Positions 1 to 64,000 of a stretch of DNA of 64,000 nucleotides are shown one piece after another (the first letter of the stretch is position 1; every line of letters begins with the position of its first letter). Source of the stretch: Nymphaea colorata (lineage: Eukaryota; Streptophyta; Magnoliopsida; Nymphaeales; Nymphaeaceae); NCBI RefSeq assembly GCF_008831285.2, contig NC_045138.2:18509934-18573933 (forward strand), given 5' to 3'. Both the position numbers and the translations under genes were made by a program. Below the pieces are notes generated by a model. It was not told the origin of the DNA. It saw nothing but the letters and a program-made list of their open reading frames with translations, and searched no databases.

Positions 1-513
1 AAATAAGAAAAAAATGTTGGTAGAGTGTCCAAAAGACGGCAAGTTACCATGGGGATTTCATATTCACGAGAAACAAGAATCAGCAACATATGTTGATTAA
101 TCAAATTCTCATAATGCATTCAATAAAAGAAGATTTTGATGTTTAAGCAAGTCACCTGTCGTATTCAGTCTATTGAGGTTGGTTCCTCACACTATAGTCA
201 AACTCAATTTTGGAAATGAAGTGAATACTCTAAACAGTTTATTTTGATATTTTTAGTTTTCAAAAGTTGACAAACTATTTCAAATAATTAACCGTCCAAA
301 AACCCCGTTACGTCAATGCGTGGCTACAGGTGGTCGCATAATTTTATCTTCCACTTGATCTTGAAGGAAGGCAGTCGATGAAGAAGGAAAAAGTCTTCCT
401 CCGAAGGAAGGTCAACCCCTTCCTCTCTCTCGCATTCAGAAGGCCCTTCACCACCATCGTTCGGATTTCCGCTACCAGAAATTGTCTGTTCCTCTTCGAG
501 CGTCAAGTGAAAG
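1..513 (+). promoter_or_regulatory. Upstream region of the NLR gene
   Basis: This is the non-coding 5' flank of the NLR gene. I see no convincing TATA box. The last 150 bases are rich in GAAGGA/CTTCCT tracts, which is common in 5' leaders. A short open frame at 378-575 overlaps the NLR start in another frame and could act as an upstream ORF if transcription starts before 378. No other gene is visible here. Confidence 0.35.
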
Positions 514-3500
514 ATGGAAGGAGTTGTTTCAATTTTGCTGGAGAAATTGACGGACTTGTGGTTCGGAAAGGCTGAAGAACTTGCTTCTGTTAGTGGGGAG
601 CTCCTGAAACTGGGTAGCCAATTGAAGGCTATCCAGCCTCTTCTTGAAGATGCTCACGACAAGCAATTCGCATCGGCGCACATCAAGGAATGGATTTCAA
701 GGCTGAACGAGGTCTTGTATGATGCCGAAGATGTAATCGATCTTTACAGGGTCAGGATCGAGTCCAACTCAGTCGATGCACGGGGCGAGAAGCGGAAGGT
801 AACCAAATTTCTGCCCTCCTTTTCAGAGTGCCGTAACCTCCCTTTTCTTAGTGAAATTTCTAGTGAGATAAAAGCAATCAATGAGAGGCTTAGCATGATT
901 TGGAAAGAGAAGGATCTTTATGGCCTTGTTCCGTTGGTGGGAGATCGTTCGAGATCTCCACAGCATACTGCAGAGGTGTACCCAAACCGCCAAACTACTT
1001 CCTACATCACTGAGCCACATGTTTATGGAAGGGAAAGAGACGAGGAGTTGATAATAGAGTGGTTGAAGAAGGAGGTTTGTGAGGGAAGGGGAGAAAACGC
1101 CCGAGTCATTGCAATCGTTGGCATGGGGGGAGTCGGCAAGACGACCCTGGCGAAGAAGGCTTACAATAATTCTAGCATAAAAGAACATTTCGAGAAATTC
1201 ATGTGGGTTTGTGCATCAGAAATACCACAAGCATTGCATCTGTTCAAGCATGTATTGGAAGCAGCTGGTGGAAAAGAAAGTGGTGCTGATAAAATAATGG
1301 GCTTGAATGTCTTGCACTCGGAGATAAGTCAGCATTTGAAGGAAAAGAAATTTCTACTCGTTTTAGATGATGTTTGGAATGATGACTGGTGGACAGAATT
1401 GAATGGGCTTCTGCAAGTTGGAGCCTTGGGGAGTAGGGTCTTAGTCACTACAAGAGAGAAGAGTGTCGCAGAGACAATGGATGCAGCGTACTTGCACGAT
1501 TTGAAGTGCTTATCTGATGAAGAAAGCTGGAACCTGTTTATTAGCAAAACATTAAGAAGAAATGAGTTAATAGTAGATCTTGCTAGAGTTGAGGACATTG
1601 GAAGGATCATAGTTGGAAAGTGCAGAGGATTGCCACTTGCTTTAGGTCTTGTAGCAAGTATGTTGCGCCACAAGAAGAGAGAAAGGCCAATTTGGCAAGA
1701 AGTTGTCAGCAGCCCCTTGTGGTCTTGGAAACAGAGCAACAATGAAAACAGTATAATTTCAGCTATAGCGTTAAGCTACATGAGTCTTCCTTTTGCTTTA
1801 AAACAGTGCCTAACTTACTTATGTACATTCCCCAAGGATTTTAAGATTGAAAAACATTTCCTACTAAGGTTATGGGAGGCAGAAGGTTTTGTTTCAAAAG
1901 ACGGAGTAGACACAGAGGCTCTGGCTGGCCAGTATCTTGAAGCATTGGCTAATTGCTCATTGGTTCAAGTAGAACAGTACAAAACAACATATTATAGGTT
2001 GCATGACATTGTTCATGATTTCGCTACTTACATAAGAGGTCATGATTGTGCAGATGCGGCTTCTTTAACTTCAGCAACTGTGTCCCATCAACCACGCTTC
2101 TTCTTTTCATCAAGGTATGATCCATGTCCTACTGATGATGCTCTAAGAAGACTCACGAAACTGCGCACGTTGCTCATGATTAGAGGGGGACGTCTGTTAC
2201 CCATGACAATAGTTTCAAAGTTAAACTGGTTAAGGGTCTTAGATGTGAGCTATAGTAGCATATCTGAATTGCCTGAATCATTGGGTAACTTAGTACTGCT
2301 AAAATACTTGAATGTTTCTCACACAAGGATATGCTCATTGCCAGAATCCATTGTAAAATTAGGTGACCTTCAAAGGTTAGACCTTGATTCAACTTCCATT
2401 AAAGAGCTTCCAAGAGGCATTTCACAACTTCGTGCACTAAGGCATGTTCACTTGGAAAATGCATACTCCTTGGAATTTTTGCCGAAGGAAATGGGAAGGC
2501 TGACATGCTTACTGACATTGAGCAATTTTTTGGTGGGCAGTAGAAGGTTGGGTGAATGTGGAAGCAGCATAAGGGAGTTATGCCACCTAAATTGTTTAAG
2601 AGGAAAGATAGCCATTGAAAATATAGAAAGAGTAAGGAGCAAAGAAGAGGCTAAAGAAGCCGAGTTAGAGAAGAAAATATACTTAGAATGCTTAAGGTTA
2701 TCATGTGACTGGAAATGCACACAAAATTTTGACAGAAGGGCTGCAGAAAAAGTACAGGACATATATGAAGAACTTCAACCTCCCATGAGCTTGAAAAAGC
2801 TAGAAATATACAATTATGGGGGCCTTACTCTTCCCACTTGGTTTAACTCCACAACATACTATGGTTTGGAGGACGTCACCTTATATAATTGCAAATTTCT
2901 GGTAGAGCTACCCATGTTGGGGCTTTTGCCAAACCTGGTAAAACTCGAGATAGAAGGTGCTTCCAGTGTCAAGATAATTGATAATAGGTTTCACCATAGT
3001 TTTGGAGAAGTTGGGTTTCCCAGGATTGAAGAGCTAGTTATTCGTGACATGAAAAGTCTAGAGGAGTGGTCATTCAACGCTGATGGAAGAACAATGCCTC
3101 GTCTTAGAAATCTGACAGTTTATGACTGCCCAAAATTAAGGAGATTACCCGATGGCCTACAACTCAACAGGCTCCACAAACTGAAAATGAAGAATCTTTT
3201 TATGCTTGATTCCATATGTTTGACATCACTGGAGAACATGAGAAAACTCAAACTCTGTGCGTTGAACAAAATAAACATACGAGGTCTACATGGCCTCAAA
3301 ACTGCAAATATGCTTCAAAAGCTGGATCTCAAGGGACTTCCGAAGTTGGATGTAGAGTCAAAATCACTGGAACAGGCATTGCAGGTGATGAATCAGGTGA
3401 CAGTCTTGATTTTGCAAGATTGTCACACAGTAGCAGAATCCGTAGCAGATGTATTTAGGTGCCACCACCTCCCCAACCTTCGCCTTCTCAAGATTTTCTC

Positions 3501-4257
3501 TACTGTATCTCTGATGGATGATATGGACCGGGGGAGATCTTCAGTTGCATTTGAGTTGGAAGTTGATTGTGTTGAGATGGGCGTCAGACTGAGTGGGTTT
3601 GGAAACATAGGCGATAGGGTAGGACATCTTTGCATAAGGTTGTCAAATGAAGTGGACTATCTTCCAGAATGGATTCAACATCTCCACCAACTGCATTACT
3701 TAGAAATTAGGGACAGTCCTAGGCTTTCTTGCTTATCAGATTGGTTGGGTAAATTGTCTAAGCTTCAGAGGCTGCGCCTCTATAATCTACCAGAGTTAAG
3801 GGGCCTGCCAGACAAGATGGAAGCCCTTACTCAGCTGCAAGAGTTGAAGATTCAAGAAATCCCCAGGTTGACCCATTTGCCTACATGGTTGGGCAAGTTG
3901 TCCAAGCTTCAGAGGCTGGCACTCGAGAACCTTTCTGAGCTAAGAAGTTTGTGGGATGAGATAAACACCCTCACTCAACTTGAACAATTGTTCATCTACA
4001 ACATCCCAAAGCTGACCAACCTGCCAGAATGGCTGGGCAAGTTGTCGAAGCTACAGGGGTTATACCTTTGGCACCTGCCAGAGTTGAGAAGCCTGCCAGA
4101 AGGCATGAAAAATCTGACCCAACTTCAAGAACTAGAAATCAAATATATCCCCAGGCTAGCCCCTCTGCCGGACTGGCTGGGCAATTTATCCAAGTTTCGA
4201 AGAATAAGCTTCTATCACCTCCCACAGTTGAATGACACTATCCCTCACTCGATCTGA
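514..4257 (+). CDS. CC-NB-ARC-LRR (CNL) disease resistance protein, RGA type
   Basis: This is a single-exon 1247-residue NLR, an intracellular immune receptor that senses pathogen effectors and signals through nucleotide-dependent oligomerisation. Seen in sequence: an N-terminal coiled-coil (Rx-type) domain with the EDVID motif at residues 72-76; an NB-ARC domain with P-loop GMGGVGKTT (203-211), kinase-2 FLLVLDDVW (280-288), RNBS-B GSRVLVTTR (306-314) and GLPLAL (372-377); an RNBS-D-like CLTYLCTFPKDF near 432; and an MHD-position motif that reads LHD (496-498). The leucine-rich repeats run from about 550 to the end, and the last four double repeats are near-identical 48-residue units. Length and motif order fit a full-length CNL and no break is visible. 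The start is the first Met giving the usual short helix before the coiled coil. It lies at the edge of a DUF247 array, but nothing suggests that it is co-regulated with it. Confidence 0.95.
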   Translation: MEGVVSILLEKLTDLWFGKAEELASVSGELLKLGSQLKAIQPLLEDAHDKQFASAHIKEWISRLNEVLYDAEDVIDLYRVRIESNSVDARGEKRKVTKFLPSFSECRNLPFLSEISSEIKAINERLSMIWKEKDLYGLVPLVGDRSRSPQHTAEVYPNRQTTSYITEPHVYGRERDEELIIEWLKKEVCEGRGENARVIAIVGMGGVGKTTLAKKAYNNSSIKEHFEKFMWVCASEIPQALHLFKHVLEAAGGKESGADKIMGLNVLHSEISQHLKEKKFLLVLDDVWNDDWWTELNGLLQVGALGSRVLVTTREKSVAETMDAAYLHDLKCLSDEESWNLFISKTLRRNELIVDLARVEDIGRIIVGKCRGLPLALGLVASMLRHKKRERPIWQEVVSSPLWSWKQSNNENSIISAIALSYMSLPFALKQCLTYLCTFPKDFKIEKHFLLRLWEAEGFVSKDGVDTEALAGQYLEALANCSLVQVEQYKTTYYRLHDIVHDFATYIRGHDCADAASLTSATVSHQPRFFFSSRYDPCPTDDALRRLTKLRTLLMIRGGRLLPMTIVSKLNWLRVLDVSYSSISELPESLGNLVLLKYLNVSHTRICSLPESIVKLGDLQRLDLDSTSIKELPRGISQLRALRHVHLENAYSLEFLPKEMGRLTCLLTLSNFLVGSRRLGECGSSIRELCHLNCLRGKIAIENIERVRSKEEAKEAELEKKIYLECLRLSCDWKCTQNFDRRAAEKVQDIYEELQPPMSLKKLEIYNYGGLTLPTWFNSTTYYGLEDVTLYNCKFLVELPMLGLLPNLVKLEIEGASSVKIIDNRFHHSFGEVGFPRIEELVIRDMKSLEEWSFNADGRTMPRLRNLTVYDCPKLRRLPDGLQLNRLHKLKMKNLFMLDSICLTSLENMRKLKLCALNKINIRGLHGLKTANMLQKLDLKGLPKLDVESKSLEQALQVMNQVTVLILQDCHTVAESVADVFRCHHLPNLRLLKIFSTVSLMDDMDRGRSSVAFELEVDCVEMGVRLSGFGNIGDRVGHLCIRLSNEVDYLPEWIQHLHQLHYLEIRDSPRLSCLSDWLGKLSKLQRLRLYNLPELRGLPDKMEALTQLQELKIQEIPRLTHLPTWLGKLSKLQRLALENLSELRSLWDEINTLTQLEQLFIYNIPKLTNLPEWLGKLSKLQGLYLWHLPELRSLPEGMKNLTQLQELEIKYIPRLAPLPDWLGNLSKFRRISFYHLPQLNDTIPHSI
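3733..4230 (+). repeat. 144-bp tandem repeat coding paired LRRs
   Basis: The codon for the conserved Trp of the LP-x-W-LGKLSKLQ motif occurs at 3742, 3886, 4030 and 4174, exactly 144 bases apart. Each unit codes for 48 residues, which is two LRRs: one with WLGKLSKLQ and one with LTQL(Q/E)(E/Q)L. The array is in frame and sits at the C-terminal end of the NLR, where copy-number change would lengthen or shorten the ligand-facing surface. Confidence 0.9.
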
Positions 4258-5009
4258 ACAAATGGCAAGAGGAGGTACTCATTTTTTTAGAGAGGCTTCA
4301 GCATTGAAAGTCAAGGTTCTGTTGCAGTTTAGGATGCACAATCAAGATTTCAAATGCAGCAAATGAATCAACATCGGCCCCATTCATTTTAGTACTGTTA
4401 CGTAGAGGATGCCACTTGCAGTCATATGAACTACTTTCATACCATGCTAGAAAGATTCACATCTGTGACATCTATTAATCTTGTGATTCCAATCTACCCG
4501 TGTTTTTTGTTCCGAAGATCTTACCATTTCCGAAGGAACTAGTGCTTCGGAATCCACAAACTCTCCTGACTGATAGTCAGAATTTCTTCGAATGTGTACT
4601 TGAAATGAGTATAACTGCACAGCATATGATACACGTTACTCGAATCAAGTAGTGTACAATGTTTGGTTTACTGCAAAACCTCACCATCAACAACACACTG
4701 GCAGGCCTTAGCTTTATACGTCCTTGTGGTTCCAGACCTCGGGCTTGGATTATCTAAAATACATAAGAGGTCAGTTTTGAATCGAGCAACATAAATGGAG
4801 GACATATAACAGCATGAAAACCATACACAAGTCCATTCACACAAATGCTTATCTATCATGCCATTTAAACTAGGAGCGTGGAATTCTGGAATCGGGTTGG
4901 ATCCATCCTTTACTGAACTTGACATGCTTCGGTTCTATATAATCATAATTGGAATCAGACTCATCTCCGGACCCTATCCTATTTTTTATGTTGTTCACTC
5001 CGATAACTG
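4258..5009. other. 3' flank of the NLR gene, no gene seen
   Basis: This holds the presumed 3' UTR and intergenic sequence. Open frames at 4668-5133 on the minus strand are short and I recognise no domain in them. I see no clear poly(A) signal cluster. Confidence 0.4.
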
Positions 5010-5350
5010 ATTTATTGACATCCCTACAAACAAAGCCTTGGTATCTTTGGACTTGGATAACACTTGTTGTTTGTATTTGAGTTACATCAAGTTGTACATT
5101 TCCTACAAAATCTACCGTTAGAAATATAAGCATTGGTAGATTGGAGATAAAATAGACTTTTTACTGTACAAAAAGACAGAAACCTCAAAAATCATTTCCT
5201 ACTCTTAATGACACTCTTAAGCATTCACCCATCGTTTTCTGGAAAATGTGATAATTGACTAAAATTTAAACCACTAGCTATCTCTTTCTCTTCTAAACCT
5301 AAAAAGATTGAGTTATTGACAAGGAAAGTACTCGGTCTTTGGGTTTTGGA
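5010..5350 (+). repeat. Dispersed repeat D, copy 1 (partial)
   Basis: This contains the recurring string around 'cttggataaca(c/t)ttg' followed by 'accgttagaaatataa' and 'attggtagattggag', then 'tttctggaaaatgtga' and 'aaagattgag'. The same ordered blocks return near 15.6-16.3, 37.5-38.2, 39.3-39.8, 43.2-43.6 and 44.9-45.1 kb. I recognise no coding capacity. Confidence 0.6.
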
Positions 5351-5969
5351 ATATGCAAGTCTTCTTTGGTTCATAGTCACAAATAACTTCTTGGAGTTTT
5401 AAACAGTTAGGTTTTCCAAGTATAATACGGCGAGTTTGAAAAAAAATGAAAAAAATGCAGTAATTTTTTAAAAATTTTAAAAAACTGAAAATAAGAAAAA
5501 ATAAAATATGTGACAAACTAATAACACACACATCAAAACATAAGTGGATTTGCAACAAATAAAACATAAAAAATGAAAAAAAAAACTGTATGACATTAAA
5601 AAACTGAAAAAATGAAAATACTGAAAAAAAGAGAAAAAAACACGTTAAAAACCCTTTTTTTTCGTTTTTAATGTTTTTTCTTAAAAAACATGTTTTTTTT
5701 TTGTTTTAAATGGTTAGTTAATTTATCACATTTTTTTGCACTTTCTCGAAAAAAACATGTTTTCTGTGACTATCGAACCTTGTCGCATGTTTGACAAGGT
5801 AGGGCATGATTTCCTTTTCCTAGGAACAGAATACATTTTCAGGGCCTCTTTACACATAGAATAGCCATCTTCATCAGTGACCACATTTTTATTAGAACGG
5901 AAGATTTTTCCACAGCGCTTTTTGTCATATTATAGTGAAGGAAGGAATAACCTCATTTTGTTAGAAGTC
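5351..5969. other. Low-complexity A/T-rich spacer
   Basis: Runs of A and T dominate (for example 5440-5760). A short block at 5860-5930 matches the sequence just upstream of DUF247 genes A and C ('gtgaccacatttttatt'). No gene is seen. Confidence 0.5.
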
Positions 5970-7760
5970 TTCTGATAAAACGAAATTATATTAAAAGTAA
6001 AAGTACTAACTTATTGGCTTGCAACAGAGGCCCATATCCTATTCTGTCCACTCAGAAGATTCTCATTTCATTTTAGTAATTCTTCTGCTGTAAGATATAA
6101 ATAGTTGATGTCATGTAAGATATAAATAGTTGATGTCATGATAGAATCAATCGCAACCTTAGATTCTCCGGTTCAAATTGCTGTCATGTTTTTTAGTTAA
6201 GAGGCATCTAAGCTTAAATTTCAAACTTTAAGGGGTATATGTAAAAATAAGTAAACTGCATTTTTTTTTCTCGCTTTTGTCATTTTGGTGTTTTTTTTTA
6301 ATTTAAACGACTAATTTATTTATCATGTTCTTTTGCAATGAAAAATTGTGTTGTTAGTGTATATACAATGATTAGTAGATCATACCAGATCACTTGGGTA
6401 ACAGACAAAAATTTGACCTCTTAAATTGATGTTAAAAAGTGTTTTAAGTAAAATATAAACTTTTTGACTTGTTTATAAATATTAGTTTAATATAAGTCAT
6501 TTTTGTAAGAAGAAAAAAAAAAGCCTTTCTACTATCAAAATTTTGATGCTATAAAAGCCATTTATTTTTCATTATTAAAAAATGTTTTTAAAATTAAAGC
6601 ACAACTAACTTAAGAAATGTTTCTCACCAAACCGCTCTTGAAATATCTATAAGGTTAGATTGTAAAAAATAATCAATTTTAATGGATGAGGTTTTTGTTT
6701 TACATTTTTACCAAATTTCGTGACACCATCTAAAGTGACAACTTTTACACCAAAAATAATACTCGTGCAATTCTTTTTCCTTAAAATTCAAAGGCTTGCG
6801 GTGGCTGTTGTGTCCATCTGAGTGAGAAAATCTAAATTTCCCAAAAAACTGGTTAAAACTCGATTTTGAAAAATGTAAGAGAAGGGTAACCTTTCTTTTT
6901 CCGCCCTCATACTGGTGGCCAGTTTCTTTGGCTATTTAGCCATTTGCAATTAGGTGCTCATCACGCTCGTCTGGCCATTTTCCGGTCAGTTGTCAGCTAA
7001 AAAATGGCCGGAAAAAGATTTATACAGCTTTCATTCTCATTTTGTCAAAGCGTCTGCCATAACTGCCCGAAAAATTGGAAAATCAACGTCGCATGACATA
7101 GGGAAGCTCGGGGACATAGGCGAGCTCAACTGCACTTTTCTTATTCAGCAGCAAATAAGTGGCAGGAAAATAGTTGTTACATAGAGTATCATCATGCTGG
7201 TATTATCTTAAGCTCTCTAGATGGAAAAAAAAAAAAAAGGAAAAATTACCATTAGACGAAGGTCTAACTGCTTAAAAACATGAAAGATATGGCATCGGGG
7301 TTCTTATTTTTTAAAGACGTCTAACAACAAAAAATAAAGTTGCTTCACAATGAATGATAGACTACTATATTTCCCAGGAGGACTACTAATGCAAGACGGA
7401 TTGAGATTATCGATTCCTAATCCGGCCACACTCACGACTAAGCTAAATCTACACTTAAAACTAACTAAAACTCAAGCAAAGGATAAACGAACAAGAAGAA
7501 CAGAGGCAAACTAACAAACAAAGTACCTAGATCCAGCCACGTAGTCTCACCGGGTTGGAGAAGAGTCGTCTTCTACAAATTTTAAGTCTCTTAATATGTC
7601 AAAATGAGTCTTCATCCTACAAGGTTTGGATCTGTTCAGAAAAGAGCTCATAATGCTGCTGCTACTTATGCTTGGGTGGCAGACCGCCCACCATCTCCCT
7701 GCGGACGATCTCTTTGGTGGAGGTTTTGCATGAGGAACGTGAGTTTGGAAGCATTCCAAA
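5970..7760 (+). repeat. Repeat R0, copy 0
   Basis: From 'gataaaacgaaattatatta' onward this stretch matches 32630-34270 and, from about 6500, also 11410-12560. The shared blocks include 'ctggtggccagtttcttt', 'atcaacgtcgcatgac', 'aatgaatgatagactactat' and 'gtttggatctgttca'. The open frames inside are not preserved between copies, so I treat it as non-coding. Confidence 0.7.
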
Positions 7761-8330
7761 AAAGGCCGCGTAACTAGATTCGGACTTCTACGATGGAAGA
7801 AACTGGTTTGGATTCAGATTTAAACCGATTAACCTGGATATCGGGAGATACGAGCTCCAAGGAGATACGAGCCCTAATGGAGCCCAAAACCCAGTTTGGC
7901 GTGAACCGGTCCCATAAGGGACCCGCCTAGCTCGAGATGCTGCTGGAGTTTCCCCCCTTCCAGGAAGAAGGGGCAAAACCAGAGGGCGAGGGTCGAAGAT
8001 GTGGAAGCTCCAAAATGTGATGAGAGTGGCAGCCATTAACATCACAATCAACTAAACTAGGGAGAGATCGTAGATGGGGTAAGGCTAAGGCTGATTCAGG
8101 TGGAGGCAGGGGTTTTTCTAGGGTCGGGCCAAGACGATTTGCGGGTCAGGTCACGGTCGGGCCAAAAGGAGCGACGATTAGCGACCGGTCGAGCCAAACT
8201 AAAAAAGTTGATTTTTTCAATGTAAAAAAAAAAATTTCTGGGCTCACCCAGGCCATAGCCTGGGCGGCCCCCCTCCCTCCGCCCCTTGTTACCATTAACA
8301 GGTTACCATTGGTTCACCCAGATAATAAAA
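7761..8330. other. Unassigned spacer with GC-rich MITE-like end
   Basis: I recognise no gene here. 8090-8290 alternates GC-rich and A-rich segments and ends in 'cctccctccgcccctt', like the ends of the hAT-like MITEs described below, but I could not find a matching target duplication. Confidence 0.3.
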
Positions 8331-8400
8331 GTGATATTAATTGGTCGTCGGAAAAAAAAAATACCACCGAGATCTAGCTACATCGACCAATTAATATCAT
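8331..8400. repeat. Inverted repeat, 17-bp arms
   Basis: The arm at 8331-8347 (gtgatattaattggtcg) is the reverse complement of 8384-8400 with one mismatch. A further piece with the same 'accaattaatatcatttttt' and 'caactacatcgacg' sequence lies at 8551-8588. This looks like the end of a small foldback or MITE. Confidence 0.6.
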
Positions 8401-8796
8401 TTTTTTTCCAACTACATCGACGGAAAAAAACATACGATTTTATATAGGTATATGCAATTATTTTAAAATTTCAGGGGGCATTTAGGAATTCCAGAGTTTC
8501 GTGGCGCATAAAAAATTTTCAAGAAGCCTTATTCGATATGTTTGTCTTATACCAATTAATATCATTTTTTTTTCAACTACATCGACGATGGCTCTCGACC
8601 TAGGCTGTAGCTTGTGCATGAAAATGGAAATACCAACCTTGCAGTTTTATGTCGGTGAACAGTACAACCAAGAGAGGGTTACACTTACATCTGCGGAGAG
8701 ACTACCATAGTTGGAGAGCCCAAAATGGAAGGGAAGAGACGCGCAGGTAATAAAGTGGAACACCCAGGTCATGCCAAGGCATTTGACGAGAGGGCG

Positions 8797-8950
8797 CATT
8801 TTGGGAAAGGCAGGAATCGTGACCAATAATCTGGGGAGCGACGACGCGGCTGCCAACATCTTCTACAAGCTTGGCACAGATGCCAACATCTTCAACAAGC
8901 TCGGCGTGCTAGAGATTATGCATCCGTTCCCCCATTACATCTTTAAATAA
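8797..8950 (+). pseudogene. DUF247 exon-2 remnant
   Basis: The frame reads ILGKAGIVTNNLGSDDAAAN, matching the C-terminal half of the intact DUF247 genes at 18.6, 45.8 and 51.9 kb. Upstream homology stops abruptly at about 8797. A 30-base stretch is duplicated inside (the ANIF-KLG motif occurs twice). After LGVLE the frame shifts at a 40-base deletion and ends early, so the juxtamembrane and membrane segments are missing. The same deletion is present in the pseudogene ending at 30742. It is non-functional. Confidence 0.85.
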
Positions 8951-9355
8951 AGCTAAAGCCCGGTTCATTTAATCGTGTGGACGCTCCATTTTCAGTCACA
9001 ATTCATCTGAAGTTCTGTATAAGTAGTAACTTACAGAAAATAATAAAATAAATTTTCAAACAGTTCTTATGCTCCATGCCTAAATACATAAGGATTATGA
9101 ATGATTCGGACAGGTGTCAGATCCGAGCTCTGAAACAAAGGTTCCTGATATAATCAAATCTGAGCTCCAAAACAAAGCTTTTTGAATTTGATCAGGGCAC
9201 GATTCTATGTACTTAGTTCAGAATTTGATCCATTTTGCACTCCTCTTTTGCCTCCCTCTATCCATGGTGGGGCTGTTCTCATGCATTTAACGTCCTTTGT
9301 GTGGATGTCCTTGACTATTGATTTGTGCTTTAAAAAAAAAAAAAATTTTGGGACA

Positions 9356-10065
9356 ATCCAACTTTTTATTAGGACCATGATCTTTCACTGGGACCGGTTC
9401 ATGTTTGTTTTAGCTTCATGTCCAAAGGTAAAATTTACTACTCCAAAATCAATTTTTCAGACGTTCTTCAACATTTTAAACGTGCAAATGTCATTCTCAC
9501 AGTTTGAACCCGTTCTTCCTTTGCTAAAAAAAATCCTCAACCTTGACCCTCCTCCTCCTCCTCCTCAGCCCTTCATCCCCCTTCATCCTCTCCCTCAACA
9601 CTGTCACCAGCAGCCGGCTTGTTATCTTCTACGACATCTCAAACCTACAGATAGGATAAGTGTTGTGCTTTTTCAACCACTTATTATGTAGTCGTCGTGG
9701 TACTTATGCCTGCAGAGTGTCTCTCTCGCCTGCGCCAAACCCCTCCAAGCACACAACGCACCGAGCCCCCTCATCCTTCATCACCACGCTTGCCGATGGC
9801 ATACACACTCTCTATGGTGACACCAATTAAAAAATTAGACATTCTAATGTATACTTCGACTTGAGATGATCCAGTTAATAAATATCAATAAACAATTTAT
9901 CACTTATACGGATTTCATCTTCACTTGCAAAAAAGCATTTGACAGGGAATCGAATCACTAATGGTTGATGTTGACAAATCCAGATATCCTACTAAAACTG
10001 CTAAAAAGAAAAAGTGGATATGTAAAAAAAAAAATTATTTGGGCTTTAACAATGACACACATTAT
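9356..10065. other. Segment present only in copy 1 of the 8-kb duplication
   Basis: The flanks 'gggacaat' (9350) and 'atatgattatt' (10066) are adjacent in copy 2 (31141-31164), so about 700 bases were inserted here or lost there. It contains a CCT-rich run (9548-9567). I recognise no coding domain or terminal repeat. Confidence 0.5.
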
Positions 10066-10789
10066 ATATGATTATTATAGAATCCCGATACGATAAAGAA
10101 TATATCTAATCCAAATACGATGAAATCTTCGGATGACAGTAATATCGAATCAGAAAAAAAAAAAAAAAGAACACCAGTATCAAGGACTTAACTCGGAAAA
10201 AATTAAAAATACCACAGAGAAAACAAAAATCATCAACCAGGAAAAGAAAAAGGAACAGCGGACGTTCTCTCTCCTCCATTGATCGTTCCCCATCGTCTAG
10301 CTTAATTGGCTCCCTCCTGCGTTTCGAGTCGGAAACTTCATGACTTCTGCAGTCTTGAAGTTTGCAAATGAACGAACTTGTGAACAACTATAACATCATA
10401 TTGTGTGCCGTTAGTAGACTGGCGTTCGCTCGAGATGTGACATAATCAGGACTCTATGGAAAAGTTTACTAATGAGATACGGCCTAGGTTGAACGGTTCC
10501 TCATCTTCCCTCTGGCTGTTGGTAGCCGAACCCCCTTTTTTCCTGTGCTGTGAGTTACGTATGTATGTTGTATTTCAAAGTTTCAAGTATGTTCAGTTTG
10601 CCAAGGCAGTCTTTTTCTTTTCTTTAGTTGGTGAGCTGCCGTGAGTTATGCACGTACGTTGTATTTCAAAGCTTCAAGTACTTCTTTTCTTAGTGCAAAC
10701 CTCACAAGTTAAATTGCAAAAGAATGGTGCTTTTATTTTGGTCCACTTCAAGTATTTCTTTTCCTAGAATCTGTCACCTGTGTTGTCCC

Positions 10790-10985
10790 TATTATAAAAT
10801 TGATTTTAAATAATAAAATTTTAAATTTTAAAATAAAAAAATATTTTTTTAATATTGCCGGGCCCGAGTAAACCCCCGTCGGGCCGGCTCAGTGGGCCCC
10901 AACCCAGGCCGTTATGGGCCGGGGCCGGTTCATTGGGCCCGAACCTGAGCCAGTTAGGGGCCGGGTCTAGCCCATTTGTCTTGAA
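10790..10985. mobile_element. GC-rich MITE-like block, copy 1
   Basis: An AT-rich core joins a strongly GC-rich tail full of GGGCC/GGCCC words (10857-10976), the mixed composition of a GGGCC-type MITE family also seen at 17481-17783. The copy at 31860-32060 is the same insertion carried by the 8-kb duplication. The ends are not defined. Confidence 0.4.
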
Positions 10986-11409
10986 AGAAACTCGAACTCG
11001 GCTTGAGTTAGCTGAGATTTTATTAAAAAAAAAGTTATTTTTGAATGGAAGAGGCAAATATAAGCAACCTTATTTTATTAAAAAAATTCTTCTTTTTTTT
11101 AATGTAACCTCTCTCTCTCCCTCTATCTAAATAATTTTTAAGCCGATTAGTTTTTATTCGGGATACCAAGTTTTTTTTAAGAGTTGTAGTGGAAGGAAGA
11201 AACCTATGTCACCTGGGTGCGGGTGTCGAAATGGTACATCTCAAAAAATTTAGGTGCGACGTTGTGACAAAGGTATTTTATTATTATTATTATTATATAT
11301 AACAGAATAAACATGTATATATTATTATTATTATAGTTTAGTTATTAATGTATATAACATACTTGAATAATTGCATTGCATAAGAAAATATCAGAACAAC
11401 AAGATATAT

Positions 11410-12560
11410 TGTTCCATTAGTTCAAGTCATTTTTGTAAAAAAAAAAAGCCTTTCTACTATGAAAATTTTGATACAATAAATGCAATTTAATTTTTATTAT
11501 TAAAAAATATTTTTAAAATTAAAAAACAACTAACTTAAGATTTGTTTCTCACCAAACCACTCTTGAAATATCTATAAGGTTAGATTGTAAAAAATAACAA
11601 TTAATTTTAGTGAATGTGGTTTTTGTTTGACATTTTTACCAAATTTCGTGACACGTTATGAAGTGACAACTTTTACACCACAGGGACAACTAACCCAAAA
11701 ATAATCTAAATCAAAATTTCTCAAAAAAATTGGTTAAAACTCAATGCTGAAAAATGCAAGAGAAGGTAACCTTTCCTTTTCCGCCCTTATACTGGTGGCC
11801 AGTTTCTTTTGCTATTTATTTAGCCATTTGCAATTAGGTGATCATCACGCTCGTCTGGCCATTTTCTGGCCAGCTATCAGCTAACAAATGGCCGGAAAAT
11901 TTTTATAAAGCTTTCATTCTAATTTTGCCAATGTCTCCGCCATAACTGGCCGAAAAATTGAAAAATCAACGTCGCATGACGTAGGGAAGCTCGGGGACTG
12001 CACTTTGTTTTTAATCAGCGGCAAATAAGTGGCAGGAACATAGTTGTTACATAAAGTATCATCATGCTGCTATTATCATAGGAAGCTCTATAGATTAAAA
12101 AAAAAAAGGAGAAATTACCATAAGAAGAAGGTCTAATTGCTTAAAAACATGAAAGATATGGCATCGTGGTTCACAAAAAATAAAGTGGCTTCACAATGAA
12201 TGATAGACTACTATATTTCCTAGGACTACTAATGCAAGACGGATTGAGATCAACGACTCCTAATCCATCCACACCCACGACTAAGCTAAATCGACGCCTA
12301 AAACTAACTAAAACCCAAGCAAATGACTAAACAAGACAAGAAGAACAGAGGCAAACTAACAAACGAATTACCTAGATCCAGTTATGCAGCCTACCCGGGG
12401 GTGGAGAAGAGTCGTCTTCAAGGAATTAAAAATCTTTTAATCTGTCAAAACGAGTCTTCATCCTAGAAGGTTTGGATCTGTTCAAGAAAAGAGTTCACAA
12501 CGCTGCCGCTACTTATGATAGGGTGGCGGACTGCCCACCATCTCCCTGCCACAAATAGAG
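11410..12560 (+). repeat. Repeat R0, copy 1 (5' truncated)
   Basis: This matches 6500-7760 and 33135-34270. It lacks the first ~500 bases present in both other copies, so copy 1 suffered a deletion at about 11410. No gene is seen. Confidence 0.7.
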
Positions 12561-13060
12561 ACCTTCAGAAACTCAGGTTACTGGGTAATTTCTTCGTAAG
12601 TGATAGGGTGGCGGACTGCCCACCATCTCCTGGCCATTTTCAGGTTATTGTTGGATTTGGATCACCAAGAAGGGATTGAGACCAACATTTGGGTTGCGTC
12701 ATGTACCCAATGCAGATGCATCTTTAATTTCTAGATACATGTTTTAGTTCGGTCACCATTTATCGTTCTTTTATATCTCGCATATATGTTCTGAATCAAG
12801 ATCCCAGGAGGGATTGGATAGTTTCGTGATCCTGGTTTAGATTTTCATCTAATAGTGCCATGATTTTCTATATAAATTTTTTTAAAAATAATATTTTAAA
12901 CCTAGTCAAAATTTAAAAACTTTTATTTGGCCCACCTCACGAAAATTTTTTGGCTCCGCCCCTCCACATTATGGAACCGAATCGTGGATATGAATGCTTT
13001 GGCTTACATAACTTTCCACTTATAAGATGAAAAGAGATACGCTGCCACTGCAAAGGCAAA
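12561..13060. other. Spacer with half of a hAT-like MITE
   Basis: The string 'gatagggtggcggactgccc' occurs twice (12518 and 12602). 12870-12967 is the right part of the element found complete at 34706-34876 and ends in 'ggctccgcccctc'. The left part and preceding sequence were deleted in this copy. No gene is seen. Confidence 0.5.
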
Positions 13061-13600
13061 ACTAATCCTGCTATATGAATACAAATAGTTGAGGCAGCCA
13101 CACTTGAATGGGAGAGAGTAAAACCAGATTATGATAAGGAAGCCATGTTTTGCACATTAAGCCTCGTTTTCCCCTTGATTGGATGCCAAGATATGGTTTT
13201 GCAATAAATAAAAATAGGATTTAATAAGAAATAGCAACTACGTACAGTGCACTTATAATTGGCTGGAAAATGGTTGACCTCTCAAACTGCTATTCAATTT
13301 TCAGCCAATTACGACTGAAAGTTTTGAATAAATGAAAAAAAAATGCATACTGTATTCTAATTTGAATTCCAAATTCATAATTTGAATCTGACCTGAATCA
13401 GATTTTCAGATTAACATCTGAATATGAAACCATATTACAATGAGTATAAGATGCATTTTTTCATAACTACATCTGATCCAAATCTCAATTGACTCCAATC
13501 AATATTTACTTAAAACTGAATCTGATTCTTATCAATATTTATGTAAATCTGAATACGATTGGATGTCATTTTTTATATCTAAATTTGATCTGAGTTCTTA
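13060..13600 (+). repeat. Dispersed repeat R2, copy 1
   Basis: Blocks such as 'ttggatgccaagatatgg', 'cacttataattggctggaaa' and a run of 'aatctgaatctgat' words recur at 24330-24830, 35030-35590 and 50200-50690. Each copy precedes or follows a DUF247 or copia-derived segment. It is non-coding. Confidence 0.65.
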
Positions 13601-13639
13601 GTCGGATGTCGAAATTCTCTCCATATACTATTTTTTTTT

Positions 13640-14990
13640 AATGTGGTTCGGTCAGATATCGAATCTACTCTACAGGTTTCTCAGATTGAATTTCATGACA
13701 TGTCAGATCCTTTGCCACCAGTAGTTGAAGAAAATGATGAAGCAAGGCCTACCATTTTGCGACAGTCCATTATCGGTTCGCCTCAACCTGTAACTCCATT
13801 ACAGCACACTATCATTACTCGCAGCATGACTGAGATATTAAAACCTAATCCAAAATATGATAATCTTCATGATGTTGCAACATATGCTTCTACACCTAAG
13901 GAGCCGCACAACACTAAGGAGGCGTTGAACCACTGAGGTTGGAGGCTGCTATGCAGGAAGAAATATCCACCTTATATGAAAAGAACACTTGGGATCTAGT
14001 ATCACATCAACCACAAATGAATGTGGTTGGATCAAGATGGGTATACAAGGCAAAACTGCAAATTGATGGAACTCTTGAGCGATTGAAAGCTCGCTTTGTT
14101 GCATGTGGATTCTCTTAACTTGAGGGAGTTGATTTTGTCGCTCCTGTTGAACAAATTACACTATTTTTTAGGCATTGAAGTTCATCCTACCGATGAAGGA
14201 CTTTTTCTTCGCAAACAAACTATGCCAAGGATTTGCTAGACCGAGCAAATATGTTTAATTGCAAGTCTGTCGTTACACCCATGGTGGAAAAAATCCAAGA
14301 AGCTTCTTATGAATCTTATTTCATAGAGGTTTGGTTTGTGTCTTACAATATTTGACCATAACAAGGCCCGAACTGTCCTTTAGTGTCAACTATGTGAGCC
14401 AACATATGCATAGTCTTGTGTTACAACGTTATGAAATGGTGAAGCATATCCTTCGATATATAAAAGTTACTCTTGATGTAAGTATGAGAATCATGACTCA
14501 AAGTTCTATAGATGTATATGCTTTTTGCCACGCTGATGGGCTGGTTGCCATGAGACAAGAAGGTCTACTACAAGCTTTTGTACATTTCTTGAAAATAATT
14601 GTATTACTTGAGTACCAAGAAACAAAGTATAGTCTTTAGATCAAGTACGGAGGTTCAAGTACGGAGGTGGAGTACAGAGTCATGGCATCCACTGCCATAG
14701 AGTTAACTTGGATCTCTTTTGCCCTTAGAGAAAAAGCAGCAGAAGGATCTTTGATCACAAAATTTGTTCCCTCAAAACATCAACTTGCAGACATTTTTAC
14801 AAAACCTTTAACAATGATTTAATTTCACGCCTTAAGGAGCAAACTAGGCCTCCTCAATCGACACAATTTGATGGGGAGTAAAAACAAAGCTAGTGAAGAT
14901 TGTGATAAGATGAAGAAAGCAAACCTTCATCTTGAGTTCTGCAAATTTGGGAAGAAGACAATAAGGATAGAAATTGAAGGTTACAATGAC
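13640..14990 (+). pseudogene. Ty1/copia pol fragment, copy 1 (wrecked)
   Basis: Translated pieces match copia pol in order: a linker before RT, RT start (SRWVYKAKLQIDGTLERLKA), then directly the late RT and RNase H region (YLTITRPELSFSVNYVSQHM) and the C-terminal ADIFTKPL. A frameshift near 13935, a TAA in place of a Gln codon at 14117, and loss of the RT palm with its YVDD site show that it is dead. A further one-base deletion at the RNase H 'HADW' motif is private to this copy. The tail to about 14990 may include LTR remains. Confidence 0.85.
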
Positions 14991-15221
14991 ATAAAGAAGG
15001 AAGACGTTATAAAAACCAACAAAAATTAGAATGAATACATGTGATCAGAAAGCTACTATAAATCCTTATGTTATGAAAGGAAAGTTTAGATCGTGTACTC
15101 TGTGTTGTGGCTGAATAAAAATATTCTTTCCTTTTTCGTGGACATAGATTCACTTTGAACCAGACCACATTATTTCTGGTGCCTCTTCTTTCCTTTTACT
15201 TTCCGTTTACATCCTACTGTG

Positions 15222-15345
15222 TGTCAAAGCAGGATGTCCACTTATAAGCCATGGGACGGAGACAAAGACCAAGCGAAGATTTTTTTGGCTGAGGAGCTCC
15301 TTGAGGAGAGCAAGTTGCGTGCACTGCTGGGTGCACACAACTTAT
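15222..15345 (+). other. Possible small exon or gene fragment, copy 1
   Basis: After a pyrimidine-rich stretch ending in 'aaagcag', a short frame opens at ATG 15232 and codes for about 37 residues (MSTYKPWDGDKD ... LRALLGAHN). Copy 2 at 37143-37261 keeps the frame despite a net 3-base difference. I do not recognise the protein. Confidence 0.3.
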
Positions 15346-15579
15346 ATACAACAAAAGAAAAAATTGGATATTTTGGTAATTATTGAAAAAGCATATTTTT
15401 AAATTTTTAATTTTTTCGGTTTCCCTTTTTATCCTACAAAAAGTTTTCATTTTATATTAAGCAGGAGTATTGTTATCATTAACCATAATCTGTGCACTAA
15501 AATTTCATACACTAGTATGGCATATTTTTTTAAGACTTAGCTCACACCAGCCACACTGTAGATGAAATAAATTAAGCCG

Positions 15580-15685
15580 TGGAATTCAGGATTCCCATCG
15601 CACATAGTTTTCTGGAAAATGTGACACTTGATTAAATTTAAACCACTAGCCAACCTTTTCTGTTCTAAGCCTCAAAAGATCGAGT

Positions 15686-15717
<32 letters not shown>

Positions 15718-16290
15718 TATATTGTGATTTGCTTCGGATGGGGTTCAGTGAATTGCAATTGATAAGGAAAGTGACTGTCCTAGTCTCTGGGTTTTGGTAT
15801 CATTTGCTCAAAGTCTTCTTTGATTTGAACCTTGTTGCCTGTTTGGCAAGGTAGGGCATGATTTCCTCTTCTTAGGAAAGGGACACAATCTCTACACACA
15901 AAGCCTTGATTTCTTGGGACTTGGATAACATTTGCTGTTTATATTTGAGTTATATACAGGTAAAAATTTCCTTCAAAAGATATCGTTAGAAATATAAATA
16001 TTGTTAGATTGGAGGTAATAAATAGACTTGGAGTAGAGGACAAAAGGAGGGAAATCTCAAATTGATATCCAACCCTTAAGTATAGCCGAAATGCAGAACG
16101 TAGTGGAATTCAAGATTCCCATTACACATTGTTTTCTGGAAAATGTGACATTTGACTGAATTTAAACCATTAGCTACTTTTCTTTTCTAATTTAAGCCCA
16201 AAAAGATGGAGCTATTGACAAGGACAGTGCATGAGTGTCCTGGTCTCTGGCTTTTGGCGTCATTTGCTCCAAATCTTGTTTGATTTGAAC
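15580..16290 (+). repeat. Dispersed repeat D, copies 2 and 3
   Basis: Two D units lie in tandem. Each has 'ggaattca(g/a)gattcccat', 'ttttctggaaaatgtgaca', 'cactagc' or 'cattagc', then 'gtcctggtctctgg' and 'catttgctc'. The unit junction near 15900-16080 holds the 'ggacttggataacatttgctgtttatattt' block. It is non-coding. Confidence 0.65.
15686..15722. repeat. (AT)n microsatellite
   Basis: This is about 37 bases of AT/GT alternation. The corresponding site in the second copy of the duplication (37604-37620) is much shorter, so the tract is length-variable. Confidence 0.9.
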
Positions 16291-16310
16291 CCAGCATTCA
16301 CTTTCAGCTA

Positions 16311-16800
16311 TGGATGCTTCAGTGGTTGATGCGGGTTCCTCCTTCGATCAAAACTCACCATCTCCTGTTATTAAAAGACAGAGGTTCCCAAAGAAAGCCT
16401 TCAAAGGCGGTGGAACCCCTCAGAACAGAAAATGACTACCCATCACACCAACTCTTAAACGAGTTCGATGGTAAACGAAGAAAAGAACAATCAATAGTTC
16501 TCTCTCAATGGGACTACAATCCCTACAAATGAGCACCTGTCCTTGACCACAACCAGAGAGAGCTCCTCAGCCTTTCACTTTTCTGGCTCTTATGAGGATT
16601 TGTCCCTCTCACAAAGGCGAAAAACAATTACGTATTACATATGCAGCGGCATTGGAAGAACCACTAACAAGTGAAGGAAAAATAAAAGCGGTTGAATGTG
16701 GGCCAGATGTAGGTAAGTGGAGAGCACAGATCCAGATGGGACTAAGGTGGGTCCAGGTTGATCGAGATCCAAACATCGCATTGTCATGTTGGATCTGAGT
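16311..16800 (+). pseudogene. Unidentified gene fragment, copy 1 (degraded)
   Basis: This begins with an ATG coding for MDASVVDAGSSFDQN and, after a frame change, continues as PSHQLLNEFDGKRRKEQS and later YAAALEEPLTSEGKIKAVEC. Compared with copy 2 (38183-38674) it has lost about 28 and 40 bases and gained about 20. The composition is protein-like and unlike the surrounding AT-rich repeats. I do not recognise the family. A third, 5'-only copy lies at 43579-43645. Confidence 0.4.
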
Positions 16801-16833
16801 TGGTGGTGAGATGAGAAGCGTTGAGAGGTTCAT

Positions 16834-17480
16834 GTGTGTTTGTGGGTTATAAAATCTACCAATATTTCAGAAAATAAGAAGCTCAAGATATATTGAAGCA
16901 ACTGTTCTGCTGCCAATTGAAACACAACATTTTTTTTTGGGGGTCCTTTTGGCTTTCTTATATATATAATATTACATTAAGTTAGGTTGAAAACGATGGC
17001 AGGAAAATCCTTGGTAAAATTTTTAACGAGAACTTATGAGGCGTATGATATTTTTCATGGATTTTAGATCTCATGGCCTGAATTGATGTGGCACTCACTT
17101 CGGTTTTATGGTTCCAGCCGATTGCATATTTGACAACCATAAATTTCTGATCATTAATCTCTCGCAAATTCATGAAAAGAAAAAGTGAAGGTGAGAAGAG
17201 TGTGACTTGAGATTGGCGGATTTTAAGACGCCCAAATTCATATGACGCGCACCTTCTCAAAATTGATTTCGAGCTCCGGTTCCTTATATAAATCTTAAGA
17301 ATCTAAAATCTTCAAACCTAAGATCTCTAGAACTTACGTCGCCTCAAATCTTAGGTCCAATTGGATCCAAATCTAGAGAGAGAGAGTAAATGTGAAAGAA
17401 GAAGACTTGGGGAAGCGTTCAAAGCCGGTGTAGGTGTATGCTGTGGGGCGGCAATGAAAAAAATTGCCAAGTTTTTTCTT
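16834..17480. other. Intergenic, no gene recognised
   Basis: Only short open frames are present (for example 16982-17260 on the minus strand), with no domain I recognise. The segment ends at the left border of a MITE. Confidence 0.4.
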
Positions 17481-17783
17481 GGCCTGGGCTACCGGCCGGG
17501 TACCTGTCGGTACCCGTACTTTGGCCTGACCTGACTGGACCCGATTTGACCCATTAACAATTTTAAAAATATTTTTTTATTTTATTAATTTAATAATATT
17601 GGATTTTATTATTAAAATAAATTTTATTTTATAAAAAAATTATTTTATAATTTACAAATTATTTTTTTATTATCAAACGGATCGGGCCAGGTTGGGCCCA
17701 AACCGAGACCCAAGATATCGGGCCTCCTGGGCTTTGGGCCGGGTCTGACCAGGCCAGCGCTGCCCGGCCCTATGCCCACCCCT
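17481..17783. mobile_element. hAT-like MITE (GGGCC-rich)
   Basis: A 303-base element with GC-rich ends and an AT-rich centre is flanked by the 11-base direct repeat 'agttttttctt' (17470-17480 and 17784-17794). The right end read inward starts 'aggggtgggcatagggccg', typical of plant hAT-type MITEs. The left terminus is diverged, so the inverted repeat is imperfect. Confidence 0.55.
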
Positions 17784-17799
17784 AGTTTTTTCTTAAAAT

Positions 17800-18500
17800 T
17801 TTCCTCACATAAAATCAAGTTTGTTAAAAAATATTCGAGAAAAGCCCTGCTAATACTTCCCCGATAATAATATTCATGACAATGGTTTAAAAAAAAATCT
17901 TGAGAAAATCACACACTCTCTCTCTCTTGGTAATAGAGTTTAAAACTCATGTCTCCCCAATACATTAGAAGTTCCAAACGAGCAACAAAATTCGGGTGGG
18001 ATAGAATTGGAAGATCTCAGTCCATACAATAATGGTGTGTCCACATTAGTGGATCCCTAAAATTAATGCAATGAAAAGTCTGCAAGAGCAACTTAACGTC
18101 GAGCAAGCCCACCTTATCTCGGTCGCTTTCTCGGGTCCCAGCGGTCTTTTGGATCTACAGCGGTTGATTAGAGCTTAATTGTTTAGAAGCCGAGTATATA
18201 TGTCAAAAGTAACTACAGATCTAGTCATGTTCTGAAGCAAGAACGATGCCACGATGGATTGGATAGTCTCTTGATCCAGGTTTGGATTTGCATCTTGTAG
18301 TAAAACTTCATATTCAGGTTTGAAGCAAAGAGGAAGCAGCTTGTATTGCGATCTGTTTGCTGCCCTATAGGATTGTAATGCACACGTTATTGAACCGAAA
18401 TAGTGGATAACTGGATATGAACGACTTGGCTTAAATAATTCATCCGTGACCACATTTTTATTAGAACGAAAGTTTTTTCCACAGCAGTCTTTCACATTTT
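17800..18500 (+). repeat. 5' flank module of the DUF247 units, copy 1
   Basis: This carries the blocks 'agaaaatc(a/t)cac', 'gtctcccc/tccaata', 'ggaagatctcagtc', 'aataatggtgtgtccacatt', 'cagcggtcttttggatctac' and 'cttgtattgcgatctgtttg'. Related copies lie at 24880-25215, 40560-41165, 43930-44850 and 63370-64000. Here it directly precedes gene A, so it probably contains promoter sequence. A TATA-like 'gtatatatg' is at 18192-18200. Confidence 0.6.
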
Positions 18501-18611
18501 CCTTTTCAGATCGAGAAAAGCCACAACAATGAGAATGAGAGAAGAAAGAGAAAAGCCATAGCAACTCCCGCAATCCTTCACTCCCCTTTCCCTCCCTCGG
18601 CATACAGGACG

Positions 18612-21600
18612 ATGGCGGACGAGATTACAACAATCGTTATGGATAATGCTGCAGGTACCAGCCATGGTGGCAGTGGCGACGGTGGTGGTTCACGAAAGTG
18701 TATCTTCAAATGGCCTCAGGATCTTGTAAGTCGTCTAGGGGAGGACATCCCCCGTGAACCTCAGGTGGTAGCCATTGGGCCTTACCACCATCGCCAAGAA
18801 AACCTAATGAACAAGGAGTATTATAAGAGGAAAGCACTCTCCAGGGTGCTCCGCTTGTCTGGCGGACTTGGAGAATCCAAGTTTGTGGTGGCCCTGAAAG
18901 AAGTGGAGCAGGAGCTCCGCGATCACTACGACGAGCTGGATGCTAAAATCTGGCCATCCGACTCTTTTGTTGTGATGATGCTTCTGGATGGCTGCTTTTT
19001 GCTCGACTTTCTTTTTAAATTGGACAAACTGGTGGACAAGCCCTTGACCGAGTCCCTACGCACGCAGCTGCTTTACACCCCTGCCTACGCCTTGCTTATT
19101 CGGGACATACACTTGCTAGAAAATCAAATTCCTGGACTCGTGTTGGAGGTGTTGATGAAGGTTGCAGGAGGCTCCCAAAATCCGTTAAGTGGTGGGAAAC
19201 TGTCCTCTCAAGCCTTGCATTTGTTAAACTTGCAAAGGATGAGCCTCCTGGGTGAGAACCTCTTTCCCCGTCCTCCACGCTCCATTTCAGGTAATTAAAT
19301 GCCTCCATATACTTCTTTTTATAGCTATTCAATGTTTTCCGGTCATCGGGCGCTCCACTCTTCCGGGTAGTTCCATGCCTCCATGCACGCTTCTGTAGCT
19401 ATTCAATTCTGACCCTTAAAACTCTAGCAGCATAGCGGCGAAACTGGTTTTGGAGGCATTCCTATGTAAAACGAAATAGTTTTTATAAGGACAAAAAATA
19501 TTATGAAAAGATTAAAAATTGAAAATATATATTTCTTTATAAAATTTGGAGAATATCTCAACCCCCATTATTTAAAAAAAAAAGGAGAAAAAATAACAAA
19601 AGCCCATCAAGAATCGCATTTGAGACTGTGTACACTCCTGCATTTAGGCCTCATCAACAACCCTTTCAAGAAGAAAGAAAACCTCGAAACGGAGCATTAA
19701 GCGAAGGAGGTTTATGTGGTTGTGCATATTATCAAATTAATATGAGCTTTTCAATATTCCAACAATAACATGATGTGGTTCGACCACTAATAAGGAAATT
19801 TATAGCGGCACAGCATAACCAAGTCTTTGTTTCTTAAATAAAATTGCAAACTTTCTTTCTTAAATGTCTCTTAGATAAGATTTATTGGTGTTAAGACTAA
19901 CGGGCGACTTAAATGAAAAAGAAATTTTAATTTAAGGCTCTCTGCCAAGCCTTAAATGTTGATTTTTCTTTGCTTTTGTTGCTGTTGCTTTATTATATGC
20001 TTGTTGATTGAGATGATGGTTGCACAAGCTTGGTTTTTTATTATTACATATCAAGTGTTTGTTCAAATTTTGTTTGACATTTACATGGAGGGAAAGTTTT
20101 CTGCACCTTTGAGTTGGCCTCTAACAATTTAAGGGCGTGTTTTGATATACCGTTTCAAAAAAGGTGTTTTTGTCAAATCCTAGTTTTGTAAAACCATTTT
20201 TTTAAAAGAGTTTTGAAAACCTGGTTTTAATATTTGGGTAGCATAACAAAAACCAGGTTTTTTCTAAAGTGAAAACCTGATTTTTGTTTGGATGACCAAA
20301 ATTTGGTTTTTGGAGGTACCTTTGATAAAAAGACTTCCGCTGAATGGTAGCTACGAAAATGAGTACAGGCAATAAGGTTTAAGTTAATGAGTGGAAGTGA
20401 ACTCAAAGAGGAATTTGCCAGGTTAGATTGACGATAGTAAACTTGACAAAGTTTTATGAGTCAAGTGTCTCCTGGCTTGAAATGCTTCAGTTAGTACTGC
20501 ACTAATCTGAAAACAAATTACTGAGCTAATGTGAGCCAACTTGTTTAAACTGATAAACGAGCATAAACTGGTAGTGTTTGTTCAAACATAGCTTGATTAG
20601 GATCATTAGACGAATGAGATATGTCAGTTCATGGGCAAAAAATCATACCCAAATTTCAAGATTCTTTTGTACTTTTCCAATCTCATTATCATTGAATGGC
20701 ATACAACCACAAGCTCCAGCATTCAAGCTTGGCTTGTTGAACAGTTCATGAAACAAGCTATGTTCATTATCAAATGAATTGGATTAATCTCATGATGAAT
20801 GCGAGCTGAGTTGGAAAACTAATGAAATGAGCATGTCCTAACAATGTCCAGATTACCAAGTCACAGCACTAATTGATGTAATGTACACTTCCTAAAAATG
20901 TGCCTGTCAATCACTTTAGCTTCAAAGAGGGCCTACGAAGTGAAGGTGGTATGATTCCACTGAAGTTGTAATCTGCCAGGTTCCTGCAACAAACACAACA
21001 TATCCTTAAGAAGAACCAGGAGTCAGTAAGTTGAAGACTGCATCCTGAACCTCTGAATTCCCAGTCACTTGCCGCCCCCCCTCCCCACACACACACTCCT
21101 ACTCAGAGATAAAGAGAGAGAGACGATAAAATGAGAATTTATACCAAAATTTAAAAGCAAAAAGTCCCTAATTACAATAATGAGAGACAGTCATGTCACA
21201 CTCTATCTACCTAGGAAAATTTAGTTCCAATAAATATGACTGCGTGGTGGAATTTAATTAATTCCCACATTGTGGATCCTACTCACCTTGCCTACCAGGA
21301 AATGCTATGGAAAAACTTAGGGTGAAAATCTTTTATGTCCTTAAATCGGAAATCTCTTAGATAAAAAGTGATTTGTTTCTTACTAAATAACTTTTTATTT
21401 GCAGCCCGTGCTCGACGGGCAGTTGAGCATTTTTTCTGTCGTGCACCTGTATCTCTACACATTTTGCGTTCGTGGGGTTGTGACGTGACCAATGGGTGTT
21501 CTGCGCCACACCCCGGAGATGATAACGAGGGCGTCCAGCAAACAAACGTTCTCGAAGTTATAGCGCTTGAAGAGAACCTGCAGGGCGTCGCACTTGAGAC

Positions 21601-22177
21601 GCTCTGGACTATCACTCGAAGCTACAAGCATCTGCGTTCTGCCAAGACGCTTCGCACATCCGGAGTGACCTTTAAGAAGAGCAAACCCGAGACCGGCGTG
21701 TCGGGCGTGAGGTTTGATAAAGGAGTTCTCTACCTCCCTGAGCTCGTACTGAACCAAGCATCACAGGGAGTGTTCATGAACATGGTGGCCTTCGAGCGAA
21801 TGCAACCACAGAACAGAGGCATCACCTCCTTCATGTCATTCATGGATTCTCTGATAGACACTGCCGAAGACGTACGCATTTTGGGAAAGGCAGGAATCGT
21901 GACCAATAAACTGGGCAGCGACGAGGAGGCTGCCAACATCTTCAACAAGCTCGGCGTCCTTCAGATGTGTAGTCCCTTTGATAAGGTCCTGGAGGAGGTG
22001 CAGAATTATGCATCCTTACCTCACCATGGGTGGTGGGGGCACTTCAAGGATACCTACTTAGCTAACCCGTGGACCATTCTCTCACTCACTGGCGCCCTCT
22101 ACCTCTTATTGCTAGCCACCGTCCAAACAACATACACTGTCTTGTCCTATTACCACACTAATCGCTCAGGCAAGTAG
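18612..22177 (+). CDS. DUF247 (UPF0481) membrane protein, gene A
   Basis: Two exons, 18612-19290 and 21405-22177, joined by a GT-AG intron of 2114 bases. The first exon leaves one base of a codon and the second supplies two, so the frame is kept (phase 1); the product is 483 residues, normal for the family. Seen in the N-terminal half: VAIGPYHH at 53-60, LLDGCFLLDF at 124-133 and DIHLLENQIP at 165-174, the DUF247 hallmarks. In the C-terminal half: GVRFDKGVLYLPEL, then one hydrophobic segment at about 449-472 (ILSLTGALYLLLLATV) with a short tail, as in other DUF247 proteins. The ATG context (acgATGG) is good and is shared with gene C. The biochemical role of DUF247 is unknown in general; in grasses members determine self-incompatibility. 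It is the leftmost intact member of the array. The residues after the intron form a longer linker than in B and C. Confidence 0.92.
19373..20939. other. Intron segment absent from gene C
   Basis: The intron of gene A matches that of gene C on both sides ('ttccgggtagtt' at 19362-19373 and 'gtgaaggtggtatgat' from 20940), but these ends are joined in C (52683-52716). The extra ~1.57 kb has no recognised coding region. Because an LRR-type exon crosses the right border here and is cut in C, deletion in C is more likely than insertion in A. Confidence 0.6.
20915..20983 (-). pseudogene. LRR receptor exon fragment in the intron of gene A
   Basis: On the minus strand, after a splice-acceptor-like 'gttgcag', a 69-base frame reads NLADYNFSGIIPPSL and ends at a GTGA donor-like site. 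The pattern N-L-x-x-N-FSG-IP is that of plant LRR receptor kinases, whose LRRs are often coded by ~72-base exons. No kinase or neighbouring LRR exon is visible, so it is a stray exon. Confidence 0.5.
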
Positions 22178-23760
22178 AGAAAGGTTTGTTTGGCTATGTG
22201 CAACAGTCTCCAGTGTACAATCTCGCCAAGTAAGTTTGTTTGTTTAGCCCACATATGAAACAACTAAATAATCAAGATTAAAAAAAACAAAAAAGAAGCC
22301 GTGGGTTGTAAGAGCTGGGCAATTTAGGCCAGACTGAGCGGGCCCGTAAAGGCCTGTGCTAGCCCTACTTGCCAGCTTCGTATATCTCTTAATTTTGTTT
22401 AGCCGTTTTATTTTGCAGTTATAATTTTATATCCATAACGTTATAAATTGTGTACTGCTAGTTCTTGTGTATGGTGTTTGCTTATGTTTTGATTTGGTGC
22501 AGCAATTCGAAGAACAAATTGGTTATAGACCTGCCCGCCTTCACTTTCGTCCACTCGTCTCTCTTTTCTTATTTTTTTTTATTTTTTTTTTTGCACGTGA
22601 TAAAAGACTACCTCAAGTGAAATTCCTCTATAGCACCCATTAAATCACCTAGGAGAAAAAAACAATTAAAATTCTCAATCACCTATCAAAGAAAGAGATT
22701 TAAATTGGTTTCCACACAAACCGTTGAGTCATGAATGAACTTCGGAAGTAGAACGGACACTGGCCTTCACAATTTTATCACTTCCCAGTTAATAATAATG
22801 ACAATGATAAAGCCAAAATTGACGATCAAAATTTATTCAAAATGAAATATAATAATACCTCCAAGAAACCGTGTACATGAAGACATGGACTGAAGAAAAA
22901 ACAAATCAATTAATGAAATACTCAAGAAAAAATGTGCACTATGTTTTAAAAAAAATATACTTCAATCGAAGAACAAAAGATAACCTACAAAGACTCCTGA
23001 AGTATGGTGACGAATGTCAGATGGTTAGAAAAGGGAAAGGAGTGACTCCTTATGTAAGGAGATGAAGAAGTCAACGAGACCATTTCCATTTGAAACCTGA
23101 TTTCTCTTGTGGGTGACATGCATGCAGCTTCCAAAATGAAGCCGTCGATTCATCGTGCATGAACAAAGGGATTTCCTCATAGCTGAACAAGGCAACAAAA
23201 AACGAGCAGGCATTGGCATGAAATAATCGGTAACAGGGAAGAAAAAGAGAACTTCATGAAAAGCATTAGCGCAGACCTAGCATCCTTACCCTCTTCATTA
23301 GCTCCAGGAGCTCCACAGCCCATGCACACTGCCTCAGCCTCTATCATCATATTCAATATAGACTTATTGGAAGGTTGAAGACGAAACAAAGTTTGTCATG
23401 TTGGAGGACGAACAGCACATAGCAGTGGAGGAGAAGTCGGAAAAAAATGTGAAGAGAACACCGTCGGAGAAGACGAAACTCCCGTAACTCTTGAAGAAGA
23501 GGAGATCATGAATGCCACCAGCGAACGTGAAACACCGAGCGGTTACGGCGGAATTTTTTTGTAGAGAGGATGAAAGGCCGCAATATTTTACCATAAAAAA
23601 TTTCATCCTTCGTCCATAAAATTTAAAACAAAATATTCGAAGCCCTCTTTCGCGCACATTTGAAGTTGCCGTGGCCGTCTCCCCTTCTTCCTGTACTCAG
23701 CTAACTAATTTTCCATTTTTCTGAAAAACACATCTGCAGCAAATACCCTCTATCCCTTTT
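22178..23760 (+). repeat. 3' flank module, behind gene A
   Basis: This module follows each intact DUF247 gene: 'gggcattaggccaga', 'taaattgtgtactgctagttcttg', 'cacttgtgggtg', 'gcatgcatgcagcttccaaaat' and 'gaagacgaaac'. It matches 47954-49400 behind B and 53823-54480, 56013-56389 and 62052-62450 behind C. On the minus strand a frame containing MMIEAEAVCMGCGAPG (within 23177-23389) stays open in the copies, but its function is unknown. Confidence 0.65.
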
Positions 23761-24330
23761 ATTAAGAAGCACTTTACAAAAACGGGATATGTACAAAAAA
23801 GCACTTTACAAAGAACAAAATGACAAAAGAGAGATGCTCATTAGGCTCAGAACTAAATCTGTATAGAAACAACAAAAAAAGGGTGAGGCTCGATCGCCTC
23901 TACATAAAAGATCTAAATCCCTGGAAAATTCACACCTAAGATCTTTATTTTATTTGTGTGCATTGAGAAAAATCAGATTTATGACCCGAGGAGGAGGGTT
24001 TGATGAAAATGCCGTTTCAAAAACGCATATTATACGCCAAAAACCCCTCTGTTAGTACAAAACGGCAATAAAATGTGTTTTTTTAAAAAAAATCAAAAAA
24101 TAAAAAACTCGTATAATACCCATATTATACCCGTATTAAACATTTTTTTCCTATTTTTTGCCGTTTTTCCCCCTTTTTTGCCATTTTTTATTAATTTTTC
24201 ATTTTTTATAATTTTTAAGATATATTAAATGTTTAAAATTTTTTAAAAATATGCCAAACTTTTTTCATTTTATTCCTGAGATATAAAACTTTACCGTAAC
24301 CAAGGTACGAAAAAAGCCAATGCTGATATA
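23761..24330. other. AT-rich spacer
   Basis: This holds a single copy of the 54-base unit that is doubled elsewhere (23889-23942) and then low-complexity T- and A-runs with repeated 'catattatac' words (24030-24140). No gene is seen. Confidence 0.5.
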
Positions 24331-24830
24331 CGGATGCAAATATTTGAGTTAGACTCGTTTGAATGGGAGAATGGGAGAGAACAAAACATGATTATTATAA
24401 GGAAACCATGTTTTGCACATCATGCCTACCTTTTCCTTGGATTGGATGCCAAGATATGGTTTTCCACAAAAATAAATAACTAAGAGTTAATAGAAAAATG
24501 TATGTAACAACTATGCACAGGCCACTTATAATTGGCTGGAAAATGGTTGAGTTCTTAACAACAAGCGGCTATTCAATTTTCAGCCAATTATGATTGAAAA
24601 TTTTGATTAAATGAGGAAACAAAAATCTGTACTATATTCAAATCAAAATTCTTAATTTATAATTTGAATCCCGTTTGAATTCAATTTCAGATTAAAGTCT
24701 GAATCTGATTTTTAAATTAATCCAAAGCACTTTACAGAAGTGTGATATTTATTTAAAACCATGTCTAATCCAAGCTGAATCTAAATTCAACTTAATATTC
24801 ACTTTAAAAAATAAAAAATTATCATGAAAA
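24330..24830 (+). repeat. Dispersed repeat R2, copy 2
   Basis: This matches 13060-13480 and 50200-50640, including 'gattggatgccaagatatgg' and 'aggccacttataattggctg'. It is non-coding. Confidence 0.65.
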
Positions 24831-24879
24831 TCTGGTGACATTCGGAAAATCTCAACAAAAATGAATTTCTCACAATTAG

Positions 24880-25215
24880 TTTGTGATGTTTTGATAATTT
24901 TTTCTTTTTTTATTAATTTTTACGTTTTTTTAACTTGTCAACATATTTGTTGAAATTTTTTCTAGAAAATCAAATATCATAAAATACCCGAAAAAAACCT
25001 TGCTGATATTTTCATGATAACAATACTTGTGACAATGGTTTAAAAATTTTAGACCACTTTAATCAGAAAATCACACTCTAACCTTATCTATCTCCTTCTC
25101 TCTCCGTGCTAGAGTTCAAAAGTCAGTCTCTCCAATAAATTGGAAGTTCCAAAGGAGCAAGAAAATTCCGGTGGTATACAATTGGAAGATCTCAGTCTAT
25201 ATAATAATGGTGTGT
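24880..25215 (+). repeat. 5' flank module, partial copy
   Basis: This ends with 'tggaagatctcagtctatataataatggtgtg', then diverges. No DUF247 exon 1 follows it, so it is an orphan copy. Confidence 0.55.
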
Positions 25216-25764
25216 TCACATTATTATTATATGATTTTATTAATAGTTGAAATGGTGAATTTCCTAATTTTGTACAGCCCTTTCATTTTTGTAGGTTTTG
25301 ACTTTGTGCACCAATCTTAAAACGATTTTATTAATAGTTAAAATGGTGAATTTCCTAATTTTGTTCAGACCTTCCATTTTTCTAGGTTTTTACTTGGTAA
25401 ACCAATTTTAAAAACAAAGTGGTAATTCACTCTGAATTTTAAATTCTCGTATTAGTAAGCAGAAGACAGTTTTAAATTTGTTAAAAAAAATGACGATGGC
25501 AGTATGGATTTTGTGGTGTGGACTTGTCTTTTAGAAATTAATCTGTAAAGGGAGCAATTTTGGTTTGAATTTGATATACGACTCCATAACCGATCCATAT
25601 CTGGGTCTGAAATTCTAGTAAAGAACCAATCCAAATACATACAGACGACTCGGTTCTTAAGCTGAATTTCATCTTAGGAAATAAAATTCAGATTTGTGAC
25701 TGAATTTGAGTCTGACTACGGCGAAGTCAAATTTAGGAAAGGGTAGATCCAAGTCTGAATCGGA
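25216..25764. other. Spacer with a short internal duplication
   Basis: The string 'atggtgaatttcctaatttt' occurs at 25250 and again at 25340, in a pair of ~90-base direct repeats. No gene is seen. Confidence 0.45.
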
Positions 25765-25834
25765 ACCCCCATTACATCTTTAAATAAAGCTAAAAGCCCT
25801 GTTCATTTAATCGTGTGAACGCTCCATTTTTATG
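25765..25834 (+). pseudogene. DUF247 3' end remnant
   Basis: 'cccccattacatctttaaataaagct' and the following 'gttcatttaatcgtgtg' match the end of the degenerate DUF247 copies at 8930-8985 and 30720-30775. Only the last few codons and the 3' flank survive. The match resumes beyond the LINE at about 26690, showing that the LINE landed inside this flank. Confidence 0.6.
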
Positions 25835-26205
25835 TGTCTGCTTGCTGGAATCGTGTTTGGTGTTTGTGGCTCATTTCAGCTTGGTTGCACATTTGGAAGG
25901 AGTGCAACAACAGGATTTTCAGGAGCACCATCTCTTCGTCAGATTCGGTGGCTTGTCTTGTGTGGTGGGATGTCCATTTTGCTGTTCGGTTGAAACGTCG
26001 TTGTCCGTCTGCGGCTGAGTAACTATTCCGTTCCGTCTTTCCTCTCTATTCACATCTCTCTTGTTTCACTGTGCATTGTATTGTATATTTCGTCTTTTAC
26101 TTTTGTTTTTGCGGTTTGTTTTTGTATATAGGAGACTTCTTGTCCCCAAATTCTGTTATATATTCTCATTTTATCAGCTCTCTCTTTCTCTTTCTACTAG
26201 AAAAG
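25835..26205 (+). mobile_element. LINE (L1-type) 5'-truncated 3' end
   Basis: The frame at 25834-26022 reads SAWLHIWKECNNRIFRSTIS and then a conserved Trp, the usual C-terminus of plant L1 reverse-transcriptase ORF2. It is followed by a 3' UTR with 'cattgtattgtatat' and 'ttcttgtccccaaatt', which is shared with 40290-40445. The rest of ORF2 is absent, as expected for 5' truncation at insertion. Confidence 0.65.
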
Positions 26206-27645
26206 GTAAATGTTTGTTCCATCTATCTCATTAACTGCAATTATTTTTCAAAAAGTTAGCATCACACTTGTTAGACAAAAAATAAAATCATAATTGGTCA
26301 CAAACTTCTCTCAGAAATTGTTTTCAAGCTTCTCGCATTAGTTAGTAGAAGGCAATTTTAGAATTGGTAAAAAAAAAGGGAGAGAGAATAACGGAATAGA
26401 TTTGTGGTATGGACGTGTTTTGAAAAATTAATCTCTAAAGGGAGCAGTTTTGCTTTGTTGCTCACACTTTCTCTCGTAAGGGGGAACGTACCTTGTAATA
26501 AAGGTCGGAATGTAAATGAGTTGGATATATCCAATTATTGGTCCGATTTTGACCCTTCTAGTGAAACCTGGTAAAAAATATCCAGATTGGGGAACAAGTC
26601 ATCTTTGAATTTGATATACAACTTTCTAACCGATCCAAGTACATAGAAACGAGTTGAGATTGAATTTGAGTCTGACCATTTCGAGTGACAGTTCATCTGA
26701 AGTTATCTAAACGTAAGAACTTATTGAAAATAATAAAATATTATTCAGACGGTTCTCACTATCCATGCCTAAATACATGAGGCTTATAAGTCACTGGACA
26801 GGTCGCGGATCCGAAATTTGAGACAAAGGTTGCTAATGGAATCTGATCCACTCGTTCAGGTGGGAGGTTTTTCCAAATCTTTAGGCATCCCGTGTTTGAT
26901 CCGAGCACGATTTTATGTCCCAAGTCGATTCATTTTCACTCTTCGGATCCATGCCCGGTGGATCGAGTTTCCAGGGTCAAAGCACAACCAACGATTTTGG
27001 GCTTCTTGCTCCTATAGCGGTAACAGTCTGTTATGGGTGTCAAACGGTCCCTTTGAGAACAACCGCAGGGTTTTAAGTCTCATTTTTCAACCTTTGAGCT
27101 GGCTGGTGACTCTGCTGTTGTCAAGACGTCTTAGCATCTGAACGTTAACGTTACTGATGGATTCAATCAGCATTTTGTTTTTTATTTGTGCGTTTTGTAA
27201 AGATGTTAATATATCTTACTTGGATCGGATATCCAACATATCTGATTAAAAAATCAGATCAAATTCAGATTTAACAAATGACATCCAATCACATTCGGAG
27301 TCAACATACATAAATATCAGATTCAGTACCGAGAAATTTTCTGCTGGTGTTAACGTATAAGAACCATTACTCCCTCCAAAAAAAAATCGTAAACTCTTCA
27401 AATTTTTTGGTAAGAAGGTGAAAGGTCTAATATATAAATAAGTAAAAGACTATACGGAATGAATATGTATGTAAGCAAATTGCATGGGTTCGCGTGGATC
27501 ATTGGAATACGAGTTTTTACTGTCACTCAATTTTGAATACTTCTATCTTCCATACTTGGGCATCATAATGCTGGATACTTAATATCAGATAGTTTTTAGC
27601 TGGAACAAAAGTTAGTTCCACACTTCCACCTTTCATATACCATTT
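26206..27645. other. Spacer; third copy of the degenerate 3' flank
   Basis: From about 26690 to 26960 the sequence matches 8990-9210 and 30785-31000 ('gttcatctgaagtt', 'catgcctaaatacat', 'cgagcacgattttatg'). The rest is unassigned. 26818-27141 is open, but I recognise no domain in it. Confidence 0.45.
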
Positions 27646-28253
27646 CAGCACCCACCAGCCACTGGAGCAGACATCATGAATGATTACAACGAATACGTTT
27701 CTCAAGGAACTAGAGGTGGTGGGCAGTCGGTCAAGTGCATCTTCAAATGGCCACATGATCTTGTGAAATTTTTGGGGGAAGGCATCCATCGTGAACCTCA
27801 GATGGTAGCTATTGGGCCTTACCACCACGGCTGAGAGCACCTGCAGCCCATGGATGATCATGCGCTCTTCAGGTTGCTCACCATGAGCCCCGGACTTGAA
27901 GTTGGCAGAAGCCCTGAAACAACGAGAGCAGGAGCTCCGCGATCACTATGACGAGTTGGACACGAGAAACTGGCCATCGGATTCTTTCATAAAGATGATG
28001 CTTCTCGATGGCTGCTTCCTGCTTGACTTCATTTGTGAATTGGACATATTGTGGAAACCGCCCTTGGATCAGTCCATCTACACCTATAGCCACGCTGTAC
28101 TCACTTGGATATATTATACTTGCTGGAAAATCAAATTCCTAGCCTCGTCTTGGATGTGTTGATTGATGTATTATCACGCTCATCTAAGAGGCCGACATTT
28201 TATGAGGCTTTATTTGCTGGGTCGTAAGGCATTTACTGACAAGTCATGGGATA

Positions 28254-28451
28254 AAGGGGGAGGAGGGAAGGAGGGTTGGCCTAGGCCATGGTCCCACCCC
28301 AACCAATGAAATTTTTCTTTTTTATATTGAAAAAAATAATATTTTTTAATTGGGTAATGTATTTTTTGTAATAGAATACAGTTTGGCCATACTCAGATTT
28401 AGAAGTCGGATTGTCAGCCCTCTCCTGAAGAAAATCCTGGCTTCGCCCCTG
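28254..28451. mobile_element. hAT-like MITE in pseudogene exon 1
   Basis: The element is flanked by 'atgggata' at 28246-28253 and 28452-28459, an 8-base target duplication as made by hAT transposases. Its right end reads 'ggcttcgcccctg', whose complement (caggggcgaagcc) is the standard hAT-MITE terminus; the left end (aagggggaggagg) is diverged. A further 27 bases (28452-28478) repeat the target site and end, giving a third 'atgggata' at 28479. Gene B shows the uninterrupted coding sequence. Confidence 0.75.
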
Positions 28452-29499
28452 ATGGGATAGCCCCTGACTCTGCCCCTGATGGGATAGCCCCTCAAATGTT
28501 CCACGAAATTAAATCTTGATGTACACTTGGCCAGCTCTTATTAAATCGTGTGTGACCCTTTATATAGGTACAAAAAAAAATATTAAATTTGAGAATATAG
28601 AATTAAAAAAATTTTAAAAAACTGGAGTGTGTAACTTGCACCAATTCACTGTGAGTGCACTTGCAGCACAGTTACACTGTTTATATATATATATATCTAT
28701 ATATATCTCCTAATAAGTGTGGGCATAGTTAATTTGTTATACTCGCTTTTCATAAGTTAAAGGCTGGAATAGGCTCTTAATTGTTCAGAAGAATCATGGT
28801 TTGAAGGCCGCATAGTCACATAAAACACAATTTTTTTAAGAACGTGATAAATTAAATGGCTTTTTAAAATTTTAAAATGTGTTTTTTTTTAATATTAATA
28901 ACGAAAAAACTGCATTTTTAACAAAATGATGGGTGGTGTCATCGACATTCCTCAACCAATGCAACCTGGCTACAGTGAGTGCTGATTGCCTCGACTCGTG
29001 AGAGCACGGTGCGCTACCATTACCTACCAGGAAACCCAACCCGTAACCCCGTGCTGCTCCACTTCAACACCGTAAGCAAAACGACGGCGTTTCCTTTTTT
29101 AAAGAAAGATATCACTGACACGAGCCGAGACGTATGGAGATGTTATAGCGCGTGAAGAGGAGAAGCTGCAGGATGGTTTGGACCATCCATCGAAGGGACA
29201 AGTATCTGAGGTCTGCCAAGAGGCTTCGCGCATCGGAGCGACCTTGAGGCCACGTTTGATTGTAAACTAATCATGAACGTAATTTTTTTTTTCTCGTTTC
29301 AGGTCATGTTTGATGGCCTGGAATATTTTTTCCAGCGTAAAAAATCATTAGTTTGATAAAGAGGAAATTTTTTTCATAGAAAAAATTATTGACCGTTACA
29401 ACACACTGACAAATTCAATCCATTATGAAAGAAATCGATCTTTTCTTCGACCATGGCAACGGTTTGGTTAAGGATTTTAGGGACAAAAGCATCATTTTC

Positions 29500-29890
29500 A
29501 CTAATTCAGAGTGCTCGATTCCCATACCAAAGCGTTGTCAAGATCGTAAAAGATCCCAACCTTCCTGCAATTAACGTAGCACGAATCCAAGCAACGCGAA
29601 TCCGCGAGATGACTCTTGATAATGGGAAATGCCAGACAGATGCCGACCAACTGCATCCTGCTGAACCCCAACTCGATAATGGCGTCCAGTCGGCAGTGGA
29701 GGAGCGATCCATCGATGTCGAAGATCGAAGCGTCATGACTGTAGAGCAAGCAGAGCTTGGTCCATGAGAAGCCGTAGTTGGAGAGCGCAGAGATGGAGCT
29801 CAGCAACTTGGGGTTATCGCAGAGGAAGAGACGATCGGCGGGAAAAGGGGGGTTGTCATGGGGGAGAACGAGAAATGAAAAATCATGGTG
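29500..29890 (-). pseudogene. Captured mTERF-like gene fragment
   Basis: Minus-strand translation contains LLSSISALSNYGFSWTKL, then LHCRLDAIIELGFSRMQLVG and CLAFP. The repeated pattern L..YGFS / LGFS....(I/V)...FP is that of mTERF repeats in organelle transcription and splicing factors. Only about two to three repeats are present, with no start or transit peptide, and the frame continues into unrelated sequence. I infer capture by the surrounding TIR element. The assignment rests on motif shape only. Confidence 0.55.
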
Positions 29891-30092
29891 AGAAGAGAAG
29901 AAAAGCTCAGGGAGAGAGGAAGAGGAAGAGAAAGGGAGGATGAAGAAGAGAGGATAACAAGGAATGACAGGGAAGCGGGTAGCAGGGGAGGAAAAGCTCA
30001 CAATGTGGTAGGGGCGAGCGAGAAGAAGCCCTAACGGGCTTCCTCTTTCTGCGAGGGTAAATTTTCCCGAAAAAAAGTCTGACCCTCTCGGG

Positions 30093-30265
30093 CAGTGGCG
30101 GAGCCAGAACAGTCCAACCTCTGGATCTAAGTAGGGCCAAACTAAATTTAAATCTAAAAAATACATAGAGTGATTAAAAAATAATTTTTTTTTAATGTAA
30201 ATTTTTTTTTTTCATTTTGCCAAGGTAGGGCATGGCCTAGGCGGCCCCCCCTCCCTCTGCCCCTG
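30093..30265. mobile_element. hAT-like MITE nested in the TIR element
   Basis: A 173-base element starts 'cagtggcggagccag' and ends 'ctccctctgcccctg', imperfect terminal inverted repeats. It is flanked by an exact 8-base duplication 'ctctcggg' (30085-30092 and 30266-30273). It lies inside the 29248-30421 element, so it inserted later. Confidence 0.88.
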
Positions 30266-31859
30266 CTCTCGGGTTCGACTTTTTTTTACGGAAAATTTAC
30301 CCTCAAATTCATTATTTACGTGGTAAAATTATCGATTTTTAATAACACCTGTAAAAGTCGTACATTTTTTTTCCTTTTTCCAATTGGTGGACAGTATTTT
30401 CCCTGGCAATCAAACGTGGCCTCAAGAAGAGGAAACCTGGCGGGCGTGAGGTTTGATAAAGGAGTTCTCTACTTCCCTGAGCTCGTACTGAACGAGACAT
30501 CAGAGGGGGCGTTGATGAACATGGTGGCCCTCGAGCGAATGCACCCACAGACTGAGAAAGGCGTCACGTTCTTCATGTCCTTCATGGATGCTCTGATAGG
30601 CACTGCCGAAGACATAAGCATTTTGGGAAAGGCAGGACTCGTGACCAATAATCTGGGGAGCGACGACGCGGCTGCCACCCTCTTCAACAAGCTGGGCGTG
30701 CTTGAGATTATGCATCCGTTCCCCCATTACATCTTTAAATAAAGCTAACGCCCGGTTCATTTAATCCTGTGGACGCTCCATTTCCAGTCACAATTCATCT
30801 GAAGTTTTGTATAAGTAGGAGCTTATAGAAAATAATAAAATAATTTTCAAACAGTTCTTATGCTCCAAGCCTAAATACATAAGGATTATGAATGATCCGG
30901 AATCCGAGCTCTGAAACAAAGATTCCTGATAGAATCAGATCTGAGCTCCAAAACAAAGCTTTTTTGAATTTGATCCGAGCACGATTCTATGTACTTAGCA
31001 CCGAATTTGATCCATTTTGCACTCCTCTTTTGCCTCCCTCTATCCATGGTGGGGCATCTAGCTACTGTTCCCATGCATTTAACGTCCTTTGTGTGGATGT
31101 CCTTGCCTATTGATTTGTGCTTAAAAAAAAAAAAAAGTTTTGAGACAATTTTATATGATTATTCTAGAATCCCGATAGGATAAAGAGTATATCTAATCCA
31201 AATACGATCAAATATTCGGATGACACGAATATCGAATCAGAAAAAAAAAAAGAACACCAATATCAAAGACTTAACTCGGAAAAAAAAAAATCAACAACCA
31301 GTCTCACCCAATCGCCGTTCTCATTCTTGATCTCCTCCAGCCATATGCCTTGATCGTTCCCCATCCTCTTGCTTAATCGGCTCCCTCCTCCGTTTCGAGT
31401 CGGAAACTTGAAGACTTCACCAGTCTTGAAGTTTGCAAGTGAACGAACTTGTGAACAACTATAACATCACATTGTGTGCCGTTAGTAAACTGGCGTTCGC
31501 TCGAGATGTGACACAATCAGGACTCTATGCAAAAGTTTACCAACGAGATGCGGCGTGGGTTGAACGGTTCCTCATCTTCCCTCTGGCTGTTGGTAGCCGA
31601 ACCCCCTTTTTTCTTGTGCTGTGAGTTATGTATGTATGTTGTATTTCAAAGTTTCAAGTATGTTCAGTTTGCCAAGACTGTCTTTTTCTTTTCTTTAGTT
31701 GGTGAGCTGCCGTGAGTTATGTACGTATGTTGTATTTCAAAGCTTCAAGTACTTCTTTTCTTAGTGCAAACCTCAGAAGTTAAATTGCAAAAGAATGGTG
31801 CTTTTAATTTGGTTCACTTCAAGTATTTCTTTTCCTGAGAATCTGCCCCCTGTTGTTGT

Positions 31860-32060
31860 CTCTATTATAAAATTGATTTTAAATAATAAAATATTAAATT
31901 TAAAAATAAAAAAATATTTTTTATTATTGCCAGGCCCAAGATAGCCCCCATCGGGCCGGCTCATTGGGCCCCAACCCGGCTCGTTATGGGCCGGGGCTGG
32001 TTCATTGGGCCCGAACCTGGGCCAATTAAGGGTCAGGTCCGGCCCATTTGTCTTGAAAGA
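31860..32060. mobile_element. GC-rich MITE-like block, copy 2
   Basis: This is the counterpart of 10790-10985, with many GGGCC/GGCCC words at 31931-32045 after an AT-rich core. It was duplicated with the 8-kb segment rather than inserted independently, since the flanks match. Confidence 0.4.
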
Positions 32061-32629
32061 AACTCGAACTCGGCTTGAGTTAGCTGTGATTTTATTAAAA
32101 AAAATTATTTTTGAATGGAAGAGGAAAATATAAGCAACCTATTTTATTAATTTTTTTTTTAAATGTAACCTCTCTCTCTCCCTCTAGCTAAACAATTTTT
32201 AAGCCGATTAGTTCTTATTTGGGATACAGAGTTGTGGTGGAAGGAAGGAACCTATGTCACCGGAGTGCAGGGTGTGGGTGCTGGAACGGTACATCTCAAA
32301 AAATTTAGGTGCGGCAAAGGTATTTTATTATTATTATTATTATTATTATATATAACAAAATAAGCATGTATATATTATTATTACAATTTAGTTATTAATG
32401 CATATAACATACTTGAATAATTGCATTGCATTAAAAAATATCAAAACAAGATATATTGTATAAGTAATTAAATAATATGACATTCTAACTAGGCTCGGGC
32501 GTGACTCGAAGCCGCATCCATGTCTGGTGTGCACCTGACTAGATGTGACTTGGATGCAGCAGTAAAATAAAAGAGTCGGATGACATAGAAAGGAACAAGC
32601 TCTTTTAGTTATAAGTTGTGTTTTGATAA

Positions 32630-34270
32630 AACGAAATTATATTAGAAGTAAAAGTACAATTTTATCCCAACAGAGGCCCATATCCTATTCTATCCACTCC
32701 GAAGATTCTCATTTTAGTAATTCTTCTTCTATAAGATATAAATAGTTGATGTCATCAAAGAATCAATAGCAACTTTAGATTCTCCGGTTCAAATTGCTGT
32801 CATGAGCGTAGAAAAAGAATTGTAGTTAAGAGGCATTCTAAGTTTACATTTCAAATTTTAAGGGGAATATGTAAAAGTAAAAATGCCTTTTTTTTTCGTT
32901 CTTGTCATTTTGGTGTTTTTTTTTTTCAATTTAAAATACGAATTTATTTGTCATGTTCTTTTGCATTGAATAATTGTGTTGTTAGTGTACATACAGTGAT
33001 TGGTAGATCATACCAGATCACTTGGGTAACAGATAAAAATTAGACCTCTTAAATTGATGTTAAAAAGTGTTTTAAGTAAAATATAAACTTTTTGATTTGT
33101 TTATATATATTAATTTAATATAAATCAAGCATTTGTTCAAGTCATTTTTTGTAAAAAAAAAAAAAACCTTTCCACTATCAAAATTTTGATACAATAAAAG
33201 CAATTTTTTTTATTATTAAAAAATGTTTTTTAAATTAAAAAACAACTAACTTAAGATATGTTTCTCACCAAACCACTCTTGAAATATCTATAAGGTTAGA
33301 TTGTAAAAAATAATAATTAATTTTAGTGAATGTGGTTTTTGTTTGACATTTTTACCAAATTTCGTGACACCTTATGAAATGACAACTTTTACACCACAGG
33401 GACAACTAACACAAAAATAATCTAAATCAAAATTTCTCAAAAAAATGGTTAAAACTCAATTCTGAAAAATGCAAGAGAAGGGTAACCTTTCCTTTTCCGC
33501 CCTTATACTGGTGGCCAGTTTCTTTTGCTATTTATTTAGCCATTTGCAATTAGGTGATCATCACGCTCGTCTGCCCATTTTCTGGCCAGCTATCAGCTCA
33601 AAAATGGCCGGAAAATTTTTATAAAGCTTTCATTCTAATTTTGCCAATGTCTCCGCCATAACTGGCCGAAAATTTGAAAAATCAACGTCGCATGACATAG
33701 GGAAGCTCGGGGAGCTGCACTTTGTTTTTAATCAGCGGCAAATAAGTGGCAGGAACATAGTTGTTACATAAAGTATCATCATGCTGCTATTATCATAGGA
33801 AGCTCTATACATTAAAAGAAAAAAAAGGGAAAAATTACCATAAGAAGAAGGTCTAATTGCTTAAAAACATGAAAGATATGGCATCGTGGTTCACAAAAAA
33901 TAAAGTGGCTTCACAATGAATGATAGACTACTATATTTCCTAGGACTACTAATGCAAGACGGATTGAGATCAACGATTCCTAATCCATCCACACCCACGA
34001 CTAAGCTAAATCGACGCCTAAAACTAACTAAAACCCAAGCAAATGACTAAACAAGACAAGAAGAACAGAGGCAAACTAACAAACGAATTACCTAGATCCA
34101 GTTATGCAGCCTAACCGGGGGTGGAGAAGAGTCGTCTTCAAGGAATTAAAAATCTTTTAATCTGTCAAAACGAGTCTTCATCCTAGAAGGTTTGGATCTG
34201 TTCAAGAAAAGAGTTCACAACGCTGCCGCTACTTATGATAGGGTGGCGGACTGCCCGCCATCTCCCTGCC
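32630..34270 (+). repeat. Repeat R0, copy 2
   Basis: This matches 5970-7760 over its whole length and copy 1 (11410-12560) from about 33135. Copy 2 is closer to copy 1 than to copy 0, as expected if R0 was first duplicated locally and then carried by the 8-kb duplication. It is non-coding. Confidence 0.7.
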
Positions 34271-34705
34271 ACAAATAGAGACCTTCAGAAACTCAGGTTA
34301 CTGGGTAATTTCTTCGTAAGTGATAGGGTGGCGGACTGCCCACCATCTCCTGGCCATTTTCAGGTTATTGTTGGATTTGGATCACCAAGAAGGGATTGAG
34401 ACCAACATTTGGGTTGCGTCATGTACCCAATGCAGATGCATCTTTAATTTCTAGATACATGTTTTAGTTCGGTCACCATTTATCGTTCTTTTATATCTCG
34501 CATATATGTTCTGAATCAAGATCCCAGGAGGGATTGGATAGTTTCGTGATCCTGGTTTAGATTTTCATCTAATAGTGAAACATCATATTCAGTTTTTTGA
34601 AGCAAAGAAGAAACAACTTGTATTGCGATCTGTTTGCAACAGTATAGTATTGTAACAAAAGTCAAAAACCATCTATCGTCAAAGATAATTGGATGCACAC
34701 TTTAT

Positions 34706-34876
34706 CAGGGTGGAGCCAAGGTAGGGTTTGCACTGACCTGGCCTCACCTCAATTTAAAAAAAAAAAAATATACATGTAAATTTTAAAAAATTTCACTTGT
34801 TCTATATAATTTTTTTAAAAAATAATATTTCAAACCTAGTCGAAATTTGAAAACTTTTATTTGGCCTCCGCCCCTC
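34706..34876. mobile_element. hAT-like MITE, complete in copy 2
   Basis: It starts 'cagggtggag' and ends 'ctccgcccctc', imperfect inverted repeats. Flanks are 'cactttat' and 'cacattat', an 8-base target duplication with one change. The related 5' module at 18383 ('cacacgttattgaacc') shows the site without the element. In copy 1 only its right part remains (up to about 12967). Confidence 0.7.
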
Positions 34877-35029
34877 CACATTATCGAACCGAATCGTGGA
34901 TATGAATGCTTTGGCTTATATAACTTTCCATTTATAAGATGAAAAGAGATACGCTGCCACTGCAAAGGCAAGACTAATTTATTGGTTTTCTTTAAGTCAT
35001 TTGATACCGGAAAAGGAAAAGGCTAATCC

Positions 35030-35590
35030 TGCTATATGAATACAAATATTTGAGGCAGCCACACTTGAATGGGAGAGAGTAAAACCAGATTATGATAAGG
35101 AAGCCATGTTCTGCAGATTAAGCCTCGTTTTCCCCTTGATTGGATGCCAAGATATGGTTTTGCAATAAATAAATAAGATTTAATAAGAAATAGCAACTAC
35201 GTACAGTGCACTTATAATTGGCTGGAAAATGGTTGACCTCTCAAACTGCTATTCAATTTTCAGCCAATTACGACTGAAAGTTTTGAACAAATGAAAAAAA
35301 AAATGCATACTATATTCTAATTTGAATTCCAAATTCATAATTTGAATCTGATCTGAATCAGATTTTCAGATTAGCATCTGAATATGAAACCATATTACAA
35401 TGAGTATAAGATGCATTTTTTTCATAACTACATCTGATCCAAATCTCAATCTGACTCCGATCAATATTTACTTAAAGCTGAATCTGATTCTTATCAATAT
35501 TTATGTAAATCTGAATACGATTGGATGTCATTTTTTATATCTAAATTTGATCTGAGTTCTTAGTCGGATGTCGAAATTTTCTCCATATCC
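35030..35590 (+). repeat. Dispersed repeat R2, copy 3
   Basis: This is nearly identical to 13060-13620 and part of the 8-kb duplication. It is non-coding. Confidence 0.65.
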
Positions 35591-35599
35591 TATTTTTTT

Positions 35600-36850
35600 T
35601 AATGTGGTTCGGTCAGATATCGAATCTAATCTATAGGTTTCTCAGATTGAATTTCATGACATGTCAGATCCTTTGCCACCAGTAGTTGAAGAAAATGATG
35701 ATGCAAGGCCTACCATTTTGCGACAATCCATTATCGGTTCGCCTCAACCTGTAACTCCATTACAGCACACTATCATTACTCGCAGCATGACTGAGATATT
35801 AAAACCTAATCCAAAATATGTTAATCTTCATGATGTTGCAACATATGCTTCTATACCTAAGGAGACGCACAACACTAAGGAGGCGTTGAACCACTGAGGC
35901 TGGAGGCTTTTATGCAGGAAGAAATATCCACCTTATATGAAAAGCACACTTGGGATCTAGTATCACATCAACCACAAATGAATGTCATTGGATCAAGATG
36001 GGTATACAAGGTAAAACTGCAAATTGATGGAACTCTTGAGCGATTGAAAGCTCGCTTTGTTGCACGTGGATTCTCTTAACTTGAGGGAGTTGATTTTGTC
36101 GAGACTTTTTCTCCTGTTGAACAAATTACACTATTTTTTAGGCATTTAAGTTCATCCTACCCATGAAGGACTTTTTCTTCGCAAACAAACTATGCCAAGG
36201 ATTTGCTAGACCGAGCAAATATGTATAATTGCAAGCCTGTTGTTACACCGATGGTGGAAAAAATCCAAGAAGCTTCTTATGAATTTTATTTAGATCCAAC
36301 TCACTATAGAGGTTTGGTTTGTGCCTTACAATATTTGACCATAACAAGGCCCGAATTGTCCTTTAGTGTCAACTATGTGAGCCAACATATGCATAGTCTT
36401 GTGTTACAACGTTATGAAATGGTGAAGCATATCCTTCGATATATAAAAGTTACTCTTGATGTAAGTCTGAAAATCATGACTCAAAGTTCTCTAGATTTAT
36501 ATGCTTTTTGCCACGCTGATTGGGCTGGTTGCCATGAGACAAGAAGGTCTACTACAAGCTTTTGTACATTTCTTGACAATAATTGTATTACTTGGAGTAC
36601 CAAGAAACAAAGTACAGTCGTTAGATCAAGTGCGGAGGTGGAGTACAGAGCCATGGCATCCAGAAGGATCTTTGATCACAAAATTTGTTCCCTCAAAACA
36701 TCAACTTGCAGACATTTTTACAAAACCTTTAACAATGATTTAATTTCACGCCTTAAGGAGCAAACTAGGCCTCCTCAATCGACACAATTTGATGGGGAGT
36801 AAAGACAAAGCTAGTGAAGATTGTAATAAGATGAAGAAAGCAAACCGTCA
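35600..36850 (+). pseudogene. Ty1/copia pol fragment, copy 2 (wrecked)
   Basis: Same structure as the fragment at 13640: RT start, no YVDD palm, then late RT and RNase H. It shares the frameshift near 35896 and the TAA at 36077 with copy 1, so both lesions predate the duplication. The last part is better kept here: 36203-36802 is open and includes HADWAG and SSAEVEYRAM of RNase H, but about 50 bases after the latter are deleted. It is not functional. Confidence 0.85.
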
Positions 36851-37142
36851 TCTTGAGTTCTGCAAATTTGGGAAGAAGACAATAAGGATAGAAATTGAAT
36901 GCTACAATGACATAAAGAAGGAAGACGTTATAAAAACCAACAAAAATTAGGATGAATACATGTGATCAGAAAGCTACTATAAATCCTTATGTTATGAAAG
37001 GAAAGTTTAGATCGTGTACTCTGTGTTGTGGCTGAACAAAAATATTCTTTCCTTTTTCATGGACATAGATTCACTTTGAACGGGACCACATTATTTCTGG
37101 TGCCTCTTCTTTCCTTTTACTTTTCGTTTACATCCTACTGTG

Positions 37143-37261
37143 TATCAAGCAGGATGTCCACTTATAAGTCATGGGACGGAGACAAAGACCAAGGGAAGAT
37201 TTTTTTGGCTGAGCTCTTTGAGGAGAGCAAGTTGCGTGCACTGCTGGGTGCACACAACTAA
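37143..37261 (+). other. Possible small exon or gene fragment, copy 2
   Basis: Counterpart of 15222-15345: an ATG after 'atcaagcag' and a short frame MSTYKSWDGDKD ... LRALLGAHN, stop at 37261. It is three bases shorter than copy 1, in frame. Family unknown. Confidence 0.3.
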
Positions 37262-37499
37262 TATACAACAAAAGAAAAAATTGGATATTTTGGTAATTAT
37301 TAAAAAAGGAGTATTTTTTTATTTTTTATTTTTTCGGTTTCCCTTTTTATCCTACAAAAAGTTTTCATTTTATATTAAGCAGGAGTATTGTTATCATTAA
37401 CCATAATGGTGCCCTAAAATTTCATACAATAGTATGGCATATTTTTTTAAGACTTAGCTCACACCAGCCATACTGTAGATGAAATAAATTAAGCCGTGG

Positions 37500-38170
37500 A
37501 ATTCAGGATTCCCATCGCACATAGTTTTCTGGAAAATGCGGCACTTGATTAAATTTAAACCACTAGCTAGCCTTTTCTCTTCTATGCCTCAAAAGATCGA
37601 GTTATATATATATGTGTGTGATTTGCTTGGGATAGGGTTCAGTGAAACACGGAAAGTGACTGTCCTAGTCTCTGGGTTTTGGTATCATTTGCTCAAAGTC
37701 TTCTTTGATTTGAACCTTGTTGCCTGTTTGGCAAGGTAGGGCATGATTTCCTCTTCTTAGGAAAGGGACACAATCTCTACACACAAAGCCTTGATTTCTT
37801 GGGACTTGGATAACATTTGCTGTTTATATTTGAGTTATATACAGGTAAAAATTTCCTTCAAAACATATCGTTAGAAATATAAATATTGGTAGATTGGAGG
37901 TAATAAATATACTTGGAGTAGAGGACAAAAGGAGGGAAATCTCAAATTGATATCCAACCCTTATGCAGAACGTAGTGGAATTCAAGATTCCCATTACACA
38001 TTGTTTTCTGGAAAATGTGACATTTGACTGAATTTAAACCATTAGCTACTTTTCTTTTCTAATTTAAGCCCAAAAAGATGGAGCTATTGACAAGGACAGT
38101 GCATGAGTGTCCTGGTCTCTGGCTTTTGGCGCCACTTGCTCCAAGTCTTGTTTGATTTGAACCCAGCATT
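37500..38170 (+). repeat. Dispersed repeat D, copies 4 and 5
   Basis: This is collinear with 15590-16295 in the duplicated block. It is non-coding. Confidence 0.65.
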
Positions 38171-38182
38171 CACTTTCAGCTA

Positions 38183-38674
38183 TGGATGCTTCAGTGGTTG
38201 ATGCGGGTTCCTCCTTCGATCAAAACTCACCATCTCCTGTTATTAAAAGACAGAGGTTCCCAAAGAAAGCCTTCAAAGGCGGTGGAACCCCTCAGAACAG
38301 AAAATGACTACCCATCACACCAACTCTTAAACGAGTTCGATGGTAAACGAAGAAAAGAACAATCAATAGTTCTCTCTCAATGGGACTACAATCCCTTCAA
38401 ATGGGCACCTGTCGCTCCTCAGCCTTTCACTTTTCTGGCTCTTATGAGCCGGTGTATTTGCTCATTCAACAGGATTTGTCCCTCTCACAAAGGCGAAAAA
38501 CAATTACGTATTACATATGCAGCGGCATTGGAAGAACCACTAACAAGTGAAGAAAAAATAAAAGCGGTTGAATGTGGTCCGATAAGACATGAAGATTTTA
38601 TAAAGCTTTGTCAATCTTGTCTATGTAAGTGGAGAGCACAGCATCCAGATGGGATTAAGGTGGGTCCAGGTTGA
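38183..38674 (+). pseudogene. Unidentified gene fragment, copy 2
   Basis: An ATG at 38182-38184 opens MDASVVDAGSSFDQNSPSPV and stops after 43 codons. The next frame (38186-38674) is open and carries DYPSHQLLNEFDGKRRKEQS, YAAALEEPLTSEEKIKAVEC and HEDFIKLCQSCLCKWRAQHP, ending at 38674. The amino-acid composition looks like a real protein with one frameshift. I do not recognise the family. The 5' part is repeated once more at 43579-43645. Confidence 0.4.
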
Positions 38675-38795
38675 TCGAGATCCAAACATGGCATTGTCAT
38701 GTTGGATCTGAGTTGGTGGTGAGATGAGAAGCGTTGAGAGGTTCATGTGTGTCTGTGGGTTATAAAATCTACCAATATTTCAGAAAATAAGAAGC

Positions 38796-39340
38796 CCAAG
38801 ATATATTGAAGCAACTGTCCTGCTGTAAATATTTGAATTTAGCATACACGCTTGGGGAGCGGCGAGTCGACAGGCGGGGGAGTCTGTGAAACCCAAACTT
38901 GGTGGGAAGATGGGAGAGATCTGCCGGGAAAGGAAGACCTGGGGATGGATGTGATAGGGTGAAAAGGAGATGGCATATCAAGAAAATGAAAAGCTACTCT
39001 GGTAATCTTGGCATGCTTAACTTTTATGGTGGATGCTCTGGGGCGCCGTTGCTTCTTAAGAAAGCTTCTCTCTATATTCAAATGGAGCCTTCGTCATTTT
39101 ATAATGGTGATTCCACTCAGACAACAAGCATGGAGCACCTGTGTGACGTAAATTATCAGTTGAGTCGATGACTCGGTTTGAGGAAATCCATTACGGTAAG
39201 GAATTAGACCTCTTAACCCTTCCGGCACTTGTGAGTCGATTGACATTTCTTATATTAGTGTCTGATCTGAGTTCTTAATGGCATGTCAAAATTTTGGCGA
39301 TTATCCTATTTATGTTATACAGTTTTGTTGGATGTCGAAT
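38796..39340. other. Spacer; part shared with 55850-56010
   Basis: The block 'gcttctctctatattcaaatggagcc' to 'gtgtgacgtaaattatcag' (39064-39160) recurs at 55845-56020. 38839-39081 is open on the minus strand but resembles nothing I know. No gene is called. Confidence 0.4.
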
Positions 39341-39800
39341 GTAAATTGGATTTATTGACATGCCTATACAAAAGGCCTTAATATTTTTGGACTTGGGATA
39401 GCATTTGCTGTTCCTATTTGAGTCATATCCAGGTCTAAATTTCCCGCAAAACTTACCATTAGAAATATAAATGTTGATAGATTGGAGGTAAATAAACGCT
39501 GGAAGATGTGACACCTGAGTATATTTAAACCACTGGCTAGCTTGTTCTCTCTCTTCTAAGCCTAAAAAGATCGAGCTATATATGAGTTGCTTTGGATGGG
39601 GTTCAGAGCTGATGCTATGTAATAAGGAAAGTGATATTTCTAGCCAATGCAGATCTTGTTCTGTCCCATAGTGACAAGGAAAGTGACGGTCCCAGTCTCT
39701 TGGTTTTGGTATCATTTGCTCCAAGTCTTCTCTGATTTGAACCTTGTGGCTTGTTTGGCACGGTAGGGCATGATTTCCTTTTCTTAGGAAAGGGACGCAA
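39341..39800 (+). repeat. Dispersed repeat D, copy 6
   Basis: It contains 'tttttggacttgggatagc', 'ccattagaaatataaatgttg', 'aaaaagatcgagctatatatg' and 'ggtagggcatgatttcctt'. It is non-coding. Confidence 0.6.
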
Positions 39801-40261
39801 TTTCATGGCCTTTTCTTAGGAATCGCCATCTTCATTCGTGACCACATAGCTTGCATTCCGATATCTTAAAGATAAATCTTCCTGGCATCAAATCTGTTTG
39901 CCCTGCTTCCAAACACTCCTTAAAAGAATTTTTAAGCCGATTACCTGGTGTTCTTCTAGTTCGGATACCAAGTTCATTTTTGAAAAAAAAAAAAAAAAAA
40001 ACACAAAAATACACACAAGGAATGGCATCTTCATTGGTGGCCACATTTTTATTAGAACGAAGGATTTTTCCACGGCACTTTTTGTCGCATTTTCCTTCTG
40101 AGATCGTGAAAAGCCATAACCAACAACAATAATATTTGTCATCAACCGGTCGTCGTATAAATATCATAGATACGCATGTTGGTCTCTCTTTTAATTTATC
40201 ATTAACGTTGCTTTCAACTCTTCATCTTTTTTTTTAATCCCTCTCTCTCTCTTCATCTGCA
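39801..40261. other. Spacer with fragments of the DUF247 5' leader
   Basis: 'gccatcttcattcgtgaccacat' (39827) and 'cacatttttattagaacgaaggattttt' (40042) are fragments of the sequence upstream of genes A and C. A poly(A) run is at 39984-40000. No gene is seen. Confidence 0.4.
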
Positions 40262-40445
40262 ACTGGGTGATTGTGCCGCTCCGGCTCACCAATCTCTCTC
40301 CACCGCACTTATTTTGTTTTACTGTACATTGTATTGTATATTTTGCCTTTTTGCTTTTGTTTTACGGCTGCTTTTGTATTGGGGGACTTCTTGTCCCCAA
40401 ATTTTGGTATAAATTCCCATTTTATCGGCTCTCTCTTTCTCTAAA
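40262..40445 (+). mobile_element. LINE 3' end, second copy
   Basis: 'gtacattgtattgtatattttg' through 'gacttcttgtccccaaatttt' and 'tcggctctctctttctc' matches the LINE 3' UTR at 26070-26200. The coding part is absent, so only the extreme 3' end was inserted or kept. Confidence 0.5.
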
Positions 40446-40559
40446 TAATTTTTAAGCTGATTACCTGGTGTCTTTCTTATTGAGAGACCAAGTTGTTTTA
40501 AGAATTGTGGTAGAGGGAAGGATATGGCGAGATTTTAGAAAATCTTGCAATATTGACGA

Positions 40560-41165
40560 GACACAAATTAAAAGGTAACAAGAAAATCTCGTGACATTCT
40601 AAAATTCTCAGCAAAAATGAATGTCACAATTCGTTTGTTACTTTTTTAATGTTTTTTCTATTTTTATTGGCTTTTCTAATTTCTAGGTTTTTTTAACTTG
40701 TCAAGATATTTGTTGAAATTTAGTAAAATGCTCGAGAAAAAACTTGCTGATATTTTCCTGAGAACGATACTTGTGACAATACTTTAAAAATTCTAGACCA
40801 TTTAAATCAGAAAATGACACTCTAACCTTATCTATCTCCCTCTCTCTCGGTGCTACATTTCAAAAGTCATGTCTCTCCAAAATAAATTAGGAAGGAGCAA
40901 AAAAAATCGGGTGGTATACAATTGGAAGATCTCATGGTGTGCCCACATTAGTGGGTCCCTAAAATTAATGCAAAGAAAAGTCTCCATGCATTTAACCAGC
41001 AAGTTCATGCATGCACAGACTGTCCACCAAGAACGTCAAGCAAGCCCAAATTATCTCAGTCACTTTCTCGGGCTCCAGCGGTCCTTTGGATCGACAGCGG
41101 TTGACAAGAGTTTAGACGATGAATATCTGTGTCAAAAAATCACTACAGATCTGGTGGATATGCAA
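40560..41165 (+). repeat. 5' flank module, orphan copy
   Basis: This matches 17800-18230 and 63370-64000, with 'ggtggtatacaattggaagatctca', 'ctgtccaccaagaacgtcaagcaagcc' and 'ccagcggtcctttggat'. No DUF247 exon follows; the homology ends near 41165. Confidence 0.6.
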
Positions 41166-41735
41166 GAGAAAATCGCCTTCTCCTTTTAGGTGGGCATTCT
41201 CGGATATCCTCGATCGGGTGCTGGCTTGGTGATCATGAAGTGGATGTGATTGGATCTGGATTAAGAATTTGGATTCAGATATTGATAAATATTTGATCAG
41301 TTCAGATTTAGTTTTGAATAAATATTATATATCAAATGCCCTTGCGTTGTCAAAGTTGGTTGGATTTGGTTTAAAGTTGAATTCGAATAGTAGATTTGGA
41401 TCAGATTCAGATATGGATATGATTTTTCTTCATTACCATTTGAATATGGACATCCAAAAAAGCATATATAGTTAAGAGCGCCCTCGATTAGAATATGGTC
41501 CATTAACATCCCTAACTTCCAGCACTTATTTTCATAAATTTCCTCATAAGCTTGTCTGTGAATATCACGAAATGACATTTCTTGTTAGGAAATGCTCAAT
41601 AACTTAATCACAATGTTAGGTCCCACTTAACTTATAATTGAGGGAATTAACAACAAACACCTTCCCTTACAAGTGGTCTTCTGATGGAACAGAATGATAT
41701 TGGCAGTGAGAGTCCTGAACTCAAAGCAACAGAAG
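41166..41735. other. Spacer, no gene recognised
   Basis: AT-rich, with 'gattcagat' words. Open frames at 41269-41578 are short and have no known domain. 41728-41735 is the left target duplication of the next element. Confidence 0.4.
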
Positions 41736-42441
41736 TAGGGCTGCACAACGAGTCAAGCCAACTCGGGCTCGACTCGTTTATAAACGAGTCGAGTTCGAGC
41801 TGAAAGTTAAGCTCGAGTAAATAAACGAGTCGAGTTCGAGTTGGAAGAACTCGACTCGATTAAACTCGACTCGACTTGATTTTAATTTTTTTTTTAGTTT
41901 TTTTCGTTTTTATTTTCATTTCGTTTTTTTTCCCTCTCATTTTTCTTTCCTCCCTTTTTCCTTTTTTGTTTCCATTTCGTTTTCTTTCCCACTCATTTTT
42001 CTTCCCTCCCTTTTTTCTTTTTTCTCTACATTTTATCTTCTCCCCACGCACACCTTTCATTTTTCTTTCCTCCATTTTTTTTTTCTCACCTTTTCTCTTC
42101 ACGCACACTTTTTTTCTGGCATTTAATGTCAATGTCTCCCTTTTTCTCCTCCACGCTGATTTCTCTATTCAGATCTCTCTTCTCCAGTACCATTAATGCA
42201 ATGCCATTATCTGGTGTTGTAAAAAAACGAGCCGCATTTATGGCAGGTGTTGGAGGAACACCGTGAAGGACAAGAGTCGCTCTAGTCGAGCTCGAGCTTC
42301 AAAACAATTTCTCGAGTGGAGCTCGAGTTAAAGTAATGAAACTCGTATCGAGCTCGAGTCTAGCTCGAGCTGGTTAAATATGAGTCGAGCCGAGCTCGAG
42401 CTGGCTGAATTCGAGCTCGACTCGGCTCGTGTGCAGCCCTG
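41736..42441. mobile_element. hAT-like non-autonomous element, 706 bp
   Basis: It is flanked by an exact 8-base duplication 'aacagaag' (41728-41735 and 42442-42449). Ends are 'tagggctgcac' and 'gtgcagccctg', inverted repeats of 10 bases with one mismatch at the tip. Both subterminal zones (41755-41880 and 42275-42430) are packed with CTCGA/TCGAG and GAGCTCGAG words in both orientations, as expected of transposase-binding repeats. The middle (41880-42185) is almost pure pyrimidine on the + strand. No transposase is present. Confidence 0.88.
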
Positions 42442-43179
42442 AACAGAAGCCCTTATCGTAAACTTTAAAGGATATATGTAAAAAAATGAAATTTAATGAA
42501 GCTTTTATATGTAAATAGTAAATTTTGCAAGGCTGGTGCGGGCAACTACAATGCAGCTCTGCCATTAATAAAAAGAGAACAAAGAACTGATTAATGAAGA
42601 TTTGATGAAGTTGCCAATCAACAGGCCGCTGAAACATTATGCCTTCCGAATCTTGTTTTTAAGGCAGTGCCAGCAAACTCAGTTTTTGGGACGTCGGACT
42701 ATGGTGAGCAGTTACTGGAGCCGAACCACTTAGCCTTTCTCAATAGTTTAATTCATTGTCACTGATATCTAGAGATTTTTGAAAATCTTATGATATTTAG
42801 CCAAAAATGATATTGCCAAATTTTAAAAATATCAGAAAAGATGAATATCTCGTGATTTTCTCACGATTTTTTCAGTGGCTCAACATTGAGTATCGAGTCC
42901 TACAGTACCACCTCCGAATTATATGAACACTTTTTGTGGGAAAACTTCATTTCGAGCCATTTGGATCTACTCCTTCATGTCGAGGGATGTCAATATGTCC
43001 ATTTTGCATAGGACGTCGGAGCAAAATGTTTGCCCAAATCAAGATAATTTAATATATAACCACATATAGCCAACTAAAGCTAATTTATAAATGGATTGAT
43101 TTATAACCACATATAGCAAAATGTTTGCCCAAATCAAGTTAATTTAATATAAAACCACAAAAAATAAGTTAATTTACAC
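42442..43179. other. Spacer, no gene recognised
   Basis: It holds a short direct repeat ('gcaaaatgtttgcccaaatcaag' at 43022 and 43109) and AT-rich sequence. No gene is seen. Confidence 0.4.
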
Positions 43180-43645
43180 ACAATAGCTTGATTTCTTAGG
43201 ACTTGGATAGCATTTGCTGTTTATGTTTGAGTTATATCCAGGTATAAATTTTCTAGAAAACGTACCGTTAGAAACATAAATGTTGGTAGATTGGATGTAA
43301 TAGATATACTTGGAGTAGAGGACAAAAGGAGGGAAATCTCAAATTGATATCCAACCCTTATGCAGAACGTAGTGGAATTCAGGATTCCCTTCTCACATGG
43401 TTTTCTGGAAAATGTGACACCTGACTGAAGTTAAACCATTAGCTAGCTTTTCTTTTCTAATTTAAGACCAAAAAGATGGAGCTATTGACAAGGACAGTGC
43501 ATGAGTGTCCTGGTCTCTTGCTTTTGGCGTCATTTGCTCCAAGTCTTGTTTGATTTGAACCCAGCATTCACTTTCAGCTATGGATGCTTCAGTGGTTGAT
43601 GCGGGTTCCTCCTTCGATCAAAACTCACCATCTCCTGTTATTTAA
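43180..43645 (+). repeat. Dispersed repeat D, copy 7, with 5' end of the gene fragment
   Basis: 43185-43570 is a D unit like 37790-38170. At 43579 the ATG and first ~22 codons of the unidentified fragment (MDASVVDAGSSFDQN) follow, then homology stops at about 43645. The D repeat and the fragment therefore moved together at least twice. Confidence 0.6.
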
Positions 43646-43929
43646 CAAAGATGTCCAATGACAATGAAGATTTCTGGACAGGGAGTCTTCTTCACATAAT
43701 ACTGGACAGGGAGTCTTCTTCCCCCCTATAAATCCTCTCATTCCTTTGATTCCATATCATCATTGGAAAAGACAAACACCAGCAATTCTTCACCAACCAG
43801 AGATAAACCTCTTTCCCCTCCACCAAGAAAACAGGTTATGAAGAGATGAACAAGGGGGGCAACTTTACATTAAATCTTCTAGCAATAGATTTTTCTCAAG
43901 GAAGACGAAAAAAGGCACTCAACAAATAG
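43646..43929. other. Spacer with short direct repeat and TATA-like site
   Basis: 'ctggacagggagtcttcttc' is repeated 28 bases apart (43675 and 43703), followed by 'ccctataaatcctctc' (43725). It resembles a core promoter, but no gene follows. Confidence 0.3.
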
Positions 43930-44850
43930 GTATTGCGAGAATTTTGAAAAATCTTGCAATAGTTACGAAAAAACAAATAAAACAAAAATATTGAAGAAAA
44001 CTCACGAGATTTTGAAAATCTCAACAAGCATGAATATCTCACTATTTTTAGTGATTTTTTCCCTTTTTATTCGTTTTTCCATTTATTTTATTTTTTCTAA
44101 TTTTTAGGTTTTTTTTAATTGCCAAGTTTTTTTCCAAAATTTTCCTAATAAAATCAAGTTCACCCGAGAAAAACCTTACCGATATTTTCCTGACAATAAT
44201 ATTTGTGGCAATGTTTCTTTAAAAATTCTAGGCCATTTTAATGAGAAAATCTCACTACTAACTTGATTGATCTCCCTCTCTCTAGGTGCTAGAGTTTAAA
44301 AGCCATGTCTCCCCAATAAGTTAGAAGCTTCAAAAGAACAAGAAAATTTAGGTGATATACGATTGAAAGGTCAGGGTCTATACAATAATGGTGTGCCCAC
44401 ATCAGTGGGTCCCTAAAATTAATGCAAAGAAAAATCTCCGATTGCAACTTAACGTCAAGCAAGCCCACCTTATCTCAGTCGCTTTCTCGGATCCCAGCGG
44501 TCTTTTGGATCTACAGCTGTTGATTAGAGCTTACTTGTTTGGAAGATGAATATATATGTCAAAAGCAACTACAGATCTAGTCATGTTCTGACGCAAGAAA
44601 GAAGCCACGATGGATTGGATGGTCTCTTGATCCAGGTTTGGATTTGCATCTTGTAGTAAAACTTCATATTCAGGTTTGAAGCAAAGAGGAAGCAGCTAGT
44701 ACTGCGATCTGTTTGCTACCCCATAGGATTTTAATGTACACGTTATTGAACCGAAATAATGGATAACTGGATATGAACGACTTGGCTTAAGTAACTTTCC
44801 ATTTATCAGACGAGAAGGGCTATGCTGCCACTGCAAAGGCAAGCTTAATT
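43930..44850 (+). repeat. 5' flank module, upstream of gene B
   Basis: This matches 17800-18480 in order, including 'atacaataatggtgtgcccacat', 'tctagtcatgttctga', 'gatccaggtttggatttgcatcttgtagt' and 'gatatgaacgacttggctta'. About 900 bases separate it from the start of gene B. Confidence 0.6.
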
Positions 44851-44929
44851 TGTTAGTTTTCATTAAGTCATCGGATACCTAACAAGAAAAAAACCAATCC
44901 TGATATACGAATACAAAGTCCTAAAAACT

Positions 44930-45125
44930 TTGGATGACCTTGGATGTTTATATTGCTGTTATATCCAGGAGCGAATTTCCTACAAAACGTACCGTTAGAA
45001 ATATAAATATTGGTAGATTGGAGGCAATAAATAGACTTGGAGTGGAGGACAAAAGGAGGGAAATCTCAAAATGATATTCAAACCTTAACTACAGCCAAAA
45101 TGCAGAACGTAGTGGAATTCAAGCT
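44930..45125 (+). repeat. Dispersed repeat D, copy 8 (partial)
   Basis: 'accgttagaaatataaatattggtagattggag' to 'cagaacgtagtggaattcaa' matches the other D copies. It is non-coding. Confidence 0.6.
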
Positions 45126-45636
45126 ATGCTGTCGATGAAGAGAGAGAGAGAGAAAGTTCTTCATGTGCATCATTATATTAGTAAGTCGTATAGCATCACT
45201 CGTGTTTTGCCTCTAGGCTTCTCCATAGCCCCAACACAAGGAATATATCAGAAACACAAGTACTATGGGGATTTTGTAGTAATTTTTTGAAAAGGTACAT
45301 CTTTTATAGACTATTTACTTTTTTCATTTTAATTTTTGTCTTTTATTATTTTTTTTTATTGTAAACAGGTGTTTCGGACACAAGTATGGCACCTATAACC
45401 AGGTTTACTAGAGAACGAAGTCCAAATTAAGTCAATTTATATACTGGTTTCATAGCCGACTCTATCAATCACTTTAGTATTAATGGCTATTTTGTAATGG
45501 TTATGTCCAAAGTTTAAATTATTTATACAACGAACTTAATGGTATAAAACAGCTAGGACTACCTTGCAATGTGGTCCATTGTTAATTAAAAGCAGTAATC
45601 GTTGTGCAAAAGCGAAGAGTGCATGTATATCCCACA

Positions 45637-45644
45637 TATATAAA
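45637..45644 (+). promoter_or_regulatory. TATA box of gene B
   Basis: 'tatataaa' in the context cacatatataaaaaccc is a consensus plant TATA box. It lies 128 bases before the chosen ATG at 45772, leaving room for a 5' UTR of about 100 bases. It lies inside the open frame that begins at 45604, which argues against that upstream Met as the start. Confidence 0.6.
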
Positions 45645-45771
45645 AACCCTTGGCATATCTCTACAAGATGCACTGCTTGCCATTCCTTTCCAGTGTGAGA
45701 GGAGGGAAGCCATTACAGGTGGCATTTATTGGTCTTGCGTAACTCCTCCTTCCTTCCATCCTCCTCATAAG

Positions 45772-46693
45772 ATGATGGAGCTGCAGGAGGAGAACACAAC
45801 AATCCAAATACAAGAAGATGCCGCACCCATCAGCGACTGGGTAGCAGACATCACGAATGATTACGACGACTACGTTTCTTTAGGAACTAGAGGTGGTGGG
45901 CAGTCGGTCAAGTGCATTTTCAAATGGCCGCATGATCTTGTGCAACTTCTGGGGAAAGGCATCGATCATGAACCTAAGCTGGTAGCCATTGGGCCTTACC
46001 ACCACGGCCGAAGGGACCTGCAGCCTATGGAGGATCACAAGAAGAAAGCGCTTTTTAGAGTGCTCAGCTTGAGCCCCGGAGTTAAAGTATCTAGCTTCGT
46101 GGAAGCCCTCAAACAACGGGAGCAGGAGCTCCGCGATCAGTATGACGAGTTGGACACAAGAAACTGGCCATCGGATTCTTTCATAAAGATGATGCTTCTC
46201 GATGGCTGCTTCCTGCTTGACATGCTTTTTCCATTGGACGCATTTGTGGAACCGCCCTTGGACCAGTCCATCAACAATCAGCTGTTTGACACCTATCGCG
46301 AGAATGTGCTCGTTCGGGATGTATTTTACTTGCTGGAGAATCAAATTCCCGGCCTCGTCTTGGATGTGTTGGTTAAGGTAGGAAACTGCAAATATTTCCC
46401 AGACCCATCCAAGGGGCCGCTGCTTCATGAGGCTTTACACCTTCTAGACTATGTGAGGAGGAGGTTTATGTTGGATCCTAAGGCATTTATTGACGGCGAG
46501 TCATGTGACAGCCCCTCAAATGTTCCAGGTAATTAAATCTTGATCTACACTTCACCAGCCCTTATTAAATCATGTGTGACACTCTCGAGCATAAATCTCT
46601 GTCGCAAGTTGTTCTTGTTTTAGTCAGTGGCGCAGCTAGAAAAATTAGCTGGAGTGGTACCTATTTAGAAACATAAACATTTGTATCTGAAGG

Positions 46694-46737
<44 letters not shown>

Positions 46738-47953
46738 GACTATGATAAACTCTTATCATGAGATTGACTTTTCAGGTCTCATTCCAATCATGGACACCCC
46801 TTGTATATACACTCCGGGTGGATAGCAAAAGAGCAGTTCGTCATCCATGAACCTGAGTTTCTTATACTTAGGAAAATTATACATGCAGATGAGAGCAAAT
46901 CGTTAAAAGAAACTCAAGTTATGTTGCCTGTTGACAGTAAGTTTATACGAGAAAACGTATAGGTTGGAACATAAATTACCTATGTCTTCAAAATAAGGCA
47001 CAGCAGTAAAGGAACATCAATTGTTTCAAGGGTTTTCCAAGATTATGGAGATTTTTTCTTCTTTTCTTTTGATCTTTTGCTTTTCAAAATCACTTTTTGA
47101 ATCCTCAATTTAAATCACCTTTTCCAATGGTCACCGTCTTTCTTTTGCGTTTTTCTCTCCTATGTTCATCTTTCAGCGCTTTATTTCTCTCTCTTAAGGT
47201 GCACATACTATCTAAATTCGCCTCTCAAAGCCTTTCTCTTTTTTTTTTCGTTAAAAGATCGATCTTCCCATAAAGGTCCATACTTTAGTGACAATTATGC
47301 CTTTTAGATTGATTTTAGTATTTGCACCTTGGCCAGAGAGGCAGGCGTCAGTCTCCGGCCAACCGGTTGATCGTCCGAGCACTGGTATCATTGCAATCCT
47401 CCCCAAGAAAAAAAAGTTTGTGCGGTCTGCGAGGAAGCTTGAGGCCGCGGGAGTCATCTTCAAGAAGTTAAAGGATAGCAATAACGTGTTCCACCTGAGC
47501 TTCAGTGGGGGAGTTCTCTCCCTCCCTGAGTTCGAGCTGAACGAGACATCAGAGGGACTATTGATGAACATGGTGGCCTTCGAGCGAATGCACCCAGAGT
47601 CTGACGGAGGCGTCACGTCCTTCATGTCCTTCATGGATGCTATCATAGACACTGCCGAAGACGTGAGCATTTTGGGAAAGGCAGGAATCGTGACCAATAA
47701 TCTGGGGAGCGATGAGGCGGCTGCCAAAATCTTCAACAAGCTCGGCGTGGTTGAGATGTTTAGTCCCTTTGATAAGGTCCTGGAGGAGGTGGTGACTTAT
47801 GCATCCGCTCCTCACCATGGGTGGCGGGCGCACTTCGAGGATAAATACTTAGCTAACCCGTGGACCATTCTCTCACTCACTGGCGCCCTTTGCCTCTTAT
47901 TTCTAACCGCCCTCCAAACAGTATACACTGTCTTCTCCTATTACCCACACTAA
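45772..47953 (+). CDS. DUF247 (UPF0481) membrane protein, gene B
   Basis: Exon 1 is 45772-46528 (donor ccag|gtaatt) and exon 2 most likely 47319-47953. Exon 1 leaves one base of a codon and both plausible acceptors (before 47319 or before 47337) restore the frame, giving about 463 residues. Motifs: VAIGPYHH at 71-78, LLDGCFLLD at 142-150 and LLENQIP at 187-193, then GGVLSLPEFELNE and a C-terminal membrane segment (ILSLTGALCLLFLTAL). The frame is open from 45604, but a TATA box at 45637 favours the Met at 45772. The acceptor used by A and C (tttgcag) has become 'tttgcac' here, so the exon-2 start is uncertain. The residues after the intron differ completely from A and C. It is most similar in exon 1 to the pseudogene at 27.6 kb. 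Confidence 0.88.
46697..46735. repeat. (AT)n microsatellite in the intron of gene B
   Basis: About 39 bases of AT repeat follow 'ggggc'. It is preceded by 'cagtggcgcagctagaa' (46624), which resembles the tip of a hAT-like MITE. Confidence 0.9.
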
Positions 47954-50060
47954 TAGCTCAGGCAAGTAGAGAAAGGTCTGTTTGCCTATGTGCTACAGTC
48001 GCCAGTGCACAATCTCGCCAAGTAAGAGTTTGTTCTCGCCAAGTAAGAAGCCGTGGGTTGTAAGAGCTCCGCATTAGGCCAGACTGAAAAGGCCTGTCGG
48101 TTGCCAGCTTGGTATTTCTCTTAATTTTGCTTAGCCATTTTATTTTTCAGCTATAATTTTATTTCCATAACATTATAAATTGTGTACCGCTAGTTCTTGT
48201 ATGGTGGTGTTTGCTTATGTTTTGATTTGGTGCACCAATTTGAAGAACAAATTGGATATAGGGCTGCCCGCCTTCACTTTCGTCCACTCGTCTCTCTCTT
48301 TTATTTTTATTTTTATTTATTTTTTTTGCACATGATAAAAGCCTACGTCAAGTCAAATTCCTCTATGGCACCCATTAAATCACCTAGGGGAAAAAAAAAA
48401 AGAAAATTCTCAATCACCTATCAAAGAAAGAGCCACGATTCGGGAAAATAATAACCTAGCTGAATGAAGAAACATGCTTGAAAACTAAGATATATCATAT
48501 CACCCAATGAATTTGGAGCTATTATGAAGAGCACACTTAACTTGCACTATTTTTAGAAATCTGCTCAATTTTGCCAAAATTTACAATAAATATGTCACAT
48601 TCATATAATTTTGTAAATTATCAGAAGAACAAAAATAAAAGAAACAAATTGAGTTCATGGATCAGGTTTGAGGAAATCCATTACGGTAAGGAATTAGAAC
48701 TCGTAACCCTTCCTGCACTTGTGGGTGGCATGCATGCAGCTTCCAAAATCAAGCCGTCGATTCATCGTGCATGAACAAAGGGATTTCCTCATAGCTGAAA
48801 AAGGCAACAAAAAAAGAGCAGGCATTGGCATGAACTAATCGGTAAAAGGGAAGAAAAAGGGAACTGCATGAAAAGCATTAGCACAGACCTAGCATCCTTA
48901 CCCTCTTGATTAGTTCCAGGAGCTCCATAGCCCATGCACACTGCCTCAGCCTCTATCATCATATACAATATAGATTTATTGGAAGGTTGAAGACGAAACG
49001 AAGTTTGTCATGTTGGAGGACGAACAGCAGGTAGCAGTCGAGGAGAAGTCGGAAAAAGTGGGAAGAGAACACTGTCGGAGAAGACGAAACTCCCGTAACT
49101 CTTCAAGAGGAGGAGATTATGAATGCCACCGGCGAACGTGAAACACCGCAGCTGTTACGGCGGAATTTTTTTGCAGAGAGGATGAAAGGCCGCAATATTT
49201 TACCATAAAAAATTCCATCCTTCGTCCATAAAATTTAAAACAAAAAATTCGATGCCCTCTTTCTTTCACGCAATTTTTTCCATGACTACAGGTTTTGTCC
49301 TGGGACGGGGAGGCCCATGCGACTGCTGAAATTGCCGTCGCCGTCTCCCCTTCTTCCTGTACTCAGCTAACTAATTTTCCATTTTTCCGGAAAGCACCTG
49401 CTGCAAGTACGCCGCCATCTGTACAAAAAACCACTTTACAAAGAATAAAATGACAAAAGAAAGATGCTCATTAGGCTCTGAACTAAATCTATACTGAAAC
49501 AATAAAAGCGTGAGGCTCGATCGCCTCTACATAAAAGATTTGAATCCCTGGAAATTTCACACCTAAGATCTCGATCTCCTCTACATAAAAGATTTAAATC
49601 CCTGGAAATTTCACACCTAAGATCTTTATTTTATTTCTGTGCATTGAGAAAAATCAGATTTAAGATCGGAGGGGGAGGGTTTGATCTTGAATCCACTGTT
49701 CTCAAATCGTCGCGATCTCAAATCCAAGGCTGTCAAACATATCCTAAGGGATTGAGACCGACATTTGAGTTGTATCATGAACACAATACAGATGCATCTT
49801 TAATTTTTAGATACATGGTTTTGGTCGCCGTTTATCGTTCTATTTACAACTCATAGATATGTTCTGAACCAAGATATGACAATCGATTGGATAATCTCTT
49901 GATCCAGGTTTAGAATTGCAGCTGCTGGTAAAACTACTTCAAGTTCAGCTTTTGGAGCAAAGAGAGACCAGCTTGTATTGCGATCTGTTTGCAACACTGT
50001 AGTACTGTAAGAAAGTCATAAACCATCTATCGTGAAACATAAATAATTGGATGCACACAC
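47954..50060 (+). repeat. 3' flank module, behind gene B
   Basis: It follows gene B and matches 22178-23760 behind A and, with very high identity from 48640 on, 56013-56389 plus 62052-63090 behind C. At about 48995 it contains the intact site 'gaaggttgaagacgaaac' into which the copia element inserted in the C copy. No gene is recognised on the + strand. Confidence 0.75.
49516..49623 (+). repeat. 54-bp tandem duplication in the 3' flank module
   Basis: Two copies of a 54-base unit starting 'ctcgatcgcctctacataaa' (49516 and 49570). The same doubling is at 62578-62685; the A flank has one copy (23889-23942). Confidence 0.9.
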
Positions 50061-50199
50061 GACCGAGCCGAATAGTGGATATGAACTCTTTGACTTATTT
50101 AACTTTCCATTTTATCAGATGAGAAAATCTATGCTACCACTACAAAGGCAAGCATAATTTGTTAGCTTTCATTAACTCGTTTGATATCTGAAACGAAAA

Positions 50200-50690
50200 A
50201 GGCCAATGCTGATATATGGATGCAAATATTTGAGTTAGCCTCGTTTGAATGGGAGAGAGCAAAAACCTGATTATGATAAGAAAACCATGTTTTGCACATC
50301 ATGCCTCGTTTTTTCCTTGATTGGATGCCAAGATATAGTTTTCGACAAAAATAAATAAATAAATAAGAGTTAATAGAAAATTACATGTAACAACTATGCA
50401 CAGGCCACTTATAATTGGATGGAAAATGGTTGACCTCTCAAACTGCTATTCAATTGCCAGCCAACTACGACTGAAAGTTTTGATTAAATTAAGAAAAAAC
50501 ATACATACTATATTCTAATTTGAATTCCAAATTCGAAATTTTAATCTGATCTGAATCTGGTGAAACGATATTACAGTGAGTGCAAGAAGCACTTTTTTCA
50601 TAGCTACATCTGATCCAAATCTGAATCTGAATCCGATCAATGTTTACTTAAAACTGAATCCAATTCTGATCAATTTTTAAATCCAAATAG
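50200..50690 (+). repeat. Dispersed repeat R2, copy 4
   Basis: This matches 24330-24830 and 13060-13600 ('aaaggccaatgctgatatatgg', 'gattggatgccaagatat', 'ggccacttataattgg'). It is non-coding. Confidence 0.6.
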
Positions 50691-51912
50691 GTAACTTGTT
50701 TCCCATCTTTGTTTCTATTTCATTCTATATCTCTAGTATGACATTCTGTTCTGCGATATTTGAGAAGCACCGTCAATAGCTCAGTGTAGATCCGGAATAA
50801 TCCTTAGCTTCCTCTAAGCATGTATATGAAAAACAAAGATCAGAACGTAGTAGAATTCAAGATTCCCATCGCACATGGTTACGTAGAATTCAAGATTCCC
50901 ATCGCACATGGTTTTCAGGAAAATGTGACACTTGACCAATGGAAGGCCACGGACGTGTAGAGAAAACCCGTCTCTTCTTTTTCGTGCAAGAGTATGATCG
51001 TCACGAAGAACTCTATACACCCTCTTCCCCATTTTATTTGTTTATTGGAGAAAGGAGATGACGGAACCAGTGAAAGGCCACGGACGTGTGGAGGACACGG
51101 GGTCAGGAGAGCCTTTCCTGCTTTTGTTTGTTTAATAAGTGAGATCAAGGCGAGCGACTCTCCCACCTCTTACTCTAAGCCCTCCCCGTATGGCCTGGAT
51201 CTCAAAACACAGCCGGTCCCGACTCTCTCCCTCCTTTTATTATTCAGCCTACATAATTTTATCTTTTAAAAATGGGTCAGTCGTATAAAATTGTAACAAG
51301 ATTCGTCCTTTTCAAAAAAAGACGACAAAAGCGAAAAAGTAAAAAGCCGCATAAGAAGCGCGTACAAAAATGTGGTTTTTAGTGTTTTTTTTCACATTTT
51401 CTAACGCTGCATTTCTATTAACATATTTTTTACATTTTATAGTTGGGATTATTCTTTTGAACTTTTTAAAATTTGTCCACATCTTTCTAAAGTTTTTTCA
51501 CAAAAACACTTTTACTGCATTATGCCCGAAAAAACGTTTTTTGCTTTGGTTTGTGGATAGGTTACATGCATATCGCTAGCAACAAACAGTACATGAGTGT
51601 CCCGGTCTCCGGCTTTTGGCATCATTTGCTCCAAATCTTCTTTGAATTGAACCTTGCGGGCACGGTAGGTTCATAAGAAAGGAACACAAGTTCAGGGCCT
51701 TTTTTTTCACATGGAATGGCCATCTTCATCGGTGACCACATTTTTATTGGAACGAAAGTTTTTTCTACAGCGGTCTTTTTCACATTTTCCTTTTTAAGAT
51801 CGAGAAAAGCCACAGCAATGAGAATGAGAGAAGAGAGAGAAAAGCCATAGAAACTCCTGCAATCCTTCACTCCCCATTCCGTCCCTCCTTCCTTCCCTTC
51901 GTATACAGGACG
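50691..51912. other. Spacer upstream of gene C
   Basis: It contains a 39-base tandem duplication around 'acgtagaattcaagattccca' (50841-50925), a second direct repeat 'ggccacggacgtgt' (50945 and 51078), part of D (51590-51700) and the leader shared with gene A ('ggtgaccacatttttatt', 51732). The last ~200 bases are probably promoter and 5' UTR of gene C. I see no clear TATA box. Confidence 0.4.
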
Positions 51913-53822
51913 ATGGCGGACGAGATTACAACAATCGATATGGATAATGGGGTAGCTACCAGCCATGGTGGCAGTGGCGACCGTGGTGGTTCACGAAAGT
52001 GCATCTTCAAATGGCCTCAGAATCTTGTAAAACGTCTAGGAGAGGACATCCCCCGTGTACCTCAGATGGTAGCGATTGGGCCTTACCACCATTACCAATT
52101 GAACCTACTGCCCATGGAGGCTTATAAAAGGAAAGCGCTCTCCAGAGTGCTCTACTTGTCTGGCGGACTTGAAAATTCCAATTTTGTCGAGGCCCTGAAA
52201 CAAGTGGAGGAGGAGCTCCGCGATCACTACGACGGGCTGGATGCTCGAAGCTGGTCATCCGAATCTTTCATAGAGATGATGCTTCTTGATGGCTGCTTTT
52301 TACTCGACTTTCTTTTCAAACTAGACGAAAAAGTGAAAGGGCGCTTAGACGAGTCCAAACGCAGGGAGCTGCTTTACACCCCTGGCTACGCCGTGCTCAT
52401 CCGGGACATACACTTGCTAGAAAATCAAATTCCTCTTCTCGTGTTGGAGGTGTTGATGAATGTTGCAGGAAAAGAAAATTTACGAATGCCATGGAGAAGA
52501 GGGAAACTGTCCTCTCAAGCCTTGCATTTGTTAAACTTGCAAAGAATGAGCCTCCTGGGTGAGAACCGCTTTCCCAGTCCTCCGCGGTCCACTCTTTTTT
52601 CAGGTAATTAAATGCCTCCATATACATTTTTCTTATATAGCTATTCAATGTTTTCCGGTCATCGTCATCGGGCGCTCCACTCTTCCGGGTAGTTACATGG
52701 CAGGTAGTGAAGGTGGTATGATCCCACTGAAGTTGTAATCTGCCAGGTTCCTGCAACAAACAAAACTTATCCTTAAAAAAGAAACAGGAGTCGTAAGTTG
52801 AAGACTGCATCATGAATCTCTATTCAGTTGTATTTTCCAGCAAATATTGATATTTCCAGTCACTTGTGCAACACACACACACACACCTGCGCAGTGAGAG
52901 AGAGAGTCATGTCACACTTTATCGACGTACGAAAATTTAGTTCCAATAAATATGGTGGATCCTACTCATCATGCTTACGATAAATGCTATGGAAAAACGT
53001 AGGGTGAAAAAACATTAAGGCTGGATTCAAGCCTACCATTAACAGACTCAAAAATCTATTATGTCCTTAAATCAAAAATCTCTTAGATAAAAAGTGATAT
53101 GTTTCTTACCGAATAACTTTTTATTTGCAGCCAGCGCTCGACAGGCAGTTACGCGTATTGTCCGCCGTGTATCTGGGGCGGAGTCAGGGGCAGGTGCTAT
53201 AACGCGTGAAGAGAACCTGCAGGGCGTTGCACTTGATACGCTTTGGACCATCCGTCGAAGGGACAGGTATCTGCGGTCTGCCAAGACGCTTCGCGCATCC
53301 GGAGTGACCTTCAAGAAGAGCAAACCCGAGACCGGCCTGTCGGGCGTGAGGTTTGATAAAGGAGTTCTCTACCTCCCTGAGCTCGTACTGAACGAGGCAT
53401 CAGAGGGAGTGTTGATGAACATGGTGGCCTTCGAGCAAATGCACCCACAGTCTAACAGAGGCATCACGTCCTTCATGTCCTTCATGGTTGCTCTGATAGA
53501 CACTGCCGAAGACGTGAGCATCTTGGGAAATGCAGGAATCGTGACCAATAATCTGGGGAGCGACGAGGCGGCTGCTAAAATCTTCAACAAGCTCGGCGTG
53601 CTTGAGATGTGTAGTCCCTTTTTTGAGGTCATGGAGGAGGTGGTGACTTATGCATCCGTTCCTCACCATGGGTGGTGGGTGCACTTAAAGGATACCTACT
53701 TAGCTAACCCGTGGACCATGCTCTCACTTACTGCCGCTCTGTACCTCTTATTGCTAGCTTCCGTCGAAACGGTATACACTGTCTTGTCCTATTACCACAC
53801 CAATAATGGCTCAGGCAAGTAG
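51913..53822 (+). CDS. DUF247 (UPF0481) membrane protein, gene C
   Basis: Exons 51913-52603 and 53131-53822 with a 527-base GT-AG intron, phase 1 as in gene A; product 460 residues. Same motif order: VAIGPYHH at 53-60, LLDGCFLLDF from 124, LLENQIP, then GVRFDKGVLYLPELVLNE, MNMVAFEQMHP and a C-terminal membrane helix (MLSLTAALYLLLLASV). Start and leader (caggacgATGGCGG) match gene A, the closest paralogue; by eye the two proteins differ at roughly a fifth to a quarter of positions. The linker after the intron is shorter than in A. The intron lacks ~1.57 kb present in A. The copia element lies 2.6 kb downstream and does not disturb the gene. Confidence 0.93.
52707..52750 (-). pseudogene. Truncated LRR receptor exon in the intron of gene C
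   Basis: Same acceptor (gttgcag) and start NLADYNFSGIIPPSL as at 20915-20983, but homology ends after about 44 bases at the junction where 1.57 kb is missing. The two copies show the fragment was in the intron before A and C separated. Confidence 0.5.
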
Positions 53823-54151
53823 AGAGAGGTTTGTTTGGCTAAACCAAGTAAGAGTTTGTTTGGTTAGTCCACATATGAAAGAACTGAATAATCAAGATTT
53901 TTTTTAAAAAAAGTTGATTTTGATAGAGTGGGTTGTAAGAGCTGGGCATTAGGCCAGACTGGTAAAGGCCTGTGCAAGCCCTACTTGCCAGCTTGGTATA
54001 TCTCTTAATTTTGTTTAGCTGTTTTATTTTTCACTTATAATTGTATTTCCGTAAACGTTATAAATTGTGTACTGCTAGTTCTTGTATGGTGTTCGCTTAT
54101 GTTTTGATTTGGTGCAGCAATTTGAAGGACAAATTGGTTATAGGGCTGCTC

Positions 54152-54194
<43 letters not shown>

Positions 54195-54480
54195 CACATG
54201 ATAGAAACCTACCTCAAGTGAAATTCCTCTATGGCACCCATTGAATCACATAGGAAAAAAAAGCAATTAAAATTCTTAATCACCTGTCAAAGAAAAGGAC
54301 ACGATTCGGGAAAATATTAACCTAGCTGAATGAAGAAACATGCTTGAAAACTAAGATATATCATATCACCCAATGAATTTGGAGCTATTATGAAGAGCAC
54401 ACTTAACTTGCGCGATTTTAGAAATTTGCTCAATTTTTCCAAAATTTACAATAAATACATGACAATCATAGAATTTTGTA
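53823..54480 (+). repeat. 3' flank module, behind gene C, first part
   Basis: This matches 47954-48610 behind B and 22178-22720 behind A. It is interrupted at about 54480 and resumes at 56013. Confidence 0.7.
54155..54192. repeat. (AT)n microsatellite
   Basis: About 38 bases of AT repeat replace the T-rich tract found at this place behind genes A and B. Confidence 0.9.
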
Positions 54481-56012
54481 ATTCCGACACATCCAAACCC
54501 TTTGTTCGGCTTCATACCTTATATTTTGTGAAACATTTGAAAAATAAGAAAACGCATGAAGGATTTTGTCTTCCCAAGCGTGTTTGTTTTTCTGCTTCTT
54601 CTGAGGATTTTGTCTTTCTTGTTGTATATTTTTGTAAATTTATTTCGTCCTTTCTCCCAGCTGTTTGCATCCGAATTTGTAGACCAAATTGATCATTTAT
54701 TTTTTAAACTAAAAATGGCATTTCTAAACACAAACCTTAAGTCATGAATGAACTTCGTAAGTAGGAAGGGCACCAGCCTTCACTGTTTTTTGTTCCATGC
54801 TTGGAGCTTCACAATGACATTAGGCTTTTTGGTAGAAAATCATAAAAAACATCTACCAATGGCCCATACCATTGGAGATTCTGATGCTACAGAAATAGCA
54901 CAGCATATAAAAGCCCGAGCCCAGTTTGCCTCCAGTTTGGATACTAGCTTACCTTGGTTAATTTTGCCAAAGTTCATCTGAAAGGCAAGATAAGCTGGAT
55001 TTTATGCCTTTGTACTCGTGATAAAATTATTCATAAAAAAGGGTAGACTGCCGCGACAGTGTAGAAGGACTACTAGCACTGCAGATGTATTGAAGATGAG
55101 TGCACCAAATAAAGAATATGAAATAATTTACTGTTTCCAAGTCGGGCATCTCAGAGGTGAATGCTGCACATAGTCAAACTGCTTAGAACCTGCTAACAAA
55201 CATTCACATTTTCTTGATTTTGTTCCCTTCTTGTACCTAGAATTTTTACAGAAGGACAACAGTGGTAGCTGCTGGTTATTGGCCACAAATACAACATAAA
55301 AACCTGAAGTTATAATGTGGTTTATCCAATTGATATACTCTTCTGACTGAAAAAGAGAAACATTAGGATCAGCTACGCAGGACATTTTGATTCAGACAAT
55401 TGTTGCTTCGTAACCACAGAGCAACCAACCGGTTATACAAGCTGAAAATTACCTTTTAATAAACAACCGCAGACCACCCAAAACTTACCTGTTACCTTTC
55501 AAATATCGGCTAACAAAAAAAAGGAATAGAGGATAACCTACTAAGGGTGCCAAACAAAGCGAAGCATATTCTCAAGAGTTGTTGATATAGCTCATCAAAT
55601 CAGAGACACAAATATTTGTCAAACCCATAACATGTGCAACCAAATTATTGACAAAAATAAATGCATGGCAGTTCATCATAAGTAGGAGTATAAAGAGCAA
55701 CATCAAGGGACCCTCTTGTCCACTGAAGCAAAGCCATCATCAACAGCACTTTTAGTTTGTTGCACGACAATTCATAGATAAAATGGAATAACCAACAGAT
55801 TTTACCTTTGGAAGCAAACGTAATTCAAGCAAACAAAAAGATGCCTCTCTCTATATTCCAATGGAGCCTAGCCTTCGTCATTTTACAATAGTGAAAGGTG
55901 TTAAGGTACGACACTGCAATCAAAGTCAACAAGTCTACTAATCAACTTGTGCAAGGGGCTGATCCAAGTGATTCCACTCAGACAACAAGCATGGAGCACC
56001 TGTGTGACGTAA
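54481..56012. other. Extra 1.5-kb segment in the 3' flank of gene C
   Basis: The B flank runs uninterrupted across this point ('taattttgtaaattatcag' at 48605-48625), so this segment is extra here. 'gtcatgaatgaacttcg' at 54740 matches 22727 behind A, so part of it is ancestral. 55845-56012 matches 39064-39160. The minus-strand frame at 55128-55385 looks coding (separate entry). Confidence 0.45.
55128..55385 (-). pseudogene. Possible coding fragment, unknown protein
   Basis: Minus-strand translation includes SEEYINWINHIITSGFYVVF, ANNQQLPLLSFCKNSRYKKG and TKSRKCECLLAGSKQFDYVQ. A basic, cysteine-containing segment with normal composition suggests a real exon fragment, but I do not recognise the family and see no flanking exons. 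Confidence 0.3.
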
Positions 56013-56389
56013 ATTATCAGAAGAACAAAAATAAAAGAAACAAATTGAGTTCATGAATCAGGTTTGAGGAAATCCATTACGGTAAGGAATTAGAACTCGT
56101 AACCCTTCCTGCACTTGTGGGCGGCATGCATGCAGCTTCCAAAATCAAGCCGTCGATTCATCGTCCATGGACAACGGATTTCCTCATAGCTGAACAAAGC
56201 AACAAAAAACGAGCAGGCATTGGCATGAACTAATCGGTAAAAGGGAAGAAAAAGGGAACTGCATGAAAAGCATTAGCACAGACCTAGCATCCTTACCCTC
56301 TTGATTAGTTCCAGGAGCTCCATAGCCCATGCACACTGCCTCAGCCTCTATCATCATATACAATATAGATTTATTGGAAGGTTGAAGAC
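56013..56389 (+). repeat. 3' flank module, behind gene C, second part
   Basis: This matches 48618-48998 behind B almost base for base. It ends at the copia insertion; the last five bases 'aagac' (56385-56389) are the left target duplication. Confidence 0.8.
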
Positions 56390-56718
56390 TGTTGAAAGTA
56401 ATCGTTTCAGCCAACGCAGCATACTCAATGGCTCCTCTCAATCTTGCCTTTTGAAGCCCATTGAACGTTGAAAGAATTATTACCATTCTCGCTAGTTTCC
56501 TCAATAATCTTTAATCTTGTATGTAAAGTTCATCAAACGTTCATATTGATCAGATATTATATATGCCCTTGTAAATCAAAGAAAAAATAGAAAGAAAGAA
56601 AATAGAGGAAAGCAAAGAGCTGCTGCTCTGGTGTTCTTCGTGGATGTAGGTCTATGAACCGAACCACGTAAAATCTGTGTTTCAATTCTTCGTCTTCCTC
56701 CTCTCTCCCATTTCAACA
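56390..56718 (+). repeat. 5' LTR of the copia element
   Basis: It begins TGTTGAAA and ends TTTCAACA, a perfect 8-base inverted repeat. It contains a TATA-like 'attatatatg' (56553), the likely promoter. Confidence 0.95.
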
Positions 56719-56734
56719 TGGTATCAGAGCCAGG
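56719..56734 (+). other. Primer binding site (tRNA-iMet)
   Basis: 'tggtatcagagccagg' follows the 5' LTR directly and is the standard initiator-Met tRNA complement of plant copia elements. Confidence 0.92.
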
Positions 56735-57482
56735 TTCCACCGTTCCTCTTGTCCATTGCCGGAGATCTAACCGCTGCACCTAATTTCAACAAAAAAGGGT
56801 GTTTTCTGATCAAACCTGATTTTCAGCAACTGGAGGCCGTCTGGTGGGCAGAGACGATTCCGTTAGCTCCTTTCATCTAGCGGGAACAATCTACTGCATT
56901 TTGACGACAATCAAATCAGATCTGCCTAGTTCGCCAGAGCATATTGGAGTTGGGTGAAAATCAGAGGCGCAACAGGAAAACTCTCCACCAGCGTGACTTC
57001 TATTTCTGGCGAGAAGAAAACCTTCACTTATTTTTCCCTGGAGACAGATCTCGGCCAGATCTTTGGAGCGTTCAATACTCATCATCTCAGCAGCCCTCAG
57101 TCCAAATCTCTTATCGTTTGGAGGTCTGGGTGTTTTTTAAGGATTTTTGGAGTAGCAACCTACCCTGGCGTCCCCTGTTCATCGTCTATAGCAGAACCTG
57201 CCCTGCGACTGCAACAGATTGAGGACTTCAAGTGCATCGCGTTTCCTGTAGGGAGCTCGGTTGGAGCTCATCTTTGGGGCGTCTAAACATAACTATCCAA
57301 GGGTGCTGTGGACCGATTTTCAGCGCAATCGGACCTCCGATTGATTTTTAATGAATTTTTGAGTGCGGAGCAAGCCTGTGATCGCTCGATCAGTCCTGTT
57401 CATCAGTGGGTTAAATCCCAATATCCAAAGGAGGAGATAGGAGCGATAGCTGCCACCAGCGTCAATCAGTGCTTGCTTCACC
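56735..57482 (+). other. Untranslated leader of the copia element
   Basis: This lies between the primer site and the gag ATG. Short open frames (for example 56944-57286 and 57308-57685) are not conserved domains and I do not call them genes. Confidence 0.6.
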
Positions 57483-58331
57483 ATGACAGAAGATTCAAGC
57501 ATCGGAACCACCACCAGAGTGGTAGAAAAAATTATCGTGCAGGAGCAACCAAGCCCTGCAAACAAGATTACTTCTGTACTTCTAAATGGCAGCAACTATT
57601 TGGCTTGGTCCAAATCGGCGATGCTCTATTTAAGTGGCAGAAACAAGCTGGATTTCGTGACCGAAGATCTTCCAAGACCTGCTGAAACAGATCCGACTTA
57701 TAGAGAATGGCGATCCACCAATCATCTCATAATGTCCTGGTTAATTAACTCTATGGAGCCTAAAGTCGCACGTGGATTCTATTTCGCAGAAACTGCTCAT
57801 CAAATTTGGAGAAAGGCAAAAGACCTCTATAGTGAAAAAAATGACATTGCTCGTATGTATCAACTCTCTCAAGGTATTCGGGATCTCAAAAAGCACCACA
57901 AAAATTTTGGTGACCTGCTAGGCGACATCCAAGGTATGTGGGACGAACTTGACTATCTTATGGATATGTCTGCTACACTTAGATCTCGAGAAAAGTTGCG
58001 TGAACAACAAAAAATTTTTGAGCTTCTTGCGACTCTTGGCCCAGAATATGAACCCATCCGAAGCCAAATTTTAATGTCCCTGGAGCTTCCTTCTCTTAGC
58101 ACTGTTTGCTCAATTCTTATGAGAGACGAATCCAGAAAAAAGGTTATGTTTCAAAATTCTGATTCTTTTAAAGAGAACTCTAGCAATATAGAACAGGTTG
58201 CCTTCTATGGAGCCGATAAAAGCAGTGAACATAAATGGAAGAATCGTCCAAAACGATTTTGTTCTCATTGCAAAAAGGAGGGTCATACCAAGGAAAGGTG
58301 TTGGTTCCTCCACGGAAAACCCACACCATGA
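57483..58331 (+). CDS. gag: Copia Gag
   Basis: A 282-residue capsid protein with the copia Gag signature NGSNYLAWSKSAMLYLSG near the N-terminus and a CCHC zinc knuckle at residues 260, 263, 268 and 273 (CSHCKKEGHTKERC). It packages element RNA into virus-like particles. In an intact copia element Gag reads through into protease; here a TGA at 58329-58331 ends it. Confidence 0.9.
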   Translation: MTEDSSIGTTTRVVEKIIVQEQPSPANKITSVLLNGSNYLAWSKSAMLYLSGRNKLDFVTEDLPRPAETDPTYREWRSTNHLIMSWLINSMEPKVARGFYFAETAHQIWRKAKDLYSEKNDIARMYQLSQGIRDLKKHHKNFGDLLGDIQGMWDELDYLMDMSATLRSREKLREQQKIFELLATLGPEYEPIRSQILMSLELPSLSTVCSILMRDESRKKVMFQNSDSFKENSSNIEQVAFYGADKSSEHKWKNRPKRFCSHCKKEGHTKERCWFLHGKPTP

Positions 58332-58771
58332 GGACAGAAAAAAGAGAGAAGGGGAGCACCACTACCGTAGCGAATGTTGCAACCAAAACTCTTGATACTT
58401 CAGATCTTCCTCAGTTGCTGGAAAAAATAAACGAACTGCTGAAAAATGTCAAGAATCACGATGATAAAGAACATCAAAACAGTACGGCAGCTTCAGCAAG
58501 TGCTACTGGTAACGCTTTTACTTCACTCAAATCTGATTATTGGATTGTCGATTCTGGAGTTAGTGATCATATGTCTATGAACTGCCATAACCTTAGTAAT
58601 TATTCTTCTATGACTAGAAAAAAATCTGTTGTTATTGCTAATGGTTCTTCTATGCATGTTCAAGGAGAAGGAGAATTAGATATTCTTAGAAATGGTGCTA
58701 AATCTAAAGTGCTCTACATGCCAGATCTCTCGACCAACTTGTTGTCCGTTTCAAAATTGTTAGAGATTTAA
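58332..58771 (+). pseudogene. Copia protease region, out of frame with gag and with pol
   Basis: The aspartic protease motif reads WIVDSGVSDHMS, where the usual form is DSGA(S/T). The frame is offset from gag (change near the A-run at 58340) and ends at 58771 (TAA). The next conserved residues continue in the third frame, so there is a second frame change at about 58768. These breaks would block production of Pol by simple translation. Confidence 0.85.
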
Positions 58772-58866
58772 ATTGTCAAGTTATTTTCTCTCCCACTAAC
58801 GTTGTTTTACAGGACCCTATATCGAAGAGGAAGATTGGTGAGGGAACTCACGAAAACGGGCTATAT

Positions 58867-61728
58867 ATGCTGAAAATCAATGAATATGCCTTGACTGCCC
58901 AAATCAACCGAGAAGGTGAACTTTGGCATCGGAGACTTGGTCACCCATCACATCGTGTTTTGAATGTTTTGTTACCAAATTTGAATTATGACTCTCATGT
59001 TTGTGAAACTTGCAAGTATGCTAAAATGTCTAGACTTCCATTCCATGAATCCTTAAACAATGCTATGTTTCCTTTTGATCTTGTTCATACCGATGTATGG
59101 GGGCCGGCCCCCGTGAAATCTTACTCAAATTTTCGGTATTATCTCACTTTCATTGATGATTTTTCAAAAACCACTTGGATTTATCTATTAAAAACCAAGG
59201 ATGAAGTTTTTTCAAAATTTCTAGAATTTTACAAAATGGTTGAAACTCAATTTGCAACTCGTATAAAATGTCTTAGATCCGACAATGGTACGGAATATAA
59301 AAACCAATTCTTTGAACAATTCAAAAAAGAGAGCGGGATGGACCATCAATTCACCTGTGTAGATACACCCCAACAAAATGGGGTGGCAGAACGAAAAAAT
59401 CGTCATCTTCTAGAAATGACTAGGTCTTTACTATTTGATATGAATGTTCCTAAACATTTTTGGAGTGATGCAGTTTTGACAGCATGTTATACTATCAATC
59501 GCACACCCACAAGAATTCTTGCTGGAAAAACTCCTTTGGAAGCCCTCATGAAAAGGAAATTTAAAGTGGACCACATGAGAATTTTTGGATGCACTGTCTA
59601 TGTCAAGAGTAAAGCTGCAGACAAACTCAGCCACAGAGCAAAAAAATGCATTTTCTTGGGCTACTCATCGACAAAAAAGGGGTTCAGGTGTTATGATGTT
59701 ACCGCCAAGCAGATCCATATCTCTCGCGATGTAGTTTTTGATGAAAAAAGGTCTTATTTCTCTCACGATGCAAGGCAAGGGGAGGATAGTTCCAAGCACG
59801 ACATCATGGTCACACCCAATAGTCTACCATACAATGATTTTAATATCACCATAACCCATCATCGTAGTGACCTTGAAGGAAGAGAAACCGTTGAAAACCT
59901 TGAAACTGATCCTAACAGTACAGAAGTCTCTTTTGAGCCTCAAGCAGATCAAAGCAATGAAAGTGGAGCTATAGATCCTATTGAACCTTACTTGAAAACT
60001 TTAGAATCTCACCCGTTTGAACCCACTCTAAGGAGATCTTCTCGAAACATTCAGCCACCTAGACATTTGAAAGACTTTGTCACCAACATCGCTGTTTCTC
60101 ATCCTTTGGAAAAATATTTGAGTTATAGCAATCAACCCAAACACCATGTGGCCTTCCTTAGTCGCATTGAAAAACAAAAAGATCCTACTACATACCAAGA
60201 AGCCAAAGACCAAAAAATATGGGTTGAAGCCATGCATGAAGAGCTAGATGCTCTCCACAAAAATCGTACATGGGAACTTGTAACTCTTCCAGTGGGAAAA
60301 CGTGCCGTTGGGTGCAAATGGATTTTCAAAACCAAGTACAAGAGTGATGGCTCCATTGAACGCCACAAGGCACGCCTGGTTGCTAAAGGGTATACTCAAA
60401 CACAAGGGTTAGACTACGAAGAAACTTTTGCTCCTGTTGCAAAAATGACTACCATCAGAATTCTCCTATCAATTGCTTGCAATTTTGAATGGCCTTTGTT
60501 TCAATTAGATGTGAAGAATGCTTTTCTACAAGGCGACCTTCAAGAAGAAGTATATATGAACCTGCCACCAGGCCATCTTATGGAATGCACTCCAAGTCTT
60601 GTTTGCAGACTCAAGAAGTCGATTTATGGATTGAAGCAATCTCCTAGAGCCTGGTATCAAAAATTGAGTGATGCATTGGAAAACAAAAAATTCATCAGAT
60701 GCTACTCAGATAATTCAGTTTTTATCAAGAGATCAGACGATAAAATTGTTGTTGTATTGATTTATGTGGATGACATAATAATTACAGGCAACGATGAACA
60801 AGAGATGGATCACACAAAGTGGTATCTTCACAATACGTTTGAAATCAAAGACTTGGGCAGACTAAAGTACTTTTTGGGAATCGAAGTTGCCAGATCCAAG
60901 AAAGGTATCTTTCTAAACCAACGGAAGTACATACTTGATTTACTTAAAGAAACGAGGAAAACAAGTATCAGGCCAGCAGATACGCCCATAGAAGTCTACC
61001 CTAAACTTGACAATACTAAGGATGAACCTATTGAAAATGTGACAAGCTATCAAAGACTTGTGAGTAAATTAATCTATCTTACGGTCACACGACCTGACAT
61101 CAATTATGCTGTCAGTCTGGTAAGTCAACATATGCATTCGCCTAAAGCAGTTCATGTCAAAGCTGTGGAAAGAATTCTCAGATACTTGAAGAAGACTCCA
61201 GGACAAGGTTTGTGGTACAAAGTGAATGGGCATGTTAACATACAAGGTTATTCAGATGCAGACTGGGCTGGTGCTTCAGATAGAAGATCGATGACAGGTT
61301 ATTGTGTGTATGTTGGTGATAACCTAGTTTCTTGGAAAAGCAAAAAACAACACACTGTTTCTAGATCCAGTGCTGAGGCTGAATACAGGGCAATGGCGAC
61401 TACCTCAAGCGAGCTCATTTGGATAAAATCACTCATCCAAGAACTTGGATTTGTTATCAAGTCTCCCATTCCAATGCACTGTGACAATCAAGCTGCAATT
61501 CATATAGCAGCAAATTCAGTTTTTCACGAACGCACCAAACATATAGAAATTGATTGTCATTATGTACGTGAAAAGGTCCAAAAAGGAGAGATTGAAACTC
61601 CATATACTAGAAGCACAGAGCAGCTGGCCGATGGATTTACTAAGGGACTTCCTACAAAGCAATTTGACGATATTAAAAGCAAGTGGGACTGTTTGAATCT
61701 CTACGCCCCACTTGAAGGGGAGTGTTGA
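58867..61728 (+). CDS. pol: Copia Pol: integrase, reverse transcriptase, RNase H
   Basis: An open frame of 953 residues. Order: GAG-pre-integrase with LWHRRLGHPSHRVL near residue 19 and CETC, integrase core with D76, D139 and E175 (D-x35-E spacing), RT with FQLDVKNAFLQGDL and the catalytic YVDD at 633-636, and RNase H with DADWAG near 797, SSAEAEYRAM and CDNQAA. All catalytic residues are present. The listed start is only the first Met of the frame; the natural protein would be cut from a longer Gag-Pol. The stop codon TGA (61726-61728) lies in the first bases of the 3' LTR. Confidence 0.93.
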   Translation: MLKINEYALTAQINREGELWHRRLGHPSHRVLNVLLPNLNYDSHVCETCKYAKMSRLPFHESLNNAMFPFDLVHTDVWGPAPVKSYSNFRYYLTFIDDFSKTTWIYLLKTKDEVFSKFLEFYKMVETQFATRIKCLRSDNGTEYKNQFFEQFKKESGMDHQFTCVDTPQQNGVAERKNRHLLEMTRSLLFDMNVPKHFWSDAVLTACYTINRTPTRILAGKTPLEALMKRKFKVDHMRIFGCTVYVKSKAADKLSHRAKKCIFLGYSSTKKGFRCYDVTAKQIHISRDVVFDEKRSYFSHDARQGEDSSKHDIMVTPNSLPYNDFNITITHHRSDLEGRETVENLETDPNSTEVSFEPQADQSNESGAIDPIEPYLKTLESHPFEPTLRRSSRNIQPPRHLKDFVTNIAVSHPLEKYLSYSNQPKHHVAFLSRIEKQKDPTTYQEAKDQKIWVEAMHEELDALHKNRTWELVTLPVGKRAVGCKWIFKTKYKSDGSIERHKARLVAKGYTQTQGLDYEETFAPVAKMTTIRILLSIACNFEWPLFQLDVKNAFLQGDLQEEVYMNLPPGHLMECTPSLVCRLKKSIYGLKQSPRAWYQKLSDALENKKFIRCYSDNSVFIKRSDDKIVVVLIYVDDIIITGNDEQEMDHTKWYLHNTFEIKDLGRLKYFLGIEVARSKKGIFLNQRKYILDLLKETRKTSIRPADTPIEVYPKLDNTKDEPIENVTSYQRLVSKLIYLTVTRPDINYAVSLVSQHMHSPKAVHVKAVERILRYLKKTPGQGLWYKVNGHVNIQGYSDADWAGASDRRSMTGYCVYVGDNLVSWKSKKQHTVSRSSAEAEYRAMATTSSELIWIKSLIQELGFVIKSPIPMHCDNQAAIHIAANSVFHERTKHIEIDCHYVREKVQKGEIETPYTRSTEQLADGFTKGLPTKQFDDIKSKWDCLNLYAPLEGEC
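61709..61722 (+). other. Polypurine tract
   Basis: 'cacttgaaggggag' directly before the 3' LTR primes plus-strand DNA synthesis in LTR elements. Confidence 0.8.
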
Positions 61729-62051
61729 AAGTAATCGTTTCAGCCAGCGCAGCATACTCAACGGCTCCTCTCAATCTTGCCTTTTGAAGCCCATTGAACG
61801 TTGAAAGGATTATTACCATTCTCGCTAGTTTCCTCAATAATCTTTAATCTTGTATGTAAAGTTCATCAAACGTTCATATTGATCAGATATTATATATGCC
61901 CTTGTAAATCAAAGAAAAAATAGAGAGAAAGAAAATAGAGGAAAGCAAAGAGCTGCTGCTCTGGTGTTCTTCGTGGATGTAGGTCTATGAACCGAACCAC
62001 GTAAAATCTGTGTTTCAATTCTTCGTCTTCCTCCTCTCTCCCATTTCAACA
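61723..62051 (+). repeat. 3' LTR of the copia element
   Basis: It is identical in length (329 bases) to the 5' LTR, with four substitutions that I can count (two near 61745-61760, one near 61808, one near 61924). Confidence 0.95.
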
Positions 62052-63090
62052 AAGACGAAACGAAGTTTGTCATGTTGGAGGACGAACAGCAGGTAGCAGT
62101 CGAGGAGAAGTCGGAAAAAGTGGGAAGAGAACACTGTCGGAGAAGACGAAACTCCCGTAACTCTTGAAGAGGAGGAGATTATGAATGCCACCGGCGAACG
62201 TGAAACACCGCAGCTGTTACGGCGGAATTTTTTTGCAGAGAGGATGAAAGGCCGCAATATTTTACCATAAAAAATTCCATCCTTCGTCCATAAAATTTAA
62301 AACAAAAAATTCGATGCCCTCTTTCTTTCACGCAAATTTTTCCATGACTACAGGTTTTGTCCTGGGACGGGGAGGCCCATGCGACTGCTGAAATTGCCGT
62401 CGCCGTCTCCCCTTCTTCCTGTACTCAGCTAACTAATTTTCCATTTTTCCGGAAAGCACCTGCTGCAAGTACGCCGCCATCTGTACAAAAAACCACTTTA
62501 CAAATAATAAAATGACAAAAGAAAGATGCTCATTAGGCTCTGAACTAAATCTATACTGAAACAATAAAAGCGTGAGGCTCGATCGCCTCTACATAAAAGA
62601 TTTGAATCCCTGGAAATTTCACACCTAAGATCTCGATCTCCTCTACATAAAAGATTTAAATCCCTGGAAATTTCACACCTAAGATCTTTATTTTATTTCT
62701 GTGCATTGAGAAAAATCAGATTTAAGATCGGAGGGGGAGGGTTTGATCTTAAATCCACTGTTCTCAAATCGTCACGATCTCAAATCCAAGGCTGTCAATC
62801 ATATCCTAAGGGATTGAGACCAACATTTGAGTTGTATCATGAACACAATACAGATGCATCTTTAATTTTTAAATACATGGTTTTGGTCGCCGTTTATCGT
62901 TCTATTTACAGCTCATAGATATGTTCTGAACCAAGATACGACAATCGATTGGATAATCTCTTGATCCAGGTTTAGAATTGCAGCTGGTGGTAAAACTACT
63001 TCAAGTTCAGCTTTTGGAGCAAAGAGAGACCAGCTTGTATTGCGATCTGTTTGCAACACTGTAGTACTGTAAGAAAGTCATAAACCATCT
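62052..63090 (+). repeat. 3' flank module, behind gene C, third part
   Basis: This continues the module after the copia element and matches 48995-50020 with very few differences, including the 54-base doubling at 62578-62685. Confidence 0.85.
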
Positions 63091-63369
63091 TAGCTGGAAT
63101 TTAATTTCTTTTCTAAGCCTGAAAGGATGAAGCTATTGACAAGGAAAGTGCATCAGTGTCCCGTATTTGAAATCATTTGGTCCAAGTCTTCTTTGACCCA
63201 TGTTGGTCTCTCTTTTAATTTATCATTAATGTTGGTTTCACCTCTTCAAATTAAAAATATATATATAAACGTAATCACTCCCTTTCCCTCTCTCTAAATA
63301 ATTTTTAATTCGATTACCAGGTGTCCTCCTTCTTCAGAGACCAAGTTGTTTTTAAGAGTTGTAGTAGAG
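63091..63369 (+). repeat. Dispersed repeat D, copy 9, and spacer
   Basis: 63105-63205 holds D blocks ('ctgaaaggatgaagctattgacaagg'). The rest is T-rich and similar to 40170-40520 ('catgttggtctctcttttaatttatcatt'). Confidence 0.5.
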
Positions 63370-64000
63370 GGAAGGATATGGCGAGATTTTCAAAAGTCGT
63401 GCAATATTTACGAGAATATTTCCTGATATATATATATATATATCAGGAAAATCTCGTGACATTCTGAAAATCTCAACAAATGAATTTCTCACAATTTGTT
63501 TGTGTTTTATAATTTTTTCTATTTTTATTAGTTTTTCTTTTCCAATTTTTAGGTTTCTTTTAACTTATCAAGATATTTTTTTTTTTAGAAAATCAAGCGT
63601 CAAAAAAATACCCGAGAAAAACTTTCCTGTGAACAACACTTGTGACAAAACTTTAAAAATTCTAGACCATTTTAATAAAAAAATCACACTCTAACCTTAT
63701 CTTCTCCCTCCTCTCTCCTCCGTGCTAGAGTTCAAAGTTCATGTCTCTCCAATAAATTAGAAGTTCCAAAAAAGCAAGGAAATTTCGGGTGGTATACAAT
63801 TGGAAGATCTCAGTCTACATAATAATGGTTTGTCCACATTAGTGGATCCTTAAAATTAATGCAAAGAAAAGTCTCCATGCATTTAACTAGTAAGTGCATG
63901 CATGCACAGACTGTCCACCAAGAGCAACTCAACGTCAAGCAAGCCTAAATTATCTCAGTCACTTTCTCCGGTTCCAGCGGTCTTTTGGATCTACAGCGGT
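63370..64000 (+). repeat. 5' flank module at the window edge
   Basis: This matches 40510-41100 and 17800-18170 up to the last base ('ggtcttttggatctacagcggt'). In gene A this module is followed by a DUF247 start about 450 bases later. A palindrome 'tcctgata ... tatcagga' encloses an AT repeat at 63421-63448. Confidence 0.65.

Follow-up and report, generated by a model that had tools for sequence, protein, structure and literature searches.

DUF247 genes (PF03140), which are plant-specific, occur in some trees as large tandem blocks, and they include the male determinants of self-incompatibility in grasses and a sex gene of asparagus. One intron is present in 36 of 69 DUF247 genes of rice (PMC11184719). 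Chromosome 3 of Arabidopsis carries the tandem cluster At3g50120-At3g50200 with nine paralogs (PMC11952752). SR3G acts in the root and salt response, and its location at the plasma membrane depends on its C-terminal segment (PMC11952752); positive selection is reported at some of its sites (PMC11952752, PMC10221614). DUF247-1 of Arabidopsis affects cell wall and growth (PMC10221614). The tandem block of oak (Quercus lobata) holds 34 complete and 22 partial copies, for which non-self recognition is a proposal only (PMC9018854). Grass SI-DUF247 genes are intronless, encode 508-559 aa, and are linked to an sS/sZ gene with one intron (PMC9825253); each of the S and Z loci contains two DUF247 genes that have diverged and bear hypervariable segments (PMC9825253, PMC9623065). 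The Y-linked female suppressor of asparagus, SOFF, is a DUF247 gene that contains one or more introns (PMC5665984).

Tandem DUF247 arrays are thus already published in other plants. The array described here adds gene B, a mosaic as judged from its sequence. No report of mosaic DUF247 genes was found in the passages of open-licence papers that were consulted.

Description of the array

The window is the whole stretch analysed, 64,000 nucleotides of Nymphaea colorata. Gene models, domain coverage, duplications, wrecks and the mosaic of B are read from this DNA (Table 1). Three intact two-exon DUF247 gene models, A, B and C, with predicted splicing, lie on the plus strand, in agreement with the original prediction. 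Predicted products have 483 (A), 457 (B) and 460 (C) aa; an alternative acceptor in B would start exon 2 at 47319 and give 463 aa. The donor (G, followed by GTAATTAAA) and the phase, 1, are identical in A, B and C. The acceptor (TTTATTTGCAG, followed by CC) is common to A and C. B lacks it and has two phase-1 acceptors close by, so its own is shifted and ambiguous. A phase-1 intron at the same place in each gene, as first described, is therefore retained for donor and phase in all three, and for the acceptor in A and C. The array is wider than the 45 kb initially given: repeats, reaching 98-99% identity, start at about 5.0 kb and extend to the right window edge. Since the last positions of the window copy sequence upstream of A, the array probably runs on past this edge.

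Table 1. Features of the DUF247 array (window coordinates)
Feature	Position	Strand	Remarks
P0, A/C-type promoter/5' leader remnant	5817-5931	+	81% to 51670-51786 over 117 bp; no exon 1 behind
W0, exon-2 fragment of dead DUF247 gene	8795 to ~8930	+	tblastn matches 8795-8929
W0 3' flank block	8881-16912	+	duplicated at 30673-38825, unshared stretches between
Gene A exon 1	18612-19290	+	PF03140 positions 1-174
Gene A intron, predicted	19291-21404	+	phase 1, GT..AG; ~1.56 kb (19378-20938) missing in C
Gene A exon 2	21405-22177	+	PF03140 positions 226-401, C-terminal hydrophobic segment
A 3' flank	23106-24004	+	common to B (48718-49685) and C (56114-56389 and 62052-62747)
W1 exon 1, B-like, broken	27648-28212	+	in-frame TGA at 27832, frame-changing gaps
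W1 exon 2	29137-30742	+	interrupted, 3'-truncated; 5' part nearer C than B
Insertion in W1 exon 2	29243-30426	n/a	1,184 bp, 20-bp perfect terminal inverted repeats
W1 3' flank block	30673-38825	+	copy of 8881-16912
P2, A/C-type promoter remnant	39722-40120	+	without exons
Gene B exon 1	45772-46528	+	B/W1 lineage
Gene B intron, predicted	46529-47336 (or end at 47318)	+	phase 1; no alignment with A/C intron
Gene B exon 2	47337-47953	+	change point 47510; A/C-like to its right
Gene C exon 1	51913-52603	+	
Gene C intron, predicted	52604-53130	+	phase 1, 527 bp
Gene C exon 2	53131-53822	+	
Copia LTR retrotransposon in C 3' flank	56390-62051	+	329-bp LTRs, 4 differences
Copy of sequence 442-694 bp upstream of A's ATG	63711-64000	+	related copies precede B and W1 too

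The joined exons of A, B and C match PF03140 over positions 1-401 of 401 in 3/3 (E 4.1e-82, 8.1e-83 and 1.5e-85), with 277.1, 279.4 and 288.4 bits, all above the curated cut-off of 24.8. Scanned singly, exon 1 of A covers profile positions 1-174 and its exon 2 positions 226-401. The two halves thus complement each other within one domain, and two separate genes in place of two exons are unsupported. The intron site lies in the length-variable middle, where A, B and C agree in 6 of 96 columns and 47 are gapped; identical columns number 87/161 in the exon-1 body and 100/160 in the core. By hydropathy only, all three proteins have the C-terminal transmembrane segment of the family, with 19-residue Kyte-Doolittle means of 1.67 (A), 1.97 (B) and 1.82 (C) and tails of 9-17 residues; the strongest window of A is internal (residue 119, 1.97), above its C-terminal one. 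Mean pLDDT of structure predictions is 38.6 for exon 2 products and 40.7 for exon 1 products (3 sequences each). The C protein has no relative among viral contigs, and a sequence comparison with the PDB yields no match at E values up to 1.

Exon-bearing wrecks are two, W0 and W1. At least three had been predicted, a count reached only by including the two promoter remnants or the separate pieces of W1. W1 is a single gene, 27648-30742, split by the 1,184-bp insertion; its exon 1 donor GT is lost near 28505. The tblastn match of W0 to B extends to 9007 at 45%. W0 and W1 share the same 3' truncation, with a common junction at 8917 and 30709, so the dead gene itself was duplicated.

Sequence comparison bears out that flanks were duplicated together with the genes. 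The W0 and W1 flank blocks are 93-98% identical in five pieces, gaps ignored. The 3' flank of B is 88.4% identical to that of A; to that of C it is 80.5% identical next to the stop and 97.7-99.7% in three further pieces. The Copia element beside C has a 5-bp target duplication, the flank of B holds the empty site, and the insertion is young.

Description of gene B

On its sequence, B is a mosaic of an N-terminal part of its own and a C-terminal core and 3' flank like those of A and C. The change point lies at residue 311 (47,510), within exon 2. Third codon positions of B differ from A and C by 47-48% to the left of it and by 12-13% to the right. For B-A as for B-C, 0/1,000 shuffles reach this change; A-C has none (350/1,000). 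Between B and either A or C, dS drops from 0.96-0.97 for exon 1 to 0.20-0.24 for the exon-2 core. The exon-1 quartet places A and C against B and W1 in 1,000/1,000 (441 columns), with an internal branch of 0.20. In the core this branch is 0.013 and support is split (747, 251 and 2; ML 73). A, B and C had been taken for sisters; this stands in part, as A groups with C, and exon 1 of B is sister to W1.

The intron was considered as the border of the two histories in B and rejected, the change point being inside exon 2. Protein constraint was likewise rejected as the cause of the alike core. The dS there is low, and the 3' flank is alike though non-coding, while the intron of B cannot be aligned with that of A or C (38-52%), which argues against such constraint. 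A mosaic DUF247 gene such as B, followed here base by base, means that a single whole-protein tree can mislead; head and anchor histories may differ.

W1 may be mixed too. The 5' part of its exon 2 is 78.2% identical to C (119 sites) and 55.2% to B (87 sites); its quartets are split among AC/BW1 (535), AW1/BC (361) and AB/CW1 (104 of 1,000; ML W1 with B, 60). This bears on an assembly artefact that joined two different copies into B. Repeats 98-99% alike are of a type that confuses assemblers, but the junction is in frame and inside a complete domain, the likeness of B to A or C is just 83-94% there, and W1 appears to be mixed as well; such an artefact is very improbable.

Proposed history

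The interpretation preferred here, and held to be probable, is a tandem DUF247 array with growth by unequal exchange, decay, spliced two-exon tail-anchored products, sequence exchange between two sublineages and a putative signalling role. The array would grow through unequal exchange and lose copies through decay. Two interleaved sublineages may be distinguished: X, with A, C and, by promoter, both remnants; and Y, with B, W1 and, by the shared lesion, W0. X and Y would have exchanged sequence, B keeping its own N-terminal part and being X-like in its C-terminal core and 3' flank from inside exon 2 on.

A birth-and-death tandem family consists of local duplicates with their flanks and of pseudogenes, and its members evolve independently, without homogenisation. 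The original prediction of such a locus is upheld by the duplicated flanks, the duplicated dead gene, the promoter remnants and the young LTR insertion. It is not upheld as to independence: copies exchange sequence, so members of the array do not evolve independently, and the core and 3' flank of B are alike with those of A and C.

A doubtful extension, rated as distinctly improbable, is that the repeat unit is an X and Y gene pair duplicated together, in the order YXYXYX from W0 to C, with the X-type membrane half transferred onto Y heads. If true, paired-receptor arrays would not be confined to the grass S and Z loci; in this one, exchange would hold the anchor half alike while the variable head is kept apart.

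Constraint and function

Each intact gene would give one spliced mRNA with the two exons joined in phase 1, the joint sitting in the length-variable middle of the DUF247 domain. The predicted product, 457-483 residues, would lack a signal segment at the N-terminus and carry a single hydrophobic anchor at the C-terminus, a tail-anchored layout. A membrane location and a signalling role at the plasma membrane, with a diversifying variable middle region, are suggested.

Protein constraint is weak. Across the three pairs, omega ranges from 0.42 to 0.92 for exon 1, exon 2 and the core; the A-C values, 0.73 (exon 1) and 0.66 (exon 2), both have intervals spanning 1. The three pairs have values of 1.34, 0.93 and 0.66 over the 5' part of exon 2, where the intervals are wide (38-47 codons). 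Gap lengths were dropped as proof of kept frames: A-C exon-1 gaps are 6 and 6, and gaps are mostly multiples of three in the intron (7/9) and leader (2/2) too, with 2/8 in the 3' flank.

In another reading the whole array is decaying, A, B and C being young copies without function that are open by chance. A-C differences by codon position in exon 1 are almost equal (30, 32 and 36; p 0.75), the A-C omega intervals cover 1, the end of B is shorter and out of register against A and C, with a 1-bp gap, and wrecks and TE insertions lie all around. Yet in the core the A-C differences are 16, 10 and 25 (p 0.035), omega of B against A and C in exon 1 is 0.42, and the donors are identical in A, B and C. 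Under neutral drift of 0.1 substitutions/site, simulated with substitutions only, a stop-free frame survives in few of 5,000 runs: 0.86% for A and 0.94% for C, about 0.9% per lineage. Decay of the whole array is rated unlikely.

The locus was originally predicted to serve recognition rather than housekeeping; the present data do not sustain this. A locus for recognition, such as an array serving self-incompatibility or non-self recognition in which X and Y genes would pair as receptors of a secreted ligand, is unlikely. In its favour are the adjacency of two diverged DUF247 types, the variable middle region and the high omega estimates; two diverged genes also lie together at the grass S and Z loci, with hypervariable segments (PMC9825253, PMC9623065), and non-self recognition was proposed by the authors for the large oak block (PMC9018854). 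However, no omega is significantly above 1 in any tested pair or region: the Ka/Ks check, run per exon and part, gives as highest point estimate the 1.34 of A-B where exon 2 begins (38 codons; interval 0.82-2.94). A weak scan of the duplicated flanks for a ligand gene, blind to two-exon genes, finds 0 ligand-like single-exon ORFs against a null mean of 1.0 (20 Markov shuffles). In the only ORF of at least 35 aa present in all three 3' flanks, changes fall mainly on first and second codon positions (A-B differences 6, 3 and 1; 9/57 residues changed). Gene structure also differs from that of the intronless grass SI genes (PMC9825253), and the studied tandem DUF247 genes of Arabidopsis serve other processes. 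DUF247 genes often have one intron and grass SI-DUF247 genes have none, so the intron is no argument for a self-incompatibility role; a tandem array with an intron is by itself no evidence of recognition.

An ordinary developmental or stress-response cluster like At3g50120-At3g50200 is given an even chance. The Arabidopsis array is tandem, the domain and C-terminal anchor are the same here, and roles in root and salt response (SR3G, PMC11952752) and in cell wall and growth (DUF247-1, PMC10221614) are described. Against it, weak protein constraint is unusual in a housekeeping role, and insertion lines of the neighbours of SR3G are without consistent root phenotype (PMC11952752).

Comparison with known systems

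The genes share with the plant-specific PF03140 family the full-length match, the C-terminal hydrophobic anchor and one intron. Nothing sets the array apart as a family; B differs in being, by its sequence, a mosaic of two sublineages. The grass S and Z DUF247 genes are alike in having two diverged types side by side, a C-terminal anchor and variable segments. They differ in the intronless ORF of 508-559 aa, in place of which a predicted intron and 457-483 aa are found here in 3/3. The grass loci also carry a linked small secreted ligand gene with one intron (82-122 aa); the single-exon scan, which would miss a gene of two exons, found none here. The asparagus gene SOFF bears an intron, as here. 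The Quercus lobata block likewise has complete and partial copies but is far larger. The cluster on Arabidopsis chromosome 3 is a tandem array of the same family, as here, and the present array differs from it in its wrecks and TE insertions.

Description of the gene models

The Pfam search of the window matched CC-NBS-LRR, DUF247 and Copia, a plant-type gene content. The three genes claimed originally were borne out as two-exon DUF247 (PF03140) models, A, B and C. Their exons are predicted to be spliced; the spliced proteins cover PF03140 positions 1–401/401 in 3/3 (277.1, 279.4 and 288.4 bits for A, B and C). In gene A, the one scanned exon by exon, exon 1 matches positions 1–174 and exon 2 positions 226–401.

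Features of the DUF247 array and its surroundings
Feature	Position	Strand	Character
CC-NBS-LRR gene	511–4257		open, intronless, 1,248-aa frame; directly left of the array
P0	5817–5931	+	promoter-only remnant
W0	8795 to ~8930	+	exon-2 piece
A	18612–19290, 21405–22177	+	DUF247 gene model, exons 1 and 2
W1	27648–30742	+	broken DUF247 gene
Insertion in W1	29243–30426		1,184 bp
P2	39722–40120	+	promoter-only remnant
B	45772–46528, 47337–47953	+	DUF247 gene model, exons 1 and 2
C	51913–52603, 53131–53822	+	DUF247 gene model, exons 1 and 2
Copia element	56390–62051		in C flank, young, largely open

The common phase-1 intron of the original prediction holds for the donor (G/GTAATTAAA, phase 1, identical in A, B and C) and for the acceptor of A and C; this acceptor is absent from B, which has two phase-1 acceptors nearby (exon 2 starting at 47319 or 47337). 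The intron interrupts the protein where conservation is lowest: over A residues 205–300, A, B and C agree in 6/96 columns and 47/96 are gapped, vs agreement in 87/161 in the exon-1 body and 100/160 in the core (the later, better conserved part of exon 2). A single intron is ordinary for the family; rice DUF247 genes are reported with one intron in 36/69 and none in 18/69 (PMC11184719). The A intron carries ~1.56 kb of extra sequence (19378–20938) without counterpart in C.

Selection

Omega for A–C is 0.73 (0.44–1.22) in exon 1, 0.66 (0.45–1.04) in exon 2 and 0.55 (0.31–1.07) in the core; in the 5' part of exon 2 it is 1.34 (0.82–2.94) for A–B and 0.93 (0.47–1.65) for A–C, all these intervals including 1 and none being significantly above it, and 0.66 for B–C, where dS is saturated. 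For B vs A/C, exon 1 has an omega of 0.42 and the core 0.81–0.85. A–C differences by codon position are almost equal in exon 1 (30, 32, 36) and 16, 10, 25 in the core (p 0.035). Under simulated neutral drift, about 0.9% of runs stayed free of stops in each lineage. From omega, codon positions and drift simulation, we read A, B and C as fast-evolving yet maintained genes. Gap lengths (A–C: 6 and 6 in exon 1; multiples of three in 7/9 intron, 2/2 leader and 2/8 3'-flank gaps) were rejected as a sign of kept frames, since intron and leader gaps are mostly multiples of three too.

Probable exchange between copies

In 120-base windows, B vs A or C shows 67–78% identity in the exon-1 body (lower at exon-1 ends), 38–52% in the unalignable intron, a climb from 41 to 69% at the exon-2 start, 82–94% from ~47,510 to the stop and 81–97% in the 3' flank. 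At third codon positions, the best change point is B residue 311 (47,510) for both B–A and B–C; differences fall there from 47–48% to 12–13%, a gain reached in 0/1,000 shuffles. A–C has no such change point (350/1,000). NG86 dS from B to A/C is 0.96–0.97 in exon 1 and 0.20–0.24 in the core; A–B 3' non-coding sequence is 88.4% identical. Protein constraint as the cause of the A/C-like core was rejected because silent sites and 3' non-coding sequence are also alike, and this double likeness suggests that B is a product of exchange between copies.

The original prediction had A, B and C as sisters. This fails for exon 1, which pairs B with W1 in 1,000/1,000 four-point bootstraps (441 columns; ML 100). 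The exon-2 5' part of W1 is nearer C and A (78.2% to C, 72.9% to A, 55.2% to B; 87–119 sites), so W1 looks mixed too. Quartets are split both in that part (AC/BW1 535, AW1/BC 361, AB/CW1 104; ML joins W1 and B at 60) and in the core (747, 251, 2; ML 73); hence neither direction nor number of exchanges is claimed. Were W1 exon 2 like that of A and C throughout, its breakpoint would differ from B's and at least two exchange events would be required.

Flanks, wrecks and extent of the array

Flanks are duplicated along with the genes, as predicted. Three pieces of the B and C 3' flanks agree at 98.5, 99.7 and 97.7%, vs 80.5% in the piece adjoining the stop. The Copia element in the C flank has 329-bp LTRs with 4 differences and a 5-bp target duplication (AAGAC); the B flank holds the exact empty site. 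LTR differences, empty site and flank identities together indicate that B/C flank sharing is probably older than the insertion and of about the same age. Segment 23106–23651 and its copies in the 3' flanks of A, B and C are 94–98.5% identical, vs 80–88% for the flank adjoining the stop; no conserved coding frame was seen in them.

At least three wrecks were predicted; W0 and W1 hold exon sequence, P0 and P2 promoter only. W1 carries a stop in frame at 27832 and gaps that change the frame, has lost its donor and is truncated at the 3' end; its insertion, with 20-bp perfect terminal inverted repeats, is probably a DNA transposon. W0 (8917) and W1 (30709) are truncated at the same junction and have the greater part of an 8-kb 3' flank in common (93–98% identity in five aligned pieces), so the simplest reading is that a gene died first and was duplicated afterwards. 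Within these blocks, otherwise 93–97.5% identical (gaps ignored), a 1.4-kb tract (11415–12857/33130–34577) reaches 98%, perhaps a separate conversion tract. By eye, an open frame in the W1 flank block (36167–36802) looks like the remnant of a Copia RNase H; a Pfam search at 0.001 gave no match to it.

The single strand of the predicted 45-kb array stands; its extent does not, same-strand repeats setting in at ~5.0 kb and reaching the right edge (303 self-alignment rows, 11 inverted, every pair counted from both sides). Positions 63711–64000 resemble sequence 442–694 bp upstream of the A ATG (84.6%, 246 sites), and the array has no clear right end. From W0 to C, sublineages Y (B, W1, W0) and X (A, C, P2) follow in the order Y X Y X Y X, the units being few, W0 and P2 labelled indirectly and the ambiguous P0 omitted. 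This alternation and the partly collinear A-to-W1 and C-to-edge intervals offer the X–Y pair as a lead, not a result, for the duplicating unit; if true, a B-like gene or wreck would lie ~1–2.5 kb past the right edge. The CC-NBS-LRR gene has Rx_N, NB-ARC, winged helix and LRRs.

Predicted proteins and comparison with known systems

Hydropathy of the A, B and C proteins shows one C-terminal hydrophobic segment followed by a 9–17 residue tail, and no N-terminal hydrophobic segment was found; the layout would be tail-anchored. The Arabidopsis relative SR3G likewise has a C-terminal segment, reported to hold that protein at the plasma membrane; cut free of it, SR3G is found in nucleus and cytosol (PMC11952752). 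For A, B and C this attachment is predicted from sequence. Most likely they are membrane-attached signalling proteins of the developmental or stress kind. The recognition role of the original prediction, as in grasses, is possible; against it, no ligand gene was found near the array by a single-exon ORF scan, which is blind to two-exon genes, and A, B and C lack the structural feature tested. Grass SI-DUF247 genes are described as intronless and 508–559 aa long (PMC9825253), whereas A, B and C each have a predicted intron and predicted products of 457–483 aa. This mismatch makes it less probable that they are SI-DUF247 genes and leaves the probability that they work like them unlowered.
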